Assembly: GCA_943789375.1 (NCBI GenBank)
Contig: CALSTX010000016.1
Span: 1-64,000, forward strand
Direction of reading: 5' to 3'
Length of the DNA stretch: 64,000 nt
DNA from: an uncultured Opitutales bacterium
GTDB lineage: Bacteria > Verrucomicrobiota > Verrucomicrobiia > Opitutales > Seribacteraceae
The notes under the pieces were generated by a model that was not told the DNA's origin, did no database searches, and was given only the letters and a program-made list of their open reading frames with translations. Positions 1-64,000 of the stretch are shown piece after piece (within the stretch, counting starts at the first letter, position 1; every line of letters begins with the position of its first letter). A program made the position numbers and the translations under genes.

Positions 1-766
1 AGTCATCAGGCTCGGACACGAAATCGCCTTCTCCTGAGGTGGCTTCGACATAAATATCAAGGGAGCGATCGACTGCACGATAAATCAGTTGCAAATAATC
101 ATCCTGTGAACCACCGGTCTGTGCTTTTTCCAAAGCATCCAAATATTTACCCCGTTCATTTTTACGAATGATCGCAGGCGGATAACCATGGCACATAAGA
201 ATGAGATTCATGAGCAGGCGTGCGGTTCGGCCATTGCCGTCAATAAAGGGGTGAATAGTAACCAGGCGGTAATGAGCTTCTGCGGCAAGATCCACTGGGT
301 GAATCTTCTTTTTGGATTGGAGCCACTTATGAAAAGCGGACATTAAATCCGGCACTTTTCGGGGATTCGGGAGAACTGTCCGCGAACCAGAAAGGCGAAC
401 AGGAACATTCCGATAAAAGCCTGCATTGTGATTATCTATGCCAGCGAGGATCATTTTATGCAGGGAAAGAAGATCGTTTTCTTTAAAATGCTTGAGTGGC
501 TTGCGGGCCTTTTCCGCGATCCAATCAAAAGCTTGTGCATGGTTGATAGCCTCCAAGTGCTCGACCAGGCTTTTCCCGCCCACGGTGATTCCTTTTTCCA
601 CCACCATTGCAGTCTCCCTGCGGGTAAGGGTGTTTCCTTCGAGGGCGTTACTGGTGTAAGTAAGTTCAACCCGGAACCATTGGTGGAGGTTTTGGGCAAG
701 TTCTTCTGGCATTTCCCCTGCCCGATCAAACAACTTCTTTATTTCCGTAAGTCGTTCCACTTTCAT
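1..766 (-). CDS. Fic family protein (AMPylator-type), C-terminus cut by window edge
   Basis: About 255 residues are visible and the frame is still open at base 1. The Fic core motif HPFIDGNGRTARLLMN begins at H172. Fic enzymes use this loop to transfer AMP or another phosphate-containing group from a nucleotide to a protein hydroxyl. An inhibitory-helix signature of the form S/T-x3-E-G/N is visible near residues 39-44 (SNALEG), ahead of the core, so this is a self-inhibited Fic with the helix on the N-terminal side. The ATG at 764-766 gives the N-terminus MKVERLTEIKKLF; another ATG lies 4 bases upstream out of frame. It diverges from a second Fic gene, and the 60-bp inverted-repeat element starts 88 bp upstream. 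A role as a toxin or regulatory AMPylator is inference. Confidence 0.9.
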   Translation of the reverse strand, partial: MKVERLTEIKKLFDRAGEMPEELAQNLHQWFRVELTYTSNALEGNTLTRRETAMVVEKGITVGGKSLVEHLEAINHAQAFDWIAEKARKPLKHFKENDLLSLHKMILAGIDNHNAGFYRNVPVRLSGSRTVLPNPRKVPDLMSAFHKWLQSKKKIHPVDLAAEAHYRLVTIHPFIDGNGRTARLLMNLILMCHGYPPAIIRKNERGKYLDALEKAQTGGSQDDYLQLIYRAVDRSLDIYVEATSGEGDFVSEPDD

Positions 767-853
767 TCATAAACCATAAAGTATCACTTAATGGTTTTCA
801 AATTAATAATATTACAAATCGAAGGGAATTAGAAAAGGATGCCCTAACTTCAA

Positions 854-913
854 TATGTCGATAAAATTAGATTCTATCGACATATACGGCTTGACCTGTC
901 GATGGCGTCGACA
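854..913. promoter_or_regulatory. Operator-like 60-bp element, copy A
   Basis: Two inverted repeats lie in tandem. The outer one is TATGTCGATA (854-863) with TATCGACATA (875-884), spacer 11. The second is TGTCGA (897-902) with TCGACA (908-913), spacer 5. A further half-site TATCGACATG covers the ATG of the rightward Fic gene at 953. The same layout, with the same 12-bp gap between repeats, recurs at 6581-6640. It sits between two divergent Fic genes, so a shared repressor site is the simplest reading. The binding protein is unknown. Confidence 0.65.
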
Positions 914-952
914 TAAATTGGAGATAGGTTTATAAAATTGATATTTATCGAC

Positions 953-2038
953 ATGTCCTGCAACCCCAAGATTCCCTTTAACAATCTTCCGCCTCTACCA
1001 CCGAAGCGGGAATTAGAAACTGTGCCGGTGCTTAAACAATGCATACGGTCAAGGACACAATTGACAGAACTAGAACAAGCAGGAGATTTTCTACCTAACA
1101 AGACATTGTTGATCAATGTGCTACCCTTACTTGAAGCACAGGCGAGTTCGGAAATCGAAAATATTGTTACCACTACCGACAAGCTTTTCCGAAGTTCACT
1201 GTTGGAACAGTCTCCCGATGCAGCGACCCGGGAGGCTTTAGATTATCGGGCTGCCCTGTACAAGGGTTACCAAAGTTTAGACGATCGTCCATTATCCACC
1301 GTTACGGCGGAGCTGGTATGCTCGATGATCAAGTCGCGTACAATGGCAGTTAGAAAAGAGCCTGGTACGGCCTTGGGTAATGCAACCACGGGAGATGTAG
1401 TTTATACTCCACCACAAGGAGAATCCTTGATTCGGGCAAAACTGGCAAACTGGGAGCGTTTCCTCAATGAACCAACGGATTTGGATCCCTTGGTGGTGAT
1501 GGCGGTGGCTCATTACCAATTTGAAGCCATTCATCCGTTCGCAGATGGGAATGGGCGAACTGGTCGGATACTCAATCTCCTTTACTTGGTACAGGCAGGT
1601 TTGCTCTCCTCCCCTATTCTTTATCACAGTCGCGGAATTATCCGTAGGAAAGCGGACTACTACGAACGCTTGCGTGCAGTCACATTTGAGCAAAATTGGG
1701 AGTCGTGGATTTTGTTCATGCTCGAAGTGGTGGAGGAATCTGCACAGTGGACCAATCAAAAGATTCGTGAGATCCGTGCATACCGGGAGCAAGTCAAAGA
1801 TAAATTAAAGAGGAACATACCGAAAATTTACTCAAGTGAATTACTCGATGTGCTTTTCGAGCAACCGTATTGTCAGATAGCGGATCTGGTGAATGCGGGA
1901 ATTGCCAAGCGGCAGTCCGCATCTTTGTATTTGAAAAAACTAGTAGAAGAAGGGGTTCTAATTGAAGAAAAAGTGGGCCGTACCATACTGTTTATTCATG
2001 AAAATTATCGTACACTACTTCTTGGAGAGAGTTCATAA
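953..2038 (+). CDS. Fic family protein with C-terminal winged helix
   Basis: A 361-residue Fic protein of the common SoFic-like architecture. The N-terminal Fic_N segment carries the inhibitory signature SSEIEN at about residues 65-70. The Fic core HPFADGNGRTGR begins near H194. The last ~70 residues look like a winged helix (SSELLDVLFEQPYCQIADLV, then a second helix and wing). The family AMPylates target proteins and is self-inhibited through the N-terminal helix. The ATG at 953 gives MSCNPKIPFNNLPPLPPK, typical of the family. A TTG at 938 would add five residues and sits better behind the GGAGATAGG at 920-928, so the start is uncertain. The half-site over the ATG suggests repression or autoregulation through the winged helix; that is inference. 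Confidence 0.92.
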   Translation: MSCNPKIPFNNLPPLPPKRELETVPVLKQCIRSRTQLTELEQAGDFLPNKTLLINVLPLLEAQASSEIENIVTTTDKLFRSSLLEQSPDAATREALDYRAALYKGYQSLDDRPLSTVTAELVCSMIKSRTMAVRKEPGTALGNATTGDVVYTPPQGESLIRAKLANWERFLNEPTDLDPLVVMAVAHYQFEAIHPFADGNGRTGRILNLLYLVQAGLLSSPILYHSRGIIRRKADYYERLRAVTFEQNWESWILFMLEVVEESAQWTNQKIREIRAYREQVKDKLKRNIPKIYSSELLDVLFEQPYCQIADLVNAGIAKRQSASLYLKKLVEEGVLIEEKVGRTILFIHENYRTLLLGESS

Positions 2039-2203
2039 TGAAATTAAAAGCAATAACTTCAGCCAACTAATTTCCAACTGTCAGAAACACATTTATCCAA
2101 AAACTTAATACATTCAGAAGAGGGAAGATTTAGTAAGAATTTATAGTAAAGGATAAAAGGCTAATTTGACGGGGTAGATTGAAGTTGCAAAAGAGAGGTG
2201 TGA

Positions 2204-2431
2204 CTATTTTTCCTCACGGGAATACTTTGACGGTGCATCCTCGATTTGCATGGGCTTAAGGGAGAGAAGATCACGACCAGACATACGAATTTTGATTCGT
2301 TTATCTTTTTGTAAGGTTTCACGGGCGACCGCGATGAGGGTCTCTTTTTCAATGGAGTCGTTCTGACCTAGTGAGATTTTTTCCGACTCATCTAATTTCA
2401 AAAGTTCTTTTTCGTATGCATCTAATTTCAT
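2204..2431 (-). pseudogene. Internally deleted BrnA-like antitoxin copy
   Basis: A 75-residue frame nearly identical in its first ~55 residues to the intact BrnA-like antitoxin at 5923-6231 (MKLDAYEKELL, then KDKRIKIRMSGRDLLSLK). It then jumps to a short tail, SKYSREEK, that matches the end of the intact copy. About 27 codons are missing; they encode the ribbon-helix-helix part that holds GMPYQTLISSILHQYVSG in the intact copy. No BrnT toxin lies upstream: the gene follows arfB directly after 15 bp. It is either an inactive relic or an antitoxin fragment that can bind toxin but not DNA. The deletion keeps the frame. Confidence 0.7.
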
Positions 2432-2446
2432 TATTTTTCTTTCTCT

Positions 2447-2866
2447 CTAATCATCCATACCGGGACGACGTCTAAATTTTTTGGTTTTCGAACGAGTATC
2501 TTTGGCCTGTAGACGGCGTTCTTTGGATCCCCGTGTTGGAGAAGTCGCCCGGCGGGATTTCCGAACCTGCATCACTTCCTTGATCAATTCCTTCAATCGA
2601 TTCAGGGCTTTTTCCCGGTTGGTCTCCTGAGTGCGTGCTTCCTGAGACTTGATAATCACGATGCCCCCCGGGCTGATCCGACGGTCTTTCTTATTCAATA
2701 AACGCTCCTTATAAACCTCAGGTAAAGAAGATGCCCGGATATCAAAGAATAAATGAACCGCAGTCGAAACCTTGTTTACATTCTGCCCACCGGCTCCCTG
2801 TGAACGAACGGCCTGCAATTGAATCTCCTGCAAGGGAATGGATACTCTGGAAGATATTGGCAACAT
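2447..2866 (-). CDS. arfB: Peptidyl-tRNA hydrolase ArfB (ribosome rescue)
   Basis: Encodes about 139 residues, the normal ArfB/YaeJ length. The release-factor catalytic motif [11 protein letters not shown] has its GGQ at residues 26-28. A lysine/arginine-rich tail ([16 protein letters not shown] and KKFRRRPG) matches the segment that enters the empty mRNA channel of a stalled ribosome. The protein hydrolyses peptidyl-tRNA on ribosomes lacking a stop codon. The ATG at 2866 gives MLPISSRVSIPLQEIQ, aligned with family N-termini; a TTG at 2887 would add seven residues. A damaged second copy lies at 6673-7094 and a tail fragment near 4656. Its position against a BrnA relic suggests both were duplicated together. 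Confidence 0.93.
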   Translation of the reverse strand: MLPISSRVSIPLQEIQLQAVRSQGAGGQNVNKVSTAVHLFFDIRASSLPEVYKERLLNKKDRRISPGGIVIIKSQEARTQETNREKALNRLKELIKEVMQVRKSRRATSPTRGSKERRLQAKDTRSKTKKFRRRPGMDD

Positions 2867-2981
2867 CGTACCTATAACATCCACCAACCCCGTCGGTCAC
2901 AAGCACAACGTTAGGCTAATTCGTTCGAATTCTTTAAATCGGATAAAAGGGAAAGTATATTTTTTTTAACCTTGAATAGAC

Positions 2982-4034
2982 TTACTTGACACTTTTGAGT
3001 ATGAATTCGAGTTCGTAAGCATTCTCCTTGTATTCTTTCTCAAGTTTTTTGGATTCAAACTGAGCAATTCTTTTATCAGTCACTGTGATAACCATAGGTA
3101 AAAATTTGAGCACTTTTCTTTCTGGGTCTATCCATTGAGTTGCAAATTCATCTGGACTGGATTTCACAATTTCTTCACCCCATAAAAAAATTTCATCAAA
3201 AGAAAAAATTTCCTGCTCATCAATCAAATCAACTCCATAATACTTACCATTGCGAATTGTACAAAGTCCATGAGTCATTGGCGGTTCAGTATCTTCTTCA
3301 GAATTGTAAACGGCGGTCGTAGACCCGTCCGCACGACGAATAAATTCTGAAATCTTATTTGAGTCGCATTCAGGATCGTTATCAGTAGTTCTCCATTTTC
3401 CGACTATTTTTTTATCCATTGAATAAGATGGGTCCGTAAGGAATTTTATAATGTCCTCAACATTCAGAATGCTGGCTAATTGTATTTGGTCAAATAATTG
3501 GGCTTCTTTTAGTGGGTCCGCTTTATTAAATTGACGCATTTGTGGCATTTCAAAGGAAGTCACTTTTGTCTCGTTGCTATCCCCAATATCCTCCGAATTA
3601 GTAATTATTTTTTCTTTGCTTGATAATTTCATTTTTTCCTCGGCCACCCAGATATCTTCGGTGGGGATCCGGTTTTTCACTTCAATTGGCCAATCCGAAT
3701 CTGTTTCGATGTCAGACTCTAAAATGTCCGCATAAAGAAAAACAGAATTTTGGACGGCCCACAGACCATGCCCAAAAAAGGAACCCTTTTCTCCTTCTTC
3801 GACCCAAGTTACTTGGATTGAAAACACATGGTTCGGTCGGCGAAAAATTTCCCATTTATCTCCTTCTTCATTTTCCCCTTTCCATTTACCGAGAAGGTTT
3901 TCTTCTTCCTCCAGTAAAGGACCTCCGAACGTAAAATTACCTTCCTCCGTGGTTATCTTCGTGATCCATTCGTCTGCTTGTAATGAACATAATAATGCAT
4001 GAAAAATGAGTGCAAACCAATAGAAGTAATTCAT
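2982..4034 (-). CDS. Exported protein of unknown function with two repeated domains
   Basis: A 350-residue protein with a signal peptide (MNYFYWFALIFHALLCSLQA). I do not recognise a family. It contains two related units. One starts near residue 47 (LLGKWKGENEEGDKWEIFRR) and has FGHGLWAVQN some 40 residues later. The other starts near residue 214 (IVGKWRTTDNDPE, then EFIRRADGS) and has THGLCTIRNGKYYGV. The shared pattern is GKW, F-x-RR, HGL-x-x-(Q/R)N, like a small lipocalin-type barrel repeated twice. The stretch between them is acidic and probably flexible. It stands alone between arfB and a DoxX fragment, in a region of duplicated and decaying genes. Confidence 0.7.
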   Translation of the reverse strand: MNYFYWFALIFHALLCSLQADEWITKITTEEGNFTFGGPLLEEEENLLGKWKGENEEGDKWEIFRRPNHVFSIQVTWVEEGEKGSFFGHGLWAVQNSVFLYADILESDIETDSDWPIEVKNRIPTEDIWVAEEKMKLSSKEKIITNSEDIGDSNETKVTSFEMPQMRQFNKADPLKEAQLFDQIQLASILNVEDIIKFLTDPSYSMDKKIVGKWRTTDNDPECDSNKISEFIRRADGSTTAVYNSEEDTEPPMTHGLCTIRNGKYYGVDLIDEQEIFSFDEIFLWGEEIVKSSPDEFATQWIDPERKVLKFLPMVITVTDKRIAQFESKKLEKEYKENAYELEFILKSVK

Positions 4035-4096
4035 TCGGTTAAAAATAATTCAAGTTTTAAAAAAAGCTACAAAATTCAAACATCGAATAGTAACTC

Positions 4097-4348
4097 CTAA
4101 AAAACAGGAAAAGTTGCTTGATAAATAATTAACAGAATAAACATATTCCCAACGATTTGCTTATAATCCCCAATGATAACATGGGTAATTGCGGCACCGA
4201 GCATGGTGAGCATGAGCAGGCACCCGGAGTATAGGAGGAAGGGGTTAGTTGAGTCGGAAAGGAGGAGAGCGAGGAGCATACCCGTGCCACAGAGTACTTC
4301 AATGACGGCGATCGTGAATATGCACACCTTAAAAAATGATGAACTCAA
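4097..4348 (-). CDS. Short DoxX-like membrane protein, N-terminally truncated paralogue
   Basis: An 83-residue, almost wholly hydrophobic protein with three probable membrane segments. It is closely similar to the last two thirds of the 120-residue DoxX-like protein at 15172-15534: both contain IEV-(I/L)-CG-(I/T)-G, YSGCLLM and IGDYKQIVGN in the same order. The first membrane helix of the longer paralogue is missing here. DoxX-like proteins are small integral membrane proteins, mostly without a known biochemical role. The ATG is real, but the truncation and the AT-rich degenerate flanks suggest it may be decaying. Confidence 0.6.
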   Translation of the reverse strand: MSSSFFKVCIFTIAVIEVLCGTGMLLALLLSDSTNPFLLYSGCLLMLTMLGAAITHVIIGDYKQIVGNMFILLIIYQATFPVF

Positions 4349-4655
4349 TTTTCTATTTACAGAATGATTGGGTAAGTGAAGAATACCAATTTTGTTACCG
4401 TATGCCTATTTGTTTTAAAAATTTCAAAAAGACAAAGGAGGAGGGCTCAAATAAATGCCTTTCATGAAAATACTTATAAGGATTGGCTACATAATGATTA
4501 TGATAACCAGTTCATTGATCATAATTTCCCCTTTTATATACGAAGTTACATTTGGAGTGCATAACGGTTTTGCCGTATTTACTTTCCTAATCGGACTAGT
4601 CTGCTTATTGACGAGCTAAAGAATACTTTTGAAATTGAATTAAGCGATTTCATTC
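4349..4655. other. AT-rich stretch, no convincing gene
   Basis: This 307-base stretch holds only a short plus-strand open frame (4376-4564) with no start context, no family resemblance and an irregular composition. It looks like non-coding or decayed sequence leading into the gene remnants at 4656-4764. Confidence 0.5.
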
Positions 4656-4764
4656 AATCGTCCATTCCGGGACGGTGTCTGAACTTCTTACTCTTTGCCA
4701 AGGTTTTTCTTGCGATATTTTGACTGGGTTTCCTCAACCTGCGAAGGTTTGAGATCTCCGGAAA
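4656..4764 (-). pseudogene. Remnants of arfB and brnA 3' ends (third copy)
   Basis: 4656-4700 resembles the last codons of arfB (compare 2445-2490), with several substitutions. 4712-4764 is a 53-base exact match to 5939-5991, the 3' end of the intact brnA-like gene. Neither piece has an open frame of use. Read on the minus strand, the brnA piece comes before the arfB piece, opposite to copy 1, so rearrangement as well as duplication is implied. Confidence 0.7.
4712..4764. repeat. 53-bp direct repeat, left copy
   Basis: Identical base for base, and in the same orientation, to 5939-5991. Together the two copies bracket the nucleotidyltransferase/partner gene pair at 4791-5857, forming a roughly 1.2-kb unit that homologous recombination could delete or duplicate. 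Confidence 0.85.
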
Positions 4765-4790
4765 ATAAAATTCACAAACAGGAACTTGAT

Positions 4791-5321
4791 CTACACTAAC
4801 CCGGCTTCTTCCAGTTGCTTAAGCTTATTTAACTTTTGGCGAATTTTTTCTCGATATCGCTGATCGCGGGCACGGGCCTTGGCCTTTTTTTGCTCTGCAC
4901 TGACCCGTGGGCGCCCTCGGCGCAAGCGAACCACATTTTCTGGAATTGTAAATATCCCTCTTTGCCTGAAAGAACCAGGCGTATCCACCATCAATACTGC
5001 CCGGGCATTATCTGAAAACCATGGTTCATCAAGGATTCTGTGCTTTTGTCTTACCCAAGATGGACGGGGTATTCCTGCACGATCCGAAATCCATTCGGCA
5101 TAGGCGGCCAAGTACGCATCCGCAACTTCACCCTGCCCAAATTTTTTTTCCAAGCTAGGTGGTAATTTCTGCAAGGCGTTTAATAAGGCAGGACGATTAC
5201 TTACATCCCGCCTCGTTATGTGATGAATCCAATCCCTGAGAAGCAAGCCAAACTCTTCCAGACTTTGTGCCTGCTCCGCGACATCAAACAAGGTGGTCGG
5301 ACGGTTCTTGGATTCCTTCAT
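4791..5321 (-). CDS. Unknown protein with AT-hook-like basic tail, partner of the nucleotidyltransferase
   Basis: A 176-residue soluble protein with no family I can name. Residues ~1-120 look helical and carry aromatic and charged residues (LRDWIHHITRRDV, YLAAYAEWISDRAGIPRPSW). Residues ~130-172 are strongly basic and contain RLRRGRPRVS, an AT-hook-like RGRPR core, followed by a coiled-coil-like KARARDQRYREKIRQKLNKL. The start ATG overlaps the stop of the upstream nucleotidyltransferase gene (ATGA, 5318-5321), so the two are translationally coupled. The pair resembles a two-gene toxin-antitoxin unit by size and coupling. DNA or RNA binding is inferred from the basic tail only. Confidence 0.7.
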   Translation of the reverse strand: MKESKNRPTTLFDVAEQAQSLEEFGLLLRDWIHHITRRDVSNRPALLNALQKLPPSLEKKFGQGEVADAYLAAYAEWISDRAGIPRPSWVRQKHRILDEPWFSDNARAVLMVDTPGSFRQRGIFTIPENVVRLRRGRPRVSAEQKKAKARARDQRYREKIRQKLNKLKQLEEAGLV

Positions 5322-5857
5322 GTTACCTCCTCCCGAATTAATTGTTCGAGAAAGGCACGGTCACCCGCTGGCGGAACATCGTCCGGATAAAACTTATCTA
5401 TCCAATCCTGAATTTCATCAAAAGTGGAAATCCCGAGTTTGCGTATAAGAAAGCGTAAGTCGGTCTCGTCCCCTTTGTATCCGGGGAGAGCCCGTCGACA
5501 GGCTAAGGCTTTCATCGCCAAGAGATAGCCGGCGGTAGGTATGGTCACTTGCAGACCAGGGAGCTCGATGGGTAATGTCCGCTTTGATTCCTGAGTAGAA
5601 AGAAATTGACGGACATCGTCATTCAACCAATCAACAGACAATCCTTGTTCCTCGGCTACCTGCTTAATCAAGGGCTGCACTTTTTCTGAAGGATAAAAAA
5701 CGGCATCAATGTCGCGCGTAATCCTTTTGCGGTCATAAGCGAGCATCATTGCACATCCTCCATAGATACAGATATTTAATTGGGCGGACTGTTGATCCGC
5801 CAACTCGCCAAGTCTTTGCAAGGCTCTCAAAACCTGATCTCTACTAAAATTTTTCAA
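5318..5857 (-). CDS. DUF6036-like nucleotidyltransferase
   Basis: A 179-residue protein whose N-terminal half has the polymerase-beta-type nucleotidyltransferase pattern: CIYGGCAMMLAYDRKRITRDID, with the GG loop near residue 33 and the T-x-DID metal-binding carboxylates near residue 49. The second half (GYLLAMKALACRRALPGYKGD, then DLRFLIRKLG) matches the helical tail of DUF6036/AbiEii-like proteins. Such enzymes move a nucleotide to tRNA or protein, often as half of a toxin-antitoxin pair. The start is a TTG at 5857; no in-frame ATG is available upstream. A partial inverted repeat (AACCGT/ACGGTT) lies just upstream at about 5864-5882 and may be the operator. Product assignment is good, role is inferred. 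Confidence 0.75.
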   Translation of the reverse strand: MKNFSRDQVLRALQRLGELADQQSAQLNICIYGGCAMMLAYDRKRITRDIDAVFYPSEKVQPLIKQVAEEQGLSVDWLNDDVRQFLSTQESKRTLPIELPGLQVTIPTAGYLLAMKALACRRALPGYKGDETDLRFLIRKLGISTFDEIQDWIDKFYPDDVPPAGDRAFLEQLIREEVT

Positions 5858-5922
5858 GTAAATAACCGTAGCACGACGGTTTATTATTTACAATCATCGA
5901 AATTGAGAAGGGTGAAGTAGAA

Positions 5923-6231
5923 TTATTTCTTGAGGCGGCGATATTTTGACTGGGTTTCCTCAACCTGCGAAGGTTTGAGATCTCCGGAAACATATTGATG
6001 AAGAATACTGGAGATCAGGGTTTGGTAAGGCATGCCAAAGCGATTGGCTTTTCTCTTAAGGGAGAGAAGATCACGACCGGACATACGGATATTGATTCGT
6101 TTATCTTTTTGTAAGGTTTCACGGGCAGCCGCGATCAGGGCCTCTTTTTCTTTAGGATCTGGAGACTGGACGGAAATTTGCCCATCATCATCCAATTGTA
6201 AAAGTTCTTTTTCGTATGCATCTAATTTCAT
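5923..6231 (-). CDS. BrnA/CopG-type antitoxin
   Basis: A 102-residue antitoxin of the CopG/BrnA type. The N-terminal half is acidic (toxin-binding part in this family). The C-terminal half carries NIRMSGRDLLSLKRKANRFG followed by MPYQTLISSILHQYVSGDL, the strand-helix-helix of a ribbon-helix-helix DNA-binding fold. Its ATG overlaps the stop of the upstream toxin gene by one base (TAATG at 6229-6233). BrnA proteins bind the toxin and repress the operon. Two damaged copies exist in the window, at 2204-2431 and 4712-4764. Confidence 0.85.
   Translation of the reverse strand: MKLDAYEKELLQLDDDGQISVQSPDPKEKEALIAAARETLQKDKRINIRMSGRDLLSLKRKANRFGMPYQTLISSILHQYVSGDLKPSQVEETQSKYRRLKK
5939..5991. repeat. 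53-bp direct repeat, right copy
   Basis: This is the 3' part of the intact brnA-like gene and is identical to 4712-4764. Because this copy is inside a functional gene it is likely the parental one. Confidence 0.85.
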
Positions 6232-6503
6232 TATTTTTCTTTCTGTTTAAATTCTTTGGTAGCCCGACGGCTGGGGATAATGGTTTTTAAAAACTTTCGA
6301 TTCTCTTCCTCCACATAGGGAACAAGATAAACATAGTCATCCACCATTACATACATAATTTTCTGATTAGGATATTTCTGAGAATTCGGGTGATCCGAAA
6401 CACTGAGCAGGTCACCCGAAGCAACATGAAAAACAATATCTTCAAAACCTATACCTCTCTCTTGTTTAAGCTTTTTATCTTTTTCATCGGACCAATCGAA
6501 CAC
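6231..6503 (-). CDS. BrnT-type toxin
   Basis: A 90-residue protein with the BrnT layout: MFDWSDEKDKKLKQERGIGF at the start (the family's W-D-x-x-K and R-GI-x-FE elements), a central strand region, and a C-terminal IPSRRATKEFKQ, the conserved arginine-rich end. BrnT toxins are small RelE-like ribonucleases that stop translation. The toxin precedes the antitoxin, the usual BrnT-BrnA order, and they overlap by one base. The 60-bp element at 6581-6640 begins 78 bp upstream and is the likely control region. Confidence 0.82.
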   Translation of the reverse strand: MFDWSDEKDKKLKQERGIGFEDIVFHVASGDLLSVSDHPNSQKYPNQKIMYVMVDDYVYLVPYVEEENRKFLKTIIPSRRATKEFKQKEK

Positions 6504-6580
6504 AAAAGAAAACTACCGCAATGTGTGCCTTTTGTCAACACGCACATGTATCCAACTTCACTAACATTTTGAGACCATTA

Positions 6581-6640
6581 TATGTCGATAAAATCTTCTT
6601 TTATCGACATATACGAACTCACCTGTCGATAGCATCGACA
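6581..6640. promoter_or_regulatory. Operator-like 60-bp element, copy B
   Basis: It has the same architecture as 854-913. TATGTCGATAAAA (6581-6593) pairs with TTTTATCGACATA (6599-6611), and TGTCGA (6624-6629) pairs with TCGACA (6635-6640). Here the first inverted repeat is perfect over 13-bp arms. It sits 78 bp upstream of the BrnT start, similar to the 88 bp between copy A and the leftward Fic start. That suggests one regulator acts on both toxin loci. Confidence 0.65.
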
Positions 6641-6672
6641 CAAGGCGTGACTCTCTATTCAGAGATTTGTCT

Positions 6673-7094
6673 CTAATCATCCATACCGGGACGACGTCTA
6701 AATTTTTTGGTTTTCGAACGGGTATCTTTGGCCTGCAGACGGCGTTCTTTGGATCCCCGTGTTGGAGCAGTTGCCCGGCGGGACTTGCGAACCTGCATCA
6801 CTTCCTTGATCAACTCCTTTCAATCGGGCCAGTGCTTTTTCCCGGTTGGTCTCCTGAGTGCGTGCTTCCTGAGACTTGATAATCACGATGCCCCCAGGAC
6901 TGATCCGTCGGTCTTTCTTATTCAATAAACGCTCCTTATAAATTTCAGGTAAAGAAGATGCCCGGATATCGAAGAATAAATGTACCGCGGTGGATACCTT
7001 GTTTACATTCTGCCCCCCGGCCCCCTGGGAACGAACCGCCTGCAACTGAATCTCCTGTCAAGGGAATGGATACTCTGGAAGATACCTGCAACAT
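6673..7094 (-). pseudogene. arfB: Second arfB copy, broken by three single-base insertions
   Basis: Compared with the intact copy at 2447-2866 the sequence is nearly identical, including the [11 protein letters not shown] motif. It has one extra base near 7085 (second half of the N-terminal region), one near 7057 and one near 6819. The longest surviving frame (6698-7045) keeps the GGQ domain but ends in a scrambled tail, so the basic ribosome-binding tail is lost. It ends next to the regulatory element of the BrnT/BrnA pair, which is consistent with a segmental duplication carrying arfB together with brnA. Confidence 0.82.
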
Positions 7095-7206
7095 CATACC
7101 CTATAACATCCTTGAAGTCACCAGGTCTCAAGCACAACTTTATCGGGGTGGATTAAATCCGGAAAGCTGCTTCTTTAATCAGTGAATGAAAAGGTTTACG
7201 GTCTGT

Positions 7207-9576
7207 CTACAGTGCGGACCATGTTTCTTCATTGAATCCGTAGATAACTTCTTCTCCCGCATAGATCCAAGATGAACGGGAAGCACTAAACAGAAATGGC
7301 ATTCTACGCCCCGAGGTAAACAACCATCCATAGTTCGGGCTGTAAAGCCAACTAGCAGCTTCAGTCAGATTGGATCGATACACCCAACCAAGAGAAGAGT
7401 GAAATACCCAGGGACTTTGATTTTCCCAATAATATCCAAACCACGATAAAGTCTTCCAACCCGAGCCCAAGCTTTCAGCATCCCCCCACCCTTTTGATTT
7501 AATAAAGTTTGCCGCTACCGAAGTATCGGCAATCAAAGTATGGGTTAAGGTCGGGTCGCTTCCGAAGGCCTGCCCACTCCAGTGACTAAAAGTGTAGCCA
7601 AAGCTTGGCTCCGCCCGAAGCGTAACTTCGGTACCACCTAGGTAACTACCGGCACCATAAACCACTCCTGGACTTCCGGTGGATGGACTTGTTGAAGCGT
7701 TGAGTAGGAAATTAAAAACTGTATTAGAATCGGGTGGCGTCCAAGCATCAGCAAGCCTTAGAGCTTCATAAGCATTAACCACACCACCAGATGCCACTTT
7801 ACCGTCCAATTCATCGACTGTGGTTACTGAGGTAAGCAAAATCTCGCGAAGATCACGAACAGTAAGGTCAGGGCGGTGAGATAGGACCAAGGCCGCGACT
7901 CCGCTAACGACTGGAGCCGAAAAAGAAGTACCGTCATTGAATTCATACTCATTACCCGTAAAATTGAAAGAGGTGACACCATCGATCCAAAAGTTATCGA
8001 CATAGACACCATCGTCCTGCCATAGGCTGTCACTATTCAAACGAAAACGGAAAATAACATTTTCTTCGCCTTCAAGTGCAGCTAAGTCAAAATTGTAAAC
8101 AGAACCTAAAACTCCACTGTAGCCATAAATTCCATCAATTAAATTCCATGTAAAACCGAAATTTGTAGAATATTCAATAAAAAGGAAATCATAAGAAGAA
8201 GACCAATAGTTGTAAGCAAGCTGATGGTAGATACGAACTGATAATTTTGGACTACTAACACCGTTCATTGTGATAAGAGGGCTCATGGTGTAAGTATCGC
8301 TGTTGGAATAATAATAGATGGGATTCCCGTATAGGTCATTGCTATCAGTTGCCCAACGATTACCCAGGAAATCGGTATGAAAACTCCACCCCATCCCACT
8401 GTAGTCGTTTATAGTTCGGCCCGTGGTCCACTGGCTCCCATATGAAAAATCTTCCAAATACCAAAGTTTTCTTGATACCGTAGGTCCAAACATATTTGTC
8501 CCAGGAGCGGCCAGGTCAACATGGGTAACGCCATAGTTGGAAAAGGGTGCAAGTTCATTTTTAGAATTAGATGCGGCCACTGAAATAATTGCATTTCCAT
8601 CATACGCCGCTGGATAAACGGGAATAGAATCTATATTGTCCCCTATTTTATCATAACCGCCATTGCCCGCAGCACATATGAGAATGGTGTCGTACTCTTT
8701 CTCTAGGTCATAGATTGCTTCCTGCATGGGATAATTGAACGGTTTACCCTTTCCCAGGCTTAGGTTTAGAATACGGGCACCATTCATGACTCCATAGGCT
8801 GCGGCAAGAATGATCTGTTCATCAGTTGCCCCTCCGGTCTCATCAAAAACACGAAGTGGAATGATGAAAGAATCAGGAGCTATCCCGGTGATTCCCTCTC
8901 CATTTGTTGGGTTTGCGGAAATGATACCTGCAACTAATGTCCCATGTCCATTCAAGTCCTCCGGCCGATTATCCCAATCCACAAAATCCCAGCCAATGGT
9001 ATCATCCACAAGACCATTATTGTCATCGTCCACTCCCGAAATGCCGTTTTGTTCAAGTACCTTTCCACCCAACCTAAGATTGATCTCGGGGTGGTCCATC
9101 GCGACTCCAGAATCAATAACTGAAACACCTATTTGTTTTTGAGGATTATATATCTGCATGGCTTTGATCCAGTTAATATCTGCATTTGCATTTCCAATCT
9201 TGCCATTCACTTCCTGCCCGATGTTTTGCAAAGCCCATTGTGAAGAAAAAGCAGGCTCTGAAGAAGATTCTAAACTCGCTCTTCGGTTGTTAAAGTCGGC
9301 ATATTTCACGCAGGGCCTTTCATTTAGAAGTGGAATAACCTCCGCGGCATCAGAGCCTTCTGGCAATGTGTAGAGGATCGCTTTGGTCAGAAGAAACCTT
9401 CTCTTTTCCCGCAGGCCAAACCTTTCAATTAATGTCTCTTTTTCCCCAGGAAAACAAGATTGGTGAAAACGAATAAAGACTTCATGCTCAACATAATCAG
9501 ACTCCATTGAAAGCAAGAAGATTGGGACTATAGAGATGATCAACCAGCAAAGACGCATGTCATTTTTCTCACTCAC
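7207..9576 (-). CDS. Exported subtilisin-like protease with InlB-type repeat and aromatic C-terminal module
   Basis: A 789-residue protein with a signal peptide (CWLIISIVPIFLLSM near residues 10-24; a start at M7 is also possible). It is followed by a fervidolysin-like pro-region and an S8 catalytic domain. The triad is visible as D155 (VSVIDSGVAMDHPE), H211 (LNGHGTLVAGI) and S551 (GTSFSAPVVSGVAAL). The gap between H and S is unusually long because about 180 residues (366-545) are inserted ahead of the serine; the insert looks like a beta-sandwich (VRIYHQLAYNYW, VYVDNFWIDGV). Residues ~640-705 form a divergent InlB B-repeat (FGYTFSHWSG). The last ~85 residues are a tryptophan/tyrosine-rich module shared with the YHYH protein at 16159-18630. 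Confidence 0.92.
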   Translation of the reverse strand: MSEKNDMRLCWLIISIVPIFLLSMESDYVEHEVFIRFHQSCFPGEKETLIERFGLREKRRFLLTKAILYTLPEGSDAAEVIPLLNERPCVKYADFNNRRASLESSSEPAFSSQWALQNIGQEVNGKIGNANADINWIKAMQIYNPQKQIGVSVIDSGVAMDHPEINLRLGGKVLEQNGISGVDDDNNGLVDDTIGWDFVDWDNRPEDLNGHGTLVAGIISANPTNGEGITGIAPDSFIIPLRVFDETGGATDEQIILAAAYGVMNGARILNLSLGKGKPFNYPMQEAIYDLEKEYDTILICAAGNGGYDKIGDNIDSIPVYPAAYDGNAIISVAASNSKNELAPFSNYGVTHVDLAAPGTNMFGPTVSRKLWYLEDFSYGSQWTTGRTINDYSGMGWSFHTDFLGNRWATDSNDLYGNPIYYYSNSDTYTMSPLITMNGVSSPKLSVRIYHQLAYNYWSSSYDFLFIEYSTNFGFTWNLIDGIYGYSGVLGSVYNFDLAALEGEENVIFRFRLNSDSLWQDDGVYVDNFWIDGVTSFNFTGNEYEFNDGTSFSAPVVSGVAALVLSHRPDLTVRDLREILLTSVTTVDELDGKVASGGVVNAYEALRLADAWTPPDSNTVFNFLLNASTSPSTGSPGVVYGAGSYLGGTEVTLRAEPSFGYTFSHWSGQAFGSDPTLTHTLIADTSVAANFIKSKGWGDAESLGSGWKTLSWFGYYWENQSPWVFHSSLGWVYRSNLTEAASWLYSPNYGWLFTSGRRMPFLFSASRSSWIYAGEEVIYGFNEETWSAL

Positions 9577-9846
9577 ATTAAATATTTTATCAACCTAATT
9601 AAGCAACTTTATGAATTTTCGGTAATTAATATAGTCTATTAACATATAAAAAGTTCTCTCTTGCTAAAAAAGTTTGCTATCAGCCGTGTAAAGTACTTTT
9701 AAAAAAATTTATTTATGGACACCGCGATGTAGTCCATTTCGCCATGACTGTGATAAAATAAAACACAGGTCTTATATTAGTTTCCTTTCGAAACATACCG
9801 AAAAGATGGACATATCATTTCAAGTCTCTCATTACTACCTTCATCC

Positions 9847-11658
9847 ATGCACTCACCAGCAAATTCGCCCCTCTCTATTTTAAATCATACTTATGGGTAT
9901 GACCAATTTCGTGGCCAGCAGGCGGAAATTATCGACTATATTGTAGGAGGAGGAGACGCATTTGTCTTGATGCCCACAGGGAGTGGAAAGTCTTTGTGCT
10001 ACCAAATACCCGCTCTTTGCCGGGATGGGGTGGGTGTGGTGGTGTCTCCGCTGATTGCCTTGATGCAGGACCAAATAACGGCTCTGGAGCAGGTTGGGAT
10101 AGCTGCCGGGGCAATTAATTCCGGGATGTCTGACATCGATGTTTTTAAGGTAAAACAAAAACTGGAAAACAATCAGTTGGACTTGCTCTATGTAGCTCCA
10201 GAAAGATTGGTCATGCCCGACTTCCTAAATTCTCTTGAAGGGGTAAGGATTGGGTTATTTGCCATTGATGAGGCTCATTGTGTATCCCAGTGGGGTCATG
10301 ATTTTCGACCGGACTATACCGCACTGTCTTTTCTGGCTGACCGATTTAAGGGAATTCCTCGTGTGGCCCTGACTGCCACCGCAGACCAGGCCACACGGAA
10401 AGATATTATTGAACGTCTAAAACTGGAGAAGGGAAAGACTTTCATCGGAGGCTTTGACCGGCCCAATATTCACTATTCCATCCTGGAAAGAGATAATCCC
10501 AAAAAACAGGTTTTTGACTTTATCCAAAATCATCACCCGGAGGATAGTGGCATCATTTATTGCATATCCCGCAAGAGAGTGGACGATATGGCAGAATGGT
10601 TACAAGGGAAAGGCTTGCATGCCCTCCCCTATCATGCCGGTTTACCCGCTGAGGTAAGGAGTAAGAATCAGACCCGATTTTTGCAGGAGGATAAAGTCAT
10701 TATTGTGGCTACTATTGCGTTTGGTATGGGGATTGATAAGCCCGATGTCCGGTATGTCGCTCACATGAATATACCCAAGTCCATTGAAGCTTACTACCAG
10801 GAAACCGGTCGGGCAGGACGGGATGGTCTGCCTTCCAATGCCTTCATGATCTACGGCATGGATGATGCCGCCATGCAACGCAATTGGATTGAAGACTCAG
10901 AGGCTCCGGAGATACAAAAGCGAATCGAGCACCAAAAGCTCAATGCCTTACTGGGCTTGTGCGAGGCAGCGATTTGCCGACGGCAGGTATTGCTTGAATA
11001 TTTTGATGACACTGGGGAGCCGTGCGGAAATTGTGATACCTGTGATACGAAACCTGAAACTTTTGACGGAACCATTCCCGCCCAAATGGCTTTATCCGCT
11101 GTCTACAGAACGGGGCAAAGGTTTGGTGTCGTCTATGTGGTAGCTGTGTTAATGGGGAAGGAGGACGACCGGATTGCCCGTTTCGGGCATGACCAGCAAA
11201 GCACCTTTGGGATCGGAAAGCAGTTAAGTAAAGCGGAGTGGCAAAATGTCTTCCGGCAATTGGTATCCCGCAATCTTTTACGGGTGGATGTAAATGAGCA
11301 CAACGGGATCAAGATCACAGAAAAGGGGTTTGCTTTTCTTAAAAAGAAAGAGTCCATCCACTTCCGAAAGGTTCGGGAAAGGAAGGCAGGAAAGAAAGAG
11401 AAGGCAGCAAGACGCACCAAGGTTGCACTGGATGGTAAGGGTGACCAGGTTCTGTATGAAAACCTAAGAGAGGCGAGGCAAAAAATGGCAAAAGCCCGAA
11501 GAGTACCAGCTTATGTCATCTTTCATGATAAGACACTGATCGAACTGGCAAGGATACGGCCAAAGAGCCTGGAGGAGATGCTGGAGATTAATGGGGTTGG
11601 GGAATCAAAACTAAAAAAGTTTGGCCAAACCCTGCTCGATGTCATCCTTGCCGGCTGA
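9847..11658 (+). CDS. recQ: ATP-dependent DNA helicase RecQ
   Basis: A 603-residue RecQ with all expected parts. Walker A is MPTGSGKSLCYQ (K48) and the DEAH box is IDEAHCVSQWGHDFRPDY. The motif VI region reads YYQETGRAGRDG. The RecQ-C-terminal zinc cluster cysteines lie around residues 375-405 (CEAAICRRQ, then CGNCDTC). A winged helix follows, then an HRDC domain at the C-terminus (LARIRPKSLEEMLEINGVGE). It unwinds DNA 3' to 5' during recombination and fork repair. It is a lone gene, convergent with acnB; the ~270 bases upstream show no gene. Confidence 0.97.
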   Translation: MHSPANSPLSILNHTYGYDQFRGQQAEIIDYIVGGGDAFVLMPTGSGKSLCYQIPALCRDGVGVVVSPLIALMQDQITALEQVGIAAGAINSGMSDIDVFKVKQKLENNQLDLLYVAPERLVMPDFLNSLEGVRIGLFAIDEAHCVSQWGHDFRPDYTALSFLADRFKGIPRVALTATADQATRKDIIERLKLEKGKTFIGGFDRPNIHYSILERDNPKKQVFDFIQNHHPEDSGIIYCISRKRVDDMAEWLQGKGLHALPYHAGLPAEVRSKNQTRFLQEDKVIIVATIAFGMGIDKPDVRYVAHMNIPKSIEAYYQETGRAGRDGLPSNAFMIYGMDDAAMQRNWIEDSEAPEIQKRIEHQKLNALLGLCEAAICRRQVLLEYFDDTGEPCGNCDTCDTKPETFDGTIPAQMALSAVYRTGQRFGVVYVVAVLMGKEDDRIARFGHDQQSTFGIGKQLSKAEWQNVFRQLVSRNLLRVDVNEHNGIKITEKGFAFLKKKESIHFRKVRERKAGKKEKAARRTKVALDGKGDQVLYENLREARQKMAKARRVPAYVIFHDKTLIELARIRPKSLEEMLEINGVGESKLKKFGQTLLDVILAG

Positions 11659-11676
11659 AGCATAATCCATCATGGA

Positions 11677-11698
11677 GCTGCTGAAAGCAGCCGGCTGC
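11677..11698. terminator. Possible hairpin between convergent recQ and acnB
   Basis: GCTGCT-gaa-AGCAGC (11677-11691) overlaps the 12-bp perfect palindrome GCAGCCGGCTGC (11687-11698). It lies in the 42-base gap between two convergent genes, where a two-way terminator would be expected. No T-tract follows on either strand, so intrinsic termination is not assured. Confidence 0.35.
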
Positions 11699-11700
11699 CA

Positions 11701-14469
11701 CTAGTTACTCATGGCCTTGAGCGGCGGGGCAAACTTGGTAAGATTTATTCCTTCCACAGCGGCTTGATACTCGGCCATGGTGGGGATACGCCCAAGGATG
11801 GCAGAGAGAACCACAACCGGAGTGGAAGCTAGAAGGGATTCCCCTTTCTTGCGCTCAGAGTCCTCCACTACCCGACCTTGAAACAATCGGGTAGATGTGG
11901 CCATCACGGTATCTCCCCGGGCCGCTTTTTCCTGATTCCCCATGCAGAGATTACAACCGGGGCGTTCCAAATACATCATATTTTCATACTCGTCACGGGC
12001 GGTATTTTTGGGGGCATCATCATTGAAGACAAAGCCAGAATATTTCTGTAACATATCCCAGTCACCCTCAGCCTTGAGTTCATCAATAATGTTGTAAGTG
12101 GGAGCGGCCACCACAAGGGGTGCCTGAAATTCCACTTTACCCTCTTCTTTTTCCAGGTTCTTAAGCATTTGGGAAACTATTTTAAGGTCTCCCTTGTGAA
12201 CCATGCAGGATCCAACAAAACCAAGGTCTACATGCTTGGCACCTTCATAATAAGATACTGGACGGATGGTGTCATGGGTGTATCGCTTGGATACATCACC
12301 ATTGTTAACATCAGGATCCGCGATCATGGGCTCATTAATCTTGTCGAGGTCGACCACAAACTCTTCAAAGTACTTGGCATTGGCATCGGGGGTAAGGGCT
12401 GGTTTCTCCCCAGACCTGATTTCAGCAATCCGGTTGTCGGCAATATCATACAAACCCTGGAGCACTTGTTTCTCATTATCCATCCCTTTGTCGATCATTA
12501 CCTGTATTCGGCTTTTGGCAATTTCGAGAGACTCGATAAGGGTATCGTCCTGAGAAATACAAATGGATGCCTTGGCTTTCATTTCCGCGGTCCAATCGGT
12601 GAAGGTAAAAGCTTGGTCGGCGGGTAGAGTGCCAATGTGTACTTCAATGATTCTTCCCTGAAATACATTGTCCCCAAATTCTTTCAACATTTGTGACTGG
12701 GTGGCATGTACCACATCCCGAAAATCCATATGGTTCTTGAGGTCTCCTTTAAAGGTTACCTTTACAGATTCCGGGATTGGCATGGTCGCCTCTCCTGTAG
12801 CAAGAGCGAGGCCCACGGTTCCTGAATCGGCCCCAAATGCTACCCCTTTGGACATTCGGGTATGCGAATCTCCACCGATAATAATCGCCCACTCATCCAC
12901 AGTTAAATCATTAAGTACCTTATGAATGACATCGGTCATCGCATGGTATTTCCCTTTGGGGTCCCGTGCGGTAATCAGGCCAAAGTTGTGCATAAAGCTC
13001 ATCAACTTGGGGATATTTGCCTGGGCTTTTTTATCCCAGACTGAAGCGGTGTGACAACCAGACTGGTAAGCTCCGTCCACGGTGGGCGAGATAATCGTGG
13101 CTGCCATAGCTTCCAATTCCTGGGAGGTCATGAGACCGGTGGTATCCTGGGACCCCACAATATTTACTCTCACCCGCACATCAGAACCGGCATGAAGAAC
13201 AGTGCCTTCTTTAACCCCAACCATATTTTTATTAAAGATTTTCTCCACTGCAGTCAGTCCCTGACCGGCATGCGAAATTTCACGGGCGGGTGCGTAGACC
13301 AAGGGGATATCAATGCCAAGGGCGGCAGCCGCAAAGCTTTGAAGTTTTTTTCCAAAAACGATGGCATAGGACCCCCCTGCTTTGATAAATTCTACCTTCT
13401 GTGGAGTAAGAGCAGGAGAAATATCAGCCAATACCTGAGCTCCTTCATAAAGCTTCTTTTCTTTGGTGTTAATCGTAAGCACCTTTCCGGTCTCGACCGA
13501 ATAAGTCTGTTCAAGAACAGGGTCTCCATTATCATCCAATACCGGGTTGCCATCGGCATCCATTTTTCGGACCCAATTATTAAGGTCGATACCAATACCA
13601 CCCGTAACACTGACAGTGGTGAGAAAAATAGGAGACACCCCATTAGTACCCGCGACAATCGGGGCAAAATTCACAAAGGGAACATAAGGGCTTGCCTGCG
13701 TACCTGTCCATAGGGCCACATTATTGACTCCGGACATTCTGGAAGAACCAACCCCCATGGTGCCTTTCTCTGCGATGAGCATAACCCGGGCGTCGGGGTG
13801 TTTTTCCTTGAGTGCGGTGATCTCGGCCTGGGCTTTCTCTGAGATCAGACATTTGCCATGGAGTTCGCGATCGGAACGGGAATGGGCCTGGTTACCCGGG
13901 GAAAGTAAATCAGTGGATATATCCCCTTCCCCTGCGATGTAAGTGACCACCTTAATTTTTTCGTCGACTTCAGGAAGGTTGGTGAAGAATTCCGCCTGGG
14001 CGTAGCTCTCAATAATATCCTTGGCAATTAAATTACCCGCCTTGTAGGCATCTTCGAGACGGTCGGTGTCGGCTTCGTACAGAAACACCTGGGTCTTTAA
14101 TACCTCTGCTGCTTCCCGGGCAGTGGATTCATTATCGCCCAAAGCAAGGTCGAGGAGCACCTTAATGGAAGGGCCACCCTTCATGTGAGAAAGCAGCTCA
14201 AAAGCAAAAGCCGGAGAAATTTCCTCCACGACGGAATCGCCCAGAATAATTTCTTTCAAGAACACAGCTTTCTCGCCTGCCGCACTGGTTGTGCCGGGGA
14301 GGGTGTTGTAGATAAAAAAGTCGAGGGAGTCCCTTCTGTGCTCATGGTTCGAGTCTTTAATTTGACTGATGATTTCGGCAAGCAAAGAAGCACCGTCAAT
14401 GGGCTTGGGGCTGAGCCCCTGAGCTTTGCGTTCCTCGATCTCTTGAAGGTATTCTGGGTAGGTATTCAT
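11701..14469 (-). CDS. acnB: Bifunctional aconitate hydratase 2 / 2-methylisocitrate dehydratase
   Basis: A 922-residue AcnB, interconverting citrate and isocitrate in the TCA cycle through a 4Fe-4S cluster. The N-terminal HEAT-like and swivel domains (YPEYLQEIEERKAQG onward) precede the catalytic core. Likely cluster cysteines are in VGSCMVHKGD and in CNLCMGNQ (C839 and C842). The last cysteine pair and the preceding one are separated by more residues than I would expect for a proteobacterial AcnB, giving a somewhat longer protein. The ATG at 14469 (MNTYPEYL) is chosen because the 28 residues of the longer frame upstream do not resemble AcnB. Confidence 0.96.
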   Translation of the reverse strand: MNTYPEYLQEIEERKAQGLSPKPIDGASLLAEIISQIKDSNHEHRRDSLDFFIYNTLPGTTSAAGEKAVFLKEIILGDSVVEEISPAFAFELLSHMKGGPSIKVLLDLALGDNESTAREAAEVLKTQVFLYEADTDRLEDAYKAGNLIAKDIIESYAQAEFFTNLPEVDEKIKVVTYIAGEGDISTDLLSPGNQAHSRSDRELHGKCLISEKAQAEITALKEKHPDARVMLIAEKGTMGVGSSRMSGVNNVALWTGTQASPYVPFVNFAPIVAGTNGVSPIFLTTVSVTGGIGIDLNNWVRKMDADGNPVLDDNGDPVLEQTYSVETGKVLTINTKEKKLYEGAQVLADISPALTPQKVEFIKAGGSYAIVFGKKLQSFAAAALGIDIPLVYAPAREISHAGQGLTAVEKIFNKNMVGVKEGTVLHAGSDVRVRVNIVGSQDTTGLMTSQELEAMAATIISPTVDGAYQSGCHTASVWDKKAQANIPKLMSFMHNFGLITARDPKGKYHAMTDVIHKVLNDLTVDEWAIIIGGDSHTRMSKGVAFGADSGTVGLALATGEATMPIPESVKVTFKGDLKNHMDFRDVVHATQSQMLKEFGDNVFQGRIIEVHIGTLPADQAFTFTDWTAEMKAKASICISQDDTLIESLEIAKSRIQVMIDKGMDNEKQVLQGLYDIADNRIAEIRSGEKPALTPDANAKYFEEFVVDLDKINEPMIADPDVNNGDVSKRYTHDTIRPVSYYEGAKHVDLGFVGSCMVHKGDLKIVSQMLKNLEKEEGKVEFQAPLVVAAPTYNIIDELKAEGDWDMLQKYSGFVFNDDAPKNTARDEYENMMYLERPGCNLCMGNQEKAARGDTVMATSTRLFQGRVVEDSERKKGESLLASTPVVVLSAILGRIPTMAEYQAAVEGINLTKFAPPLKAMSN

Positions 14470-14693
14470 AGGTAAAAAGAAAAACCTAGATTGAAGCATA
14501 ATTCTTTCAAGCAGAATTTGCGTAAGTAGGCTTAATTCCTCTCTTATCCGCACTACTCTGTGCCGTAGAAGAGTGGATCAAACAAAGAATTAATCGATCC
14601 CATCCGGATATTTTTAAGATATTACCCGCACTATCGATTTTTCTCATGCGTTTTGCGATTTACGGAAATCACATTTTGATAGAGGGTACATGG

Positions 14694-15155
14694 ATGCTCA
14701 AAATTATAGATCTTCCTTTCTCTCTATTTTCCACTTCCAGTGAAATTGATTCCATCCACTTTCACCAAGTCCTGGGTATCCCTGATGTAGCTAACTTATT
14801 CTCTTCTATGCCCACAATTCTTGAGGTCTTATCCATTCTGGTATTTGGCTCCATCATTTTTGTATGGGGAGTCCGCTACAACAATATCAAGGATGAATTC
14901 AAGCATTTTAATTTACCGAAATGGTTGCGCGACCTGGTGGGTATTCTCAAATTTTCTTTCGCTATCATGCTCTTCAACGGTGACTACGAAATTGTACGCC
15001 TTGGTGGCCTGGGCATTGCCATCCTCATGATTGCTGCCCTGTTTACGCACATACGACTTAAAAGTGCACCACCCAAAATGTTGCCTTCGTTTTCCTTACT
15101 CTGTGCCTGCCTTGCGATCTCATACATGTGCACCCAGTTGTTGTTGACTGACTGA
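14694..15155 (+). CDS. DoxX-like small membrane protein
   Basis: About 153 residues with four probable membrane helices from residue ~40 onward. The segment EFKHFNLPKWLRDLVGILKF corresponds to the loop and helix typical of DoxX-like proteins. The ATG at 14694 is preceded by AGAGGG (14681-14686), a good ribosome-binding site. The frame extends to an ATG at 14646, and homology-like sequence begins only near 14808. It lies 16 bp upstream of another DoxX-like gene, so the two are probably co-transcribed. Function of the family here is unknown; redox or stress-related membrane roles are only suggested for relatives. Confidence 0.65.
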   Translation: MLKIIDLPFSLFSTSSEIDSIHFHQVLGIPDVANLFSSMPTILEVLSILVFGSIIFVWGVRYNNIKDEFKHFNLPKWLRDLVGILKFSFAIMLFNGDYEIVRLGGLGIAILMIAALFTHIRLKSAPPKMLPSFSLLCACLAISYMCTQLLLTD

Positions 15156-15171
15156 AAACAACTTCCCTCAG

Positions 15172-15534
15172 ATGCCCATTCTCAGCCTAACCATCCAAAT
15201 TCTACTTTTTTTGGTTTTTGCGGTGGGGGGAGCCATACGGTTTTTTCAACCGATTCATGTATTGGCCAAAAGGATGTTGTGGGTAAAGTACTTCAACCCC
15301 CGAGTGGTACGAGGGATCGCCTTCATTGAAGTGATTTGTGGAATCGGTATTATTATTCCGCTCGTTCTAACTGACTTCTCTTTTTCATTCGTTTTCTACT
15401 CTGGGTGCCTGCTCATGGCGACCATGGTTGGGGCAGTTGTCACACATCTATGGATTGGTGATTACAAGCAAATCGTAGGTAACTTGGTTATTTTGGGTAT
15501 GATATACTGGGTAACCTTTCCAACTTTCCCCTAA
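15172..15534 (+). CDS. DoxX-like small membrane protein
   Basis: A 120-residue protein with four hydrophobic helices. Key stretches are FFQPIHVLAKRMLWVKYF, FIEVICGIGIIIPLVL and YSGCLLMATMVGAVVTH, ending with IGDYKQIVGNLVILGM. A truncated copy lies at 4097-4348. It follows the preceding DoxX-like gene by 16 bp and is likely in the same transcript. No catalytic residues are evident. Confidence 0.72.
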   Translation: MPILSLTIQILLFLVFAVGGAIRFFQPIHVLAKRMLWVKYFNPRVVRGIAFIEVICGIGIIIPLVLTDFSFSFVFYSGCLLMATMVGAVVTHLWIGDYKQIVGNLVILGMIYWVTFPTFP

Positions 15535-15613
15535 TCTGGGAACTTACTTGCCACCCAAAATATAACCATCTCATGAACGCCCCGTACGCGTACAGGAGAG
15601 TACCAGATATAGC

Positions 15614-15850
15614 CTAGCTACATTCCCCAAAGCGGTGGCTTGGGCATAGGGCCTGGTTATTTTTTTCTGTACCCATGGCCTTGGCTGCAACAATGCTACG
15701 ATGCTTAGAGTTTACCACAATGATTTGGCCATAAGCCAATTGACTACAAACTAGTTTAACCAACTTAGAATTTACAAATCTTGCATCCATCGACTCTTCT
15801 TTGCTGAGTCCAAGGTTTGTACCTAATCGCTGGATAATATTTTCAAACAT
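15614..15850 (-). CDS. Small hypothetical protein
   Basis: A 78-residue open frame, MFENIIQRLGTNLGLSKEES at the start, then a mixed hydrophobic and basic stretch (KLVKLVCSQLAYGQIIVV, NSKHRSIVAAKAMG). There is no recognisable family or clear ribosome-binding site. The plausible amino-acid composition in its first 65 residues is the only support. The last residues look random. Confidence 0.3.
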   Translation of the reverse strand: MFENIIQRLGTNLGLSKEESMDARFVNSKLVKLVCSQLAYGQIIVVNSKHRSIVAAKAMGTEKNNQALCPSHRFGECS

Positions 15851-16158
15851 AAAAAGATGGGGGAACCCGGCTATAAAATAAGAAAATCCGAATATATTTT
15901 AGGTTGAGCAATTATTTCTTGTGAAGTGTTCATGAAGAGTAAAAGTAGATACAACAACCAACTTATGCCTATTCGAAAATTAGCCAACTAATTGAATTTT
16001 TTTTCGAGCCCATTTCTCAGGTTGCCTGGTGTTGAAAGATTGGGCTCCCTCAACCAACTATCCGCCTGTTTTTCCTTCTCTCCTTTGGCAAAAAAGGGGC
16101 GAAGCCAGTTCAAAGTACCCAGACCTGAGCAATAAGTACCAAGGATTGTTTCTGAAAA
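15851..16158. other. Mostly non-coding gap with a possible gene remnant
   Basis: On the minus strand, just after the stop of the YHYH gene and in the same frame, about 57 codons stay open (TILGTYCSGLGTLNWLRPFF near the start, then KEKQADSWLREPN). They have no start codon. This may be a gene end or chance read-through sequence. The rest is AT-rich with nothing recognisable. Confidence 0.3.
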
Positions 16159-18630
16159 CTACTCAATCGCGACCCAGGTAGTGGTCGAAAACTCATAGAA
16201 ACCAGGCTGCCCACTTCTCACTTCAAAGTAGAGCCAATACCCAGTATCCGCCTCATACAGATAGGATGGATATAAGCTGCTTACCCATAGCCAGTTTCGG
16301 CCGGGCATATAAACCCATGATGTATCCGCCTCATTCAAATGAGGGTATAACCAACCGATACCTTGATGATACACCCAGGGGAAAGAAGACTTATAGTAGG
16401 TCCCAAACCACTCGGTGGAATACCAGTCTTGCCCGAGGCTGATTTCATCACCCCAAACTGCCAAATGGGTAAAGGAAGCAAGAGGAGAAAGGTCTTGATT
16501 TACCGTTATAACCAGTGGGTTGCTGCTTCCACTTGCCCCGTTACTCCAGCCAGTGAACTCATACCATGAATCAGCGGTGGCACTCAGGCTGACACTGGAC
16601 CCCGCCTCCACGACACCCCCTCCAGCAACCAATCCACCAGCGGAAGCAGACACACTGACTGAGTAGGTAGTTGGGGGGCTATCTGTGACATCAAAACTTG
16701 TGGTAACATAAGAATCTTTAACCCCTACATATCTCCCGAGCTCGGCGTCTTTTAATTGATTGGTTCCTCCATCCTGAAAACCGGGGATATCATTTATTTT
16801 TCCACGATAAGCACCGACCATTAAAAAGTGTTGCGTAAAGTTGACTGCTTCTCCCTTCACATCACTGCTTACCTCATTCTCAAAAGCATGATAGTGGTGA
16901 CCATAATCGTCATGGTCATGACTTCCATATTCATCGAGGTCGACCATTGCTCCATCCATCGTGGAATAGTCGGACTCATATTTTCCAAATATGGCAAGCC
17001 CATCCATCGCAAACCCAATAACTGGAGGGTGGGTATGGCCTTCATAATCTTCGATATTGTAGAGGTTAATTCCATTTCCTGTAAAGCCATGACCATCGGC
17101 ATGATAATGCAGTCCCATTCCACGACCAACATGTACACCGGTGGTGGTAATCTCCGCATTTACAGGGGCAAAAACCAGGGTATTATTGTATGATGGATAA
17201 ATCTTAACTCCATCGACCGCAAGACCGCTCACGGAATAGGATGAATAGTTGTAGACATCATAATTAGCGGATGACACTCCGGCGTCTGCAGCGAGAGAGT
17301 TATGGGAAGATAAATCGTTATCGGTCAGGCTGCTGACCAACCCATAATCTTTCAGAGGAATACGGAAAAGAGCACTGGAAAGCACCGCATTTCTAGTAAT
17401 GGTTTGCTCTTCATAGCTTCCTGAAGCTCCATCTCCCGGGGGTCTGGCTACATCAAGAAGAAAGTTGGGCCCACCGGTACCGTTACGTGTGCCCACGGTC
17501 ATAAACGGATGGTAAGCTCCGCTATCATCCTGAGCGTTGGTGAAATAAACATAGGGAACCGTGGACTCGCCGAGCTCGGCATTAACCTCATCAATCGCAG
17601 CAAAGGTATGGGAAAGCATATTTTCCCGAACGGTAAGATAAAGATCTTTGGAATACCGAAGCGACTCACCAGCGTCTGAGAGGGCTGCTTCAATCTGATC
17701 CAAGTACGCAGATGCAACCGCAGTAGCTTCGGAAGTGGACCCAAACTGCAGGCGATAGTTTTCATCTATATCCTTGTAAGCAAGACCATCCGGACCTGTA
17801 AGGTGGCTATCGGAAATTGAATTAACATCAATTTCTCCCGTTCCTGGATTTTCTGGCCAAGCGGCAAAGGAATTAGTCTGCCAGGAAATATCGTCAGGAT
17901 TAAAGGACTCGCCAGGATTATTGGCGAAATCTATCAAATCAAGCGAGGAGGCAAGAAAGAGGCTGGTGGCTTCCGCTTCCGTTCTGACCAAATCAACTCC
18001 ATTGGCATCCATTTTCAACCAATGACTGGAAGACCAGCCAGGATCAGAAACCAGAGAGGCACGACTTGCATCATAAATGTACCGATCAGTGACTTGAGCC
18101 TTCGCGGATGACGGGGTACCAGAAAAAGAAAAGACTACGCATCCCGGACTTGAAAAAGTGGAAAGGTCCACCGCCTTTATTCGGCTGATCAAAACGGACG
18201 ATGCTGTTGCACTAGCGGGGGTGGCATTTGCATCCAGCCCATAATATATTTTAAGTTCTGGGCGAATGGTGTAGGTATTTGTGAGTGACTGGGTAGCCTG
18301 CGATTCTATATGCAGGTCCTGGAGTTGAAACATCGCTCTTAACACTTGACCATAAGTACCTGAACTATCGTTCAAGGCACTCACCCTCACGGTTTCAAGC
18401 CCCAACATATTGCCAGAAGTAACGGATAAACAGTATTGCTGGGTCTCCGCGTCTAAAAAAAGCACATGCTCCCGGTTAGAAATAGCCGGAATGGCTTGAG
18501 GGGTCCAAGCCTTGGTAAACCCCCTACTCATGATTTCAGCAAAGGGTGCTGGTGCATGAAAATCAGCCCCGGCGAGCAAAGAGTGAAAAAACAGCAGGGA
18601 TAGAACAGTACTTAATTTGATCAGATGCAT
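16159..18630 (-). CDS. Exported YHYH-domain protein with InlB-type repeat and aromatic C-terminal module
   Basis: An 823-residue secreted protein with signal peptide (LIKLSTVLSLLFFHSLLAGA). The middle part is a YHYH domain: GMGLHYHADGHGFTG, DYEGHTHPPVIGFAMDG, DHDDYGHHYHAF. This histidine-rich domain probably binds metal, but its biochemical role is not established. Residues ~655-720 form an InlB-like repeat (WYEFTGWSNGASG). The final ~100 residues are the aromatic module also found on the subtilase: DWYSTEWFGTYY, FPWVYHQGIGWLY, DTSWVYMPGRNWLW. Sharing of that module suggests a common surface location or export route. It is transcribed alone. Confidence 0.85.
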   Translation of the reverse strand: MHLIKLSTVLSLLFFHSLLAGADFHAPAPFAEIMSRGFTKAWTPQAIPAISNREHVLFLDAETQQYCLSVTSGNMLGLETVRVSALNDSSGTYGQVLRAMFQLQDLHIESQATQSLTNTYTIRPELKIYYGLDANATPASATASSVLISRIKAVDLSTFSSPGCVVFSFSGTPSSAKAQVTDRYIYDASRASLVSDPGWSSSHWLKMDANGVDLVRTEAEATSLFLASSLDLIDFANNPGESFNPDDISWQTNSFAAWPENPGTGEIDVNSISDSHLTGPDGLAYKDIDENYRLQFGSTSEATAVASAYLDQIEAALSDAGESLRYSKDLYLTVRENMLSHTFAAIDEVNAELGESTVPYVYFTNAQDDSGAYHPFMTVGTRNGTGGPNFLLDVARPPGDGASGSYEEQTITRNAVLSSALFRIPLKDYGLVSSLTDNDLSSHNSLAADAGVSSANYDVYNYSSYSVSGLAVDGVKIYPSYNNTLVFAPVNAEITTTGVHVGRGMGLHYHADGHGFTGNGINLYNIEDYEGHTHPPVIGFAMDGLAIFGKYESDYSTMDGAMVDLDEYGSHDHDDYGHHYHAFENEVSSDVKGEAVNFTQHFLMVGAYRGKINDIPGFQDGGTNQLKDAELGRYVGVKDSYVTTSFDVTDSPPTTYSVSVSASAGGLVAGGGVVEAGSSVSLSATADSWYEFTGWSNGASGSSNPLVITVNQDLSPLASFTHLAVWGDEISLGQDWYSTEWFGTYYKSSFPWVYHQGIGWLYPHLNEADTSWVYMPGRNWLWVSSLYPSYLYEADTGYWLYFEVRSGQPGFYEFSTTTWVAIE

Positions 18631-18816
18631 AAGAAAAAACCTTTGGAAATAAAAATTGTGAGGAAAGAATGGCTGAGTAATAGACTAAACAACCAACTAA
18701 TCCATTCAAATCGTGGAGTTTTAAGTAAATAAATTTGGTTTATGCGTATACCTTTTGGAATGAGTCTGGTTTCCGAAAATTGATACAATGAAAAAGTAAA
18801 TGAAGTTGCGAAAACA

Positions 18817-21570
18817 ATGGGTTTTTCCATCATGCACGGGGTGAAATATTTTTCCTTTCTTCTTTTTTTCTCTGCTCTTCATGCATTCGGTAGTGTGCTT
18901 AATATAGCGACTCCAAGCAAGCACCCCTATGTCCTCCCAAAGGAAGGCAGATCCGCATACTCTCTGGCCGGTGAAGCAGCCAACGATGCTCGTGTTTACG
19001 ACTTCTACCAAAGGCAAGCCGATTACTACATGGCTAACCCTGATAAAGTTCCTGAGATTATCCCCGCCTACCCAGGGTTGGATGGAGGCCTTCATGGACA
19101 TTGGGGGAAGTATAACCAAAACGGACACAATGATGGAAGATGGAATGACGGGGACACGGGAGAACACTTTTCTCATGTGGTCAAAGGTTCAAAAAAATTT
19201 AATGTAGAGAAAGGAACCTGCGTAAAATTAGGCAAGGGCCACCTGCTCTCAACCTGCTTTGATCCACAAAGCCTTACCTACCGAGCTATCTGGCAGGATG
19301 GATGGATAAAGTTTGGCCCTTTCCGTTGGGGTTCATCCCGCGGAGCAACGATAGACGGAAAAGTATGGTTTCAGACCGAGCAACCCAAGATACCCGACGG
19401 TGGAGAGTATATTGGACTGAGGAGGTTCGGTAAGCGGGTGGTATTTTCGTACAGGATAAATGATTGCACCATCTCGGACGAGCCCTGGGGTACGACCGAT
19501 GCATTTTATCGACGGATTGATATTGATGGAACCAGTCCGGAACTTTCACTACCCTGCCCAACCCAAGCGCCTTACACCGTTCAAATTTTACAAAGCTCTG
19601 GTGGGCAAACCAAGTGGGAATCTGACCATATAAAAATATCTGGAATCAAGGAAAAGGCCCAAGTCATTCTTCGTATTTCCAAAGAGAAAAAACCGGCGTT
19701 GGAAAGCCAGGCAATCGCTCATTTAGAAGCGGACAAAAAAATTCAAAAGAGGTGGAGTGAAGTCATTGCCTCTCCGGGGCTTCTCGGTCAGGCAAACAAG
19801 AACGGAGCTTACACCATAGACACACTCTCTGTCCCTTACGACAACCCTTACAAAACAGTGATGCAATTAACCAGCCTCGCCTTTTTACCTAATGGTGATG
19901 CGTTGGTGGCTTCCCTCCCTGGCGATATCTGGCTGGTCAAGGGAATTGGCCAAGATTTAAACAAGGTTACATGGCAAAGATACGCCACTGGCTTTAATCA
20001 ACCGATCGGAATTCATGTGGATAAGGAAGGCATCTTTGTGCTCGACCGCTGCCAGATTTCAGTCCTTCACGACCAGAATGGGGATGATGAAGTGGACTAC
20101 TACGAAAAGTATGCCAATGACTTTGGTGGTTTTAACCGAAGCCATACTCATACCTTTGGGCTTCACCGCACAGGAGATGGTTCTTTTTACTTCACCCAAC
20201 TCACAGACCTCTTCCGTACAGGAACTGACCGAAAGACGGAAAAAATTGCCTACGGGGTACGCAACTGCATGGGGATTGGTGGAAACGAGGATTATTTTTG
20301 GGCTGCCCCCCAGGAAGGAACCTGGACTCCCGCATCCGCGATTATTGAAGTCAATCAGGGAGAGCATTACGGCAGCGGCGTGAACAAAAAAGACATTGCC
20401 CCGCCCCTTTGCTACATTCCGCGTGGTATTGACAACTCCACAGGTGGGATGGTGGAAATAACAAGCAAGCAATGGGGGCCATTTCAAGGTTCACATGTCG
20501 GGCTAAGCTACGGCTCCGGGACTCATTATCTGATTTTAAGAGATGCAACTGGAACTCGTCCACAAGGAGCGGTCGTGCCCATGCCGGGTGACTTCCTTGC
20601 CGGGGTAATGAGAGGTGATTTCCACCCGCAGGATGGACAACTTTATGTGGCCGGGCTTGATGGCTGGGGTGATTACTCTGTTCGGGATGGTTGCTTCCAA
20701 CGTGTAAGATTTACCGGGAATAAGGTGAGGAAACCCATGGGGTTCAAGGTTCATACCAATGGTATTCGGATAGATTTCTCCACCGCTCTTGACCCGCAAG
20801 CCACTCAGGATGTGAAGCAATATTTTGCCCAGGTCTGGAACTATGAATACGCCAAACGCTACGGCTCTCCCGAATTTTCCACTCAACAACCCGGCAGCCT
20901 TGGACATGATCGCTTAGCGGTAAGATCTGTTACCTTATTGGATGGTGGAACTTCCATCTTTGTGGAAATGCCTGATCTTGTGCCGGTCATGCAACTGCAC
21001 CTTCGGATGCATCTCAAGGATGAAAGTGGGACTCCCTTTAAAACCGACCTTTTTTGTTCTCCAATGTATCCGGACGGTCCTTACACCGCACCGACCCTTG
21101 CATCCATACAGCCGGGAAAAGCCAGAGAGGTTTCCCTGCGGATTGAGGGAGAAAAGCAGAAAAAGAAAAGGGACTGGTCGGGCACCATTATTGAGGGTGA
21201 GCGGGAAATTGTAATCGATACCTTAAGTGGTCTGAAATACTCCAAAGCTCTTATTGTAGCTAAGCCCGAAGAAGCCCTGGTTGTAAAACTCAACAATATC
21301 GATGCCATGCCTCACAACCTTGTGGTGGTGGAACCGGGGGCGACCCAGAAAGTAGGAGATGCATCATTTAAGATGCTGAGTGACCCCAAGGCGGGTGAAA
21401 AGAATTATGCACCGGACTTACCCGAGGTGCTCTATGTGCTACCAGTTATTGAACCGGGACAATCGCATGCCCTGCACTTTCGGGCCCCAAAAAAGCCGGG
21501 AGACTACCCATTTATTTGTACCTTCCCAGGACACTGGATGGCGATGCAGGGAATTTTGCGTGTGAAGTAG
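18817..21570 (+). CDS. Exported DUF6797/beta-propeller protein with azurin-like copper domain
   Basis: A 917-residue protein with signal peptide (YFSFLLFFSALHAFG); the ATG at 18832 is an alternative start. The N-terminal third matches DUF6797 (YPGLDGGLHGHWGKYNQNG, GEHFSHVVKG). Residues ~330-650 form a glucose/sorbosone-dehydrogenase-like propeller (QNGDDEVDYYEKYANDFGGF). The C-terminal ~130 residues are an azurin-like cupredoxin. The ligand set is complete: His in MPHNLVVVEPG, then C901, H906 and M910 in CTFPGHWMAM, with azurin spacing. This suggests a periplasmic carbohydrate-oxidising enzyme or partner that hands electrons to a built-in type 1 copper site. The substrate is unknown. Confidence 0.85.
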   Translation: MGFSIMHGVKYFSFLLFFSALHAFGSVLNIATPSKHPYVLPKEGRSAYSLAGEAANDARVYDFYQRQADYYMANPDKVPEIIPAYPGLDGGLHGHWGKYNQNGHNDGRWNDGDTGEHFSHVVKGSKKFNVEKGTCVKLGKGHLLSTCFDPQSLTYRAIWQDGWIKFGPFRWGSSRGATIDGKVWFQTEQPKIPDGGEYIGLRRFGKRVVFSYRINDCTISDEPWGTTDAFYRRIDIDGTSPELSLPCPTQAPYTVQILQSSGGQTKWESDHIKISGIKEKAQVILRISKEKKPALESQAIAHLEADKKIQKRWSEVIASPGLLGQANKNGAYTIDTLSVPYDNPYKTVMQLTSLAFLPNGDALVASLPGDIWLVKGIGQDLNKVTWQRYATGFNQPIGIHVDKEGIFVLDRCQISVLHDQNGDDEVDYYEKYANDFGGFNRSHTHTFGLHRTGDGSFYFTQLTDLFRTGTDRKTEKIAYGVRNCMGIGGNEDYFWAAPQEGTWTPASAIIEVNQGEHYGSGVNKKDIAPPLCYIPRGIDNSTGGMVEITSKQWGPFQGSHVGLSYGSGTHYLILRDATGTRPQGAVVPMPGDFLAGVMRGDFHPQDGQLYVAGLDGWGDYSVRDGCFQRVRFTGNKVRKPMGFKVHTNGIRIDFSTALDPQATQDVKQYFAQVWNYEYAKRYGSPEFSTQQPGSLGHDRLAVRSVTLLDGGTSIFVEMPDLVPVMQLHLRMHLKDESGTPFKTDLFCSPMYPDGPYTAPTLASIQPGKAREVSLRIEGEKQKKKRDWSGTIIEGEREIVIDTLSGLKYSKALIVAKPEEALVVKLNNIDAMPHNLVVVEPGATQKVGDASFKMLSDPKAGEKNYAPDLPEVLYVLPVIEPGQSHALHFRAPKKPGDYPFICTFPGHWMAMQGILRVK

Positions 21571-21714
21571 GTGGCATCCCGCTGAGGGCTTTCTCAAACT
21601 TGAGATTACCCTAGAGGTGAAATTTGTCTTCAATTCACTTGCTGATAATAAAAAGTAGAACCACTTTTTATAAAGTAAAAGATGGCTTTATAATCCATCC
21701 GTAAATTATTTTTA

Positions 21715-22899
21715 ATGAACCCTGAAACACCCAGTCTTCCCCGCGTTTTATTTGTCGACGATCAAGCTGAAGTGCTTGAGAACCTGCAGATTCATGTCTC
21801 GGAGATTTGTGAACCTATGGTGGCCCAAACTGCCGAGAAAGGACTGGAAATATTTAAGGAGCACGGACCCTTTACGATTGTTGTCTCCGACCAGGCTCTG
21901 CCTGGTATGAATGGGGCAGACTTCCTGGCTATGGTCAACCGACGCGATCCTTACTGCTCAACAATGCTGCTTACGGGGCATGGAGCTTATTCGGATGCCA
22001 TGCAGGCCGTAAATGACGGGCATGTATTTCGCCTCCTTGATAAGCCCTATTCACCCAAGGCATTGCGGGATGCAATCCAGGCAGGTGTAAGGCAGCGTCA
22101 ATTGTTGGAATCGGAAAAAATTCTTTTACAGGAAACATTGGTCGGGGCCGTTAATGCTCTCACCGAAACTTTGGCGACGGTCAAACCCCTCTTCTTTGGC
22201 CGGGCTCAACGGGTAAAACGCCTGGCAGGAGAAATGGCCAGGTATTTAAATTTCCCTCATGTCTGGCAGGTGGAAACCGCCGCAGCCTTTTCCCAGCTTG
22301 CATCCATTACCCTACCGGAAGAGGAAGCCGAGAATGTATTTCAACGAAAACGGCTGGTTCCCAAAGTAGAAAAACTAGTTCGCAAATTCCCCGAGGTCAT
22401 TGATCACCTCCTGAGTAATATCCCAAGGTTGGAGGAAGTGAGAGAGATTTTGGATTGCCTCATGGTCAATGAAGGGCCTTACCAAGCCGATGATAAAACT
22501 CTAGTGTTCCAAGCCTACGAAATTTTAAGGGCAGCCCTGGAGTATGATTACATCGAGACCGAAGGGCATGATTCTGAAATTGCATTGGCCACCCTCAAAG
22601 GCGGAAAAAAGGCTTTTCAGCCTGAAGCGGTGGAGGCCATGTCTCAACTTCTTCACAAATCCAAGACCCGATACCTGGTCCAAGAACTTTCCATGAACGA
22701 TCTGGAGGTGGGCATGCGGCTAGCCCAGGATTTAAAACTGGAGACAGAAATGCTCGTAGCCCCCAAAGGAACCGATATATCCCGCCACTTCCTGCAAGTC
22801 CTCCACAATTATGAATCCTGTTACGAGCGGAGCCCTTTCCCGAGGTTGATCAAGGTATTTGTCAAGGAGACTGAAAAAGAGAATGACTCTAAAGGCTAG
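21715..22899 (+). CDS. Response regulator with degenerate HD-type output domain
   Basis: A 394-residue protein. The receiver domain spans ~1-125, with acidic pocket D15/D16, phosphoacceptor D59 (VVSDQALPGMNG), T87 (LLTGHG) and K110 (LLDKPYS), all intact. Residues ~140-330 align in position with the HD-GYP/HD domain of RpfG-like regulators (RAQRVKRLAGEMARYLNFP). However, the metal-binding histidine and the HD pair are absent: the expected HDIGK position reads SQLASI. It is therefore probably not a cyclic-di-GMP phosphodiesterase but a binding or signalling output. No histidine kinase is adjacent. It ends in a 4-base overlap with the convergent PHP gene. Confidence 0.85.
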   Translation: MNPETPSLPRVLFVDDQAEVLENLQIHVSEICEPMVAQTAEKGLEIFKEHGPFTIVVSDQALPGMNGADFLAMVNRRDPYCSTMLLTGHGAYSDAMQAVNDGHVFRLLDKPYSPKALRDAIQAGVRQRQLLESEKILLQETLVGAVNALTETLATVKPLFFGRAQRVKRLAGEMARYLNFPHVWQVETAAAFSQLASITLPEEEAENVFQRKRLVPKVEKLVRKFPEVIDHLLSNIPRLEEVREILDCLMVNEGPYQADDKTLVFQAYEILRAALEYDYIETEGHDSEIALATLKGGKKAFQPEAVEAMSQLLHKSKTRYLVQELSMNDLEVGMRLAQDLKLETEMLVAPKGTDISRHFLQVLHNYESCYERSPFPRLIKVFVKETEKENDSKG

Positions 22900-23921
22900 C
22901 GGCCATCAGTAAAGACGGGTTGGGTCCATGCATAGTACTCGCGCAAAGAACCATCCTGATTTTTTACCCGGTGGGTAACCTTGGCCCGAAGGTAATCACC
23001 CTTGGCTACACATTTCGCTGAAAGTCCCTGAACTGTTTTGACGACTTCTCCCTCCGGCCCGATAAATTCGATCGTAGTGCCGGGCTCTCCCTTTTTTACG
23101 GGTCGGCCGAAGATGAATTCGGAAGCCAGTTCACAAGCGGTCTCATCTTCATTGACTGAGAGTTCGATGGAATTAGTGGAACGCAGGAGTTGATCAAGCA
23201 TCACCCCAGAAGTGGAATAAAAATCACCACGCAACATCGCCTTGGTTATGGCATCAGAACTGAGTTCTTCGGAGTTCACCATGACCCACCCACGTCCAGG
23301 GTTATTTTCCTTCTCTCCCCACTTCTTTAATTTGTGGGCATCATCGCAGGATACCCCCCACATCGTCATACCTTTATCCAAAAGTGCATCCCAAAGCTGT
23401 TCAGTGGATGGATGGTGCGCACCTTTGAAATTTTTCGCTGTCGGGTGAGCATTGTAGAGTTCAAACATATAGAGCCTTTTTACAGGGGAAACCTCATGTG
23501 CCTGGATAAACCTACCAGAAAGCGGATGATTGAGAATGTTGGTACCACCTGCCTTTTCAGTTTCAGTGACATAGTTTTGCATAATCTTGGTACGGTTTTT
23601 GTCCTTAAACTGCCAGGGAACCAGACGGGAAATATTCATCGCAGTGAAATGAACTTTGCCGGTAATTTCCTCACCGGGAACCAGCAGGAAGTCCTCCCTT
23701 ACCTCACCCGTTAATTTTACTGTAGCTGGATCAATGAACTTGTTATGCTCACTAAGAACGAGGAAGTTGTAGCCACGGTCATGGTACCACTGGGCGACTA
23801 CCTCGGGCGTGGAATCGGCATGACCACAAAGAACGGTATGTACATGCGTGTTCCCCTTGTACCACTTTCCAGCAAGGGCAAGGGTTGGTAAAAAAAGATA
23901 TATAAATGTTTGGACTTTCAT
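22896..23921 (-). CDS. Exported PHP-domain metal-dependent hydrolase (copy 1)
   Basis: A 341-residue protein with a signal peptide (MKVQTFIYLFLPTLALAG). The PHP signature follows at once: GNTHVHTVLCGHADSTPEVV and NFLVLSEHNKF. PHP proteins of this kind hydrolyse phosphoesters with a metal cluster held by histidines and aspartates. Here the downstream ligands include HPLSGRF and GVSCDDAHKLKKWG. It is nearly identical to the next upstream gene (23970-25001), so the pair is a recent tandem duplication. An exported location means the substrate is outside the cytoplasm; what it is cannot be said. Confidence 0.85.
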   Translation of the reverse strand: MKVQTFIYLFLPTLALAGKWYKGNTHVHTVLCGHADSTPEVVAQWYHDRGYNFLVLSEHNKFIDPATVKLTGEVREDFLLVPGEEITGKVHFTAMNISRLVPWQFKDKNRTKIMQNYVTETEKAGGTNILNHPLSGRFIQAHEVSPVKRLYMFELYNAHPTAKNFKGAHHPSTEQLWDALLDKGMTMWGVSCDDAHKLKKWGEKENNPGRGWVMVNSEELSSDAITKAMLRGDFYSTSGVMLDQLLRSTNSIELSVNEDETACELASEFIFGRPVKKGEPGTTIEFIGPEGEVVKTVQGLSAKCVAKGDYLRAKVTHRVKNQDGSLREYYAWTQPVFTDGR

Positions 23922-23969
23922 AGCTTGTAAGAAATGTGAAATGGACTTGATTGAAAGAGAAGTTAAGAG

Positions 23970-25001
23970 CTAGCGACCATCAGTAAAGACGGGCTGAGTC
24001 CAGGCATAGTACTCACGAAGGGAACCGTCCTCATTTTTTACCCGGTGGGTAACCTTGGCCCGAAGGTAAGGTCCCTTTGCTTCACATTTTGCGGTAGTGC
24101 CCTGGACTGTTTTGACGACTTCTCCCTCCGGTCCGATAAATTCGATCGTAGTGCCGGGCTCTCCCTTTTTGACGGGCCGGCCGAATAGGAATTCGGAAGC
24201 CAGTTCGCAAGCGGTCTCATCTTCATTGACTGAGAGTTCGATGGAATTGGTACCACGCACAAGTTCCTCAAGCATCACCCCGGAGGAGGAGTAAAAATCC
24301 CCACGAAGCATAGCCTTAGTGATTGCATCAGAACTGAGTTCTTCGGAATTCACCATGACCCAACCGCGCCCAGGGTTATTTTCCTTCTCTCCCCACTTCT
24401 TCAATTTGTGGGCATCATCGGAAGATACTCCCCACATGGTCATGCCTTTTTCAAGGAGGGCATCCCAAAGTTGCTCGGTGGAGGGGTGATGAGCACCGCG
24501 AAAGTTTTTGACCCCAGGATGTCCATTATAGAGTTCGAACATATAAAGTCTCTTAACCGGGGTTATTTCATGCGCCTGAACCATTCTGGACCAAAGAGGG
24601 TGATTAAGAATATTGGTACCACCTGCCTTCTCGGTCTCATCGACATAGTTTTGCATGACCACGGAGCGATTCTTATCCCTAAAATCCCATGGAACCAGAC
24701 GAGAAACATTCATCGCAGTGAAATGAACTTTGCCGGTAATTTCCTCACCGGGAACCAGCAGGAAGTCCTCCCTTACCTCACCCGTTAATTTTACTGTAGC
24801 TGGATCAATGAACTTGTTATGCTCACTGAGAACCAGGAAGTTGTATCCCCGGTCATGGTACCACTGGGCAACTACCTCGGGTGTGGAGTCTGCATGCCCG
24901 CAAAGGACGGTATGCACATGGGTGTTTCCCTTGTACCACTTTGCGGCAAAGAGCAGTGCGGGCATGACTAAGAAGAAAAGAATTTGGGCTGATTGCTTCA
25001 T
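23970..25001 (-). CDS. Exported PHP-domain metal-dependent hydrolase (copy 2)
   Basis: A 343-residue paralogue of the neighbouring PHP protein. The signal peptide MKQSAQILFFLVMPALLFAA is different, but the mature part is nearly the same (GNTHVHTVLCGHADS; SSDDAHKLKKWG). The frame opens further upstream to 25088, but the ATG at 25001 starts directly at the signal peptide. The two genes are 48 bp apart on the same strand. Divergence is concentrated at the signal peptide and in the ~120-190 region (RMVQAHEIT, NGHPGVKNFRGA versus RFIQAHEVS, NAHPTAKNFKGA). This could alter substrate choice. Confidence 0.85.
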   Translation of the reverse strand: MKQSAQILFFLVMPALLFAAKWYKGNTHVHTVLCGHADSTPEVVAQWYHDRGYNFLVLSEHNKFIDPATVKLTGEVREDFLLVPGEEITGKVHFTAMNVSRLVPWDFRDKNRSVVMQNYVDETEKAGGTNILNHPLWSRMVQAHEITPVKRLYMFELYNGHPGVKNFRGAHHPSTEQLWDALLEKGMTMWGVSSDDAHKLKKWGEKENNPGRGWVMVNSEELSSDAITKAMLRGDFYSSSGVMLEELVRGTNSIELSVNEDETACELASEFLFGRPVKKGEPGTTIEFIGPEGEVVKTVQGTTAKCEAKGPYLRAKVTHRVKNEDGSLREYYAWTQPVFTDGR

Positions 25002-25131
25002 AGGATTAATTCGATGAGACTTCATAAGATCGAAGTGCTTGGCAAATTTAATGTATGCATTCGCGTGTTTATGATTGTTGGGTAACACTTCAATACTCTA
25101 AATCAAAACACAGACCAGTTTTTACTCAATT

Positions 25132-26545
25132 ATGATAAAGTCATTCCTCTTTCTTAGTGCATTTTCACTTTTCACCCATGTGGTTATTGCCGTTCAACCA
25201 AGCAAGCAAAAGCCCAATATTCTTTTCATCATGCTCGATGACTTGGGCAAAGAATGGATCAGTTGCTACGGAGCGGAGGATATCGAAACCCCAAATATCG
25301 ATGCCCTCGCTGCCGGAGGTATGAAATTTAACAATGCCTACTCAATGCCCCAGTGCACCCCTTCCCGGGCGACATTACTGACCGGAAAGTATCCCTGGCG
25401 AAATGGCTATGTGAATCACTGGGATGTACCACGCTGGGGGATTGGATACTTTGACTGGAAGCACAAAGAAAACACCACCTTTGCCCGGTTAATGAAAGAC
25501 CTGGGCTACAAAACCTGTGCTGCCGGAAAGTGGCAAATCAACGATTTCCGGATCGAACCACTGGCAATGAAAAAGCATGGGTTTGATGACTGGGCGATGT
25601 GGACGGGTTGGGAAACGGGCAATCCACCAAGCGGAGAGAGGTACCAGAATCCATACATCCACACACGGTCGGGAAGTAAAACATGCAAAGGAAAATTTGG
25701 GCCCGATATCTACACCGATCATATCATCCAGTTTATGAAAAAGCATAAGGAAGATCCGATGTGCCTTTATTTACCAATGGCCCTGCCCCATACCCCATTT
25801 GTCAGAACACCGGATGAGCCCAATGCATCCAGTAAACTCGATAGGCACAAAGCCATGGTGAGGTATATTGATAAATTGATCGGGAAGTTGGTTCACGCAC
25901 TCGAGGAGCTGGCCATCCGCGACAACACGATTCTTATTTTCACCACGGACAATGGTTCTACCGGTAGCATCACTGGAACCTTGAACGGAACCAAGGTACA
26001 GGGTGGAAAGTCGAAGGAGAAAGAATCAGGAATCTGTGCACCTTTTATCGTCAATTGCCCAGGATTGGTTGCTGCAGGCAAAGAAACCAATGCACTGACG
26101 GACTTCAGTGATCTGCTCCCCACCTTTGTTGAATTGGGCGGAGGAAAAGTCCCGGATAATTTGGTGGTGGATGGACAATCCATTGCCCCACTGATTTTAG
26201 GAAAGGAAAACGATTCCACACGCAAATGGATCATGGCCCTGGGTTTTGGCCCGGCCAAGCTGGATCAAAAAAGGATGGACGGGGAACCACGGGACCCATT
26301 TTATGTCAACCGGGTGATCCGGGACAAGACGATTCAAGGTATGGGTATCCAAAGATAAAAAGATGGTACGCTTACACGACCTAACGGAAGACCCATGGGA
26401 AAAAATCAACCTTATTGAGAGCAAAAAAGAGGAGCATAGTATAGCGAGGGGAAAGTTTAGTAAAATACTCTACTCCCTTCCGGACAAGGATGCCCGCCCC
26501 CTCTACACCCCACGGGCAAAAAACCCGTGGGATCTGAAAAAGTGA
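25132..26545 (+). pseudogene. Sulfatase, frame broken by one inserted base near the C-terminus
   Basis: Encodes an exported S1-type sulfatase. A signal peptide (FLFLSAFSLFTHVVIA) precedes PNILFIMLDDLGKEW, and the formylglycine site is C75 in PQCTPSRATLLTG. Reading is continuous to about 26331. There an extra A at 26332 shifts the frame to a stop at 26358. Removing it restores a family-typical end (KVWVSKDKKMVRLHDLTEDP to KNPWDLKK at 26545). The catalytic part is intact, so the product may be near-complete if the base is a sequencing error, or truncated if it is real. Confidence 0.85.
26509..26531. terminator. Hairpin at the end of the sulfatase gene
   Basis: CCCACGGG (26509-26516) pairs perfectly with CCCGTGGG (26524-26531) around a seven-base CAAAAAA loop. 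It lies inside the final codons and ends 14 bases before the stop. No run of T follows, so it may slow rather than terminate transcription. Confidence 0.3.
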
Positions 26546-26617
26546 AAGGAAGAAACCTAGATATATTCTCAACCTTGATGGTTAAAAAATTTATTACTGT
26601 TACAACTAATCTCGCCC

Positions 26618-26782
26618 CTGAAAGTAGGATTATTTCTTGAGGATGGCGGAACCGGGGATTGGGAACTCTACAATTTGAAAGAGGACATTGGGGAGAATAA
26701 CAACCTCTCGGCCAAGTACCCGAAAAAGGTTAAATATTTAAAAGCCTTTCTTAAATCGAAGGAAGCGGAGTTAACTAGATAA
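26618..26782 (+). pseudogene. Sulfatase C-terminal fragment
   Basis: 54 codons with no start codon, reading GDWELYNLKEDIGENNNLSA and then YPKKVKYLKAFLKSKEAEL before a stop. This is the typical end of an S1 sulfatase. It lies just after the neighbouring sulfatase, so it is the scar of a lost second sulfatase gene, not part of the intact one. Confidence 0.75.
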
Positions 26783-26827
26783 GGTCATCGGACCAGTTCA
26801 GAAGAAACTGAGAAAAAACTTACTTAT

Positions 26828-27070
26828 TTAGCAGCAACTGCACCCACCTCCACTTGGCTTCGATTTAGAGAACATTGAAAGGTTGGACTCATCAGGCTTT
26901 GTTTCCTGGCAGGAAATAAGGCGACGCACTGGAGTAAAGGGGGGCGTTTGGCCCATGTGATGATTCGCTAATGAGCATAATTGCCCCCAGTTCGTAAGAG
27001 TTTCTTTAACACTATGGCTAACAGTGATTGTCTCACCATTGGCATCGCAGTGGTAGTCATATGTGATCAT
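26828..27070 (-). CDS. FmdB-type zinc-ribbon-like protein with cysteine tail
   Basis: An 80-residue protein starting MITYDYHCDANGETITVSHS, the typical N-terminus of the FmdB-like zinc-ribbon family. The second cysteine of the first CxxC is Asn here, so the ribbon is incomplete. VRRLIS is the usual closing strand. The end is unusual: SKPSGGGCSCC places three cysteines after a flexible linker. Metal binding through the tail is possible but unproven. It is isolated between a sulfatase remnant and the FAD oxidoreductase. Confidence 0.6.
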   Translation of the reverse strand: MITYDYHCDANGETITVSHSVKETLTNWGQLCSLANHHMGQTPPFTPVRRLISCQETKPDESNLSMFSKSKPSGGGCSCC

Positions 27071-27397
27071 AAATCAATATCTTTAAATGAGATCATTTTA
27101 ATAGAGAACTTATTTAATAAAGTTCCCTTGGGCTTTTACTAGCTAAAAGTATGCAAGGTAGGTCTTGGAATAGAATTTCAATAAATCTTTGATTAATTTG
27201 TCAGGTTTTCCCGTAATTTTGGATAATGGAATATAAAAATTTTAAGAAAATAGCAGTTAAACCGTTGATTTTTGAACTTTTCGGTAGCGTTATAATTAAC
27301 GATGAATTCTGCAGATCAAAATACCCAAAACAATGAGGCTTCCCTGAAGTTTTTCATTACACACAATAGATAAAAGAAAAAGCAATACTTTCGAAAA
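27071..27397. other. Gap without a clear gene
   Basis: AT-rich. The only frame with any look of a gene is a 23-codon one at 27302-27373 (MNSADQNTQNNEASLKFF at its start), too short to support. The promoter of the downstream oxidoreductase gene should lie here, but I see no clear -35/-10 pair. Confidence 0.4.
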
Positions 27398-29320
27398 ATG
27401 AAATTTACTAAGGGAATAAAAATTATCATTAGCGTCCTGTTGGTTTGGCAAAGTTGCCTGGCTGAAGAAGTTAAGACTTATCAGGCAGATGTCTGTGTCT
27501 ATGGAGGTACGGCCAGTGGAGTAATGGCGGCATTGGCTGCAAAGAAAGAGGGGGCAAAAGTTATTTTAATTGAGCCAACCCGATACCTCGGAGGTATGAC
27601 CGGTGGAGGGATTCACCACCTCGACTGGGGTAAAGGCAATACAGTGGGCGGATCGACCTTCAGGCTCCTAACTAATGGCCTGAAAAATCAAGGTAAACGA
27701 AACCCTACCAGCGTGCTAGGTGTAGGGAACAAAGAGTATCGGGAGCGTTTCAGAAAGGCGATAGATACAGCGGGAATCAAAGTAATCTACGAACATCGCC
27801 TGGGAAATGTCCAAGTTGGAGGAAAGACAATCGAACATCCAACGCGGAAGAAACCGATTGCTTTGGGAGAGAAATTTTCCTCAAAGAAAAAAGAAAATTC
27901 TATCCGCTCAATCATGCTCGACTATGCACCAGTCGATGAAACCGGCTGCCCTCCCGCACAGCCCACCAAAAGCAATGTGATCAAGGTTTCCGCAAAGGTA
28001 TTTATCGATTGTTCCTATGAGGGAGACTTACTTGCACTGAGCGGGGTGAGCTACACATGGGGTCGTGAATCACGGGAACATTACAATGAATCCCTAGCAG
28101 GGGTGCGGCCAAGTCTGTGGGTTCATGATATTGATCCTTACCTTAAACCGGGAAACCCAAAGAGTGGATTGATCCCATTCATTCAGGACAGGCAGACCGG
28201 CCCCTTGGGCAGTGCGGATGATTTAACCATGGGGTATTGCTTCCGCTATGAGTTCGATAAGAGCGGGAAAGGCATTCCCGATTCCAGAACCCGTGGATTA
28301 CGATCCGGCTGAATTTGAACTCTACCGCCGGGCCTTAAACGGGAATCTAGATATATTCTCAAGCCGCAAAATGCGCTACTCCCTCAACCTAAAGGAAGCC
28401 AAGAAGCACCCGTTTGTCGGCGGTGCCAACCTCAACCGTAATCTCATGGCCTCGACTGCATACGGATGTAATGTGGATTACCCGAATGGAGACTGGGCAA
28501 CACGCTCACGGATATGGAAGTTCCACCAGGAGTTTCTCAGCAAAATTGTCCACTTCGCTAAAATCGGATCCCTCCAGCCCCGAAAGCTTACAAAACTATG
28601 CAAAGAGACTGACCTTTAAGCGTGGCCCCTTTGATGAAACCGGAGGCTGGCCAAGCCAACTCTATGTTCGCGAGGCGAGAAGAATGGTGTCCTCCTATGT
28701 GGTTTCGCAGAAGGATATTGCGGGAGAAACGAACCCGGCTCATCCAGTTGGTCTGGCAGCCTATGGAGTGGATGATTGGCCCTATGCAGTAGTGGTGGAG
28801 GATGGCAAAAGTTGCGGTACAGGGAGGTGAGTTCTCCATCATCTATCTGGACGGAGGAAAATACAACGGCAGTTATAAAATTCCCTACGAATCGATTGTG
28901 CCCACTAGGGGAGAGTGTGATAACCTGATCGTTCCTGTATGTGTATCGGCGAGCCATATTGCCTTCACCTCTTTACGGATGGAACCCGTGTGGATGATCC
29001 TTGGGGAATCCGCTGGCGTGGCGGCAGCATTAGCAATTGATGGTGGTATTCCTGTGCAGGATGTTCCCTACGAAACACTACGACCCAAGCTGGATGAACT
29101 TGGCCAGAAGCTAGTTCGTGGCGCGGATGGAAAACACAACGACCAACCCAGGGTATGGAACTCACGCAAGCAATGGAATGCGCAAAAGAAGGGATATGAG
29201 TGGCTCTTTCCCCATATCGATAAAGATTCCAACGGAAAAATCTCTTCGGAGGAATATATCAACTTCCAGAAATTCAAATCGAAAAATGAGAATTGGAAGG
29301 AAGTCCTAAAAAAAAACTGA
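27398..29320 (+). pseudogene. FAD-dependent oxidoreductase with C-terminal EF-hand, three frameshifts
   Basis: Read across the breaks, this is an exported FAD_oxidored protein of about 640 residues. A signal peptide precedes ADVCVYGGTASGVMAALAAK (dinucleotide-binding fold), then LGGMTGGGIHHLDWG. The C-terminus is an EF-hand, IDKDSNGKISSEEYINFQKF. One extra base each at 28280, in the AAAA at 28560-28563, and in the AAAA at 28807-28810 moves the frame by +1 three times, so the original frame returns. Two of the three insertions lie in short A runs. It is either a young pseudogene or sequencing error. The last frame meets the sulfatase at an A9 run (29308-29316). Confidence 0.8.
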
Positions 29321-30561
29321 GCAATAAGGCTGAGCCTTCCCAGCACAAACCCAACATTGTACTCGTCTTTGCCGATGATTTAGGCATCGAAGCTCTCAAC
29401 GCCTACGGTGGACATGGTATCAAGACTCCTCATCTTGACAGGCTCGCGAAAGATGGAATGTTGTTCACCCATTGCTTTGCCAACCCCGCCTGTTCTCCAT
29501 CCCGGGCGGAGCTACTTACTGGCACCTACCCCATTCATAATGGGATTCAACATGTTCTGGGAAAGTGGGAGGACAGAAACTATCTGGATCCCGAAAACTT
29601 TAACAGCTTTGCCAATCAGTTAAAAAAGGCGGGGTACGCGACTGCTGTTGCCGGTAAATGGAACCTATCCTGGCTGGCACGAAATAATACAGTCAACGCC
29701 TTCGGGTTCGACGAATATTGCCTCTGGCAAATGTATGACCGGAAAGGAGTAAAGCGCTCCCGTTTTTACCAGCCCTATTTTAATATCAATGGATCGATTG
29801 AAGAGGAATCCATTGCCGACCGGTTTGGCCCGGATGTACTCGCGGACTTCGTCATCGATTTCATGACAAGAAAGAAGGACGAACCTTTCCTCATCTACTA
29901 CCCTGCCCTATTAGTTCATACCCCATACATTCGTGTTCCAGGTAGTCCAAAAGTAAATTCACTGCCTGATGATCAGCAAAAAAACGGCACCGAATGCTTC
30001 CCGGAAATGGTTAAATATTTGGACAAGAATGTGGGCAGGTTAATGAGCACAGTTGAGGAACTTGGCATAGCCAAAAATACGGTCTTTATTTTTTGTGCGG
30101 ACAATGGCACGCATGGCCCGGTTACATCGGTATGGGGAGATAACCGAACTAAGATCAAAGGAGGTAAAATGACCATGACCGATCGTGGTTCGCGGGTGCC
30201 CTTGCTCGTTAGCTGGCCAGGGAAGATCGAGCCCGGCTCGCAGTGTAATGATCTGGTTGAATTGGCTGATTTCCTGCCCACCTTGCTTCAACTTGCGTCA
30301 GCCCCCGAGCCTAAGCAATCGATCGATGGAACAAGTTTTTTACCCCAGTTACTTGGAAAAGAAGGCTCACCCAAAGAATGGGTTCATATCGAATATGTAA
30401 AGAACCGGCAGATCCGAAACAAGGAATGGACCTATACCAATAAAGGAGACCTCATTAAAGTAAACCAACCGGGAGAACCAGAAAACCGCCCAGAGAGGAC
30501 GATCGATTATATCAAAATTCGCAAGGAGATGGAGCGAACTCTTAATCTGATTGTGAAGTGA
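29293..30561 (+). CDS. Sulfatase (S1 family), no own signal peptide
   Basis: A sulfatase core of about 420 residues: PNIVLVFADDLGIEALNAYG, formylglycine site C67 in NPACSPSRAELLTG, and CADNGTHGPVT further on. It lacks an N-terminal signal peptide and a good start: the only starts nearby are a TTG at 29293 and codons inside the end of the upstream oxidoreductase. Just upstream, an A9 run in CTAAAAAAAAACTGA permits a -1 slip. That slip would join the EF-hand oxidoreductase and this sulfatase into one exported chain. A single lost A would do the same. In this group the sulfatase is expected to be exported, so the fusion reading is attractive. Confidence 0.8.
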   Translation: MEGSPKKKLSNKAEPSQHKPNIVLVFADDLGIEALNAYGGHGIKTPHLDRLAKDGMLFTHCFANPACSPSRAELLTGTYPIHNGIQHVLGKWEDRNYLDPENFNSFANQLKKAGYATAVAGKWNLSWLARNNTVNAFGFDEYCLWQMYDRKGVKRSRFYQPYFNINGSIEEESIADRFGPDVLADFVIDFMTRKKDEPFLIYYPALLVHTPYIRVPGSPKVNSLPDDQQKNGTECFPEMVKYLDKNVGRLMSTVEELGIAKNTVFIFCADNGTHGPVTSVWGDNRTKIKGGKMTMTDRGSRVPLLVSWPGKIEPGSQCNDLVELADFLPTLLQLASAPEPKQSIDGTSFLPQLLGKEGSPKEWVHIEYVKNRQIRNKEWTYTNKGDLIKVNQPGEPENRPERTIDYIKIRKEMERTLNLIVK

Positions 30562-30735
30562 GCTTGCAAGATTTCAATCCCCCAAAAGCTCTTCTAAGAA
30601 ACTTTTTATAGACTAGCAAATTGTTGCCCATGTATTGGAGCTCTCAAAAATTTTTCTACCAAGATTTATTCTTTTATGCTCCACAAATAGAGATTTAATA
30701 TATAATTACTCAAAATTGTTAAAAACTATAAATTC

Positions 30736-31599
30736 ATGAAATTATCATCCACCCGTACCCTCATCCTAACACTCACGCTTGCTGTATTTTCCTCCTTTGC
30801 ATTTGGGGCTAAGAAAGTCGTTTTCTTGGCTGACGGCGGGAAAAACAACGAAAAGCATAACCATGTCGATGGGAATGACATTTTGGCTGCTGCCCTCGAG
30901 GAGAGTAAACTGGGTTTTAAAACTGCCCAATACAAAGGCTGGCCAGCTGACCCCAAAGCCTTTGATGGAGTGGACTCTGTTGTTATGTTCTGTAACGGAG
31001 GAAAGAAACATCACTTGGTGATGAAGCACCTCGACCAATTTGAAAAGATGATCAACGATGGAGTGGGGTTTGTATTCATGCACTATGGTGTGGAAGTACC
31101 CAAGGGAAGAGCTGGAGATTTGATGCTCCGGGCAATGGGTGGATACTTTGAAGAACACTGGTCGGTAAACCCTCACTGGAAAGCAGATTTTAAATCCTTA
31201 CCCAAGCACCCAATTACCCGTGGTGTTAAACCTTTTGTGCAGGATGATGAGTGGTACTACCATATGCGCTTCCAGCCAAACATGAAGGGCGTTACCCCCA
31301 TTCTCTCTGCACATCCTCCTCAGTCCACCATGAACCGCCCGGACGGACCCCACTCCAATAACCCCCATGTTCGTAAATCTATGGCAGCCGGAGAAATCCA
31401 ACACATTGGATGGGCCTATGAACGCCCCAACGGCAAAGGACGTGGGTTCGGAACCACCGGTGGACACTATCACAAGACCTGGGCAAGAGATGACTGGCGC
31501 ACTTTGATTTTAAATGCAATTATTTGGACATGTGGAACCGAAGTTCCTGAAGGTGGGGTTCCATCAATTCCAACATTAAATATTCCTGTCCCTAAGTGA
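30736..31599 (+). CDS. Exported ThuA-like protein
   Basis: A 287-residue protein with signal peptide (TRTLILTLTLAVFSSFAFG). The body matches ThuA-like domains, a glutamine-amidotransferase-like fold found in trehalose-utilisation and many PVC-group secreted proteins: VVFLADGGKNNEKHNHVDGN, VVMFCNGGKKHH, GFVFMHYGVEVPKG, and GGHYHKTWARDDWR at the end. Function outside the trehalose context is not settled. It lies 174 bp after the sulfatase. Confidence 0.88.
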   Translation: MKLSSTRTLILTLTLAVFSSFAFGAKKVVFLADGGKNNEKHNHVDGNDILAAALEESKLGFKTAQYKGWPADPKAFDGVDSVVMFCNGGKKHHLVMKHLDQFEKMINDGVGFVFMHYGVEVPKGRAGDLMLRAMGGYFEEHWSVNPHWKADFKSLPKHPITRGVKPFVQDDEWYYHMRFQPNMKGVTPILSAHPPQSTMNRPDGPHSNNPHVRKSMAAGEIQHIGWAYERPNGKGRGFGTTGGHYHKTWARDDWRTLILNAIIWTCGTEVPEGGVPSIPTLNIPVPK

Positions 31600-31616
31600 T
31601 TAAAGTATAGGCATGT

Positions 31617-31630
31617 CCTATTCGAATAGG
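31617..31630. repeat. 14-bp perfect palindrome
   Basis: CCTATTCGAATAGG, 18 bp after the ThuA-like stop. A perfect palindrome without a loop is unlikely to be a terminator; it could be a protein-binding site or chance. Confidence 0.3.
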
Positions 31631-31651
31631 GAAACGACTTAGTGTAGTATC

Positions 31652-31831
31652 TTACCTAAAACGAACAATTGCCTTCTCATATCCGATGTGGCGGGTGTAG
31701 AATGTTTCCTTTTCCATTGGCGTCTCATAGGAAAGTAATTCGATCTTATTCACCTGTTCGCACAGAGCTTTTAATAAACTTTGAGTAATCAATCGTGCCT
31801 GAGAAGTGCCGAGGCAATTTTGTATCCTAAG
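31652..31831 (-). pseudogene. Cytochrome P450 C-terminal remnant
   Basis: A minus-strand reading of about 60 codons matches the end of a P450: IQNCLGTSQARLITQSLL includes the heme-thiolate cysteine (CLG, then A-R of the following helix). KIELLSYETPMEK and YEKAIVRFR at the stop complete the tail. No upstream part exists: the GH gene begins 65 bp on. This is the debris of a lost P450 gene. Confidence 0.75.
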
Positions 31832-31896
31832 ACGAAATCGGGAGTGATAGTTAGAAGCTTGGTTTTCACAGTGATTAAAAATATTTAATTAAGTGT

Positions 31897-33636
31897 TTAC
31901 CGGGTGAGTGCCTTCACAAAATCAATACGGGTGAATTTATTTATACCTGGCACAGAAACATTTAAAACATCCCCCTTCACTTTGTAAGGACCGAGATTAT
32001 ACTTTTGGGTGCCTTCATTCTGCCCGGTTTTAAGACTGATATTTTTAGTCGTCACCTTTACCCAGTAGGACTGTCCCTCGGTAAAGCCTTCCCCACGGAA
32101 GTCACGCTTTGAATTTTTATGATTAAAACGCTTCCCCGTTTGCACGGTCGCAGGAATTGCGACATTCGCTGGTTTATCGCCGGTGCCACCGCTGGAATAA
32201 ACAAGGGTGGTAAACTTTTGTTGCGTCCGATTCCAGGTGGATACCCGGTATCTCTCATTCCCGGTGTAGCCTGGGCCGGCCACGGCAATATCATTCCCTC
32301 TTTCTCCGGCCAAGGCATGCCTTATGACTTCGTCACGGCCACCGCCCGCCTGAGCAAACCACTTCCATACATAGTACATTAAATGATTGGGGTCAGGTGG
32401 GTTAATATAATCAGTAATTGTGAAAATCTCTCCCTGACCATCCGCTACCTTAAAGTCATTATCTCGGCCACGAAGGGAAACTTTTCGCGTGATCACACCA
32501 GCCCCACCATCCATGGCATCGATCACAAGTTCAGGTCGCAACTTCCTGACCCTTCCGTTGTAATCCCTTCTTTTAGTCAAACCCATCGACCAGGGACTTT
32601 CGTTATCCGTCCACAAAAAATTCATCACATTCATTCCACGCTCCATGCAATTACCCATTAATGTAAGAGTTTTATGGAAGCCATCGACTTCGTCTTTTTT
32701 CCCGTCACCATTGACATCCGCACTTAATTCCATGGTTCCCAATTTCCCATCATCCCAGTTCACCCATGCTTCCGCGGATACAATTGGTTTCAAGGAGTAA
32801 CCCTCACGGTCCAATTTCGAGCGAACCAAATCATAATTGCCCCAGGTCGAAGTAATAAAGCTACCATCCATCATCCCATAGCCATCATGGTGGTCCGATA
32901 CATTAATGTTTAATGAATCCACCAAACCGAGCAGTTTTTCATTGGTAATCAAGCGCTCATAAAAGTCATCCACCGCTTCTCCCCCAATCCCTTTTAGACC
33001 CTGCAGTATCGGACAACCCTGGCAGGGGGAGCATCCCGAAGTGGAGACTAAAACCGGGGAGCTTGGCTTGGCATCATACACTTCCCGAACAGCTTCCGCT
33101 CCCTTGATAAAAATTTCATTATGAAGAAACTCAACATCCGCTCCGGGCATAATGCTTTTCAAATTGGTTTCATGTCCAAGCTGATAAGAATGTACCCGGC
33201 CTTTAAAGTGGGTAGCTAAACGGGTCATAAAGGCATTAAAGTGATCAAGTTTCGGGCGCTTGCCCCCGTTGGGTGCAATCTCAGATGCCCATCCCGGGCA
33301 TCCAAAGAAAACAAATTCCACTTTCAAACCTGCCTGATTACTGGCGGTGACCACCTGGTCAAACATCCTTAAACCGGGAGAAGGATTTTTTTGATAGTTG
33401 GTATGAGCAGAGGTAGGCTCAACTTGCTGCCAAGCGACCCAAAACATAACATAACTGCTTTCCTCAGCCAGCATGGGCCGGGTCAGTTCATACTCGTTAT
33501 TGTGCGGCCGGGAAGAGGAAGGCTGCCACCGCACACCCACTTGCATATGATCAGTCGTCCATTGATAAGCTGATACAAAACCTGGAGTCAGAAAGCAGAT
33601 AGTGAGACAGAATAGGTAAAGTGTGAAAGTACGCAT
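31897..33636 (-). CDS. Exported glycoside-hydrolase-like (clan GH-A type) protein
   Basis: A 579-residue protein with signal peptide (MRTFTLYLFCLTICFLTPGF). A TIM-barrel-like fold is suggested by YVMFWVAWQQVEPT, then VEFVFFGCPGWASE. Candidate acid/base is the Glu of QLGHETNLKS; candidate nucleophile is in PIVSAEAWVNWDDG. Cysteines in SGCSPCQGC may form disulfides. The last third looks like an added beta domain. The ATG at 33636 is chosen over the frame start at 33702, whose extra 22 residues do not look like the natural leader. The gene is divergent from the GntR regulator (200-base intergenic region), so it may share its control. Confidence 0.75.
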   Translation of the reverse strand: MRTFTLYLFCLTICFLTPGFVSAYQWTTDHMQVGVRWQPSSSRPHNNEYELTRPMLAEESSYVMFWVAWQQVEPTSAHTNYQKNPSPGLRMFDQVVTASNQAGLKVEFVFFGCPGWASEIAPNGGKRPKLDHFNAFMTRLATHFKGRVHSYQLGHETNLKSIMPGADVEFLHNEIFIKGAEAVREVYDAKPSSPVLVSTSGCSPCQGCPILQGLKGIGGEAVDDFYERLITNEKLLGLVDSLNINVSDHHDGYGMMDGSFITSTWGNYDLVRSKLDREGYSLKPIVSAEAWVNWDDGKLGTMELSADVNGDGKKDEVDGFHKTLTLMGNCMERGMNVMNFLWTDNESPWSMGLTKRRDYNGRVRKLRPELVIDAMDGGAGVITRKVSLRGRDNDFKVADGQGEIFTITDYINPPDPNHLMYYVWKWFAQAGGGRDEVIRHALAGERGNDIAVAGPGYTGNERYRVSTWNRTQQKFTTLVYSSGGTGDKPANVAIPATVQTGKRFNHKNSKRDFRGEGFTEGQSYWVKVTTKNISLKTGQNEGTQKYNLGPYKVKGDVLNVSVPGINKFTRIDFVKALTR

Positions 33637-33836
33637 GGATTCGGTTAGGTTTTGATAAAAGAAAAGAAAAGAAATCAAACCAAGGAAAGACAAAATGAAC
33701 AAGTATTATCGGGCTCTTTATCTTAGATTCTAAAAGAGATAATTAACATTTCTCCTTGAAACTAAATCAAATTATTTTGCTATTGTTGACAAAATAAATT
33801 TGCACTCTCCTTTTTTGGTATAAAGATGAGGGGCAG

Positions 33837-34712
33837 ATGAGTTTAGTCACCCGTATCAAAAACGAAATAGGCTCGCGCCTGGAAAGAAGTGAGGATCTGC
33901 AAATCCCACTTACTGTTCAGGGGTTGAGTGAACATTATGGAGTAAGTTATACCCCTGTAAGGGAAGCAATTGGGGAGTTGATCGGGGTCGGATTAATCCG
34001 CAAAAAAAGCAACGGCCGACTCGAAGCGACTCCCCCCAATAAACGAACAAAGAAATCAATCTTCCTGACCAAAAAGGAATCTGAAAAGAAACCGGTGGAC
34101 AATATTACCAAAGAACTGGTGGAAATCAGTCTTGGCGGGGAAGAGTGTTTTGTTCGGGAAGAAACCACTGCCAGCAAGCATGGCCTGACCCGATCGACCT
34201 TGCGTCAAATCTTGCAACGCCTCGCTGGGGAGGGCCTCCTCGAACATGTGCCAAGACGAGGATGGCGGGTAAAACCATTCCGTCAGGAAGACATGGATGC
34301 ATTTATTGAAGTCCGCGAAGTAATGGAGTTAAAGGCCGTGGATTTGGCCAAGGCCAAGTTATGTTCCCAGGAGTCCCAAAGGAAACTTCGGCAGATAAGA
34401 GAAAATAACCAGTTGGCTAAAGGGAAGAAAGATCAGGCAAAAATTGATAATTCCTTGCACGCTTATCTTATCGATCTGGCAGCCAATCCATACATTAACG
34501 ATTTTTTCAACCGGCACGGTCGATATTTTACCATTCTATTTAATTGGGAAGGAGAGAACGAGAAAGCAGCCGCTGAAGCAGTTACCCAGCATCATGAAAT
34601 TATTGATGCCTTGCTTGCCCAAAACTGGTCCTTTGCAAAGAAGCTACTTTCCCATCACTTTCATAGTAACCACCCAGTGCTCAGCAACCTCAGAGGAATT
34701 AAAAACAAGTGA
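33837..34712 (+). CDS. GntR-like regulator with two winged-helix domains
   Basis: A 291-residue protein. Residues ~1-60 carry one GntR-type helix-turn-helix (LTVQGLSEHYGVSYTPVREA, then GLIRKKSNGRLEA). Residues ~95-150 carry a second (EETTASKHGLTRSTLRQILQ, then LLEHVPRRGWRVKPF). The C-terminal helical part has FCD-like features (VREVMELKAVDLAKAKL, and QHHEIIDALL). Two DNA-binding units in one chain are unusual. It is the first gene of the rightward carbohydrate cluster and overlaps the next gene by one base, so it probably responds to a sugar intermediate and controls the cluster and the divergent GH gene. Confidence 0.82.
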   Translation: MSLVTRIKNEIGSRLERSEDLQIPLTVQGLSEHYGVSYTPVREAIGELIGVGLIRKKSNGRLEATPPNKRTKKSIFLTKKESEKKPVDNITKELVEISLGGEECFVREETTASKHGLTRSTLRQILQRLAGEGLLEHVPRRGWRVKPFRQEDMDAFIEVREVMELKAVDLAKAKLCSQESQRKLRQIRENNQLAKGKKDQAKIDNSLHAYLIDLAANPYINDFFNRHGRYFTILFNWEGENEKAAAEAVTQHHEIIDALLAQNWSFAKKLLSHHFHSNHPVLSNLRGIKNK

Positions 34713-35728
34713 TGAAAAATGCTTTTTTAAGGTTCATCGGTTTACTGGTTACAGCGTCGTGCATCTTTGCCGAAGAAAAGTCTGAATTGATCATAAACGG
34801 ATCCGACTGGTTCGATACAGAGGGCCGTAAAATATCCGCCCACGAGGGAGAACTGGCACGCTTCGGCGATTATTTTTACTGGTATGGCAGCAGTTACAAA
34901 AATAATCCACAAGGCAAGTTTCGTATGACTGCGGGCCCGGTATGGAATGGTGTGCAGGTATACCGCTCGAAGGACTTGGTAAACTGGGAATATCGCGGAA
35001 TATGTCTACCCCGCCCCGAAAAAGGATTTGGTAAACTGGGAGCCACAGGAAGGTCACATATACTCTATAATAAAAAGACCAAAAAGTATGTGATGTGGTA
35101 TCGATGGTTCGTGGCGATGCCTGCATCTTTTTTAATGGTCGCCACCGCGGATCATCCAGAAGGTCCATTCACTCCCCTGGGTGCAAGGGAAGTGGGTACA
35201 TCGACGGGTTTTGGTTCAGACATGAATATATTTCAGGACGATGATGGAAAGGCATATTTAGTTTACTGCGACCACAACAAGCCGGAAACCGGAGGAAACT
35301 GGAGATACGCCATCCGCATAGACAGCCTGACTGATGATTACCTCAATAGTAATCGTGAGGGAGCGATGGTTTTTGGTGGTGGTAATGAGGCACCTGCGAT
35401 GACCAAGTACAAAGGTAAATACATTGCACTTGCCTCAGGTGTACATGGATGGGCCGGTTCCGAAACTGTGTGTGCCACTGCAGATTCGCCGCTTGGTAAA
35501 TGGACACCCCAAGGACACATCACTGAAAAACGAACATGGGGATCACAAGTTACAGATTTAATCTACATAGAGGAATCCGATCAGGTATTGGCTTTGTGTG
35601 ACCAGTGGTGGATACCGGACCGAGCGGATATTGACAAGTCACGCTATCTCTTTCTTCCTCTTCGCTACGACTCCATCTCGGGCAAGGCAAAGATGGAATA
35701 CCTGGAAAAATGGAACCCTCTAAACTGA
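34712..35728 (+). CDS. Exported GH43-like glycosidase
   Basis: A 338-residue protein starting at the ATG of GTGATGA (34712; GTG at 34709 also possible) with signal peptide (FLRFIGLLVTASCIFA). The sequence has the five-bladed propeller look of GH43-type enzymes: AHEGELARFGDYFYWYG, FGSDMNIFQDDDGKAYLVY, GGGNEAPAMTKYKGKYI. The Glu in NEAPAM and Asp residues in the other two motifs are candidate catalytic residues. GH43 enzymes cut arabinose- or xylose-containing or galactan-type glycosides. Its place next to the regulator suggests it frees the sugar that the following genes consume. Confidence 0.78.
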   Translation: MKNAFLRFIGLLVTASCIFAEEKSELIINGSDWFDTEGRKISAHEGELARFGDYFYWYGSSYKNNPQGKFRMTAGPVWNGVQVYRSKDLVNWEYRGICLPRPEKGFGKLGATGRSHILYNKKTKKYVMWYRWFVAMPASFLMVATADHPEGPFTPLGAREVGTSTGFGSDMNIFQDDDGKAYLVYCDHNKPETGGNWRYAIRIDSLTDDYLNSNREGAMVFGGGNEAPAMTKYKGKYIALASGVHGWAGSETVCATADSPLGKWTPQGHITEKRTWGSQVTDLIYIEESDQVLALCDQWWIPDRADIDKSRYLFLPLRYDSISGKAKMEYLEKWNPLN

Positions 35729-35744
35729 GCAGTTGGACAAAAGT

Positions 35745-36071
35745 ATGGGTTTATTCCTTTTAGTTTTTACGACATCAATTGCCACAGCTCTTAACGGAGC
35801 CAAAGAGATTAGTTACGACGGGGACCATCACCCCCGATGCTTCACCACATGGATGGCGGAGCAGGGGTTCCATAGGGCTTAAGATATGGAGAGACGGATG
35901 AGTAACTGTTATAATATTACCAAAGACCCTGTCCATGTAAGAGATCTCCATGCAACCATGCTCGATCAGTTGGGCATCAATCACCAGGAATTGACTTACC
36001 CCTTTCAGGGAATTGATCAAAAACTTACCGGGGTTGAACCAGCACGTGTGGTGCACGATTTACTGATTTAA
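35745..36071 (+). pseudogene. DUF1501 protein C-terminal remnant
   Basis: The stretch keeps the ending of DUF1501 proteins: GDHHPRCFTTWMA, then [20 protein letters not shown] and GIDQKLTG, closing with VVHDLL. It is interrupted by a TAA and a frame change between 35877 and 35910. The N-terminal 30 codons are unrelated. It sits 16 bp after the GH43-like gene inside the carbohydrate cluster, so a larger gene was lost here. Confidence 0.75.
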
Positions 36072-36102
36072 AAAGTACGAAAAAAAAGAAATTCCTCTAA
36101 CT

Positions 36103-37485
36103 ATGCAACCGACCAAAATTGGATTCCTTCCCCTCTATTTAAAGTTGTACGATGAACTGTTTCCAGAAATGCGGGAGACCATGGAGAAGTTCTCCTCTGA
36201 TATACAAACCGAACTACTGAGTAAAGGTATAGAAGTTATTCCCGCACCAATTTGCCGGACTGAAGAGGAATTTAAAGAAGCAGGAAAAATATTTACTGAT
36301 TGCTCGGCGGTTGTGTGCCTGCATCTGGCATACTCACCCTCCTTGGAAAGCATAGATACACTGGTTTCCCTAAACAAGCCATTGATTATGCTGGATACGA
36401 CCATGAACTCATCTTTTGGCAAAGATGCAACCGTGGATGATTTGATGAACAATCATGGAATACACGGAGTTCAGGATTTGTGCAGTCTGCTGAAAAGAAA
36501 GGGGGTACAGTATTTTGTGGAAACCGGTCACTGGCAGGAATCCGATGTTATCGAGCGGGTGGCGAACCTATGCAAGGCAACAAACGCAGCCAATTCCATG
36601 AAGGGTGGAAAAGTAGGATTGATTGGAAAGTCTTTTCACGGAATGGGGGATTTTGCCATAACCCCGGAAGATTTGGAAAGGTGGATCGGTACAAAGGTTG
36701 AACCATTTAAAACCGGGCAAATCCTTGAGCTACTCAATTCCTTGACCGAGGAAGAAATCAAGAAAGAGATGGACCTGGACCTCTCTGCATTTGACCTTGG
36801 AAAATATGATGAGGATGCACACCGGAGAACGGTACGAATGAGCCTGGTCGTCCGGAAATGGGTGGAACAAAACGACCTGCTTGGGTTTTCGATGAACTTT
36901 GCTGATTTTGATCGGTCAAAGGGATTTGAATGTGTGCCCTTCATGGAGGCAAGCAAGGCCATGGCAAGCGGTACCGGATATGCCGGAGAAGGAGATGTAT
37001 TGACCGCGGCTTTTTGCGGAGCTTTATTGCAAATCTTTCCTGCGAGTAGTTTTACTGAAATCTTTTGTCCGGACTGGAAAGGAAACAGACTATTTCTCAG
37101 TCATATGGGTGAAATGAACCCCGCGATTTCGGATGGTAAGATGTTGATGACGGCGAAGGATTATATCTTCTCTGATATTGATTCGCCAATGATGGCATAC
37201 GGCAGTTTCAGACCAGGAATTGCAGTACTGGCCAACCTTGCCCAGACCGAGGAAGGGAAATTTACCCTGACCTTAAGCGAAATGGAAGTACTGGAAGGGA
37301 GGAATGTGGAAAACTTAGAGGAAGCCATCCGTGGATGGATCCGTCCCAAAATTCCAGTCGATCGGTTTCTTGAAAAATATAGTGAAGTTGGCGGTACCCA
37401 CCACCAAGTCCTGGTCTATGGTGATAGCTTACGCACCCTCATCGCCTTTGGTAAAATGATGAACTTCTCCATATCAATTATATGA
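36103..37485 (+). CDS. L-fucose/L-arabinose isomerase-superfamily protein
   Basis: A 460-residue cytosolic protein of the fucose/arabinose isomerase superfamily. The first part (PTKIGFLPLYLKLYDELFPE) and the metal-binding parts (GEGDVLTAAFCGALLQI, FLSHMGEMNPA, GTHHQVLVYGD) match the pattern of isomerases that turn an aldose into a ketose with Mn2+. The Glu in GEGD and the histidines of GEMN and GTHHQ are likely ligands by position. It starts the compact gene run that follows, overlapping the next gene by four bases. The particular sugar cannot be inferred. Confidence 0.85.
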   Translation: MQPTKIGFLPLYLKLYDELFPEMRETMEKFSSDIQTELLSKGIEVIPAPICRTEEEFKEAGKIFTDCSAVVCLHLAYSPSLESIDTLVSLNKPLIMLDTTMNSSFGKDATVDDLMNNHGIHGVQDLCSLLKRKGVQYFVETGHWQESDVIERVANLCKATNAANSMKGGKVGLIGKSFHGMGDFAITPEDLERWIGTKVEPFKTGQILELLNSLTEEEIKKEMDLDLSAFDLGKYDEDAHRRTVRMSLVVRKWVEQNDLLGFSMNFADFDRSKGFECVPFMEASKAMASGTGYAGEGDVLTAAFCGALLQIFPASSFTEIFCPDWKGNRLFLSHMGEMNPAISDGKMLMTAKDYIFSDIDSPMMAYGSFRPGIAVLANLAQTEEGKFTLTLSEMEVLEGRNVENLEEAIRGWIRPKIPVDRFLEKYSEVGGTHHQVLVYGDSLRTLIAFGKMMNFSISII

Positions 37486-38519
37486 ATTTTGAAATAAAGC
37501 AGACGGACAAAGAATTTTATCAGGAGTACCTTCAGGATTTCCTCCCTGAAAATATTATCGATGTGCATACACATTGTTATGAAAAAGAAACAGTACATTC
37601 AGAAAAGGAACAAGATAGCAGACTGGCTGCCTGGCCGCTCTTGGTTGCGGATGAAAACCCCATAGAGGACCTTATGGAAACTTACCGCATGATGTTTCCG
37701 GGAAAGAAAGTAACTCCTTGTATCTTCCCCTGGATTGAACCGGAAAACAAAATTGTGGAACTAAACCGATATGTTTTGGACTGTGCGGAAAAACACAATA
37801 TACCCGCATTACTCCTTGCCCTACCCCATTGGTCTGCCGAAGAACTCGAAGCCAGACTGATTGAACGGAAGTTCAACGGAATCAAGGTATACCTGAGCTT
37901 TGCTCCTTCCTACCTACCACGGGACGAAGTAAGGATTTATGATTTCCTACCACCTTCACAACTGGAGGTATTGGACAGGCTTGGGCTTGCTGTGATGTTG
38001 CACATTCCAAGATCCGGAAGATTAAAAGACCCGGTAAACCTTGGCCAAATCCTGGAAATTGAACAGAACTATCCAAACCTAAAACTCATACTTGCTCATG
38101 TTGGCCGAGCTTATTGCGAAGAAGATGTAGGCGATGCATTTGAGATTTTAAAAAAGACTGAGCGACTGACTTTCGACTTCTCGGCCAATACCAATGCCAA
38201 GGTATTTGAATGGGCAATCAATGCGGTTGGACCGCAACGTATGATTTTTGGCAGTGATCTACCAATCACCCGGATGAGAATGCGACGAATCACCAAGAAT
38301 GGAAAGTACCTAAACCTTGTACCCAAAGGATTGTATGGAGATGTATCCGATGATCCAAGCATGCGCGAGATAGAAGGAGAAGAAGCGGACCGCCTGTCCT
38401 TCTTTATTTACGAAGAAATCAAATCGATCAGGGAAGCGGCGATTAATACCCGATTAAACAAAGGAGAAATCGAAGATCTCTTCTTTAATAATGCACACCG
38501 CATGTTGGGCCTAAGTTAA
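37482..38519 (+). CDS. Amidohydrolase_2 family metal-dependent hydrolase
   Basis: A 345-residue TIM-barrel hydrolase. Metal-site motifs are IIDVHTHCYEKE (HxH), HIPRSGR, LILAHVGRAYCEED and MIFGSDLPITRMR (the final Asp). Family members open lactones, decarboxylate or isomerise sugar acids. The four-base ATGA overlap with the isomerase gene suggests coupled expression. In a sugar-breakdown cluster a lactonase role is reasonable, but that is inference from context. Confidence 0.85.
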   Translation: MNFEIKQTDKEFYQEYLQDFLPENIIDVHTHCYEKETVHSEKEQDSRLAAWPLLVADENPIEDLMETYRMMFPGKKVTPCIFPWIEPENKIVELNRYVLDCAEKHNIPALLLALPHWSAEELEARLIERKFNGIKVYLSFAPSYLPRDEVRIYDFLPPSQLEVLDRLGLAVMLHIPRSGRLKDPVNLGQILEIEQNYPNLKLILAHVGRAYCEEDVGDAFEILKKTERLTFDFSANTNAKVFEWAINAVGPQRMIFGSDLPITRMRMRRITKNGKYLNLVPKGLYGDVSDDPSMREIEGEEADRLSFFIYEEIKSIREAAINTRLNKGEIEDLFFNNAHRMLGLS

Positions 38520-38525
38520 AACTCA

Positions 38526-39995
38526 GTGGCAGTGCCAAAAAAATATCTGATTGGGATGGACTTGGGAACAAGTTCGATCAAGGCCGTGCTCTGTAAAAGT
38601 GATGGAAAAATAATCGCTCAGGAAAGTGCCGAAACAACCATAATTAAACCATCTACCTGTGAAGCAGAGATTGATCCCGAGCAGTACTTTTTAGAATTCA
38701 CCGGATTGGTAAAATCCTTGGTTTCGCATATAGATGACCCTGAAGAAATCAAAGCCATCTGTTTAAGCGGTGCCACCGGAAATACCATTTTGCTCGATCA
38801 TGCATCTAAACCATTGGCCCGTGCAATCAGTTGGCTGGACACAAGAACACTGATTGAGGGCGAGGATCCTTGGACCGACTTGGACAAGGAACAATTCTAT
38901 CAAAAAAACGGATGGCCCTACTTCGGTACCTTTCCTCTGGCCCATTTGGGATGGTTAAAAAAGAACAAACCAGAACTTTGGAAACAAGCCAGGCGATTTG
39001 CGATGCTGCATGACTTCATCTTTGAAAAACTCTGTGGCCTGTGGATCATTGATCATTCCAAAGCAACCACCTTTTATTTGCAGGATCAGGTGCAAAGAAA
39101 GTGGAACCTAGAGCTTTTGAGCACTTTGGGAATTCAGGAAACACAACTCCCACAATTGTGCGAAACTGGTAAGGCATGTGGATCACTCACTCCCGAAATT
39201 TGTGAACTCACCGGTTTGTCTACTACAACAATGCCTGTAACCGGCAGTTTTGACCACCCCTCCGCCGCCCGGGGAACCGGAGTTTGGGAAGAAGGTGATC
39301 TGCTTATTTCAGCCGGTACTTCCTGGGTCGTATTCACACCTGTAGAAAACAGAGAAATTGCCCTGAAAGAAAATATGCTTATCGACCCTTTTCTTTCAAC
39401 CAATGGATGCTGGGGTGCCATTTTTGCTCTTACCGCAGTGGGTGAGAAATTGCATAAATTATTGGCCAAAGTATTTCCCTCGAAAAGCAACGAAGCAATG
39501 TACGAACACTTCAATAGTCTGGCCATGGAAGCAGAACCGGGAGCAGGTGGTACCATTGTCAATTTGCTCGATCATACCGAGGAGGAAAACTGGAAGGTCG
39601 CCCAATCCTGTACTCCTCAAAACTTATGCCGTGCATTGATGGAAGGGATTGTTTTCCAGATCGCCCAACGCGTGGAGCAGGTCAATCTACTTACCGGAAG
39701 ATCTTCTGGGAAATTGATTTTTACGGGCGGACCGACAAAGAGTGCAATCTGGACTTCGATCCTCGCAGATGTGCTTAACCGACCAGTAAGCATACCTAAA
39801 GATGGAGAATATGCCGGAGCTATGGGAGCAGTGATTCTTGGAGGAATGGGTTGTGGAATCTATTCAGATGAACGGGACGGTTTCAATCAGTTAAAACACC
39901 CATTCACAACTACCCAACCCGATCTCGCCTGCAGCGATTCATACATAGAAATCCAGCGACATTTTCATAAGGAAACCGCAATGGTATCCCAATAA
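38526..39995 (+). CDS. FGGY-family carbohydrate kinase
   Basis: A 489-residue sugar kinase with GMDLGTSSIKAVLCKSDGK (first ATP-binding part), SWLDTRTLIEG, GSFDHPSAARGTGVWEEG and FTGGPTKSAIWTSILAD (C-terminal ATP site). The family phosphorylates ketoses and polyols, such as xylulose, rhamnulose or glycerol. The start is a GTG at 38526 (another GTG at 38532). Its place after an isomerase fits the common isomerase-then-kinase order, suggesting it phosphorylates the ketose made by the first gene. Confidence 0.9.
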   Translation: MAVPKKYLIGMDLGTSSIKAVLCKSDGKIIAQESAETTIIKPSTCEAEIDPEQYFLEFTGLVKSLVSHIDDPEEIKAICLSGATGNTILLDHASKPLARAISWLDTRTLIEGEDPWTDLDKEQFYQKNGWPYFGTFPLAHLGWLKKNKPELWKQARRFAMLHDFIFEKLCGLWIIDHSKATTFYLQDQVQRKWNLELLSTLGIQETQLPQLCETGKACGSLTPEICELTGLSTTTMPVTGSFDHPSAARGTGVWEEGDLLISAGTSWVVFTPVENREIALKENMLIDPFLSTNGCWGAIFALTAVGEKLHKLLAKVFPSKSNEAMYEHFNSLAMEAEPGAGGTIVNLLDHTEEENWKVAQSCTPQNLCRALMEGIVFQIAQRVEQVNLLTGRSSGKLIFTGGPTKSAIWTSILADVLNRPVSIPKDGEYAGAMGAVILGGMGCGIYSDERDGFNQLKHPFTTTQPDLACSDSYIEIQRHFHKETAMVSQ

Positions 39996-40022
39996 TTTCA
40001 AAACAAATATCCAAAACCTTAG

Positions 40023-40745
40023 ATGACAACCAACAAACCTATAAAAACCCTTCCAAAATCTCCATTCTTTGAAACCAGTGTAAAGAATTACATCTTTGGA
40101 GACGCAGTATTGGACTATGCAAAAGCAGTTGATGAGGCCGCCATCCGCCATGATGTGGATGCGATCTTCATCGCCCCCTACACTGAGATTCGCAGAATTG
40201 CCGAGAATACAAGTCGTGTTCTTGTCTTTGCCCCTTACATGGATACTTTGCGACCCGGTCGGGGAATGGCAGATGTATTGCCCGAAGCCATACTCGATGC
40301 TGGTGCAAAGGGAGTATTACTTAACCATTGTGAACGCCCCATGACTCTGCCCCAGATCAAAGAAACAATCGACCGGGCAAATGAAATCGGTTTGATCACT
40401 TTTGCCTGTGCCGACTCTATTGCCGAAACCAAGGGGATTGCACAGTTCGAGCCGGACATTATCAACCCGGAACCCAGTGAACTGATCGGTACAGATCAGG
40501 CAAGTGACATGTCCTATGTGATCGAGACTTTGAAGGTGGTTAAGCAAATTAATCCGAACATTTTGGTCGAACAGGCAGCAGGTATAACCACGGGTGAGCA
40601 AATTTACGACTTCATCATGGCGGGAAATGATGCCGCTGGCTCGGCCTCGGGTATTCTTAAGTCCAAGGACCCAATGAAACTGCTCGATGAAATGGTCTAC
40701 AATGTCAGCCGGGCCAAAAGAAATCTTCAATCCAAAACCAACTAA
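40023..40745 (+). CDS. Triosephosphate-isomerase-like protein, atypical
   Basis: A 240-residue (beta/alpha)8 protein of the triosephosphate isomerase superfamily. Candidate catalytic residues are kept: K21 (TSVKNY), H102 (LLNHCER) and E150 (PEPSELIGTD). The surrounding motifs differ from the housekeeping enzyme: N-x-K is S-x-K and YEPVWAIGT is replaced by PEPSELIGT. Relatives of this branch act on tetrose phosphates or other small sugar phosphates in accessory pathways. In this cluster it probably isomerises a short sugar phosphate after kinase action. Confidence 0.82.
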   Translation: MTTNKPIKTLPKSPFFETSVKNYIFGDAVLDYAKAVDEAAIRHDVDAIFIAPYTEIRRIAENTSRVLVFAPYMDTLRPGRGMADVLPEAILDAGAKGVLLNHCERPMTLPQIKETIDRANEIGLITFACADSIAETKGIAQFEPDIINPEPSELIGTDQASDMSYVIETLKVVKQINPNILVEQAAGITTGEQIYDFIMAGNDAAGSASGILKSKDPMKLLDEMVYNVSRAKRNLQSKTN

Positions 40746-40755
40746 AACGTTAACC

Positions 40756-41253
40756 ATGAAAATTGTCCGAGAAACTCTCGACCTCAAATCCACTGGCCAG
40801 CGGCCTACCTTTCACACGATCACCGATGAGGTGAAGAAAATTGTTCATCAATCAGGTATCCAACTGGGATCGTGTCTGGTTTATTCACGACACACCACCT
40901 GTGCTGTAATGATAGACGAAGACTCCTTTGACAAGGCATACACCGGACTGACTTACTTGCAGCAGGACCTTGCAGATATTTTTGAGAACATCATTCCTAC
41001 CTGCAGAAAAGAAGGTCAGTATATGCACCCAGGTCCGGAACTTACCGTATTTGCAGCCAAGCACGGGGAGGACAAACCGGGAACATTAAATACCGATGCC
41101 CATTTACGATCATCCATCATGGGCAGAAGTGAAACCATACCCATTTTCGAGGGAAATCTGGAACTTGGAGAGTTTGGGCATGTCTACTTTGTGGACTTTG
41201 ATCACACCCGTTCGCGCAACCGTCAGGTCATCATACAGGTATCCGGAGAATAA
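40756..41253 (+). CDS. YjbQ (UPF0047) family protein, copy 1
   Basis: A 165-residue single-domain YjbQ protein. Family marks are VYSRHTTCAVMIDED, the metal-like histidines in MHPG and DAHLRSS, and LELGEFGHVYFVD near the end. YjbQ proteins are reported to have a weak thiamine-phosphate-synthase-like activity, and their physiological role is open. The ATG at 40756 is 10 bp after the previous stop; an upstream in-frame start at 40687 would overlap it. The second copy follows 30 bp downstream. A role in sugar-phosphate chemistry is suggested by context only. Confidence 0.85.
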   Translation: MKIVRETLDLKSTGQRPTFHTITDEVKKIVHQSGIQLGSCLVYSRHTTCAVMIDEDSFDKAYTGLTYLQQDLADIFENIIPTCRKEGQYMHPGPELTVFAAKHGEDKPGTLNTDAHLRSSIMGRSETIPIFEGNLELGEFGHVYFVDFDHTRSRNRQVIIQVSGE

Positions 41254-41283
41254 ACCTTTAGAAAAATATTTAACATACAAACT

Positions 41284-41787
41284 ATGAAAATTGTCACCGA
41301 AAAAATCGCCCTTCAATCAAAAGGATTAAACCCGACCTTTCACGATGTTACCGAACAGGTAAAAGAGATCGTCAAGAACACAGGCGTACAACACGGCAAT
41401 ATCGTCGTATACTCGCACCATACTACCTGCTCGGTAATGACGCAGGAGTGCTCGCACGATAAAACCTACTTCGGATTGGAATTCCTCCAACAGGATCTGT
41501 GCAATGTCATGGAAAAACTCATACCCACTTGCAGGCATGAGGGACAGTATATGCATCCGGGTAAGGAACACATTGATTTTGCCATGAGTTTGGGCACGGA
41601 AGAGGGAGAATGGACCAGCCTTAACACCGAGGCACATCTTCGTTCGACCTTCTTTGGTCGTTCGGAAACGATTTTACTGGTGGATGGCGAGCTCCAACTT
41701 GGGGAGTTCGGATATATTTACTTCATCGACTGGGATCAGGTACGAGCACGCAAACGGGTCTGTCAGGTTCAAGTATTGGGAGAATAA
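41284..41787 (+). CDS. YjbQ (UPF0047) family protein, copy 2
   Basis: A 167-residue paralogue of the preceding gene, with VYSHHTTCSVMTQECSHD, QYMHPGKEH and LNTEAHLRSTFFGRSET. The conserved histidines are retained in both copies, so both are likely active. Differences at the active-site loop (IDEDSFD versus TQECSHD) suggest separate substrates or a heteromer. Tandem paralogues of this family in one sugar cluster are unusual. It overlaps nothing and is followed 4 bp later by the SIS gene. Confidence 0.85.
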   Translation: MKIVTEKIALQSKGLNPTFHDVTEQVKEIVKNTGVQHGNIVVYSHHTTCSVMTQECSHDKTYFGLEFLQQDLCNVMEKLIPTCRHEGQYMHPGKEHIDFAMSLGTEEGEWTSLNTEAHLRSTFFGRSETILLVDGELQLGEFGYIYFIDWDQVRARKRVCQVQVLGE

Positions 41788-41791
41788 ACAA

Positions 41792-42385
41792 GTGACAAAA
41801 TCGCCCTGGGAAGCCGCCCGGGATTCGTTCGAAATCGAATCCTCCGCTCTGGCCAATGCATTGAGTTCAATTGAGCAAAAATCATTCGAAAAGGCAGTAA
41901 AACTTCTTGCCGGTGCGGAACGCATTGGTGCAAGCGGATGTGGGCATTCTGGCATTGCCTGTATGCACTTCGCACATTTGATGTGCTGCATCGAACTTTC
42001 AGGCAGATTTATTTCTCCAGCCGAAGCAGTTCATGGAGCAAGTGGCTTCCTCAAGGAGGGAGATGTCATAGTGCTTGCCTCCCGGGGGGGGCAAACCAGT
42101 GAACTGCTTCCCATCATGGAAATATGCAAAGCTAAGAAAGTCCATATCATCGCCATTACCGAAAATATGGAATCCTCCTTGGCCAGAGGTTCTCAGGTGG
42201 TTTTAAAAATGCGAGTCGATCGAGAGGCTGACAAATTCGACAGCCAGGGAACCTCAAGTTTCGTGGTACTGTCTGCAATTTTTGATGCCTTACAAGCAGC
42301 CCTAATTGAAAAGACGGATTTCCGAAATGAACAATTTGCTAAAATCCATCCGGCCGGAGCGGTGGGAAAAAAATTAAATTCATAA
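41792..42385 (+). CDS. SIS-domain sugar isomerase (KpsF/GutQ-like, no CBS)
   Basis: A 197-residue SIS-domain protein from the GTG at 41792. Sugar-phosphate-binding motifs are GASGCGHSGIACMHFAHLM, LASRGGQTSELLPIM and IAITENMESSLARGS. KpsF/GutQ relatives interconvert arabinose 5-phosphate and ribulose 5-phosphate, but those also have CBS domains, which are missing here. The HPAGAVGKKLN ending is typical of the group. It sits between YjbQ and the symporter with 4-bp gaps on both sides, consistent with one transcript. It likely isomerises a sugar phosphate in the same pathway. Confidence 0.88.
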   Translation: MTKSPWEAARDSFEIESSALANALSSIEQKSFEKAVKLLAGAERIGASGCGHSGIACMHFAHLMCCIELSGRFISPAEAVHGASGFLKEGDVIVLASRGGQTSELLPIMEICKAKKVHIIAITENMESSLARGSQVVLKMRVDREADKFDSQGTSSFVVLSAIFDALQAALIEKTDFRNEQFAKIHPAGAVGKKLNS

Positions 42386-42389
42386 AAGT

Positions 42390-44540
42390 ATGAGCATCTG
42401 GGACGCAGTTATCTTCTTTAGCTATTTCATTGGGGTAGTCCTCTTTGCGATAATAATTTCCGCACGAAGTAAGACTAAATCTTCATCCGACTACTTTCTG
42501 GCGTCCAAAAAATTGCCCTGGTATGCGATCGGTGCATCATTTATCGCATCCAATATCTCCACCGAACATTTCATTGGTACAATTGGAATTGGTTTTCTCT
42601 ATGGGATGGCGGTGGCAAATTGGGAATGGGGAAATGCATTCACCTTTACCGCCCTTATCTGGATCTTTTTGCCTTTTTATATGCGTGGAAATGTATCCAC
42701 CATGCCGGAATTCCTCGAAAAAAGGTTCAACAAGACATGCAGGTATGCATACGCGATTGTGATGATCATCGGACTAGTCATTGCCATGCTCGGTGGTGTG
42801 CTCTTTGCGGGTGCCAAGGCAATGAATGTATTCTTCCCCCAGATTGATATTTGGATGGGCATTCTTATTCTAGCCATAGCCGCTGGCACCTACACGATTT
42901 ATGGTGGTTTACTTGCAGCTGTCTGGGCCGATGTCCTTCAATTTTTCTTACTAATGATTGGGGGAATCGTCGTCAGTGTCTTTGGTATTCATTATGCCGG
43001 AGGACTGGATAATTTGATGGAGAGTATGCCTGAGAAATTCATCATGTTCTATTCATCAGAGCATGAAACTATACCATGGAGCGGTGTATTGTCGGGACTG
43101 GTGGCTGTAGGACTGTGGTATAATTGTGCCAACCAATTTATGGTGCAAAGATGCTTAGGAGCCCGCTCCGAATGGGATGCAAGGATGGGAGTCATAATGG
43201 CTGGATTCAGTAAGGCGATTCTTCCATTCATAGTAGTCATCCCAGGGATCGTTGCCTTTTATTTGTTCCAGTCCCGGATAAGTGATGGCGACCAGGCATG
43301 GCCTTACATGGTGCAACAATTTCTGCCAACAGGATTGATCGGGCTGGTACTTGCCGGATTGGCCAGTGCGGTGATGTCTACCCTGAGTGCGATTACCAAT
43401 TCATCCTCCACCATCTTTACCCTGGATTTGTACAGAGAATTAATCCGCCCAAAAGCAACTGATGAGGAGTTGCACAAAGTCGGTCGGATAAGTGCCCTGG
43501 TTATCATTGTTATTGGTATCACCATTGCCCTGATTATTTCTGCTTTTCCAGGGGTTACCATATTTGTACTCATACAAACTGTTTTCTTCTATGTCGCTCC
43601 CCCCATTGCCGCCTGTTTCCTACTTGGAATTATGTGGAAGAAAATAACCCCTATGGCGGCAACCATTACCTTACTTATGGGATATGTGGTGTTTTTACCG
43701 CTGACCAAATTTGGTCTGTTTCCCAATCTGCCAATTTTGCAACCGTACGACACCTTTACACATCATACCTTTTTAATTTTTGTGATGTCCTGTATCACCC
43801 TTGTTGTCGTTTCTTTTTTCACTAAGCCCAAGTCTGAAGAAGAACTTGAAGGAGTAATCTGGACTAAGAGTGCTCTGAGTGTGGGCGAAGATGCAACTGG
43901 ACAATATGGTGGATGGAAAAGCATTAAACTGTGGTGGTTCCTAATGGTGGCGACCATTGCTGGACTTTATCTTTGGATGAACTCGAAAAGCAATGCATCC
44001 ACATGGTACGAAGCCGAAGATTTAGAATTTTCTGCTACTCCGGACTGTGAAATCAAGATTCAAACGCGTAAAGAAATTGCACCCGAGGAAAAATTCAATC
44101 TTTGGACAGGTACTGGGCAGGTTTTGATTCAACCCAAAGCTAATGGACAGGAGATGACCTTCACCATTCCGGTCAATGAACCTGGAAACTACAGGATTGA
44201 TGCACTGGTCACAATTGCCCCTGGATACGGTAGTTTTAGTACAACTGTAGATCAAAAAGAGGGGGATATATCTTATCCTGAGATCACTCTTACTGAAGAG
44301 AGAGACTATCTATCCAAACCCAAAACGAGCATGATTTTTGATGCACAAAAAGTTTACAAGGACAGAGAGAATAACGGGATCGAAAATAATATCGCTGGTT
44401 CGTACACTGTACAGCGGATCACTTTGGGTACTTTTGAAACAGAAGCTGATCATTTTAAAGTTTCGCTCACTTCTGAGGATTACACACCTGAACATTCTCT
44501 TCTCGGGATTGATCAATTTATCGTCACTAAAAAACAATAA
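42390..44540 (+). CDS. Sodium/solute symporter with C-terminal carbohydrate-binding-like domain
   Basis: A 716-residue protein. Residues ~1-510 are an SSS-family transporter with about 13 helices (VIFFSYFIGVVLFAIII; GASFIASNISTEHFIGTIG is the sodium-site region). Residues ~534-716 form an extra, mainly beta domain that begins WYEAEDLEF, the usual opening of CBM6/35-like carbohydrate-binding modules. It contains TFTIPVNEPGNYRIDALVT and ends HSLLGIDQFIV. The domain lies outside the last helix and would face the periplasm if topology is standard. A permease with a built-in sugar-binding module fits capture and import of the cluster's substrate. Confidence 0.88.
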   Translation: MSIWDAVIFFSYFIGVVLFAIIISARSKTKSSSDYFLASKKLPWYAIGASFIASNISTEHFIGTIGIGFLYGMAVANWEWGNAFTFTALIWIFLPFYMRGNVSTMPEFLEKRFNKTCRYAYAIVMIIGLVIAMLGGVLFAGAKAMNVFFPQIDIWMGILILAIAAGTYTIYGGLLAAVWADVLQFFLLMIGGIVVSVFGIHYAGGLDNLMESMPEKFIMFYSSEHETIPWSGVLSGLVAVGLWYNCANQFMVQRCLGARSEWDARMGVIMAGFSKAILPFIVVIPGIVAFYLFQSRISDGDQAWPYMVQQFLPTGLIGLVLAGLASAVMSTLSAITNSSSTIFTLDLYRELIRPKATDEELHKVGRISALVIIVIGITIALIISAFPGVTIFVLIQTVFFYVAPPIAACFLLGIMWKKITPMAATITLLMGYVVFLPLTKFGLFPNLPILQPYDTFTHHTFLIFVMSCITLVVVSFFTKPKSEEELEGVIWTKSALSVGEDATGQYGGWKSIKLWWFLMVATIAGLYLWMNSKSNASTWYEAEDLEFSATPDCEIKIQTRKEIAPEEKFNLWTGTGQVLIQPKANGQEMTFTIPVNEPGNYRIDALVTIAPGYGSFSTTVDQKEGDISYPEITLTEERDYLSKPKTSMIFDAQKVYKDRENNGIENNIAGSYTVQRITLGTFETEADHFKVSLTSEDYTPEHSLLGIDQFIVTKKQ

Positions 44541-44582
44541 TCTTCAACAAGTTTTAACTCTAAACACTGTAAGAAAATTAAC

Positions 44583-45848
44583 ATGAAAAACGAAAAAGAT
44601 GGCACACTAGAAGTGGAAGGCTCAAAGAAAATGACTGGTCTATCCAGGCGCGGGTTCATTCAAGGGATTGGTGGTGCAGGTGCCTTGCTTGGATTAGCTG
44701 GCAAGTCAATGGGTGCGGAAGCACCGCGCGATGCGGACGGAAATATTATCCCTGGCTTTGAAAAAATAAAGGAAGACCCTAATTCCTCCAAGGGATGGCA
44801 ACCGGTATCGGATCGAAAGGTAAAGGTGGGCATTGCAGGGTTTGGGCTTTGCCGGTTCGGTGGTGCATTCTTTTATCAAAATCATCCCAATGTGGAAGTG
44901 GTGGCCGCGACCGATCTTGATCCAGGCAGGTGTGCCGGTCTCGCCCGGGCAGTTGGAGCCAGGAAGACTTATCCATCCTGTGAGGAAATGATTCAGCAGG
45001 ATAAAGAGATCGAAGCGGTTTATATCGCCACGGATGCCCCCACCCATGCAAAGCTCGCGGTCATGGGATTAAACCATGGAAAACATGTATGCTCTGCGGT
45101 ACCAGCCGTTTTTGGATTCAAGGCAGAAGAAGAAGCCGAGGAACTCTTTGAGGCGGTCAAGAAGAGTGGTTTGAAATATGCCATGAATGAGACCTCCACT
45201 TTCCATGCCGACCTCTGGGATAAGCGAACTCAGTACCAAGCAGGTGCACTCGGAAAAATTATTTATTCCGAAGGAGAATATTATCATGATTTTGGACCAA
45301 ACGGACTCCCTGGTTACAACCCTAAAAATGGTAAGATTGATGTGAATGGTTGGCGTCGTGGGCTTCCCCCCATGTGGTATCCGACCCACTCCAATGCGTA
45401 TTATGTATCCATCACCGGTGGACGGTTTACTGAAGTATCATGCCTCGGCACGCCGGGCTTGTACAAAGAGCACAAGGAAAACCAATGGAAGAATCCATTT
45501 GGCACTGAGGTCGGTATGTTCAAAACAAGCGAGGGCGGTATCTCACGCATGGCGGTGAGTTGGGACATGAAAAATGCCCACGGTGAAAAGGGCCGGGTCT
45601 ACGGCCAAAAGCCACACAATCCAAAAATCAATGGTGTACGCCCTGCCCTCCCTCCCGGAGTTGGAGCCGGTGGACACGGAGGATCGCATGGACAATTAAC
45701 CAATGACTTCATCGAATCCATCCTGCTCGACCGAGAACCAACCGTAAATATTGGGGATTCTCTCAATATGACCATGGCTGGTGTGATTGCTCACCAATCT
45801 GCTCTCAAAGATGGGGAGTGGATGAAAATCCCACAGTACGAGCTTTAA
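44583..45848 (+). CDS. Exported Gfo/Idh/MocA oxidoreductase
   Basis: A 421-residue NAD(P)-dependent sugar oxidoreductase. A twin-arginine signal is visible near residues 18-40 (LSRRGFIQGIGGAGALLGL), so it is exported folded. The Rossmann part reads VGIAGFGLCRFGGAFF, followed by AATDLDPGRCAGLARAVGA, and AVYIATDAPTHAKLAVMGLN holds the expected core loop. It probably oxidises or reduces a sugar at one hydroxyl outside the cytoplasm. It follows the symporter by 42 bp and precedes the cytochrome gene by 92 bp. Confidence 0.88.
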   Translation: MKNEKDGTLEVEGSKKMTGLSRRGFIQGIGGAGALLGLAGKSMGAEAPRDADGNIIPGFEKIKEDPNSSKGWQPVSDRKVKVGIAGFGLCRFGGAFFYQNHPNVEVVAATDLDPGRCAGLARAVGARKTYPSCEEMIQQDKEIEAVYIATDAPTHAKLAVMGLNHGKHVCSAVPAVFGFKAEEEAEELFEAVKKSGLKYAMNETSTFHADLWDKRTQYQAGALGKIIYSEGEYYHDFGPNGLPGYNPKNGKIDVNGWRRGLPPMWYPTHSNAYYVSITGGRFTEVSCLGTPGLYKEHKENQWKNPFGTEVGMFKTSEGGISRMAVSWDMKNAHGEKGRVYGQKPHNPKINGVRPALPPGVGAGGHGGSHGQLTNDFIESILLDREPTVNIGDSLNMTMAGVIAHQSALKDGEWMKIPQYEL

Positions 45849-45940
45849 CACCAAACAGCATGGGTAACTTACAAAGTTGCTCATCGTATCGTTTTGAATT
45901 GAATAAGCCTATCTATGATCCACTTCTTTTCGAAATAGCA

Positions 45941-46936
45941 ATGCTTCGTTTCCTTTTTTTATTTGGGATGGTTGGTTCGTTCACATGCCCGCTTTTTGCA
46001 TCTAAATCAAATGGAAATGAGCCTACCGAGATAGTCTTGTACAAAGCGAATGGTTGTGTTGCCTGCCATCGTATTACCCAGGATCATATTGGTCCTTCCA
46101 TGCTGGCCGTTTCTCAAAAATACGCCAATGACCCAAACGGTGTATTAACGGTTCTGGATAGCTTAAAGAATGGGGCTAAAGGAAAGTGGGGAAACAATGT
46201 GATGCCGCCACAAAGTCATTTAAGTGACCAGAACCTGCAATTACTAACGAATTGGGCACTTGCCATTAAGGATTCTCCCAATCTGAAAAGTTGGCAGAAA
46301 GAGGAACTGGTAACTCAGGAATCAAATACGATTTTATCTGCGGATCAGCCTTTGAATGCAAAGTATTCCCTGCCGGAGGATCGGAGGGGCACGGTGGTGC
46401 AAACCTTAGATCAACCGATCGTCTATCGCACCTATCTGCCCGGAGCATCTTCACGGGCAATTGCGGTGGGTTTACCCGGGGGTATTTCTTACGCCTTTGA
46501 CGCAAAACTTTGTAAACTTCTCTATTTTTGGGAAGGTGGATTTCTTGATTTTGAAAAGTCTTGGACTGGGCATGGTGGTTGGTATTCAAAATTGATGGGG
46601 ACAAAAATCTTTGAGGCACCTGCGAGCTTCCCCCTTCGAATGGGGAGTAAGCAAAACCCTGAGGTAAAATTTCTTGGATATCGTACGGAGGGAGAACTCC
46701 CTAGCTTTCTTTACCAAATCAATGGCATAAGCGTGGAAGAAACAATTGGATTTGATGCAGATAACCGAACGATCGTGCTGTCCTTTAAGATTTCCGATGC
46801 AGAAAAACCTATCTATTTCGACCCCGGAAAAAGTTTGTCCATTTGGTCATCAGATGATGCAGTAGAACAGGAAGGTGTTTGGAAAGTACACCCTGAAAAA
46901 CGGAAAAGTTTTTCCTTCCTTGCACAGGTAAAATGA
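45941..46936 (+). CDS. Exported c-type cytochrome protein
   Basis: A 331-residue protein. The ATG at 45941 starts a signal peptide (LRFLFLFGMVGSFTCPLFA); the longer frame from 45818 overlaps the previous gene and adds unrelated residues. The heme motif is CVACH (KANGCVACHRITQDHIGPSM) and the distal methionine is in NVMPPQSHLSD. The remaining ~210 residues form an unassigned beta-rich region (TYLPGASSRAIAVGLPGGIS). It overlaps the next propeller gene by four bases. It probably passes electrons from the propeller dehydrogenase to the respiratory chain. Confidence 0.85.
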   Translation: MLRFLFLFGMVGSFTCPLFASKSNGNEPTEIVLYKANGCVACHRITQDHIGPSMLAVSQKYANDPNGVLTVLDSLKNGAKGKWGNNVMPPQSHLSDQNLQLLTNWALAIKDSPNLKSWQKEELVTQESNTILSADQPLNAKYSLPEDRRGTVVQTLDQPIVYRTYLPGASSRAIAVGLPGGISYAFDAKLCKLLYFWEGGFLDFEKSWTGHGGWYSKLMGTKIFEAPASFPLRMGSKQNPEVKFLGYRTEGELPSFLYQINGISVEETIGFDADNRTIVLSFKISDAEKPIYFDPGKSLSIWSSDDAVEQEGVWKVHPEKRKSFSFLAQVK

Positions 46937-48381
46937 TGAAAAAAATAACCCTACTTTTCATCCTCACAATCGCCTGCTCACAATTGGGTGTGTTCGCGGA
47001 TTCCTCTTACTCGGTTCAACCCTACCCTACTCCTCCCGGCATAGTGTGTGAAGTTACGGGGGTGGATTATTCGGAGGATGGCACTCTTTACATCTGTACC
47101 CGACGGGGGGATGTATGGGCCCAAAAGAACGGAGACTGGAAGAGATTTGCCTATGGGTTACATGAGCCTATGGGTCTGCTTGCCGGACCTAGTTTCGCCA
47201 TAGTCAGTCAACGCCCGGAACTAACTCGATTGGTGGATGAAGATGAAGATGGCACGGCGGACCGTTACGAAACGATCTGCGATCAGATTGCGATGGAAGC
47301 AAATTTTCATCAATACAACTATGGATTGGTGAAAGGAAAGATTGCGGGCAACCTCTATGGCATTCTCTCCTGCTCGGGATTGAGTAAACCCGATGGCTCA
47401 CCCGCAAGTGCCAATGGATTTTCTCCCATCCCCTACCGTATGTGGTCCTACCAAATTACCCCAAGCGGAGAGTTTAGGCCATGGTCGAGCGGGTTGCGCA
47501 CCGCCAATGGGATTGGAAAAAGTCCACAGGGTGAACTCTTTGCAGCGGACAACCAAGGGGACTGGGTGGCCACCTCCATGCTTCACCACTTGGAGGAGGG
47601 AGATTTTCACGGTCATCCCGCTGCCCTAAGATGGGATCAGGATTTTCCATATCCCAAGGATCCTGAATCCGCTCCCATCGGTCTACTGGAAAAAATGAGA
47701 AAACCCCCCGCGGTTCATTTTCCTCATGGAGAACTGGCCAATTCACCAGGCTCTCCAGTCTGGGATACCACGGATGGAAAGTTCGGCCCGTTTGCAGGTC
47801 AGATGTTTATTGGGGATATCGTACACCCCAGAATCATGCGTGTGGCTTTGGAAAAAGTGAACGGGCAGTATCAGGGAGCCTGCTTTTCCTTTTATCATGC
47901 CGAAGGATTGAAAGCAGGTATCTGCCGGCTTGCCTTTTCCTCAGCCGGCGAATTGATCATCGGCCGGGCGGGCGAAGGAAACTGGGGCCGTGGCCTCCCC
48001 GGATCGGGCCTGCAAAAAATCGCCTATTCGGGAACACCTCCCTTTGAAATCCATCGGATCGAATTGCAAAGCGGTGGGTTTCTTTTTCATTTCACCCAAC
48101 CGATTAATCAATCCATCAAACTCGACCCTGAAAAGTTCGGTGTCCAAAGCTACCATTACCCTTACGGACCGAATTACGGATCCCCCAAAACGGACATACG
48201 AAGAATTATCCCTGCAAATATTGAGCACACTGCAAATGGAAATGCTATCCGTATGATTGTTCCAAACTTACAAAAAAGAAAAGTTTACCAATTTAATCTC
48301 CCTCAAATACAAGATGTAGCAGGGGGAACTTTACGAAATTCAATCGCTTTCTACACGCTCAACGAACTGGTAAAAAATTAA
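46933..48381 (+). CDS. Exported beta-propeller protein, sorbosone-dehydrogenase-like
   Basis: A 482-residue protein with signal peptide (KKITLLFILTIACSQLGVFA). The propeller is indicated by EVTGVDYSEDGTLYICTRRG, TRLVDEDEDGTADRYETICD and GEGNWGRGLPG, resembling the dehydrogenase-like propeller in the 18817-21570 protein. It pairs with the adjacent cytochrome c gene (ATGA overlap). In the larger protein at 18817 similar functions are joined with a copper domain in one chain. The likely job is periplasmic oxidation of a sugar or lactone; the cofactor cannot be confirmed. Confidence 0.8.
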   Translation: MMKKITLLFILTIACSQLGVFADSSYSVQPYPTPPGIVCEVTGVDYSEDGTLYICTRRGDVWAQKNGDWKRFAYGLHEPMGLLAGPSFAIVSQRPELTRLVDEDEDGTADRYETICDQIAMEANFHQYNYGLVKGKIAGNLYGILSCSGLSKPDGSPASANGFSPIPYRMWSYQITPSGEFRPWSSGLRTANGIGKSPQGELFAADNQGDWVATSMLHHLEEGDFHGHPAALRWDQDFPYPKDPESAPIGLLEKMRKPPAVHFPHGELANSPGSPVWDTTDGKFGPFAGQMFIGDIVHPRIMRVALEKVNGQYQGACFSFYHAEGLKAGICRLAFSSAGELIIGRAGEGNWGRGLPGSGLQKIAYSGTPPFEIHRIELQSGGFLFHFTQPINQSIKLDPEKFGVQSYHYPYGPNYGSPKTDIRRIIPANIEHTANGNAIRMIVPNLQKRKVYQFNLPQIQDVAGGTLRNSIAFYTLNELVKN

Positions 48382-49574
48382 TTCTGGGGATTCTCAAACC
48401 AAACGACATTCTCACTTCGCTGACCTGCCACGAGAATGTCTTTATCACCATCACCATCCAAATCAGTGATCATTGCATCATAGGACATTTGGTCTCGACT
48501 CAACACATGGCGGGAGAAATTCCCATTGCCATCATTTTCATACCAGGCAGCAAGTGTTGATTTGTTTCCAACACATACGAGATCAATATCTCCATCCCCG
48601 TCAATATCCCCAAAATCTGCGGAATGCGGAGCAGAAATTTCATCATCAATTATATGCTCTTTCCAATCTGGACCCTCAAACCAAAGAATTCCCACTCCGT
48701 GACCACGGGTTGCGAGTACATCCATCTTTCCATCTCGATTTACATCAAATGGTGCCCCATGAGTAGCCCCCATTTGAGAACCGGCACGAGGTAGAAGTTC
48801 TCTACGCCAAGTTGTCTCAGGATTTTTTGAAGAATAATAGATGGCAAAGTAATCACCATCGGTAAATGGTTTACCCTTTGCACCCATTGCAAAATCTATC
48901 AGACCATCGTTATTTATATCTCCGAAATCAAAGTAATGGCTCCCCCCATAAGCAGTCCCATCTGCTAAAGGTACGATCTGCCAACTCACTTTATCCTTTT
49001 TTGAAAATATGGGCTTTAACCAACAAACCGAACTGGAATATGGCCCTTGGTCTTTGGTGAAATCATTTACAATTATTTCCGAAATTCCGTCCCTATTAAT
49101 ATCAAAGGAACGGATACAATGAACCCCAAATATCTGGTTAGTGATTTCATGAAATTCCCAACTTTTGGACAGCATATCTCCGTCTGGACATTCAAGCCAG
49201 AAAACTCCCCGCACAAAAGATCCAACGAAGTCTAAATCTCCATCCTGATCGACATCATGTAAGACACAATGAATACACTGGGGCTTAAACAATGCATACT
49301 TGGAAGGAATTTTGGCTAGGTGCCTTTTTGTTTCATAACCAATGCCGGATAAGATCAGAATTTCTCCGCCAGCAGAAAAAATAATTTCCTGCTTACCATC
49401 CCCATTATAGTCATGAGCGACTGCAGAATTTACCCGTGCACCGCTATAGATCTGATGGCGTGACCAATTGGCATCCTCAGCCAAGGCAACACTCCCCCCT
49501 CCAAGGAATAAAAAGCCTATCGAAAAGAAAAAAAGCAACATGCCAAAATGGACCAATTCCCATTTGGGTTGCAT
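48378..49574 (-). CDS. Exported VCBS/FG-GAP repeat protein
   Basis: A 398-residue protein starting at the ATG at 49574, directly at the stop of the upstream sulfatase (TGATG). A signal peptide (GMLLFFFSIGFLFLGGG) is followed by about six FG-GAP/VCBS repeats with calcium loops: DVDQDGDLD, DINRDGISE, DINNDGLID, DVNRDGKMD, DIDGDGDID and DLDGDGDKD. These repeats build a beta-propeller that binds ligands or surfaces. It is co-transcribed with the two sulfatases and esterase upstream, so it may bind the same glycan. It ends with a 4-base overlap with the convergent propeller gene. Confidence 0.85.
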   Translation of the reverse strand: MQPKWELVHFGMLLFFFSIGFLFLGGGSVALAEDANWSRHQIYSGARVNSAVAHDYNGDGKQEIIFSAGGEILILSGIGYETKRHLAKIPSKYALFKPQCIHCVLHDVDQDGDLDFVGSFVRGVFWLECPDGDMLSKSWEFHEITNQIFGVHCIRSFDINRDGISEIIVNDFTKDQGPYSSSVCWLKPIFSKKDKVSWQIVPLADGTAYGGSHYFDFGDINNDGLIDFAMGAKGKPFTDGDYFAIYYSSKNPETTWRRELLPRAGSQMGATHGAPFDVNRDGKMDVLATRGHGVGILWFEGPDWKEHIIDDEISAPHSADFGDIDGDGDIDLVCVGNKSTLAAWYENDGNGNFSRHVLSRDQMSYDAMITDLDGDGDKDILVAGQRSENVVWFENPQN

Positions 49575-50942
49575 CACTTCTTCTTTGATTGCCTTGGTCT
49601 TGGTGGACCAATGGGTTGATCCTTCCACCAATCACTGGGTCCTTCCTTTTCAACCGTTTGATTTACCGCAAACAAAAGTTCTTTCATTTGCTGTAATTTC
49701 TTTGGCTTCTTCTGGGCAAGGTCGTTCTTTTCCTGCCAGTCCTTTTCAATATGGTAAAGTTGGAACTCCTTAAGATCAGCACTAGCCAAAATTTTCCAGT
49801 CACCGTGACGCAAGGCGAAATGAATTTCAAGAGATGCCAAATGATTGCGCCAATATAAGGGAACCTTGCGCTTTAATGGTTTGCCGGAAAAGAGGGGCAT
49901 AAAGTCAGTCCCGTCAATAGTACGATCCTTGGGCAATGGAATATCAACAATTCCAAGAATGGTGGAGAAAAGATCCGAGCCAATAATCGGGGTGCTATTT
50001 TCACTCACCGGAATCCTGCCCGTCCAACGGGCAATTCCAGGCACCCGAATACCGCCCTCATGTGAGGACCGTTTGCGTTCGCGCAAACCCGCGGTCGACC
50101 CACGAGTTCTTCCGCTATTTCCCGCACCCTCCGGGCCATTATCTGAGGTAAAGAAAACAAAAGTATTATCCGCAACCCCGATTTCATCCAAGGCCCGCAT
50201 TAACTTTCCGAATGCATAATCAATCTGGGTGATATTGCCATGATGCTGGCGGATGCCCTCATCCTTGATATGGGCATACGCTTTCATAAATTGCGGAGAA
50301 GATTCGATGGGAAGATGAGGCTCATGCGTCCAGACATTTAGAAAGAATGGCTGGTCGGGGTTCCGGACCTCCTTAAGCCAACGAATGCCCTCGTCCACAA
50401 CCAAGGGAGCTGAGTATCCCTCCAGTTTACCCAAAGCTTGCCCGTTGAGAACAAAGTTTTCGGGATTCTTGTGGTTTGGGGAAGCGTTATTTTGAGTAGC
50501 CATCCAATGATCAAACCCATGATCATTGGGCTGGGGCTGATTGGGGCTGTTAAAATGGCCGTTCAAATGCCATTTGCCGACATGACAGGTGGAATACCCC
50601 TTTTCTTTGAGCAAAGCGGCCACAGTAATTTCGGAATTGCGGAGATGTACAGGACTATTCTTGGGAAGCCATCTCCATACACCATTACGGTATGGAGTAC
50701 GACCTGTGAGGATGGCAGAACGGGAGGGTGAACAAACGCCACATGCCGAATAGGCCTGAGTGAACTTCGTCCCCTGCTTGGCAAACTTGTCGAGGTTGGG
50801 AGTTTTGATTTCGGGGTGGCCATAGCAGGCCAGATCTCCCCAGCCCATGTCATCGGTCAAAAAGATGACAAAGTTGGGACGGTCCTGCTTGCCAATAAGC
50901 AGCGCGGGTAAAAGCAAGAAAAGAGTTACATGTGAATTTCAT
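49574..50942 (-). CDS. Sulfatase (S1 family), frame break in the signal peptide
   Basis: A sulfatase core of about 440 residues: PNFVIFLTDDMGWGDLACYG, formylglycine site in ACGVCSPSRSAILTGR, and FTSDNGPEGAG. The sequence has no good start in its own frame: the first candidate is the TTG at 50917. If one T (position 50930 on the plus strand, an A) is removed, the ATG at 50942 reads into the same frame and gives a signal peptide (MKFTVTLFLLLPALLIG). The insertion thus separates the signal peptide from the enzyme. If real, export of this sulfatase is lost. It is followed without a gap by the VCBS gene. Confidence 0.82.
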
Positions 50943-50954
50943 AATTAAGAAAGA

Positions 50955-52389
50955 TTATTTAGATCGATAGTTTGGTTTAAGAGTGACAAAAGGCTTTAGT
51001 TTCTTGGAGAGCGAAGCGACCAGTTCCTCATGCTTTGTATGGCCAGCGAGATTGGTCACCTCCTCAGAATCGTTGGCATGATCATAGAGCTCTTTACCTG
51101 CCTTGCCTTCCAGCCATTCGATGTAACGGTAACGCTCAGTACGCAGGGAATACCCCCAGGCATCTCTGCCATACCATACCAGGGTGACAGCTGGCTTCGT
51201 CCAACTTCTCGGCATTTGGATCACTGAGCAAGGGGCGCAAGGATTTTCCCTGCAAACGAGAAGAAACGGAAATTCCACACAGGTCCATGAGGGTGGGATA
51301 AAGATCGAGCAATTCAACCGGTTTATTCGATCGTTCCCCCTTGGCCATGCCGGGAGCGGAGATAATGAGAGGTACGCGTGTAGACCGTTCAAAGGCCTTG
51401 CGTTTGTACCACAAACCCTTTTCGCCTAGAAAATATCCGTGATCCGACCAAAATACGATAATGGTTTTATCGAAAATATTGTTTTTCTCCAGTGCATCCA
51501 TCAAGCGGCCAACCTGGGCATCGACAAATGACTGGGTGGCAAAGTATGCCTGCTTGCATTTGCGTGCCTGATACATGGTTATGTCGGCAAAATAATAAGG
51601 CCAATTGGCCAAGTCCCTACCCAGAGCAATGGGAGGCACATCCTCCAAGTCACGCTTCGCTTCTCCCACATCCTGCATGGTGATTTGATCGAGCGGATAG
51701 AGATCAAAATATTTCTTGGGGGCGACATAGGGACAGTGCGGATTGAAAAATCCCGCAGCCAAAAAGAAGGGTTCATCTTTTTTTTGTCCGATCAGCTCGA
51801 TAATTTTCGATGCCACCTTGCCATCGGTATGATCGGTATCCTTACTTACCGGGTCCCACCAGGCCATACTGATTCCCAGGTTATTATCCTTTTGCCGGCC
51901 ACGACCGTAGCGGGTGATATATTCCTGCTGGGTGCGGTCCATACCAATGGGGTTGTACTTTTTATCCCAGGTCTGTGGATCGTCATGCCCATCGGTACCA
52001 ATCATCGATGGGTTGCCGTAATGATAGATCTTTCCTGCGCGGGCGGAAAAGTATCCGTTTAGGCGAAATGCCTGACCGAGGGTGATCACATCCGGATTAA
52101 TTTCTCGCATTTTATTACTGTTGGTCAGAATTTCAGTTTCATCGGGTCTAAGACCGGTCATTACGCTCGTACGGCTCGGACCACAAAGAGACTGTTGGCA
52201 ATAAGCCCGCTCAAAAACCACACCACGCTGGGCCAACCGGTCGAGATGTGGAGTCTTAACCTGTGGATGTCCGTAAACCCCCAGGTCGACATTCATATCA
52301 TCCGCACAGATAAAAAGAACATTAAGTTTCTCAGATGAAGCCAAGGTTCCGAGTGCAACTAAATGAAAAATTATAACTAATCCTTTCAT
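50955..52389 (-). pseudogene. Iduronate-2-sulfatase-like sulfatase, frame broken near C-terminus
   Basis: Signal peptide MKGLVIIFHLVALGTLASS, then NVLFICADDMNVDLGVYG and formylglycine site C69 in QQSLCGPSRTSVMTG, which matches the iduronate-2-sulfatase-like group (FWSDHGYFLGEKGLWYKRK follows). The frame ends at 51136 after DEASCHPGMVWQR. Removing one base (plus-strand C at 51195) restores DEPAVTLVWYGRD and a normal ending (ELYDHANDSEEVTNLAG) to 50955. The truncated product would lose about 80 C-terminal residues. It is the third gene of a minus-strand group with a sulfatase and an esterase. Confidence 0.85.
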
Positions 52390-52407
52390 AATTGGGAATT
52401 CACTTAA

Positions 52408-53232
52408 TTACTTTGAATTGGCAAATTGACTAGCTATGTAAGGAAACTGCCGATGGATCGCATCTTTGCAGAACTGCCAATTGTGTACGCCCTCATGTTC
52501 CTCATAGATGTGACTAATCCCATCTTCCAAGAGTTGCTTGTGCAAAGCCCGGTTAACCGGAAGAAAGAAGTCTCCTCGCCCACAGTCCAAAACGATCTTG
52601 ATCTGATTGTCCTTTAATTTCCTGGCCTGGTTGATCACGGTATGTTCCTCCCAGTTTTCCCAGTGCTTACTCATATCGCCCAGGCGTTTCTTGATCTCCC
52701 AGTTATTGGGAAAGGGTCGGATATCCACTCCGCCCATCAGACATACCGAGGTGCCGAAAGTTTCTGGGTGACGGATCGCCAGGTAAATCGCACCATGCCC
52801 GCCCATACTCATTCCTGAGATTGCCCGGGAACCACGGTTTGCCCGGGTACGGTAATTTTTGTCCATGTATTGCACGCACTCCTCGGCCACATGGGTCTCG
52901 TACTGATAGGTCGGATCGATGGGGCTGTCATAGTACCAACTGGTCGATCCTCCATCCGGGCATAGAATGATAAATTCGTACTTGTCCGCCAAATGGGCAC
53001 ACTGGGTGGACTGATTCCAGGATGAATGATTGCCTCCCGCTCCATGCAAAAGATAGAGCACGGGGAATTTATCGGATTCCCGTTGGGAATATGCATCGGG
53101 CAGGATAAGGGTGGCCGGAATATTCTGTTCCATTTTGGTACTGGGCACCTGAATGACCTCCACCTTCGCCGCATGAACAAATGATCCACCAAGCAGGAAA
53201 AAGACAGAAAAGAAAAGGGCTGATATTTTCAT
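52408..53232 (-). CDS. Exported alpha/beta-hydrolase esterase (EstA/tributyrin-esterase-like)
   Basis: A 274-residue protein from the ATG at 53232, which starts a signal peptide (KISALFFSVFFLLGGSFVHA). The nucleophile elbow is GMSMGGHG; the oxyanion region is LLHGAGGNHSSW. Asp and His of the triad are probably in VLDCGRGDFF and GVHNWQF. It removes acyl groups from small esters or carbohydrate esters; the family includes feruloyl- and acetylxylan-type esterases. Grouped with two sulfatases, it may strip acetyl groups from a sulfated glycan. The 48 bases upstream are out of use here. Confidence 0.88.
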   Translation of the reverse strand: MKISALFFSVFFLLGGSFVHAAKVEVIQVPSTKMEQNIPATLILPDAYSQRESDKFPVLYLLHGAGGNHSSWNQSTQCAHLADKYEFIILCPDGGSTSWYYDSPIDPTYQYETHVAEECVQYMDKNYRTRANRGSRAISGMSMGGHGAIYLAIRHPETFGTSVCLMGGVDIRPFPNNWEIKKRLGDMSKHWENWEEHTVINQARKLKDNQIKIVLDCGRGDFFLPVNRALHKQLLEDGISHIYEEHEGVHNWQFCKDAIHRQFPYIASQFANSK

Positions 53233-53338
53233 GTAATGATACATCGCAAAGGAACTTAGGTTATTCAAACCAAGAAACATATCTGAATATAATTCAAATC
53301 TTTAGGAATCCCTAATCCAAAGCTATGTACTTGGGTGC

Positions 53339-53461
53339 ATGAGTGAAGGGAAAAAAACGGTGGTAGTAATAGGCGGGGGAGCTGCTGGATATTTTGCCGC
53401 CATTACCGCAGCACAGACCAATCCATCACTTCGGGTTATCCTGCTCGAAGGCCTTGCCTAG
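53339..53461 (+). pseudogene. BaiN-like flavoprotein N-terminal fragment
   Basis: An ATG at 53339 starts MSEGKKTVVVIGGGAAGYFA, then AITAAQTNPSLRVILLEG, the N-terminal FAD-binding part of HI0933/BaiN-type flavoproteins. A TAG at 53459-53461 ends it. The following ~80 bases cannot be read as the rest of the gene, so the remainder is lost. Confidence 0.7.
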
Positions 53462-53541
53462 GAAAGTATCCGTGGTCCGATTAAGACACAATCCGGACAA
53501 GCACATTGCCAACTCAACTTGGGCTGGTATCTACAGCAATC

Positions 53542-54105
53542 CTACTTGCGAACCATTTTGATGATATCTTCACTCTCCGATACCACAACCTGCCCAAGAC
53601 TTGGGGAGTTGGGATTAAGATCAACAAGTTCTAGGATATAACGATATGTTTTATTAATTACCTTCTTTTGGTATTCCCGAGATTCGAATATTTGTTGCGT
53701 CAACACAAAGTCTGGAAGGTTAGATCCTGAACGCCCTCTTTGCGACTTTGCGAAGGTAATAAATTCGTTCATAGAAGCTCCTGAAGAAGTACCTGAAATT
53801 CGGGCTAAGCCGGATTGTGTAATAATGTTTCTTAAGCCGTTGATTCGTATAGAATCTGGAAACTCAACCGTGGTTTGAGAACTCATAGGACCAATGGCAA
53901 TAACTGGTAGCCTATTACCTATTTTTTGAGTCACAGGTGAACGCATGAGCCGAGGAAACATCTTACTGGAAAATTCATCTAAATCCCGAATTGTCAAATC
54001 CCGATATTCAGCAACTTGAGACGAATCAATTCGAGTAGTTTTACCGCTCTGGCAGCCGGAAAACAAGAAGACTGAAAGAGAAAGAATGGATAGTGCTTTG
54101 ATCAT
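53542..54105 (-). CDS. LpoB-like penicillin-binding-protein activator lipoprotein
   Basis: A 187-residue lipoprotein with lipobox LFSGC (C18). The body matches LpoB-like proteins: AEYRDLTIRDLDEFSSKMF, LPVIAIGPMSSQTTV, LARISGTSSGASMNEF and PDFVLTQQIFE. In E. coli LpoB is an outer-membrane lipoprotein that stimulates the peptidoglycan synthase PBP1B. It is 36 bp after the YcfL-like gene on the same strand, the same pairing as in enterobacteria. That supports the assignment more than length alone. Confidence 0.83.
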   Translation of the reverse strand: MIKALSILSLSVFLFSGCQSGKTTRIDSSQVAEYRDLTIRDLDEFSSKMFPRLMRSPVTQKIGNRLPVIAIGPMSSQTTVEFPDSIRINGLRNIITQSGLARISGTSSGASMNEFITFAKSQRGRSGSNLPDFVLTQQIFESREYQKKVINKTYRYILELVDLNPNSPSLGQVVVSESEDIIKMVRK

Positions 54106-54140
54106 AATAAATTAAATTTAACGATTTTACTTGGGGGATG

Positions 54141-54533
54141 CTACTTACTTTTTAATAAAATATGAAAGTCTACTGCACCACCACGAATATCAACACCCTC
54201 TAAGGTTTTAACTTCCTGACCATTGATAGTGGCAGTTTTCCATGTAGAGGTACTTGAATCAATGTTTCCATTACCATCTAGCCAGTCAAACTTGTACATA
54301 AAAACTTTGGGGCGAGTTGAGCGGTTCTGCACTTCGGCTTTGGCAAGCAATCTACCGTTTAATATCTCACTAAAGGTTCGAATTACATTAATAGATTTCA
54401 GTTTCTGCTGATTACCTGCAACTACTTTAATGTTTCCATCCCCATCTTCCGCAAGAGTAGTGACTGGGCTTTTGTTGTAAGTGGCACAGGAAGATATCAA
54501 AATCAAAGACAACAGTAAAAAAAAACGATTCAT
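54141..54533 (-). CDS. YcfL-like (DUF1425) lipoprotein
   Basis: A 130-residue lipoprotein with lipobox SLILISSC (C16). The DUF1425 pattern is visible in RLLAKAEVQNRSTRPKVFMY and FDWLDGNGNIDSS. Function is unknown, but YcfL genes lie next to lpoB in many Gram-negatives, as here. It is 12 bp after the COG3014-like gene, so the three are co-transcribed. Confidence 0.8.
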   Translation of the reverse strand: MNRFFLLLSLILISSCATYNKSPVTTLAEDGDGNIKVVAGNQQKLKSINVIRTFSEILNGRLLAKAEVQNRSTRPKVFMYKFDWLDGNGNIDSSTSTWKTATINGQEVKTLEGVDIRGGAVDFHILLKSK

Positions 54534-54544
54534 ACAAAATAAGA

Positions 54545-55987
54545 TTATTGGGATAAGGCGAAAAATCTTTCCTCTGTAATCCCATTGGAAGCAAGAGCAG
54601 AGTCAATTGAAAAATTTGCTATTTGCCTAATGGGGAAACCCTGTCGAATTGACTTGAGGTAAACAAAGTTGGTGTGACTGTTGGGGTTTACCTTGGCCTT
54701 TATACTTTGACCGCTTTGCGAGGTAACCGAAACAAGACCGTCTGCAGGAGTGGGGATTCTTTGCACAAGTACTTTTTTGGGAACTGAATACCAGCCCCTT
54801 TCGTCTGCCTGGGTAATAGATTCTGCAACCGCAACTTTTGCCACAGCCGCAAATAAGGCTACCGCGATACTATCATCCTGCTGATTTTTGGTAGCTGCTT
54901 CAATCGCTGCTTGTGAAGCAACTGCCAAGACGGTTTGAACCATAGCTTTTGCCATTTCTGCAGGAAAATCAGCTTCAAATTCAGAGGAAATAACCGCGTC
55001 CAAATCAACCAACTCTTCCATTCGAACTGGTTTGCCAGCATTACCTGACTTAATCTGAAAAGCACTATCATAGTCATCACGGTAATGTAATTGGGGAAAT
55101 GCAATTGGTGCATAAAGCACGCCACCAGGTGGGTTGCCGCCGTAAAACAAGGCAAGAGGTAAACGAATTTTTTTCTCTAATCTGTAAGGTGCACTACCTG
55201 TTTCCATGAAAACATATGTTGCAGAATCCCCTCGCCGCGGGGATTCCCTCATTAAAAAATTCTTTTTCCCAAGCACCGAAATTAAGTTACTTTTGTCTGC
55301 CCCAAAATCGAATTTAATATTTTTAGCCCCACGGACATTGTACATCCTATTTTGAAGAACTATTCGGAGGTAATCTCCAAAAGGATTATAAAATTCAGAG
55401 TATTTCTTGCTTAACTCAGTATCAACATAATCCTTCATCGAAATCTCTCCCGATTCCATCACTTGTTGATACTTTAAATTTTCTGTGTTACTTGCTTTGT
55501 CTTCAGCATCAATAATTTTCTTACGATTTAATTCGCGGGCTTCTTCTCTCTTGAATCGTAATTCATTGAAGGACGACTGTACTTTTGCAGAGTCATTTCT
55601 CTCCAATGCCCGAAGGGCACGATAGATTTCCAACATATTTCTGTCATGGAATTTTCCCACATATTCTCCGAGTCCTTTCTTTTGAGGATCAATTAACCCA
55701 CCCCCGAAATTTTCATCAACCAGTTCTTTTGCCACATTCATGTGCATTTCAGCCATTTGAGGTAATTGGTTTGCTCTTGCCACTGTAGACATTTCTAGAT
55801 TCCAAAGAAGCTCCTCATCGTGACCAGGTGTAATTGACTTCCCTGCTTTTTCCAAGTTGGCCAATGCACCCACGGCATCCCCTTGATCCCAGCTATTTCT
55901 AAAATCTGCAGTACTTTGCTGATAAGAAGCACAAGACGAAAGAAGGCATATAATACCCAAAACAGACAGGTGAAGAGTTATTTTCAT
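54545..55987 (-). CDS. COG3014-like lipoprotein
   Basis: A 480-residue lipoprotein with signal and lipobox (LGIICLLSSC, C19). The first part is helical with TPR-like stretches (GALANLEKAGKSITPGHDEE, IYRALRALERNDSAKVQSSF). Later it has a conserved-looking middle (LPLALFYGGNPPGG). The COG3014 type occurs with LpoB and YcfL, matching this neighbourhood. It is placed in the outer membrane by its lipid anchor, and its function is not known. Confidence 0.78.
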   Translation of the reverse strand: MKITLHLSVLGIICLLSSCASYQQSTADFRNSWDQGDAVGALANLEKAGKSITPGHDEELLWNLEMSTVARANQLPQMAEMHMNVAKELVDENFGGGLIDPQKKGLGEYVGKFHDRNMLEIYRALRALERNDSAKVQSSFNELRFKREEARELNRKKIIDAEDKASNTENLKYQQVMESGEISMKDYVDTELSKKYSEFYNPFGDYLRIVLQNRMYNVRGAKNIKFDFGADKSNLISVLGKKNFLMRESPRRGDSATYVFMETGSAPYRLEKKIRLPLALFYGGNPPGGVLYAPIAFPQLHYRDDYDSAFQIKSGNAGKPVRMEELVDLDAVISSEFEADFPAEMAKAMVQTVLAVASQAAIEAATKNQQDDSIAVALFAAVAKVAVAESITQADERGWYSVPKKVLVQRIPTPADGLVSVTSQSGQSIKAKVNPNSHTNFVYLKSIRQGFPIRQIANFSIDSALASNGITEERFFALSQ

Positions 55988-56000
55988 AGGGTTTGATAAT

Positions 56001-56891
56001 TTATTGTTTAGCTAATTTAGCGATGGGTAAATCCTCCGGAGATGCCACTTCAGTATTGATGCCGTTGTCTTCCAAAATTTCACAGGTCGATACATCTTCC
56101 TGAGTGTGGGTTACCTTAACACTCCCGATTTGAGTTATAGCTCCTCCCGCCAATTTCTTTTTCGTAATCGGATGAAATATTGGTTTGGAGATGAACACTT
56201 CATAATGTTGCCCCACTTTTACCCCGTTCTTGTAGCCTGCTAGAATAAAACATTGAGAGCCGTTCTTTCCATGAAGATAAATCACCTGTTCAATTTCTTT
56301 CATGAAGTGGGAAGACATTTCCGCAGCCGCATCTTTGGCAAATTGATCGATCTTTTTTCTGCTTTCAAAGTTTTCACTGTTGGTTGATCCAAATATATCT
56401 TCATCCCAGGATGCATTGAAAACAGGCACCTCAAAAGTCTTCTGTTCACTGGCATTCCCTCTTTCAATTAAAATCATGGTTATAGAAACATAGATATCAC
56501 GATTCAACCTGGTCGAATTATCTAACGGGTTGGTTGTACGAGTTACTTTTTCCAAAAATTCAACGACATTACAATTGAGCAAATACTTAGGTATTGATTC
56601 TTTCTTTTGTTCAGCTTTTTCAAATATCTCAGAATATTCTAATTCTAAATTTAGATTTGATTGAGAAACGATTTCATCAATATTAACCACTGCATATTTA
56701 CCTGTATTATTAAGATAGTGCATGAAATGAGTCGGCATCGCCTCCAGGAAAGCTGGCAGGGAGGGCGATTTATTTTTCTGCACACTTTCCGTCGCTTTGA
56801 TTTCTACCTAATATGATCGTTTCTTTTCTCCCCTAGCAATGAAAGAGACGAGGATAAGAAAAGATGGCAAATTGAAAATATGACTTTTCAT
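56001..56891 (-). pseudogene. CsgG-like exported protein with an in-frame TAG after the signal peptide
   Basis: An ATG at 56891 starts MKSHIFNLPSFLILVSFIA, a signal peptide, but TAG at 56808-56810 ends it after 27 residues. Past the stop the same frame continues for ~265 residues to 56001. Its content resembles the CsgG/LpoB-type fold: YAVVNIDEIVSQSNLN, LLNCNVVEFLEKV, FAKDAAAEMSSHFM, KVGQHYEVF. A GTG at 56783 could start the latter part, without signal peptide. A single substitution could explain the stop. It follows the decayed region and precedes the COG3014-like gene in the same transcript direction. Confidence 0.65.
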
Positions 56892-56905
56892 ATTAATATA
56901 AGCTT

Positions 56906-57442
56906 TTAATGGTTACGTTCTGCAGGCAACTCGTACTTGGAATTCTTTAGAAACTCGTACATGCCCTCTGCTTTCCTCACTTCAGCGTCGGTCAGCTTTC
57001 TCCCCTATTTTGATGCTTCTGGGTGAAAGGCTATCTGTGATTGCCATCTGCTTATATTCCTCGTCCGTCGGTGTAAGCTGCAAGGTTTCAGTTGTCAGCC
57101 CCTCATAAGCGTTGATCACTCTTTTCCTCCACCAGCAAATCCAGATCTGAATGACTTTTAACCTTCTGAGACCGGGCTTGGATCAAAATAGGTTCGGTCG
57201 GTGAAGCAATTGCCTACAAACACCCCATCTATCTCAATTTCTGCATCAGCTAGGCTTCCAGTTGGTAGGTTGTACCGGTTAAGGGTAAGGTTCTGATTTG
57301 TCGTCCTTGGATATCTCCGGCCATCTCAAGTTTTGTAACTTGGCCGATATAATAACCCCCACCCCTTATTTGATCTTGGAGATGGTCGCCCCTGTCTGCG
57401 TCTGACTCCTGTTTTGCTGAGCAGCCCTGACTGGCGGCTTGG
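56906..57442 (-). pseudogene. Decayed coding sequence downstream of the LpoB/CsgG-like gene
   Basis: Several short readings on the minus strand in different frames look like protein: LADAEIEIDGVFVGN (PEGA-like, near 57225), TEPILIQARSQKVKSHSDL and RKLTDAEVRKAEGMYEFLKN near the end (about 56910-57000). No single frame joins them and no start is evident. This looks like the remainder of the 57443-58075 gene or of a further gene, broken by several indels. Confidence 0.45.
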
Positions 57443-58075
57443 TCAAATGCAGCAACGAGGCAATATTTCCTTAAAATACTCAGTTTTATCGATATGCTCA
57501 ACAATCTCCCCCGCAATCTCGTCAATAAGTTCGTTAATGATACTCTGCTTGCCTGACTGGATTGAGATTTTACTTGTTACCGGAATACGCTTGGTAGCAG
57601 AAATATTTTTTCCCAAGATTGTCCCAGAATTTAAAGAACTGGCTAGCCTGAAGTTGGCATCTAAGCGGTGAGTATAAATTTTCCTGTCAAAATTGGGTAA
57701 GTCCTTTATTTCGGAGCTAAAGGAATTTAGTGTTAAAAGCAAAAAATAATCTGCACCCAATTGTTGCGATAAAGTTTGAATACTATTGTCACTAAGGGAT
57801 GCATAGGGGTTTGTACTTTTCCCATCGATCGAAAAATTCTTCAAAGATTTGCCTACAGTTTCGTGTGTAATGACAAGAAACCCATTTCCAGACAATGAAG
57901 CACTGAGATTTTCTCTTGCGTATATTGCTGAATTCGAATCTTGGGATTTTTTGATTTGATCATCCACGAAGAGTGCCACTGATTGCATGTCTGATGCAGA
58001 AGACTGAAGGGTGGCACAGGAAAGAACCAGGGTACAAAGGAATGTAAAGGGGTTTTTGGAATGTTTAATTAGCAT
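57443..58075 (-). CDS. Exported CsgG/LpoB-like protein, probably C-terminally truncated
   Basis: A 210-residue protein with a signal peptide (NPFTFLCTLVLSCATLQSSA). Its features (FVDDQIKKSQDSN, LSGNGFLVITHETVGKSL, LSQQLGADYFLLLTLNSF) are typical of CsgG/LpoB-like domains, in which a beta-alpha core binds a partner in the envelope. The last residues (KEILPRCCI) look scrambled, and sequence resembling a continuing PEGA-like end lies in other frames downstream. A frameshift near 57460 is likely. Function probably relates to the adjacent lipoprotein genes. Confidence 0.6.
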   Translation of the reverse strand: MLIKHSKNPFTFLCTLVLSCATLQSSASDMQSVALFVDDQIKKSQDSNSAIYARENLSASLSGNGFLVITHETVGKSLKNFSIDGKSTNPYASLSDNSIQTLSQQLGADYFLLLTLNSFSSEIKDLPNFDRKIYTHRLDANFRLASSLNSGTILGKNISATKRIPVTSKISIQSGKQSIINELIDEIAGEIVEHIDKTEYFKEILPRCCI

Positions 58076-58180
58076 GATTGGGATATAAAATTAAATTTAG
58101 AGTTATAAACATATGAAAAATTACTTATTAGAATTCAACTTCTTTTTCTAAAATATACATAGATAGATTCTGTACTTTAT

Positions 58181-59020
58181 CTAACGGGACATGATAAATA
58201 TATTATCGGTAGTATTTTCTTTACCTTTTTTGTTTGTACTCCCCCGCGAATGGTCAAGAAACTCTAACTTATGTATGGTGGATACATATTTTTTTTCTTT
58301 GTTATGGTTTTCCTGAATAAGTTCAGAGCTCAAACTCAAAGTTGGTGAAAAAAAATCTTTCGTTCTACTAGAGGTGTAAGAACGAGAAAACTTTTTATCT
58401 TCGACCAACTTAAGTAAAGAAACAACATATTCACTTGGAATAGCAAAATTTAGATTTTGTCCTCCTTGCACCATTCCCACTGAAACGCCAATCACTTTGC
58501 CCGAATTATCCAGTACAGGTCCCCCACTACTTCCGCTAGAAATCGGCGCTGTCATTTGTACGAGATAGTCCTCACCAAATTTCCGAATACTACTTACAAG
58601 TCCATTGGAAAATGTACCCTCCAACCCTTGTGGGTTCCCAACCACATAAACAGATTGACCAATTTTTAGGTTTTTTGAATCGCCGAGATCCAACTTAACA
58701 GGTGAGGTTTTATCGATCTGGAGTAGAGCAATATCGAAAGTTGGGTTAACTGCTACAACATTTTCAATTTTAGATACACTTGATCTCCCCAAAAACTTAA
58801 CAACTCCACCACTTGTATTTTCAACAACATGATAATTTGTCGCCACGACATTAGGAGATACGAAAAAACCACTCCCTGACTTTACAGCCTGCCCGGTTTC
58901 GTCAAATAAGACCAGCATCACCGATGCTGGAAAAGCCTTTTCTGCTATTTGCTCTGAAGTTAGTCCTAATAAGTTTATTCCACCAAGGGCAGTGAAACAT
59001 AAAAGATAATTGAAAATCAT
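58181..59020 (-). CDS. Trypsin-like HtrA/DegP-type serine protease, no PDZ domain
   Basis: A 279-residue protein with signal peptide (IFNYLLCFTALGGINLLG). The triad is H in VVATNYHVVEN, D in NPTFDIALLQID and S in APISSGSSGGPVLDN. A normal DegP has PDZ domains after the protease; here the ~85 residues after the core (VSLLKLVEDKKF onward) are charged, low-complexity and end without a PDZ domain. It acts in the envelope, probably on misfolded or surface proteins. It is the first gene of this minus-strand cluster. Confidence 0.88.
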   Translation of the reverse strand: MIFNYLLCFTALGGINLLGLTSEQIAEKAFPASVMLVLFDETGQAVKSGSGFFVSPNVVATNYHVVENTSGGVVKFLGRSSVSKIENVVAVNPTFDIALLQIDKTSPVKLDLGDSKNLKIGQSVYVVGNPQGLEGTFSNGLVSSIRKFGEDYLVQMTAPISSGSSGGPVLDNSGKVIGVSVGMVQGGQNLNFAIPSEYVVSLLKLVEDKKFSRSYTSSRTKDFFSPTLSLSSELIQENHNKEKKYVSTIHKLEFLDHSRGSTNKKGKENTTDNIFIMSR

Positions 59021-59477
59021 AAATAATAATCTTTAAAAGTTAATTTTTCGTAAAATCAACAACTAAATAAATTACAATTTTTGCTTTATTAGTTGTGAGA
59101 AAAAAGCGTAAACTTGGTCAAGAGTGAAACAGGGACTCGAAAAAGGCAGACTTTTAATTCCAAACAAAATTACCTTTTCCACATGCCTTCCATTTCAAAG
59201 ATTTATAAGCAAATCTTAATGAGTAATACCAAGAAATACATTTTCTAGAAATATAAAAGAATTTCAGCTTCCTTTACATTACCCTCAGAATTTGATTCTA
59301 CTTAAGTTTTCTAGAAAAAAGGTAGGGGGGAGCTTACCTGTAACTCATCCTTCATCATCCTTAAAATAATATAAAAAAGACAAGATAGTACCTTAGCACT
59401 ATTCAAAATAAGTTCTTTCAAGTTTCTTGATGCTTGCGATGGAAAATTATGGTGCTTTAGTGAAAATTCTATTTCAA
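59021..59477. other. 457-base gap, no gene seen
   Basis: A divergent promoter region between the serine protease and pepP. It is AT-rich. Short open frames on both strands have no start context or family resemblance, and no structured RNA is evident. Confidence 0.5.
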
Positions 59478-60764
59478 ATGCGACATTTACCGATTCATTC
59501 AAAGTTATTTTCTAGAAATCGAGTGAATCTATGTAAAAGACTACCTAATCAAGCGCTGGCTATCGTCCATGCAAATGACATCCTTCCCACCAACGCTGAC
59601 GGCACCCTTCCCCTTCACCCGAATTCTGACTTATTTTATCTTTCTGGCATTGAACAGGAAGAAAGTATTTTAGTCCTTTTTCCGAGCGCATCCGAACCGA
59701 GGCACCGAGAAATTTTATTCGTCAAACAACCCAATGAACACTTAACAGTTTGGGAAGGATATAAGCATTGCCAGGAAGATGCACAAAAAATTTCTGGCGT
59801 GGGAACCGTTTACTGGACAAAAGATTTTGACAAAATCTTCCAACTCCTTGCCACAGAAGCTGATATTTTCTATCTCAATAACAATGAACACAATCGAGCG
59901 AATAATGAAGTGGAAACCCGGGATGAGCGGTGTAATAAAAAAATTCGCGAGGATTATCCGGTTCACCAAATTAAACGCTTAGCTCCTCATCTGCACGCAT
60001 TGCGCTTTTGTAAAAGTGCAGAGGAGATCAAGTTGATCAAAGAAGCAATTGCTGTCACAGCCCGGGGATTCCACAAAGTGCTCCACATGGTAAAACCAGG
60101 CATCAAAGAATATGAGGTGGAAGCGGAATGGGCCAAAGAATTTATTAAACGCAGAAGTAAGTTTGCTTACACCCCAATTGTTGCATCCGGACACAATGCC
60201 TGTGTTTTGCACTATTTACAGAACGACCAAACCTGTAGAAAGGGACAACTTCTACTCATGGATGTCGGTGCCTGCTATGCAAACTACAATGCCGACCTTA
60301 CCCGTACCATTCCAGTAAGCGGTAAATTCTCACGACGGCAAAAGCAGGTATACAATTCAGTGTTACGGGTCTTACGTCAGTGTATAGATAATGCTACGAT
60401 TGGAAAAAGCCTCAAAGAATGGCAAAATGACTCGCATGACATGATGACCGAGGAAATGCTTAAACTAAAACTCATAACCAAAGCAGAAGTCAAAAAGCAG
60501 AGTCTGGATCAGCCGGCCTGTAGAAAATTCTACATGCATGGATTAGGGCATTCTCTTGGTCTTGATGTACATGATGTATCAAATGGCCAGTCCGTCTTTC
60601 GTGAAAACTCGGTCTTTACCGTGGAACCTGGAATTTATTTACCGGATGAAGGCTTTGGGGTTCGCCTCGAGGATAACATTCAAATTACAAAAAATGAACC
60701 AATTAATCTAATGTCTAAAATCCCCATCGAACCGGAAGAGATCGAACAGATAATGAATCGTTAA
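59478..60764 (+). CDS. pepP: Xaa-Pro aminopeptidase (M24B)
   Basis: A 428-residue protein: N-terminal aminopeptidase-P domain (LFYLSGIEQEESILVLFP) and a pita-bread M24 domain. The five metal ligands are visible: Asp in LLMDVGACYANYNADLTRT (two), His in YMHGLGHSLGLDVHD, Glu in TVEPGIYLP and Glu in VRLEDNIQIT. It removes an N-terminal residue before proline. The ATG at 59478 (MRHLPIHSKLFSRNR) begins the conserved part; the frame opens at 59427. The sulfatase gene follows 19 bp later, perhaps in the same transcript. Confidence 0.93.
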   Translation: MRHLPIHSKLFSRNRVNLCKRLPNQALAIVHANDILPTNADGTLPLHPNSDLFYLSGIEQEESILVLFPSASEPRHREILFVKQPNEHLTVWEGYKHCQEDAQKISGVGTVYWTKDFDKIFQLLATEADIFYLNNNEHNRANNEVETRDERCNKKIREDYPVHQIKRLAPHLHALRFCKSAEEIKLIKEAIAVTARGFHKVLHMVKPGIKEYEVEAEWAKEFIKRRSKFAYTPIVASGHNACVLHYLQNDQTCRKGQLLLMDVGACYANYNADLTRTIPVSGKFSRRQKQVYNSVLRVLRQCIDNATIGKSLKEWQNDSHDMMTEEMLKLKLITKAEVKKQSLDQPACRKFYMHGLGHSLGLDVHDVSNGQSVFRENSVFTVEPGIYLPDEGFGVRLEDNIQITKNEPINLMSKIPIEPEEIEQIMNR

Positions 60765-60783
60765 CCCATCCATTTTAAAAATC

Positions 60784-62325
60784 ATGAAAATATTCACCTA
60801 CTCACTCGCCCTATTTTCTCTGGCCCTTATGGCAGGAGCTAAAAAGCCAAATGTCATTGTAATCATGGCAGACGATCTTGGTTATGGAGACCTTGGCTGC
60901 TACGGGGCAAAACCCAAGAATCTGAAAACCCCGAATATTGATAAATTGGCCAAGGATGGACTCAAATTCACCAGTGGATACTGTTCCGCTTCGACCTGCA
61001 CGCCCACTCGTTATTCCTTTCTTACCGGAACCTATGCCTTTCGTGGAAAGAATACCGGGATTGCTCCACCCAGTTCTCCACTCATCATCCCGGAAGATAC
61101 CTACACCCTGCCCGACATGCTCAAGCAGGCGGGTTATAAAACAGCAGTTGTAGGCAAGTGGCACCTTGGGCTGGGAAGTCCTGGTGAAGGCCCTCAATGG
61201 AACGAGCAACTTAAACCAGGTCCTCGTGAAATTGGATTTGATTATAATTTCCTACTGCCCACAACCAATGACCGAGTGCCTCAGGTTTATGTGGAAAACG
61301 ATCGGGTCCTCAATCTTGACCCCAAAGATCCTCTCTGGGTAGGAATAAAAAAACCAAGCCCCAATCACCCCACCGGAGTAACCCATCGGGACACTTTGAA
61401 AATGGATTGGACTCATGGACACAACCACACCATTCACAATGGCATAAGCCGTATCGGGTATTATACCGGTGGCCATGCTGCGCGTTTCCGGGATGAAGAT
61501 CTGGCTGACAAATGGGTGGAAAAATCAAAGGAGTGGATAGGAAAAAATAAGAAAAACCCATTCTTTCTCTTCTTTGCGTCCCATGACTTACATGTGCCAA
61601 GAATTCCGCATGAGAGATTCCGAAATACCTCCGCGATGAGTTATCGTGGGGATGTGATCGTACAACTTGATTGGTGTGTGGGAGAAATCGTGAAATATTT
61701 GAAAAAAGAGGGACTGGAAAAAGATACCATGATCGTATTCTGTTCGGATAATGGACCTGTTGGTGATGACGGCTACGCAGATGAAGCTCTAGAAAAAATG
61801 GGGGATCATAAAGCAGCCGGCCCATACTCAGGGGGCAAATACAGTATTTATGAAGGAGGAACCCGTACCCCTTTTATCACTTACTGGCCGGGAACGATTA
61901 AACCGGGAGTTTCAGATAAAGTGGTCTGCACCATTGATTTCGCCGGAAGCTTGGCCAACCACCTCGGTGTCATATTACCCAAGGATGCCTGTCTCGACAG
62001 CCTCGATGTGATGGATTCCATGCTTGGTAAAAAGAAAGCAAAAGGACGACCCCACCTCATTCAACAGGATAATGGACGCGGTAATAACTATGGATACCGT
62101 GAAGGAAAGTGGAAACTTCAAAAGCACGACTCTCAAAAAACTCAGAACTTTCAAGTCAATAAATTGCTGAGCAGCCAGCGCGGACAAAAAGTTCCCCAGT
62201 TTGCCCTTTTCGATCTATCGAAGGACCCGGCTGAAAAAAATGACCTCTCTGCAGTGCATCCCAAAAGACTGGAAAAGATGAAAATAAAACTACAAAAACT
62301 CTTGGACGATGGACGCACTCGGTAG
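60784..62325 (+). CDS. Exported sulfatase (arylsulfatase A-like)
   Basis: A 513-residue intact sulfatase. It has signal peptide (FTYSLALFSLALMAGA), PNVIVIMADDLGYGDLGCYG and formylglycine site C72 in SASTCTPTRYSFLTGTY. FCSDNGPVGDDG completes the active-site pattern. It hydrolyses a sulfate ester once the cysteine is converted to formylglycine by a sulfatase-modifying enzyme, which is not in this window. Substrate likely is a sulfated polysaccharide, inferred from the abundance of sulfatases. An ApbE-like gene follows 18 bp later. Confidence 0.93.
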   Translation: MKIFTYSLALFSLALMAGAKKPNVIVIMADDLGYGDLGCYGAKPKNLKTPNIDKLAKDGLKFTSGYCSASTCTPTRYSFLTGTYAFRGKNTGIAPPSSPLIIPEDTYTLPDMLKQAGYKTAVVGKWHLGLGSPGEGPQWNEQLKPGPREIGFDYNFLLPTTNDRVPQVYVENDRVLNLDPKDPLWVGIKKPSPNHPTGVTHRDTLKMDWTHGHNHTIHNGISRIGYYTGGHAARFRDEDLADKWVEKSKEWIGKNKKNPFFLFFASHDLHVPRIPHERFRNTSAMSYRGDVIVQLDWCVGEIVKYLKKEGLEKDTMIVFCSDNGPVGDDGYADEALEKMGDHKAAGPYSGGKYSIYEGGTRTPFITYWPGTIKPGVSDKVVCTIDFAGSLANHLGVILPKDACLDSLDVMDSMLGKKKAKGRPHLIQQDNGRGNNYGYREGKWKLQKHDSQKTQNFQVNKLLSSQRGQKVPQFALFDLSKDPAEKNDLSAVHPKRLEKMKIKLQKLLDDGRTR

Positions 62326-62343
62326 ACACAAGATCATTACTCT

Positions 62344-63381
62344 TTGAGTTTTAACCTTTCAGGATTTCTGCTTCTCACCCTATGGCTTTTCGGGTGCGAA
62401 ATTGATAGCAAATCTCAGGAGCATACCCTTACCGACCTCAGTGGAAATGCTTTGGGTTCAACTTGGTGTGTCAAAGTTTTGACCAAGAAAAAATATAATC
62501 AGCAGGAATTAAAAGATAACATTTCTAAAAAGTTGGAAGAGACTGAAAAGATCTTTTCACATTGGCACCCTAATTCAGAACTTTACAAGTTTAATGCCAC
62601 GAAAAACACACTCCCCCTACCCGTTCACCCGGATTTGTATAAACTCTTACAACATGCGGAATGGATATACCAAGAAAGCGGAGGTGCGTTCGACCCGACA
62701 GTTGGCACTTTGGTTAATCTTTGGGGGTTTGGCCCCACAGGAAAAACCCGCTCTACGATTCCCACTAAAGCTCAAATTGCCAAAGCCAAAAATTTAACCG
62801 GATTACACCATCTAGAAATCTTAGCCGATGGACGGATCCGAAAAAAAAATCCATTCCTCCAACTCGACTTATCAGGGTCAGCAAAAGGAGAAATCATTGA
62901 CCAGGTATGCAAGGTTCTGGATCGTTGGAACTTCCAGAATTACCTCGTGGAAATTGGGGGAGAAGTCAGAGCCTTAGGGAAAGGTAGAAATGGAAAAGGT
63001 TGGGTTATTGGACTGGAGAATGGAAATATGCAAAACGATACCCTTGAATCTGTTTCGCTTCGCAACTACGCGGTCGCTACATCCGGAAACTATCGCCTGA
63101 ATAAACCTGACCCAACTTCGAGTGGTAAAGCTTCTCATCTTATAAATCCATTGAGCGGACAACCAGTTAATCATGGGCTCATTGCTGTCAATGTGTTTGC
63201 TCCCACAGCTCGCGACGCGGATGCCTGGGCCACCGCTCTTATGATTTTGAGACCAAAGGAAGGCAGGAAAAAAGCCGAGGAACTTGATATGGTCGTCCGC
63301 TTTTGTTCCAAGCTGAACGGACAAATCAAAATTAGTTACAGTTCAGCTTATCAAAGACTTTATTCGGCTAACAGTCCCTGA
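62344..63381 (+). CDS. ApbE-like FAD:protein FMN transferase lipoprotein
   Basis: A 345-residue protein starting at TTG (62344). Its lipoprotein signal ends LTLWLFGC (C18). Family features: GGAFDPTVGTLVNLWGFGP, QLDLSGSAKGEIIDQV, LVEIGGEVRALG, TARDADAWATALMIL. ApbE enzymes attach FMN through a phosphoester to threonine of target proteins, such as Rnf/Nqr subunits, in a Mg2+-dependent way. Nothing in the window is an obvious target. It is followed 103 bp later by another sulfatase. Confidence 0.9.
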   Translation: MSFNLSGFLLLTLWLFGCEIDSKSQEHTLTDLSGNALGSTWCVKVLTKKKYNQQELKDNISKKLEETEKIFSHWHPNSELYKFNATKNTLPLPVHPDLYKLLQHAEWIYQESGGAFDPTVGTLVNLWGFGPTGKTRSTIPTKAQIAKAKNLTGLHHLEILADGRIRKKNPFLQLDLSGSAKGEIIDQVCKVLDRWNFQNYLVEIGGEVRALGKGRNGKGWVIGLENGNMQNDTLESVSLRNYAVATSGNYRLNKPDPTSSGKASHLINPLSGQPVNHGLIAVNVFAPTARDADAWATALMILRPKEGRKKAEELDMVVRFCSKLNGQIKISYSSAYQRLYSANSP

Positions 63382-63484
63382 ATTCGATTTACAATCTTTT
63401 GGTTGATCCAAAAATCTCTTCTTCATTTATATCCTATTTAAAGATTGTTTCCTGGTTTTACTGCCATGAGAATACCCACAGAAA

Positions 63485-64000
63485 ATGAAATTGTATATCC
63501 TCCCCATTTTGTTCCTAACGGTATTTTTTAAAAGTATCTCTTTTGCAGGAACGCCTAATGTTATTTTAGTCATAACAGATGACCAGGGTTACGGAGATTT
63601 GAGCTGCCATGGAAACCCGGTTCTCAAAACGCCAAACCTCGATCTCCTACATTCTGAATCTATCCGGCTAACCAATTACCATGTGAGCCCTTTTTGTACA
63701 CCTACAAGAGCCGCATTAATGACCGGTCGCTACCCCGCCCGTACGGGTGCCTATCGAACGAGCAGTGGTCGGAGCAATCTGCACCACGATGAATTGACGA
63801 TGGCAAACTATTTTGCCGATTCCGGATACAAGACTGGACTGATCGCAAAATGGCACCTCGGTGACAATGCTCCCTGCCGCCCACAAGACCGTGGTTTTCA
63901 GGATGTTGTATGGCATAAAGGGGGAGGTGTCGGGCAAGCACCAGATTTTTGGGGTAACAGCCAATTCAATGACACCTATGAGCGTAATGGAAAATATGAG
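63485..64000 (+). CDS. Sulfatase (S1 family), cut by window end
   Basis: 172 residues are visible. There is a signal peptide ([20 protein letters not shown]), [20 protein letters not shown] and the formylglycine site C71 in [32 protein letters not shown] is the conserved second metal/substrate region. The open frame reaches base 64000. It is the sixth sulfatase in the window, excluding the remnant at 26618. Confidence 0.92.

Follow-up and report, generated by a model that had tools for sequence, protein, structure and literature searches.

Tetritol catabolism is the closest described system. In the erythritol pathway three isomerases act in series, namely EryC, EryH (TpiA2) and EryI (RpiB), as one paper outlines (PMC5992420). 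Another gives the isomerase series of the tetritol pathway as EryC-LerI-DerI (PMC10733421). For the tetroses, the proteins for uptake and the kinase (or PTS) proteins stay unknown, according to a 2025 paper (PMC12780249).

The locus described here is a cluster of 13 genes from an Opitutales bacterium, all on the + strand at positions 33837-48381 of the 64,000-nucleotide stretch of DNA that was analysed (the window). It resembles tetritol/erythritol catabolism (EryA/LerK - EryC - LerI/EryH - DerI/EryI) in that a kinase would be followed by serial phosphosugar isomerases, including a TIM homologue, with entry into the pentose phosphate pathway. However, a polyol dehydrogenase, an EryC-type protein (PF01261) and RpiB are absent among the 13 proteins. 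The TIM homologue belongs to the archaeal subfamily PRK04302 and has an altered site, the remaining slots hold YjbQ and SIS proteins, and an aldose isomerase would feed the series.

The L-arabinose pathway (AraA, AraB, AraD) shares with the window an AraA-fold isomerase near an FGGY kinase. Here, however, the AraA-like protein scores far below the L-arabinose isomerase equivalog (NF002795, 111.4 bits against a cut-off of 622), and an AraD-type epimerase is absent among the 13 proteins. The kinase is XylB-like: its best NCBIfam model is XylB (TIGR01312, 239.7 bits against a cut-off of 380) and its best PDB match is the xylulokinase 5vm1. The logic of isomerase plus FGGY kinase is also that of the L-fucose/D-arabinose type (FucI, FucK, FucA), and FucI-like versions of the module occur in other genomes, but the window isomerase is AraA-type and its cluster contains no aldolase. 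A plain arabinose, fucose or xylose operon was rejected, as the curated cut-offs are not reached and an epimerase or aldolase is absent among the 13 proteins. The sulfoquinovose pathway was also rejected, its isomerase SftI (NF048012) giving 24 bits against a cut-off of 700.

Two further likenesses concern the second half of the cluster. The KdsD/GutQ arabinose 5-phosphate isomerases and HxlB (PHI) share its SIS domain; an acidic residue ahead of AVHG and a C-terminal HPxGA motif line up with 3fxa and 5uqi. In contrast to these enzymes, the window SIS protein falls below the curated cut-offs of KpsF (TIGR00393, 109.8 bits against 203.7), GutQ (PRK11543, 101.8 against 481), KdsD and HxlB, and no CBS domain was found. 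Its best PDB match is 3fxa, with the arabinose 5-phosphate isomerase 2xhz lower in the list. By these matches, the protein is related to phosphosugar isomerases. TIM and YjbQ are also adjacent in the PTS - class II aldolase - TIM - YjbQ operons of E. faecium pQL50 and L. paracasei pLPCN-1. Unlike the window, these carry PTS and aldolase in place of isomerase and kinase, keep the canonical TIM Asn, and contain no SIS gene in the stretch examined.

Gene content and layout of the cluster

Every gene named in a preliminary description of this DNA was recovered on the + strand by translation and by Pfam/NCBIfam scans (Table 1). Spacing is tight from the AraA-like gene to the oxidoreductase, with gaps of -4, 6, 27, 10, 30, 4, 4 and 42 bp, and the recount returned the 4-42 bp given before. 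Four-base overlaps were counted at three places (GntR/GH43, AraA/AHyd and cytochrome/propeller), where two had been reported. Since 374 bp separate GH43 from the isomerase, GntR-GH43 is a block of its own. From the former label 'FucI/AraA-type' for the isomerase, AraA-type is kept, as three AraA Pfam domains exceed their cut-offs, and FucI is dropped.

Table 1. Features of the cluster, with window coordinates
Feature	Coordinates	Strand	Evidence or remark
GntR/FCD regulator	33837..34712	+	Pfam FCD 51 bits, GntR 47 bits in two stretches
GH43-like glycosidase	34709..35728	+	Pfam GH43 64 bits; leader-like N-terminus (from translation)
374-bp spacer	35729..36102	+	Between GH43 and AraA-like
AraA-like aldose-ketose isomerase	36103..37485	+	Pfam AraA_N, AraA_central and AraA C-terminal, each above cut-off
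Amidohydro_2 metal-dependent enzyme (AHyd)	37482..38519	+	Pfam 73 bits; putative lactonase, hydrolase or decarboxylase
FGGY sugar kinase, XylB-like	38526..39995	+	Pfam FGGY_N/C
Archaeal-type TIM homologue, presumed ketose-phosphate isomerase	40023..40745	+	PRK04302 152.9 bits (cut-off 132)
YjbQ1 (UPF0047)	40756..41253	+	TIGR00149 89.5 bits (cut-off 67.75)
YjbQ2 (UPF0047)	41284..41787	+	TIGR00149 74.2 bits (cut-off 67.75)
SIS phosphosugar isomerase, KpsF/GutQ-related	41792..42385	+	Pfam SIS (scan from 41750); GTG start is our choice
SSS sodium symporter	42390..44540	+	Pfam SSF at residues 35-431
GFO/IDH/MocA oxidoreductase	44583..45848	+	Pfam GFO_IDH_MocA; SRRGFIQ in translation
Cytochrome c protein	about 45941..46936	+	Pfam Cytochrom_C 26 bits (scan from 45938); leader-like N-terminus
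Propeller-like protein	46933..48381	+	DUF7133 match below cut-off; propeller as read in the preliminary description

The AraA-like protein has the three-domain architecture of AraA, and the metal-ligand positions are conserved in an alignment with 7cx7, in which the identities of the ligands are our assumption. In AHyd, H29, H31, H174, H206 and D259 are invariant in 37/37 aligned sequences (36 of the 52 AHyd ORFs plus the window protein). A sequence search against solved structures gave no match for AHyd, while its predicted model (pLDDT 92.7) was matched by Foldseek to decarboxylases and lactonase-type amidohydrolases. Across 57 genomes (its own and relatives) the own genome was the only strong match, the search being limited in G030 and G011, where contig ends cut the cluster before AHyd.

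The regulator carries a TrmB-like HTH at residues 24-58 that scores below its cut-off, and its N-terminal ~60 aa resemble another winged helix. Within the spacer, a stretch of 30 bp is identical at 27/30 positions to part of a gene in L113, and the spacer as a whole has 97% identity in L019. In its second frame the spacer resembles the 3' terminus of a gene of DUF1501 type. The spacer is possibly a seam joining GntR-GH43 to the core. The GntR, GH43 and propeller genes look lineage-specific, as just 1/80 loci, that of the near-identical relative L019, has them no further than 8 kb from its AraA-like gene. The symporter has an extra C-terminal domain of ~185 aa, for which a match was obtained in one of 288 sampled genomes of the phylum, its own. 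The SRRGFIQ leader of the oxidoreductase is taken to be of the twin-arginine (Tat) type. Sulfatases lie near the cluster.

At 94-97%, the DNA identity of the cluster to relatives far exceeds the 67-69% at a housekeeping locus, which could be compared in two of them, and on this comparison the cluster has recently moved by horizontal transfer. Base composition was rejected as a sign of transfer, the cluster (46.0% G+C) not being distinct from the rest of the window (44.8%).

Recurrence of two units in other genomes

The gene set of the window is not unique, and both of its units recur elsewhere. The scheme of the preliminary description came through the gene-neighbourhood comparison proposed there, in that homologues at 80 AraA-like loci and at the TIM loci often share the same neighbours. 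ORFs in these loci were called mechanically, many contigs are short, and the locus sets overlap, with some genomes counted in both sources. Of the 80 loci fetched with the AraA-like protein, 67 have AHyd and 59 have an FGGY kinase no more than 8 kb away.

The second unit, archaeal-type TIM plus YjbQ (often with SIS), is more tightly linked than AraA-like/AHyd/FGGY. YjbQ was found within 10 kb of TIM at 27/27 TIM-bearing AraA-like loci and at 28/32 TIM places across 31 regions that had been retrieved for their TIM; the pairing is also present in 4/5 plasmid records, and gaps are mostly tens of bp. A set of 37 small loci (YjbQ at 34/38 TIM places) mostly duplicates the larger regions, and the large neighbourhoods cover 24 of 45 TIM places (20 regions plus three). 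Five TIM places have no YjbQ (L128, L129, L131, L175 and L176), and L164 has two TIMs with one YjbQ between them. The hosts are Clostridia MAGs from animal guts, plasmids of Enterococcus, Lacticaseibacillus and Shinella, and Verrucomicrobiota. As the pairings recur in other phyla, the association goes beyond chance.

The TIM-YjbQ unit stands behind five kinds of front end. Those found elsewhere are FucI-like isomerase plus kinase, galactitol-type PTS plus class II aldolase, dehydrogenase plus PF01261 plus kinase, and NagA/NagB-like proteins. The FucI-like isomerases are remote ones (L107, L134, L172 and L178, the Fucose_iso_C match of L178 being below cut-off). The Shinella locus combines SDR, PF01261, TIM, YjbQ and FGGY genes, with DhaKL nearby. 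TalC/FSA-like genes lie beside some TIM-YjbQ units and a transketolase beside one (L181).

No TIM or YjbQ was found within 8 kb at 53/80 AraA-like loci, some of them on short contigs. On the AraA tree, which includes one very long, unsure row (L163), TIM-bearing rows require 12 changes against a shuffled mean of 26, and are thus clustered but do not form a single group. From these two results the TIM/YjbQ/SIS half is either optional or located elsewhere. RpiB-like proteins gave no match in 63 TIM-bearing loci (seven usable queries from ten RpiB loci, eight of which yielded a query, one in a wrong frame; E <= 1e-4). RpiB and TIM are on different contigs in 7/8 genomes, the eighth having no detected RpiB; in the own genome RpiB is on contig 3, outside the cluster. 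A search of the own genome, which is 92% complete, for a transaldolase was negative.

The TIM homologue and the YjbQ proteins

The window TIM retains the catalytic Lys, His and Glu, while the Asn of NxK, which we take to be a catalytic-site residue, has been replaced by Ser. The site is thus altered at the sequence level. The Lys is kept in 63/63 aligned rows, and Asn is replaced by Gly or Ser in 56/56 rows outside the aldolase (Fba) and haloarchaeal types. The cluster protein was rejected as the genome's housekeeping TIM, since a separate canonical TIM (322 bits) sits on contig 15. On the TIM tree the AraA, FucI and Fba front-end labels each cluster (0/500 shuffles as low), whereas the Nag label does not cluster in the same shuffle test.

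YjbQ1 and YjbQ2 share 56% identity. To our knowledge, no physiological role has been agreed for YjbQ/UPF0047, and the titles of solved structures read 'unknown function' or 'putative thiamin phosphate synthase'. Literature searches found nothing specific to YjbQ or this gene set; in the library searched, YjbQ is named in 22 papers but in no title or abstract among them, and no account of a YjbQ proven as a sugar isomerase was found. From gene association, YjbQ is inferred to act on a sugar phosphate. Of 28 loci with a long form of YjbQ, 27 also have SIS (Fisher 27/10/1/25, p = 1.6e-8, a test that ignores the relatedness of loci). A SIS-YjbQ fusion in L070 was rejected as a frame artefact.

A proposed pathway and its rivals

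The reading towards which we lean is a horizontally mobile sugar-catabolic operon in which TIM, YjbQ and SIS act as successive phosphosugar isomerases after isomerase and kinase. The GH43 enzyme, with the sulfatases nearby, would free a sugar outside the cell, and the SSS symporter would take it up. AHyd would open a lactone or ester or strip a substituent, the AraA-like enzyme would convert the aldose to a ketose, and the FGGY kinase would yield the ketose phosphate. Subsequently, TIM, both YjbQ proteins and SIS would shift the carbonyl stepwise and so reset the stereocentres. The outcome would be an intermediate of glycolysis or of the pentose phosphate pathway, formed without aldolase or the usual epimerases. 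The logic would be that of tetritol catabolism (kinase, EryC, TIM homologue, RpiB homologue, erythrose 4-phosphate), with YjbQ and SIS filling the EryC and RpiB slots. Uptake, reaction order, substrate and the isomerase role of YjbQ are inferred. The earlier scheme of isomerase, kinase and then isomerases with YjbQ agrees with gene content and neighbourhoods, while its 'short' sugar phosphate was not established; such a compound is possible, the nearest precedent by analogy being tetrulose phosphate. Several observations count against the pathway. Among them are the AraA-like loci without TIM or YjbQ nearby, the TIM places without YjbQ, the transaldolase not found in the own genome, the thiamine-phosphate synthase label of YjbQ and the restriction of its fold matches to YjbQ-type chains. 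The best kinase model, although below its cut-off, is XylB, and XylB-model kinases phosphorylate the far end of the sugar, while the tetrulose precedent is a 1-phosphate. The NagA/NagB-like and aminotransferase neighbours hint at N-bearing substrates, which the scheme does not explain.

A strict tetrose/tetrulose pathway is rather unlikely. Its substrate would be a C4 sugar or polyol (or C4 released from a larger precursor via AHyd), the kinase would give erythrulose phosphate, TIM would be the LerI/EryH analogue and YjbQ or SIS the DerI/EryI analogue, with erythrose 4-phosphate as product. In its favour, the erythritol pathway uses a TIM homologue as EryH (TpiA2) and an RpiB as EryI. The Shinella locus is much like an erythritol/threitol locus with YjbQ where RpiB would be, and the TalC-like genes and the L181 transketolase suit the product. 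LerI, too, is a TIM homologue. However, GH43 and isomerases of the AraA and FucI types usually belong with C5/C6 sugars, neighbours of the NagA/NagB kind point to amino sugars with six carbons, and two YjbQ proteins plus SIS exceed the needs of C4 chemistry. We know of no tetrose as an abundant glycan component. An amino or N-acyl sugar as substrate, from which AHyd would cut a C-N bond before isomerisation, is unlikely. AHyd would then act like NagA and like sister-locus proteins that are presumably creatininase-like and ceramidase-like. NagA plus NagB-like proteins do occur in L108, L130, L133 and L164, a NagB-like protein in L170, and aminotransferase III within 8 kb in 20/80 AraA-like loci. 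The L133 NagB-like match is weak, though (27 bits), the AHyd model resembles decarboxylases and lactonase-type enzymes, and nothing N-handling was recognised in the window cluster.

Two other readings assign TIM or YjbQ a different part. Chemistry after an aldol cleavage, with TIM converting, for example, L-glyceraldehyde 3-phosphate (from L-sugars) to DHAP and YjbQ dealing with a toxic by-product, is quite unlikely for the window. One operon type joins TIM-YjbQ directly to a class II aldolase, twice with PTS, and its TIMs retain the canonical Asn (6/6). But the window cluster lacks an aldolase, and just 7/80 AraA-like loci have one of class II within 8 kb. At loci of the AraA type, the Asn is gone from the TIMs (32/32) and the His of AQH is changed to Tyr (31/31 rows with a letter), which makes triose chemistry less likely there. 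It also seems improbable that YjbQ is non-catalytic in the pathway, serving in a cofactor, repair or oligomer-partner role with TIM or SIS. A fold search with the predicted YjbQ model gave solely YjbQ-type chains at E <= 0.001, and the family label 'secondary thiamine-phosphate synthase' might hint at such a role. The co-occurrence of long YjbQ and SIS would suit partner subunits as well, and a single reading frame covers TIM and YjbQ1 in AH-709-B10. Against this, the His/Cys/Asp/Arg set (HTTC, YxHP, NTxxH, RxRxR) invariant in 26/26 module YjbQs (24 of 36 listed ORFs plus the two of the window) looks like an active site, and no thiamin gene is among the recognised neighbours.

Beyond the successive-isomerase operon, we tentatively suggest, with some doubt, that TIM-YjbQ(-SIS) is a portable 'carbonyl-walking' cassette attached to varied sugar front ends. 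YjbQ would then be a phosphosugar isomerase or epimerase passing 3- or 4-ketose phosphates between TIM and SIS types. In this way rare ketose phosphates of many stereochemistries would be flipped end-over-end to give ordinary ones, with no need for aldol cleavage. Enzymes of the TIM-YjbQ(-SIS) unit could serve rare-sugar synthesis, and the PTS-aldolase-TIM-YjbQ operons are candidates for the missing tetrose uptake/PTS proteins. The pairing of TIM and YjbQ across operon kinds provides a concrete, assayable hypothesis for the role of YjbQ, and makes TIM-YjbQ(-SIS) a candidate for the lower half of a rare-sugar catabolic route.

The cluster and its flanks

The genome measures 2.73 Mb and is 92% complete; its contig 16, of 105,032 bp, contains the window. 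The thirteen genes of the cluster share one strand, and domain searches concur with the identities named for them in the preliminary description. From the AraA-like isomerase to the GFO/IDH/MocA oxidoreductase (GFO), the intergenic spacings are -4, 6, 27, 10, 30, 4, 4 and 42 bp. Both YjbQ proteins are short forms (YjbQ1, 167 aa; YjbQ2, 165 aa). In the spacer between GntR-GH43 and this core, the second frame resembles the 3' end of another gene, presumably of a DUF1501-type family, with a 27/30 bp match elsewhere in the genome. This apparent remnant is perhaps a scar of the joining of GntR-GH43 to the catabolic core.

Features of the cluster and its surroundings in the window
Feature	Position	Strand	Basis
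Sulfatase	29293-30561		domain search
Divergent 601-aa protein	31897-33702		no Pfam match
Cluster, in order: GntR/FCD, GH43, AraA-type isomerase, Amidohydro_2, FGGY, archaeal-type TIM, two UPF0047/YjbQ, SIS, SSS, GFO/IDH/MocA, cytochrome c, DUF7133-near protein	33837-48381	+	domain searches
Spacer of 374 bp	35729-36102		
C-terminal domain of SSS symporter (~185 aa)	43980-44540		contains WYEAEDL
Sulfatase	49574-50917		domain search
Sulfatase	51136-52389		domain search

The three flanking sulfatases suggest a sulfated polysaccharide as the source. The divergent protein upstream resembles a secreted GH-A clan TIM barrel. The extra domain of the symporter, judged by its motif, looks like a carbohydrate-binding beta-sandwich; when 288 genomes sampled from the phylum were searched for it, the only match came from the genome of the window itself.

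Upper and lower halves in other genomes

The upper half (AraA-like isomerase, amidohydrolase and FGGY kinase) recurs across lineages. A search of genome contigs with the AraA-like protein retained 80 loci, by record title from Clostridia, Omnitrophota, Planctomycetota, Lentisphaerae, Hydrogenedentes, Fibrobacteres and others. Within 8 kb, an amidohydrolase is present in 67 of them (median gap 62 bp), FGGY in 59, TIM in 27, YjbQ in 27, GFO in 22, SIS in 16, a class II aldolase in 7 and SSS in 5. GntR, GH43 and the propeller accompany it in a single locus, L019 of Opitutales bacterium AH-709-B10, the closest named record. A divergent class III aminotransferase lies within 8 kb in 20 loci (L023, L029, L063 and 17 more), none of which has a TIM at that distance; this enzyme is perhaps an alternative lower half. 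In the AraA-like protein of the window, the residues aligned with the presumed four metal ligands of structure 7cx7 are retained.

TIM and YjbQ, with or without SIS, form a unit in their own right. A YjbQ was found within 10 kb of the archaeal-type TIM in all 27 TIM-bearing AraA-like loci (which had not been picked by TIM), at 28 of the 32 TIM places covered by 31 regions that had been retrieved for their TIM, and in 4/5 plasmid records; it was not found within that distance at L128, L129, L131, L175 and L176. In L164, two TIMs have one YjbQ in common. SIS stands alongside in 16, 21 and 0 cases of these three sets, respectively. The long form of YjbQ accompanies SIS: both occur in 27 loci, SIS only in 10, the long form only in 1 and neither in 25, counts that ignore relatedness. 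The TIM is present in 6/387 genomes sampled from the phylum, and the five besides our own all carry YjbQ and SIS nearby; among 291 genomes sampled from the class to which G441 belongs (source of L086; record title Clostridiales), 38 have it. In L019 (13921-15147), a single 409-aa frame spans TIM and YjbQ1, separate genes in the window, through either a fusion or a sequencing indel.

The unit occurs behind several different front ends. The window and Clostridia have the upper half described here. In L105, L107, L134, L172 and L178 a remotely FucI-like isomerase is found with FGGY, and some FucI-type loci also carry TalC/FSA-like genes or an MFS transporter (nearest PgtP/UhpC, under the cut-off). 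A further protein in L107, L134, L172 and L178 was taken to be ceramidase-like; Pfam and NCBIfam scans of the L178 copy gave no match. Plasmids of Enterococcus faecium and Lacticaseibacillus paracasei combine PRD, a galactitol-type PTS and a class II aldolase; in E. raffinosus the aldolase accompanies the unit with no PTS directly adjacent. A Shinella plasmid carries SDR, PF01261 and FGGY with DhaKL nearby. Finally, NagA and a NagB-like protein precede the unit in L108, L130, L133 and L164, and the NagB-like protein without NagA in L170.

Residues, trees and recent transfer

The catalytic Lys of TIM is kept in 63/63 rows, and His and Glu in all 62 rows with a letter there. The Asn of the NxK motif is kept in 6/6 aldolase-type rows and the haloarchaeal row, and is Gly or Ser in the remaining 56/56; the His of the AQH motif is Tyr in 31/31 AraA-type rows with a letter. 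Given the roles we assume for these residues, the changes may be signs of altered function. A separate canonical TIM (322 bits) is encoded in the window's genome. The 63-row TIM tree places the whole AraA type (32 rows) within a single clade of 36 rows (100/100), and the Opitutales TIM joins two genomes from the Clostridia-class sample (100/98). The AraA, FucI and class II aldolase-type labels cluster (0/500 shuffles as low); the NagA/NagB-like label does not. The module YjbQs (26/26 aligned) share invariant H20, HTTC (46-49), Y89-x-HP, NT (112-113), H116, D147/D149 and R152/154/156, and at E <= 0.001 the predicted fold had matches to YjbQ-type chains alone. For the amidohydrolase, the predicted model (pLDDT 92.7) has matches among both decarboxylases and lactonase-type amidohydrolases and does not discriminate between the two.

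Proteins of the window and L019 are 95-100% identical from GntR to GFO and 85-86% in the last two. At the DNA level, 33776-48500 is 94-97% identical to AH-709-B10 (G731; same family, different genus), and parts of the block recur in G030 of another genus (5.0 kb, 96.5%) and G011 of the same genus (7.1 kb, 95.1%). Flank matches above 150 bp are 75-92% identical. The pgk-tpi locus is 69% identical in G011 and 67% in G030, with no match found in G731 (77% complete). YjbQ1 occurs in 4/42 family genomes, our own included. On this comparison the cluster has spread recently by horizontal transfer. The alternative, mis-binned contigs in several assemblies, is less likely because the identities are 94-97% and not 100%. 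Since the AH-709-B10 match extends upstream over the sulfatase/ThuA region (27195-31520, 91.6%), the common unit may exceed 20 kb.

A possible route of successive isomerases

The nearest precedent is tetritol catabolism. There, LerI is a TIM homologue that moves the carbonyl from C2 to C3. Erythrose 4-phosphate is formed by EryC, EryH (TpiA2, a TIM homologue) and EryI (RpiB) according to PMC5992420, and likewise by EryC, LerI and DerI in PMC10733421, which adds that RpiB may have DerI activity. Searches with 7 usable RpiB queries gave no match in any of the 63 loci that bear TIM. Of 8 genomes examined, 7 have RpiB and TIM on separate contigs, and the eighth yielded no RpiB. One RpiB-like gene (L022:5932-6498) is near AHyd-AraA-FGGY in an AraA-like locus without a TIM or YjbQ match. 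From the precedent and the lack of RpiB in the TIM loci, TIM, YjbQ and SIS can be read as successive ketose-phosphate isomerases. With a C4 chain their steps would reproduce the known route; with C5-C6 chains they would perform a longer carbonyl walk.

Several points count against this scheme. The role of YjbQ as phosphosugar isomerase is putative. All six FGGYs scanned score best against XylB, each under the cut-off. The 32 TIM-bearing rows of the 85-row AraA-like tree are clustered (12 changes vs a shuffled mean of 26) and are not a single group. A transaldolase was not found in the 92% complete genome.

A title-level search of one collection found no pathway description for YjbQ/UPF0047 or this gene set. 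The cluster is a variant within an already known frame, that of an isomerase-kinase sugar operon and a successive-isomerase pathway. It may also reveal the role of YjbQ.
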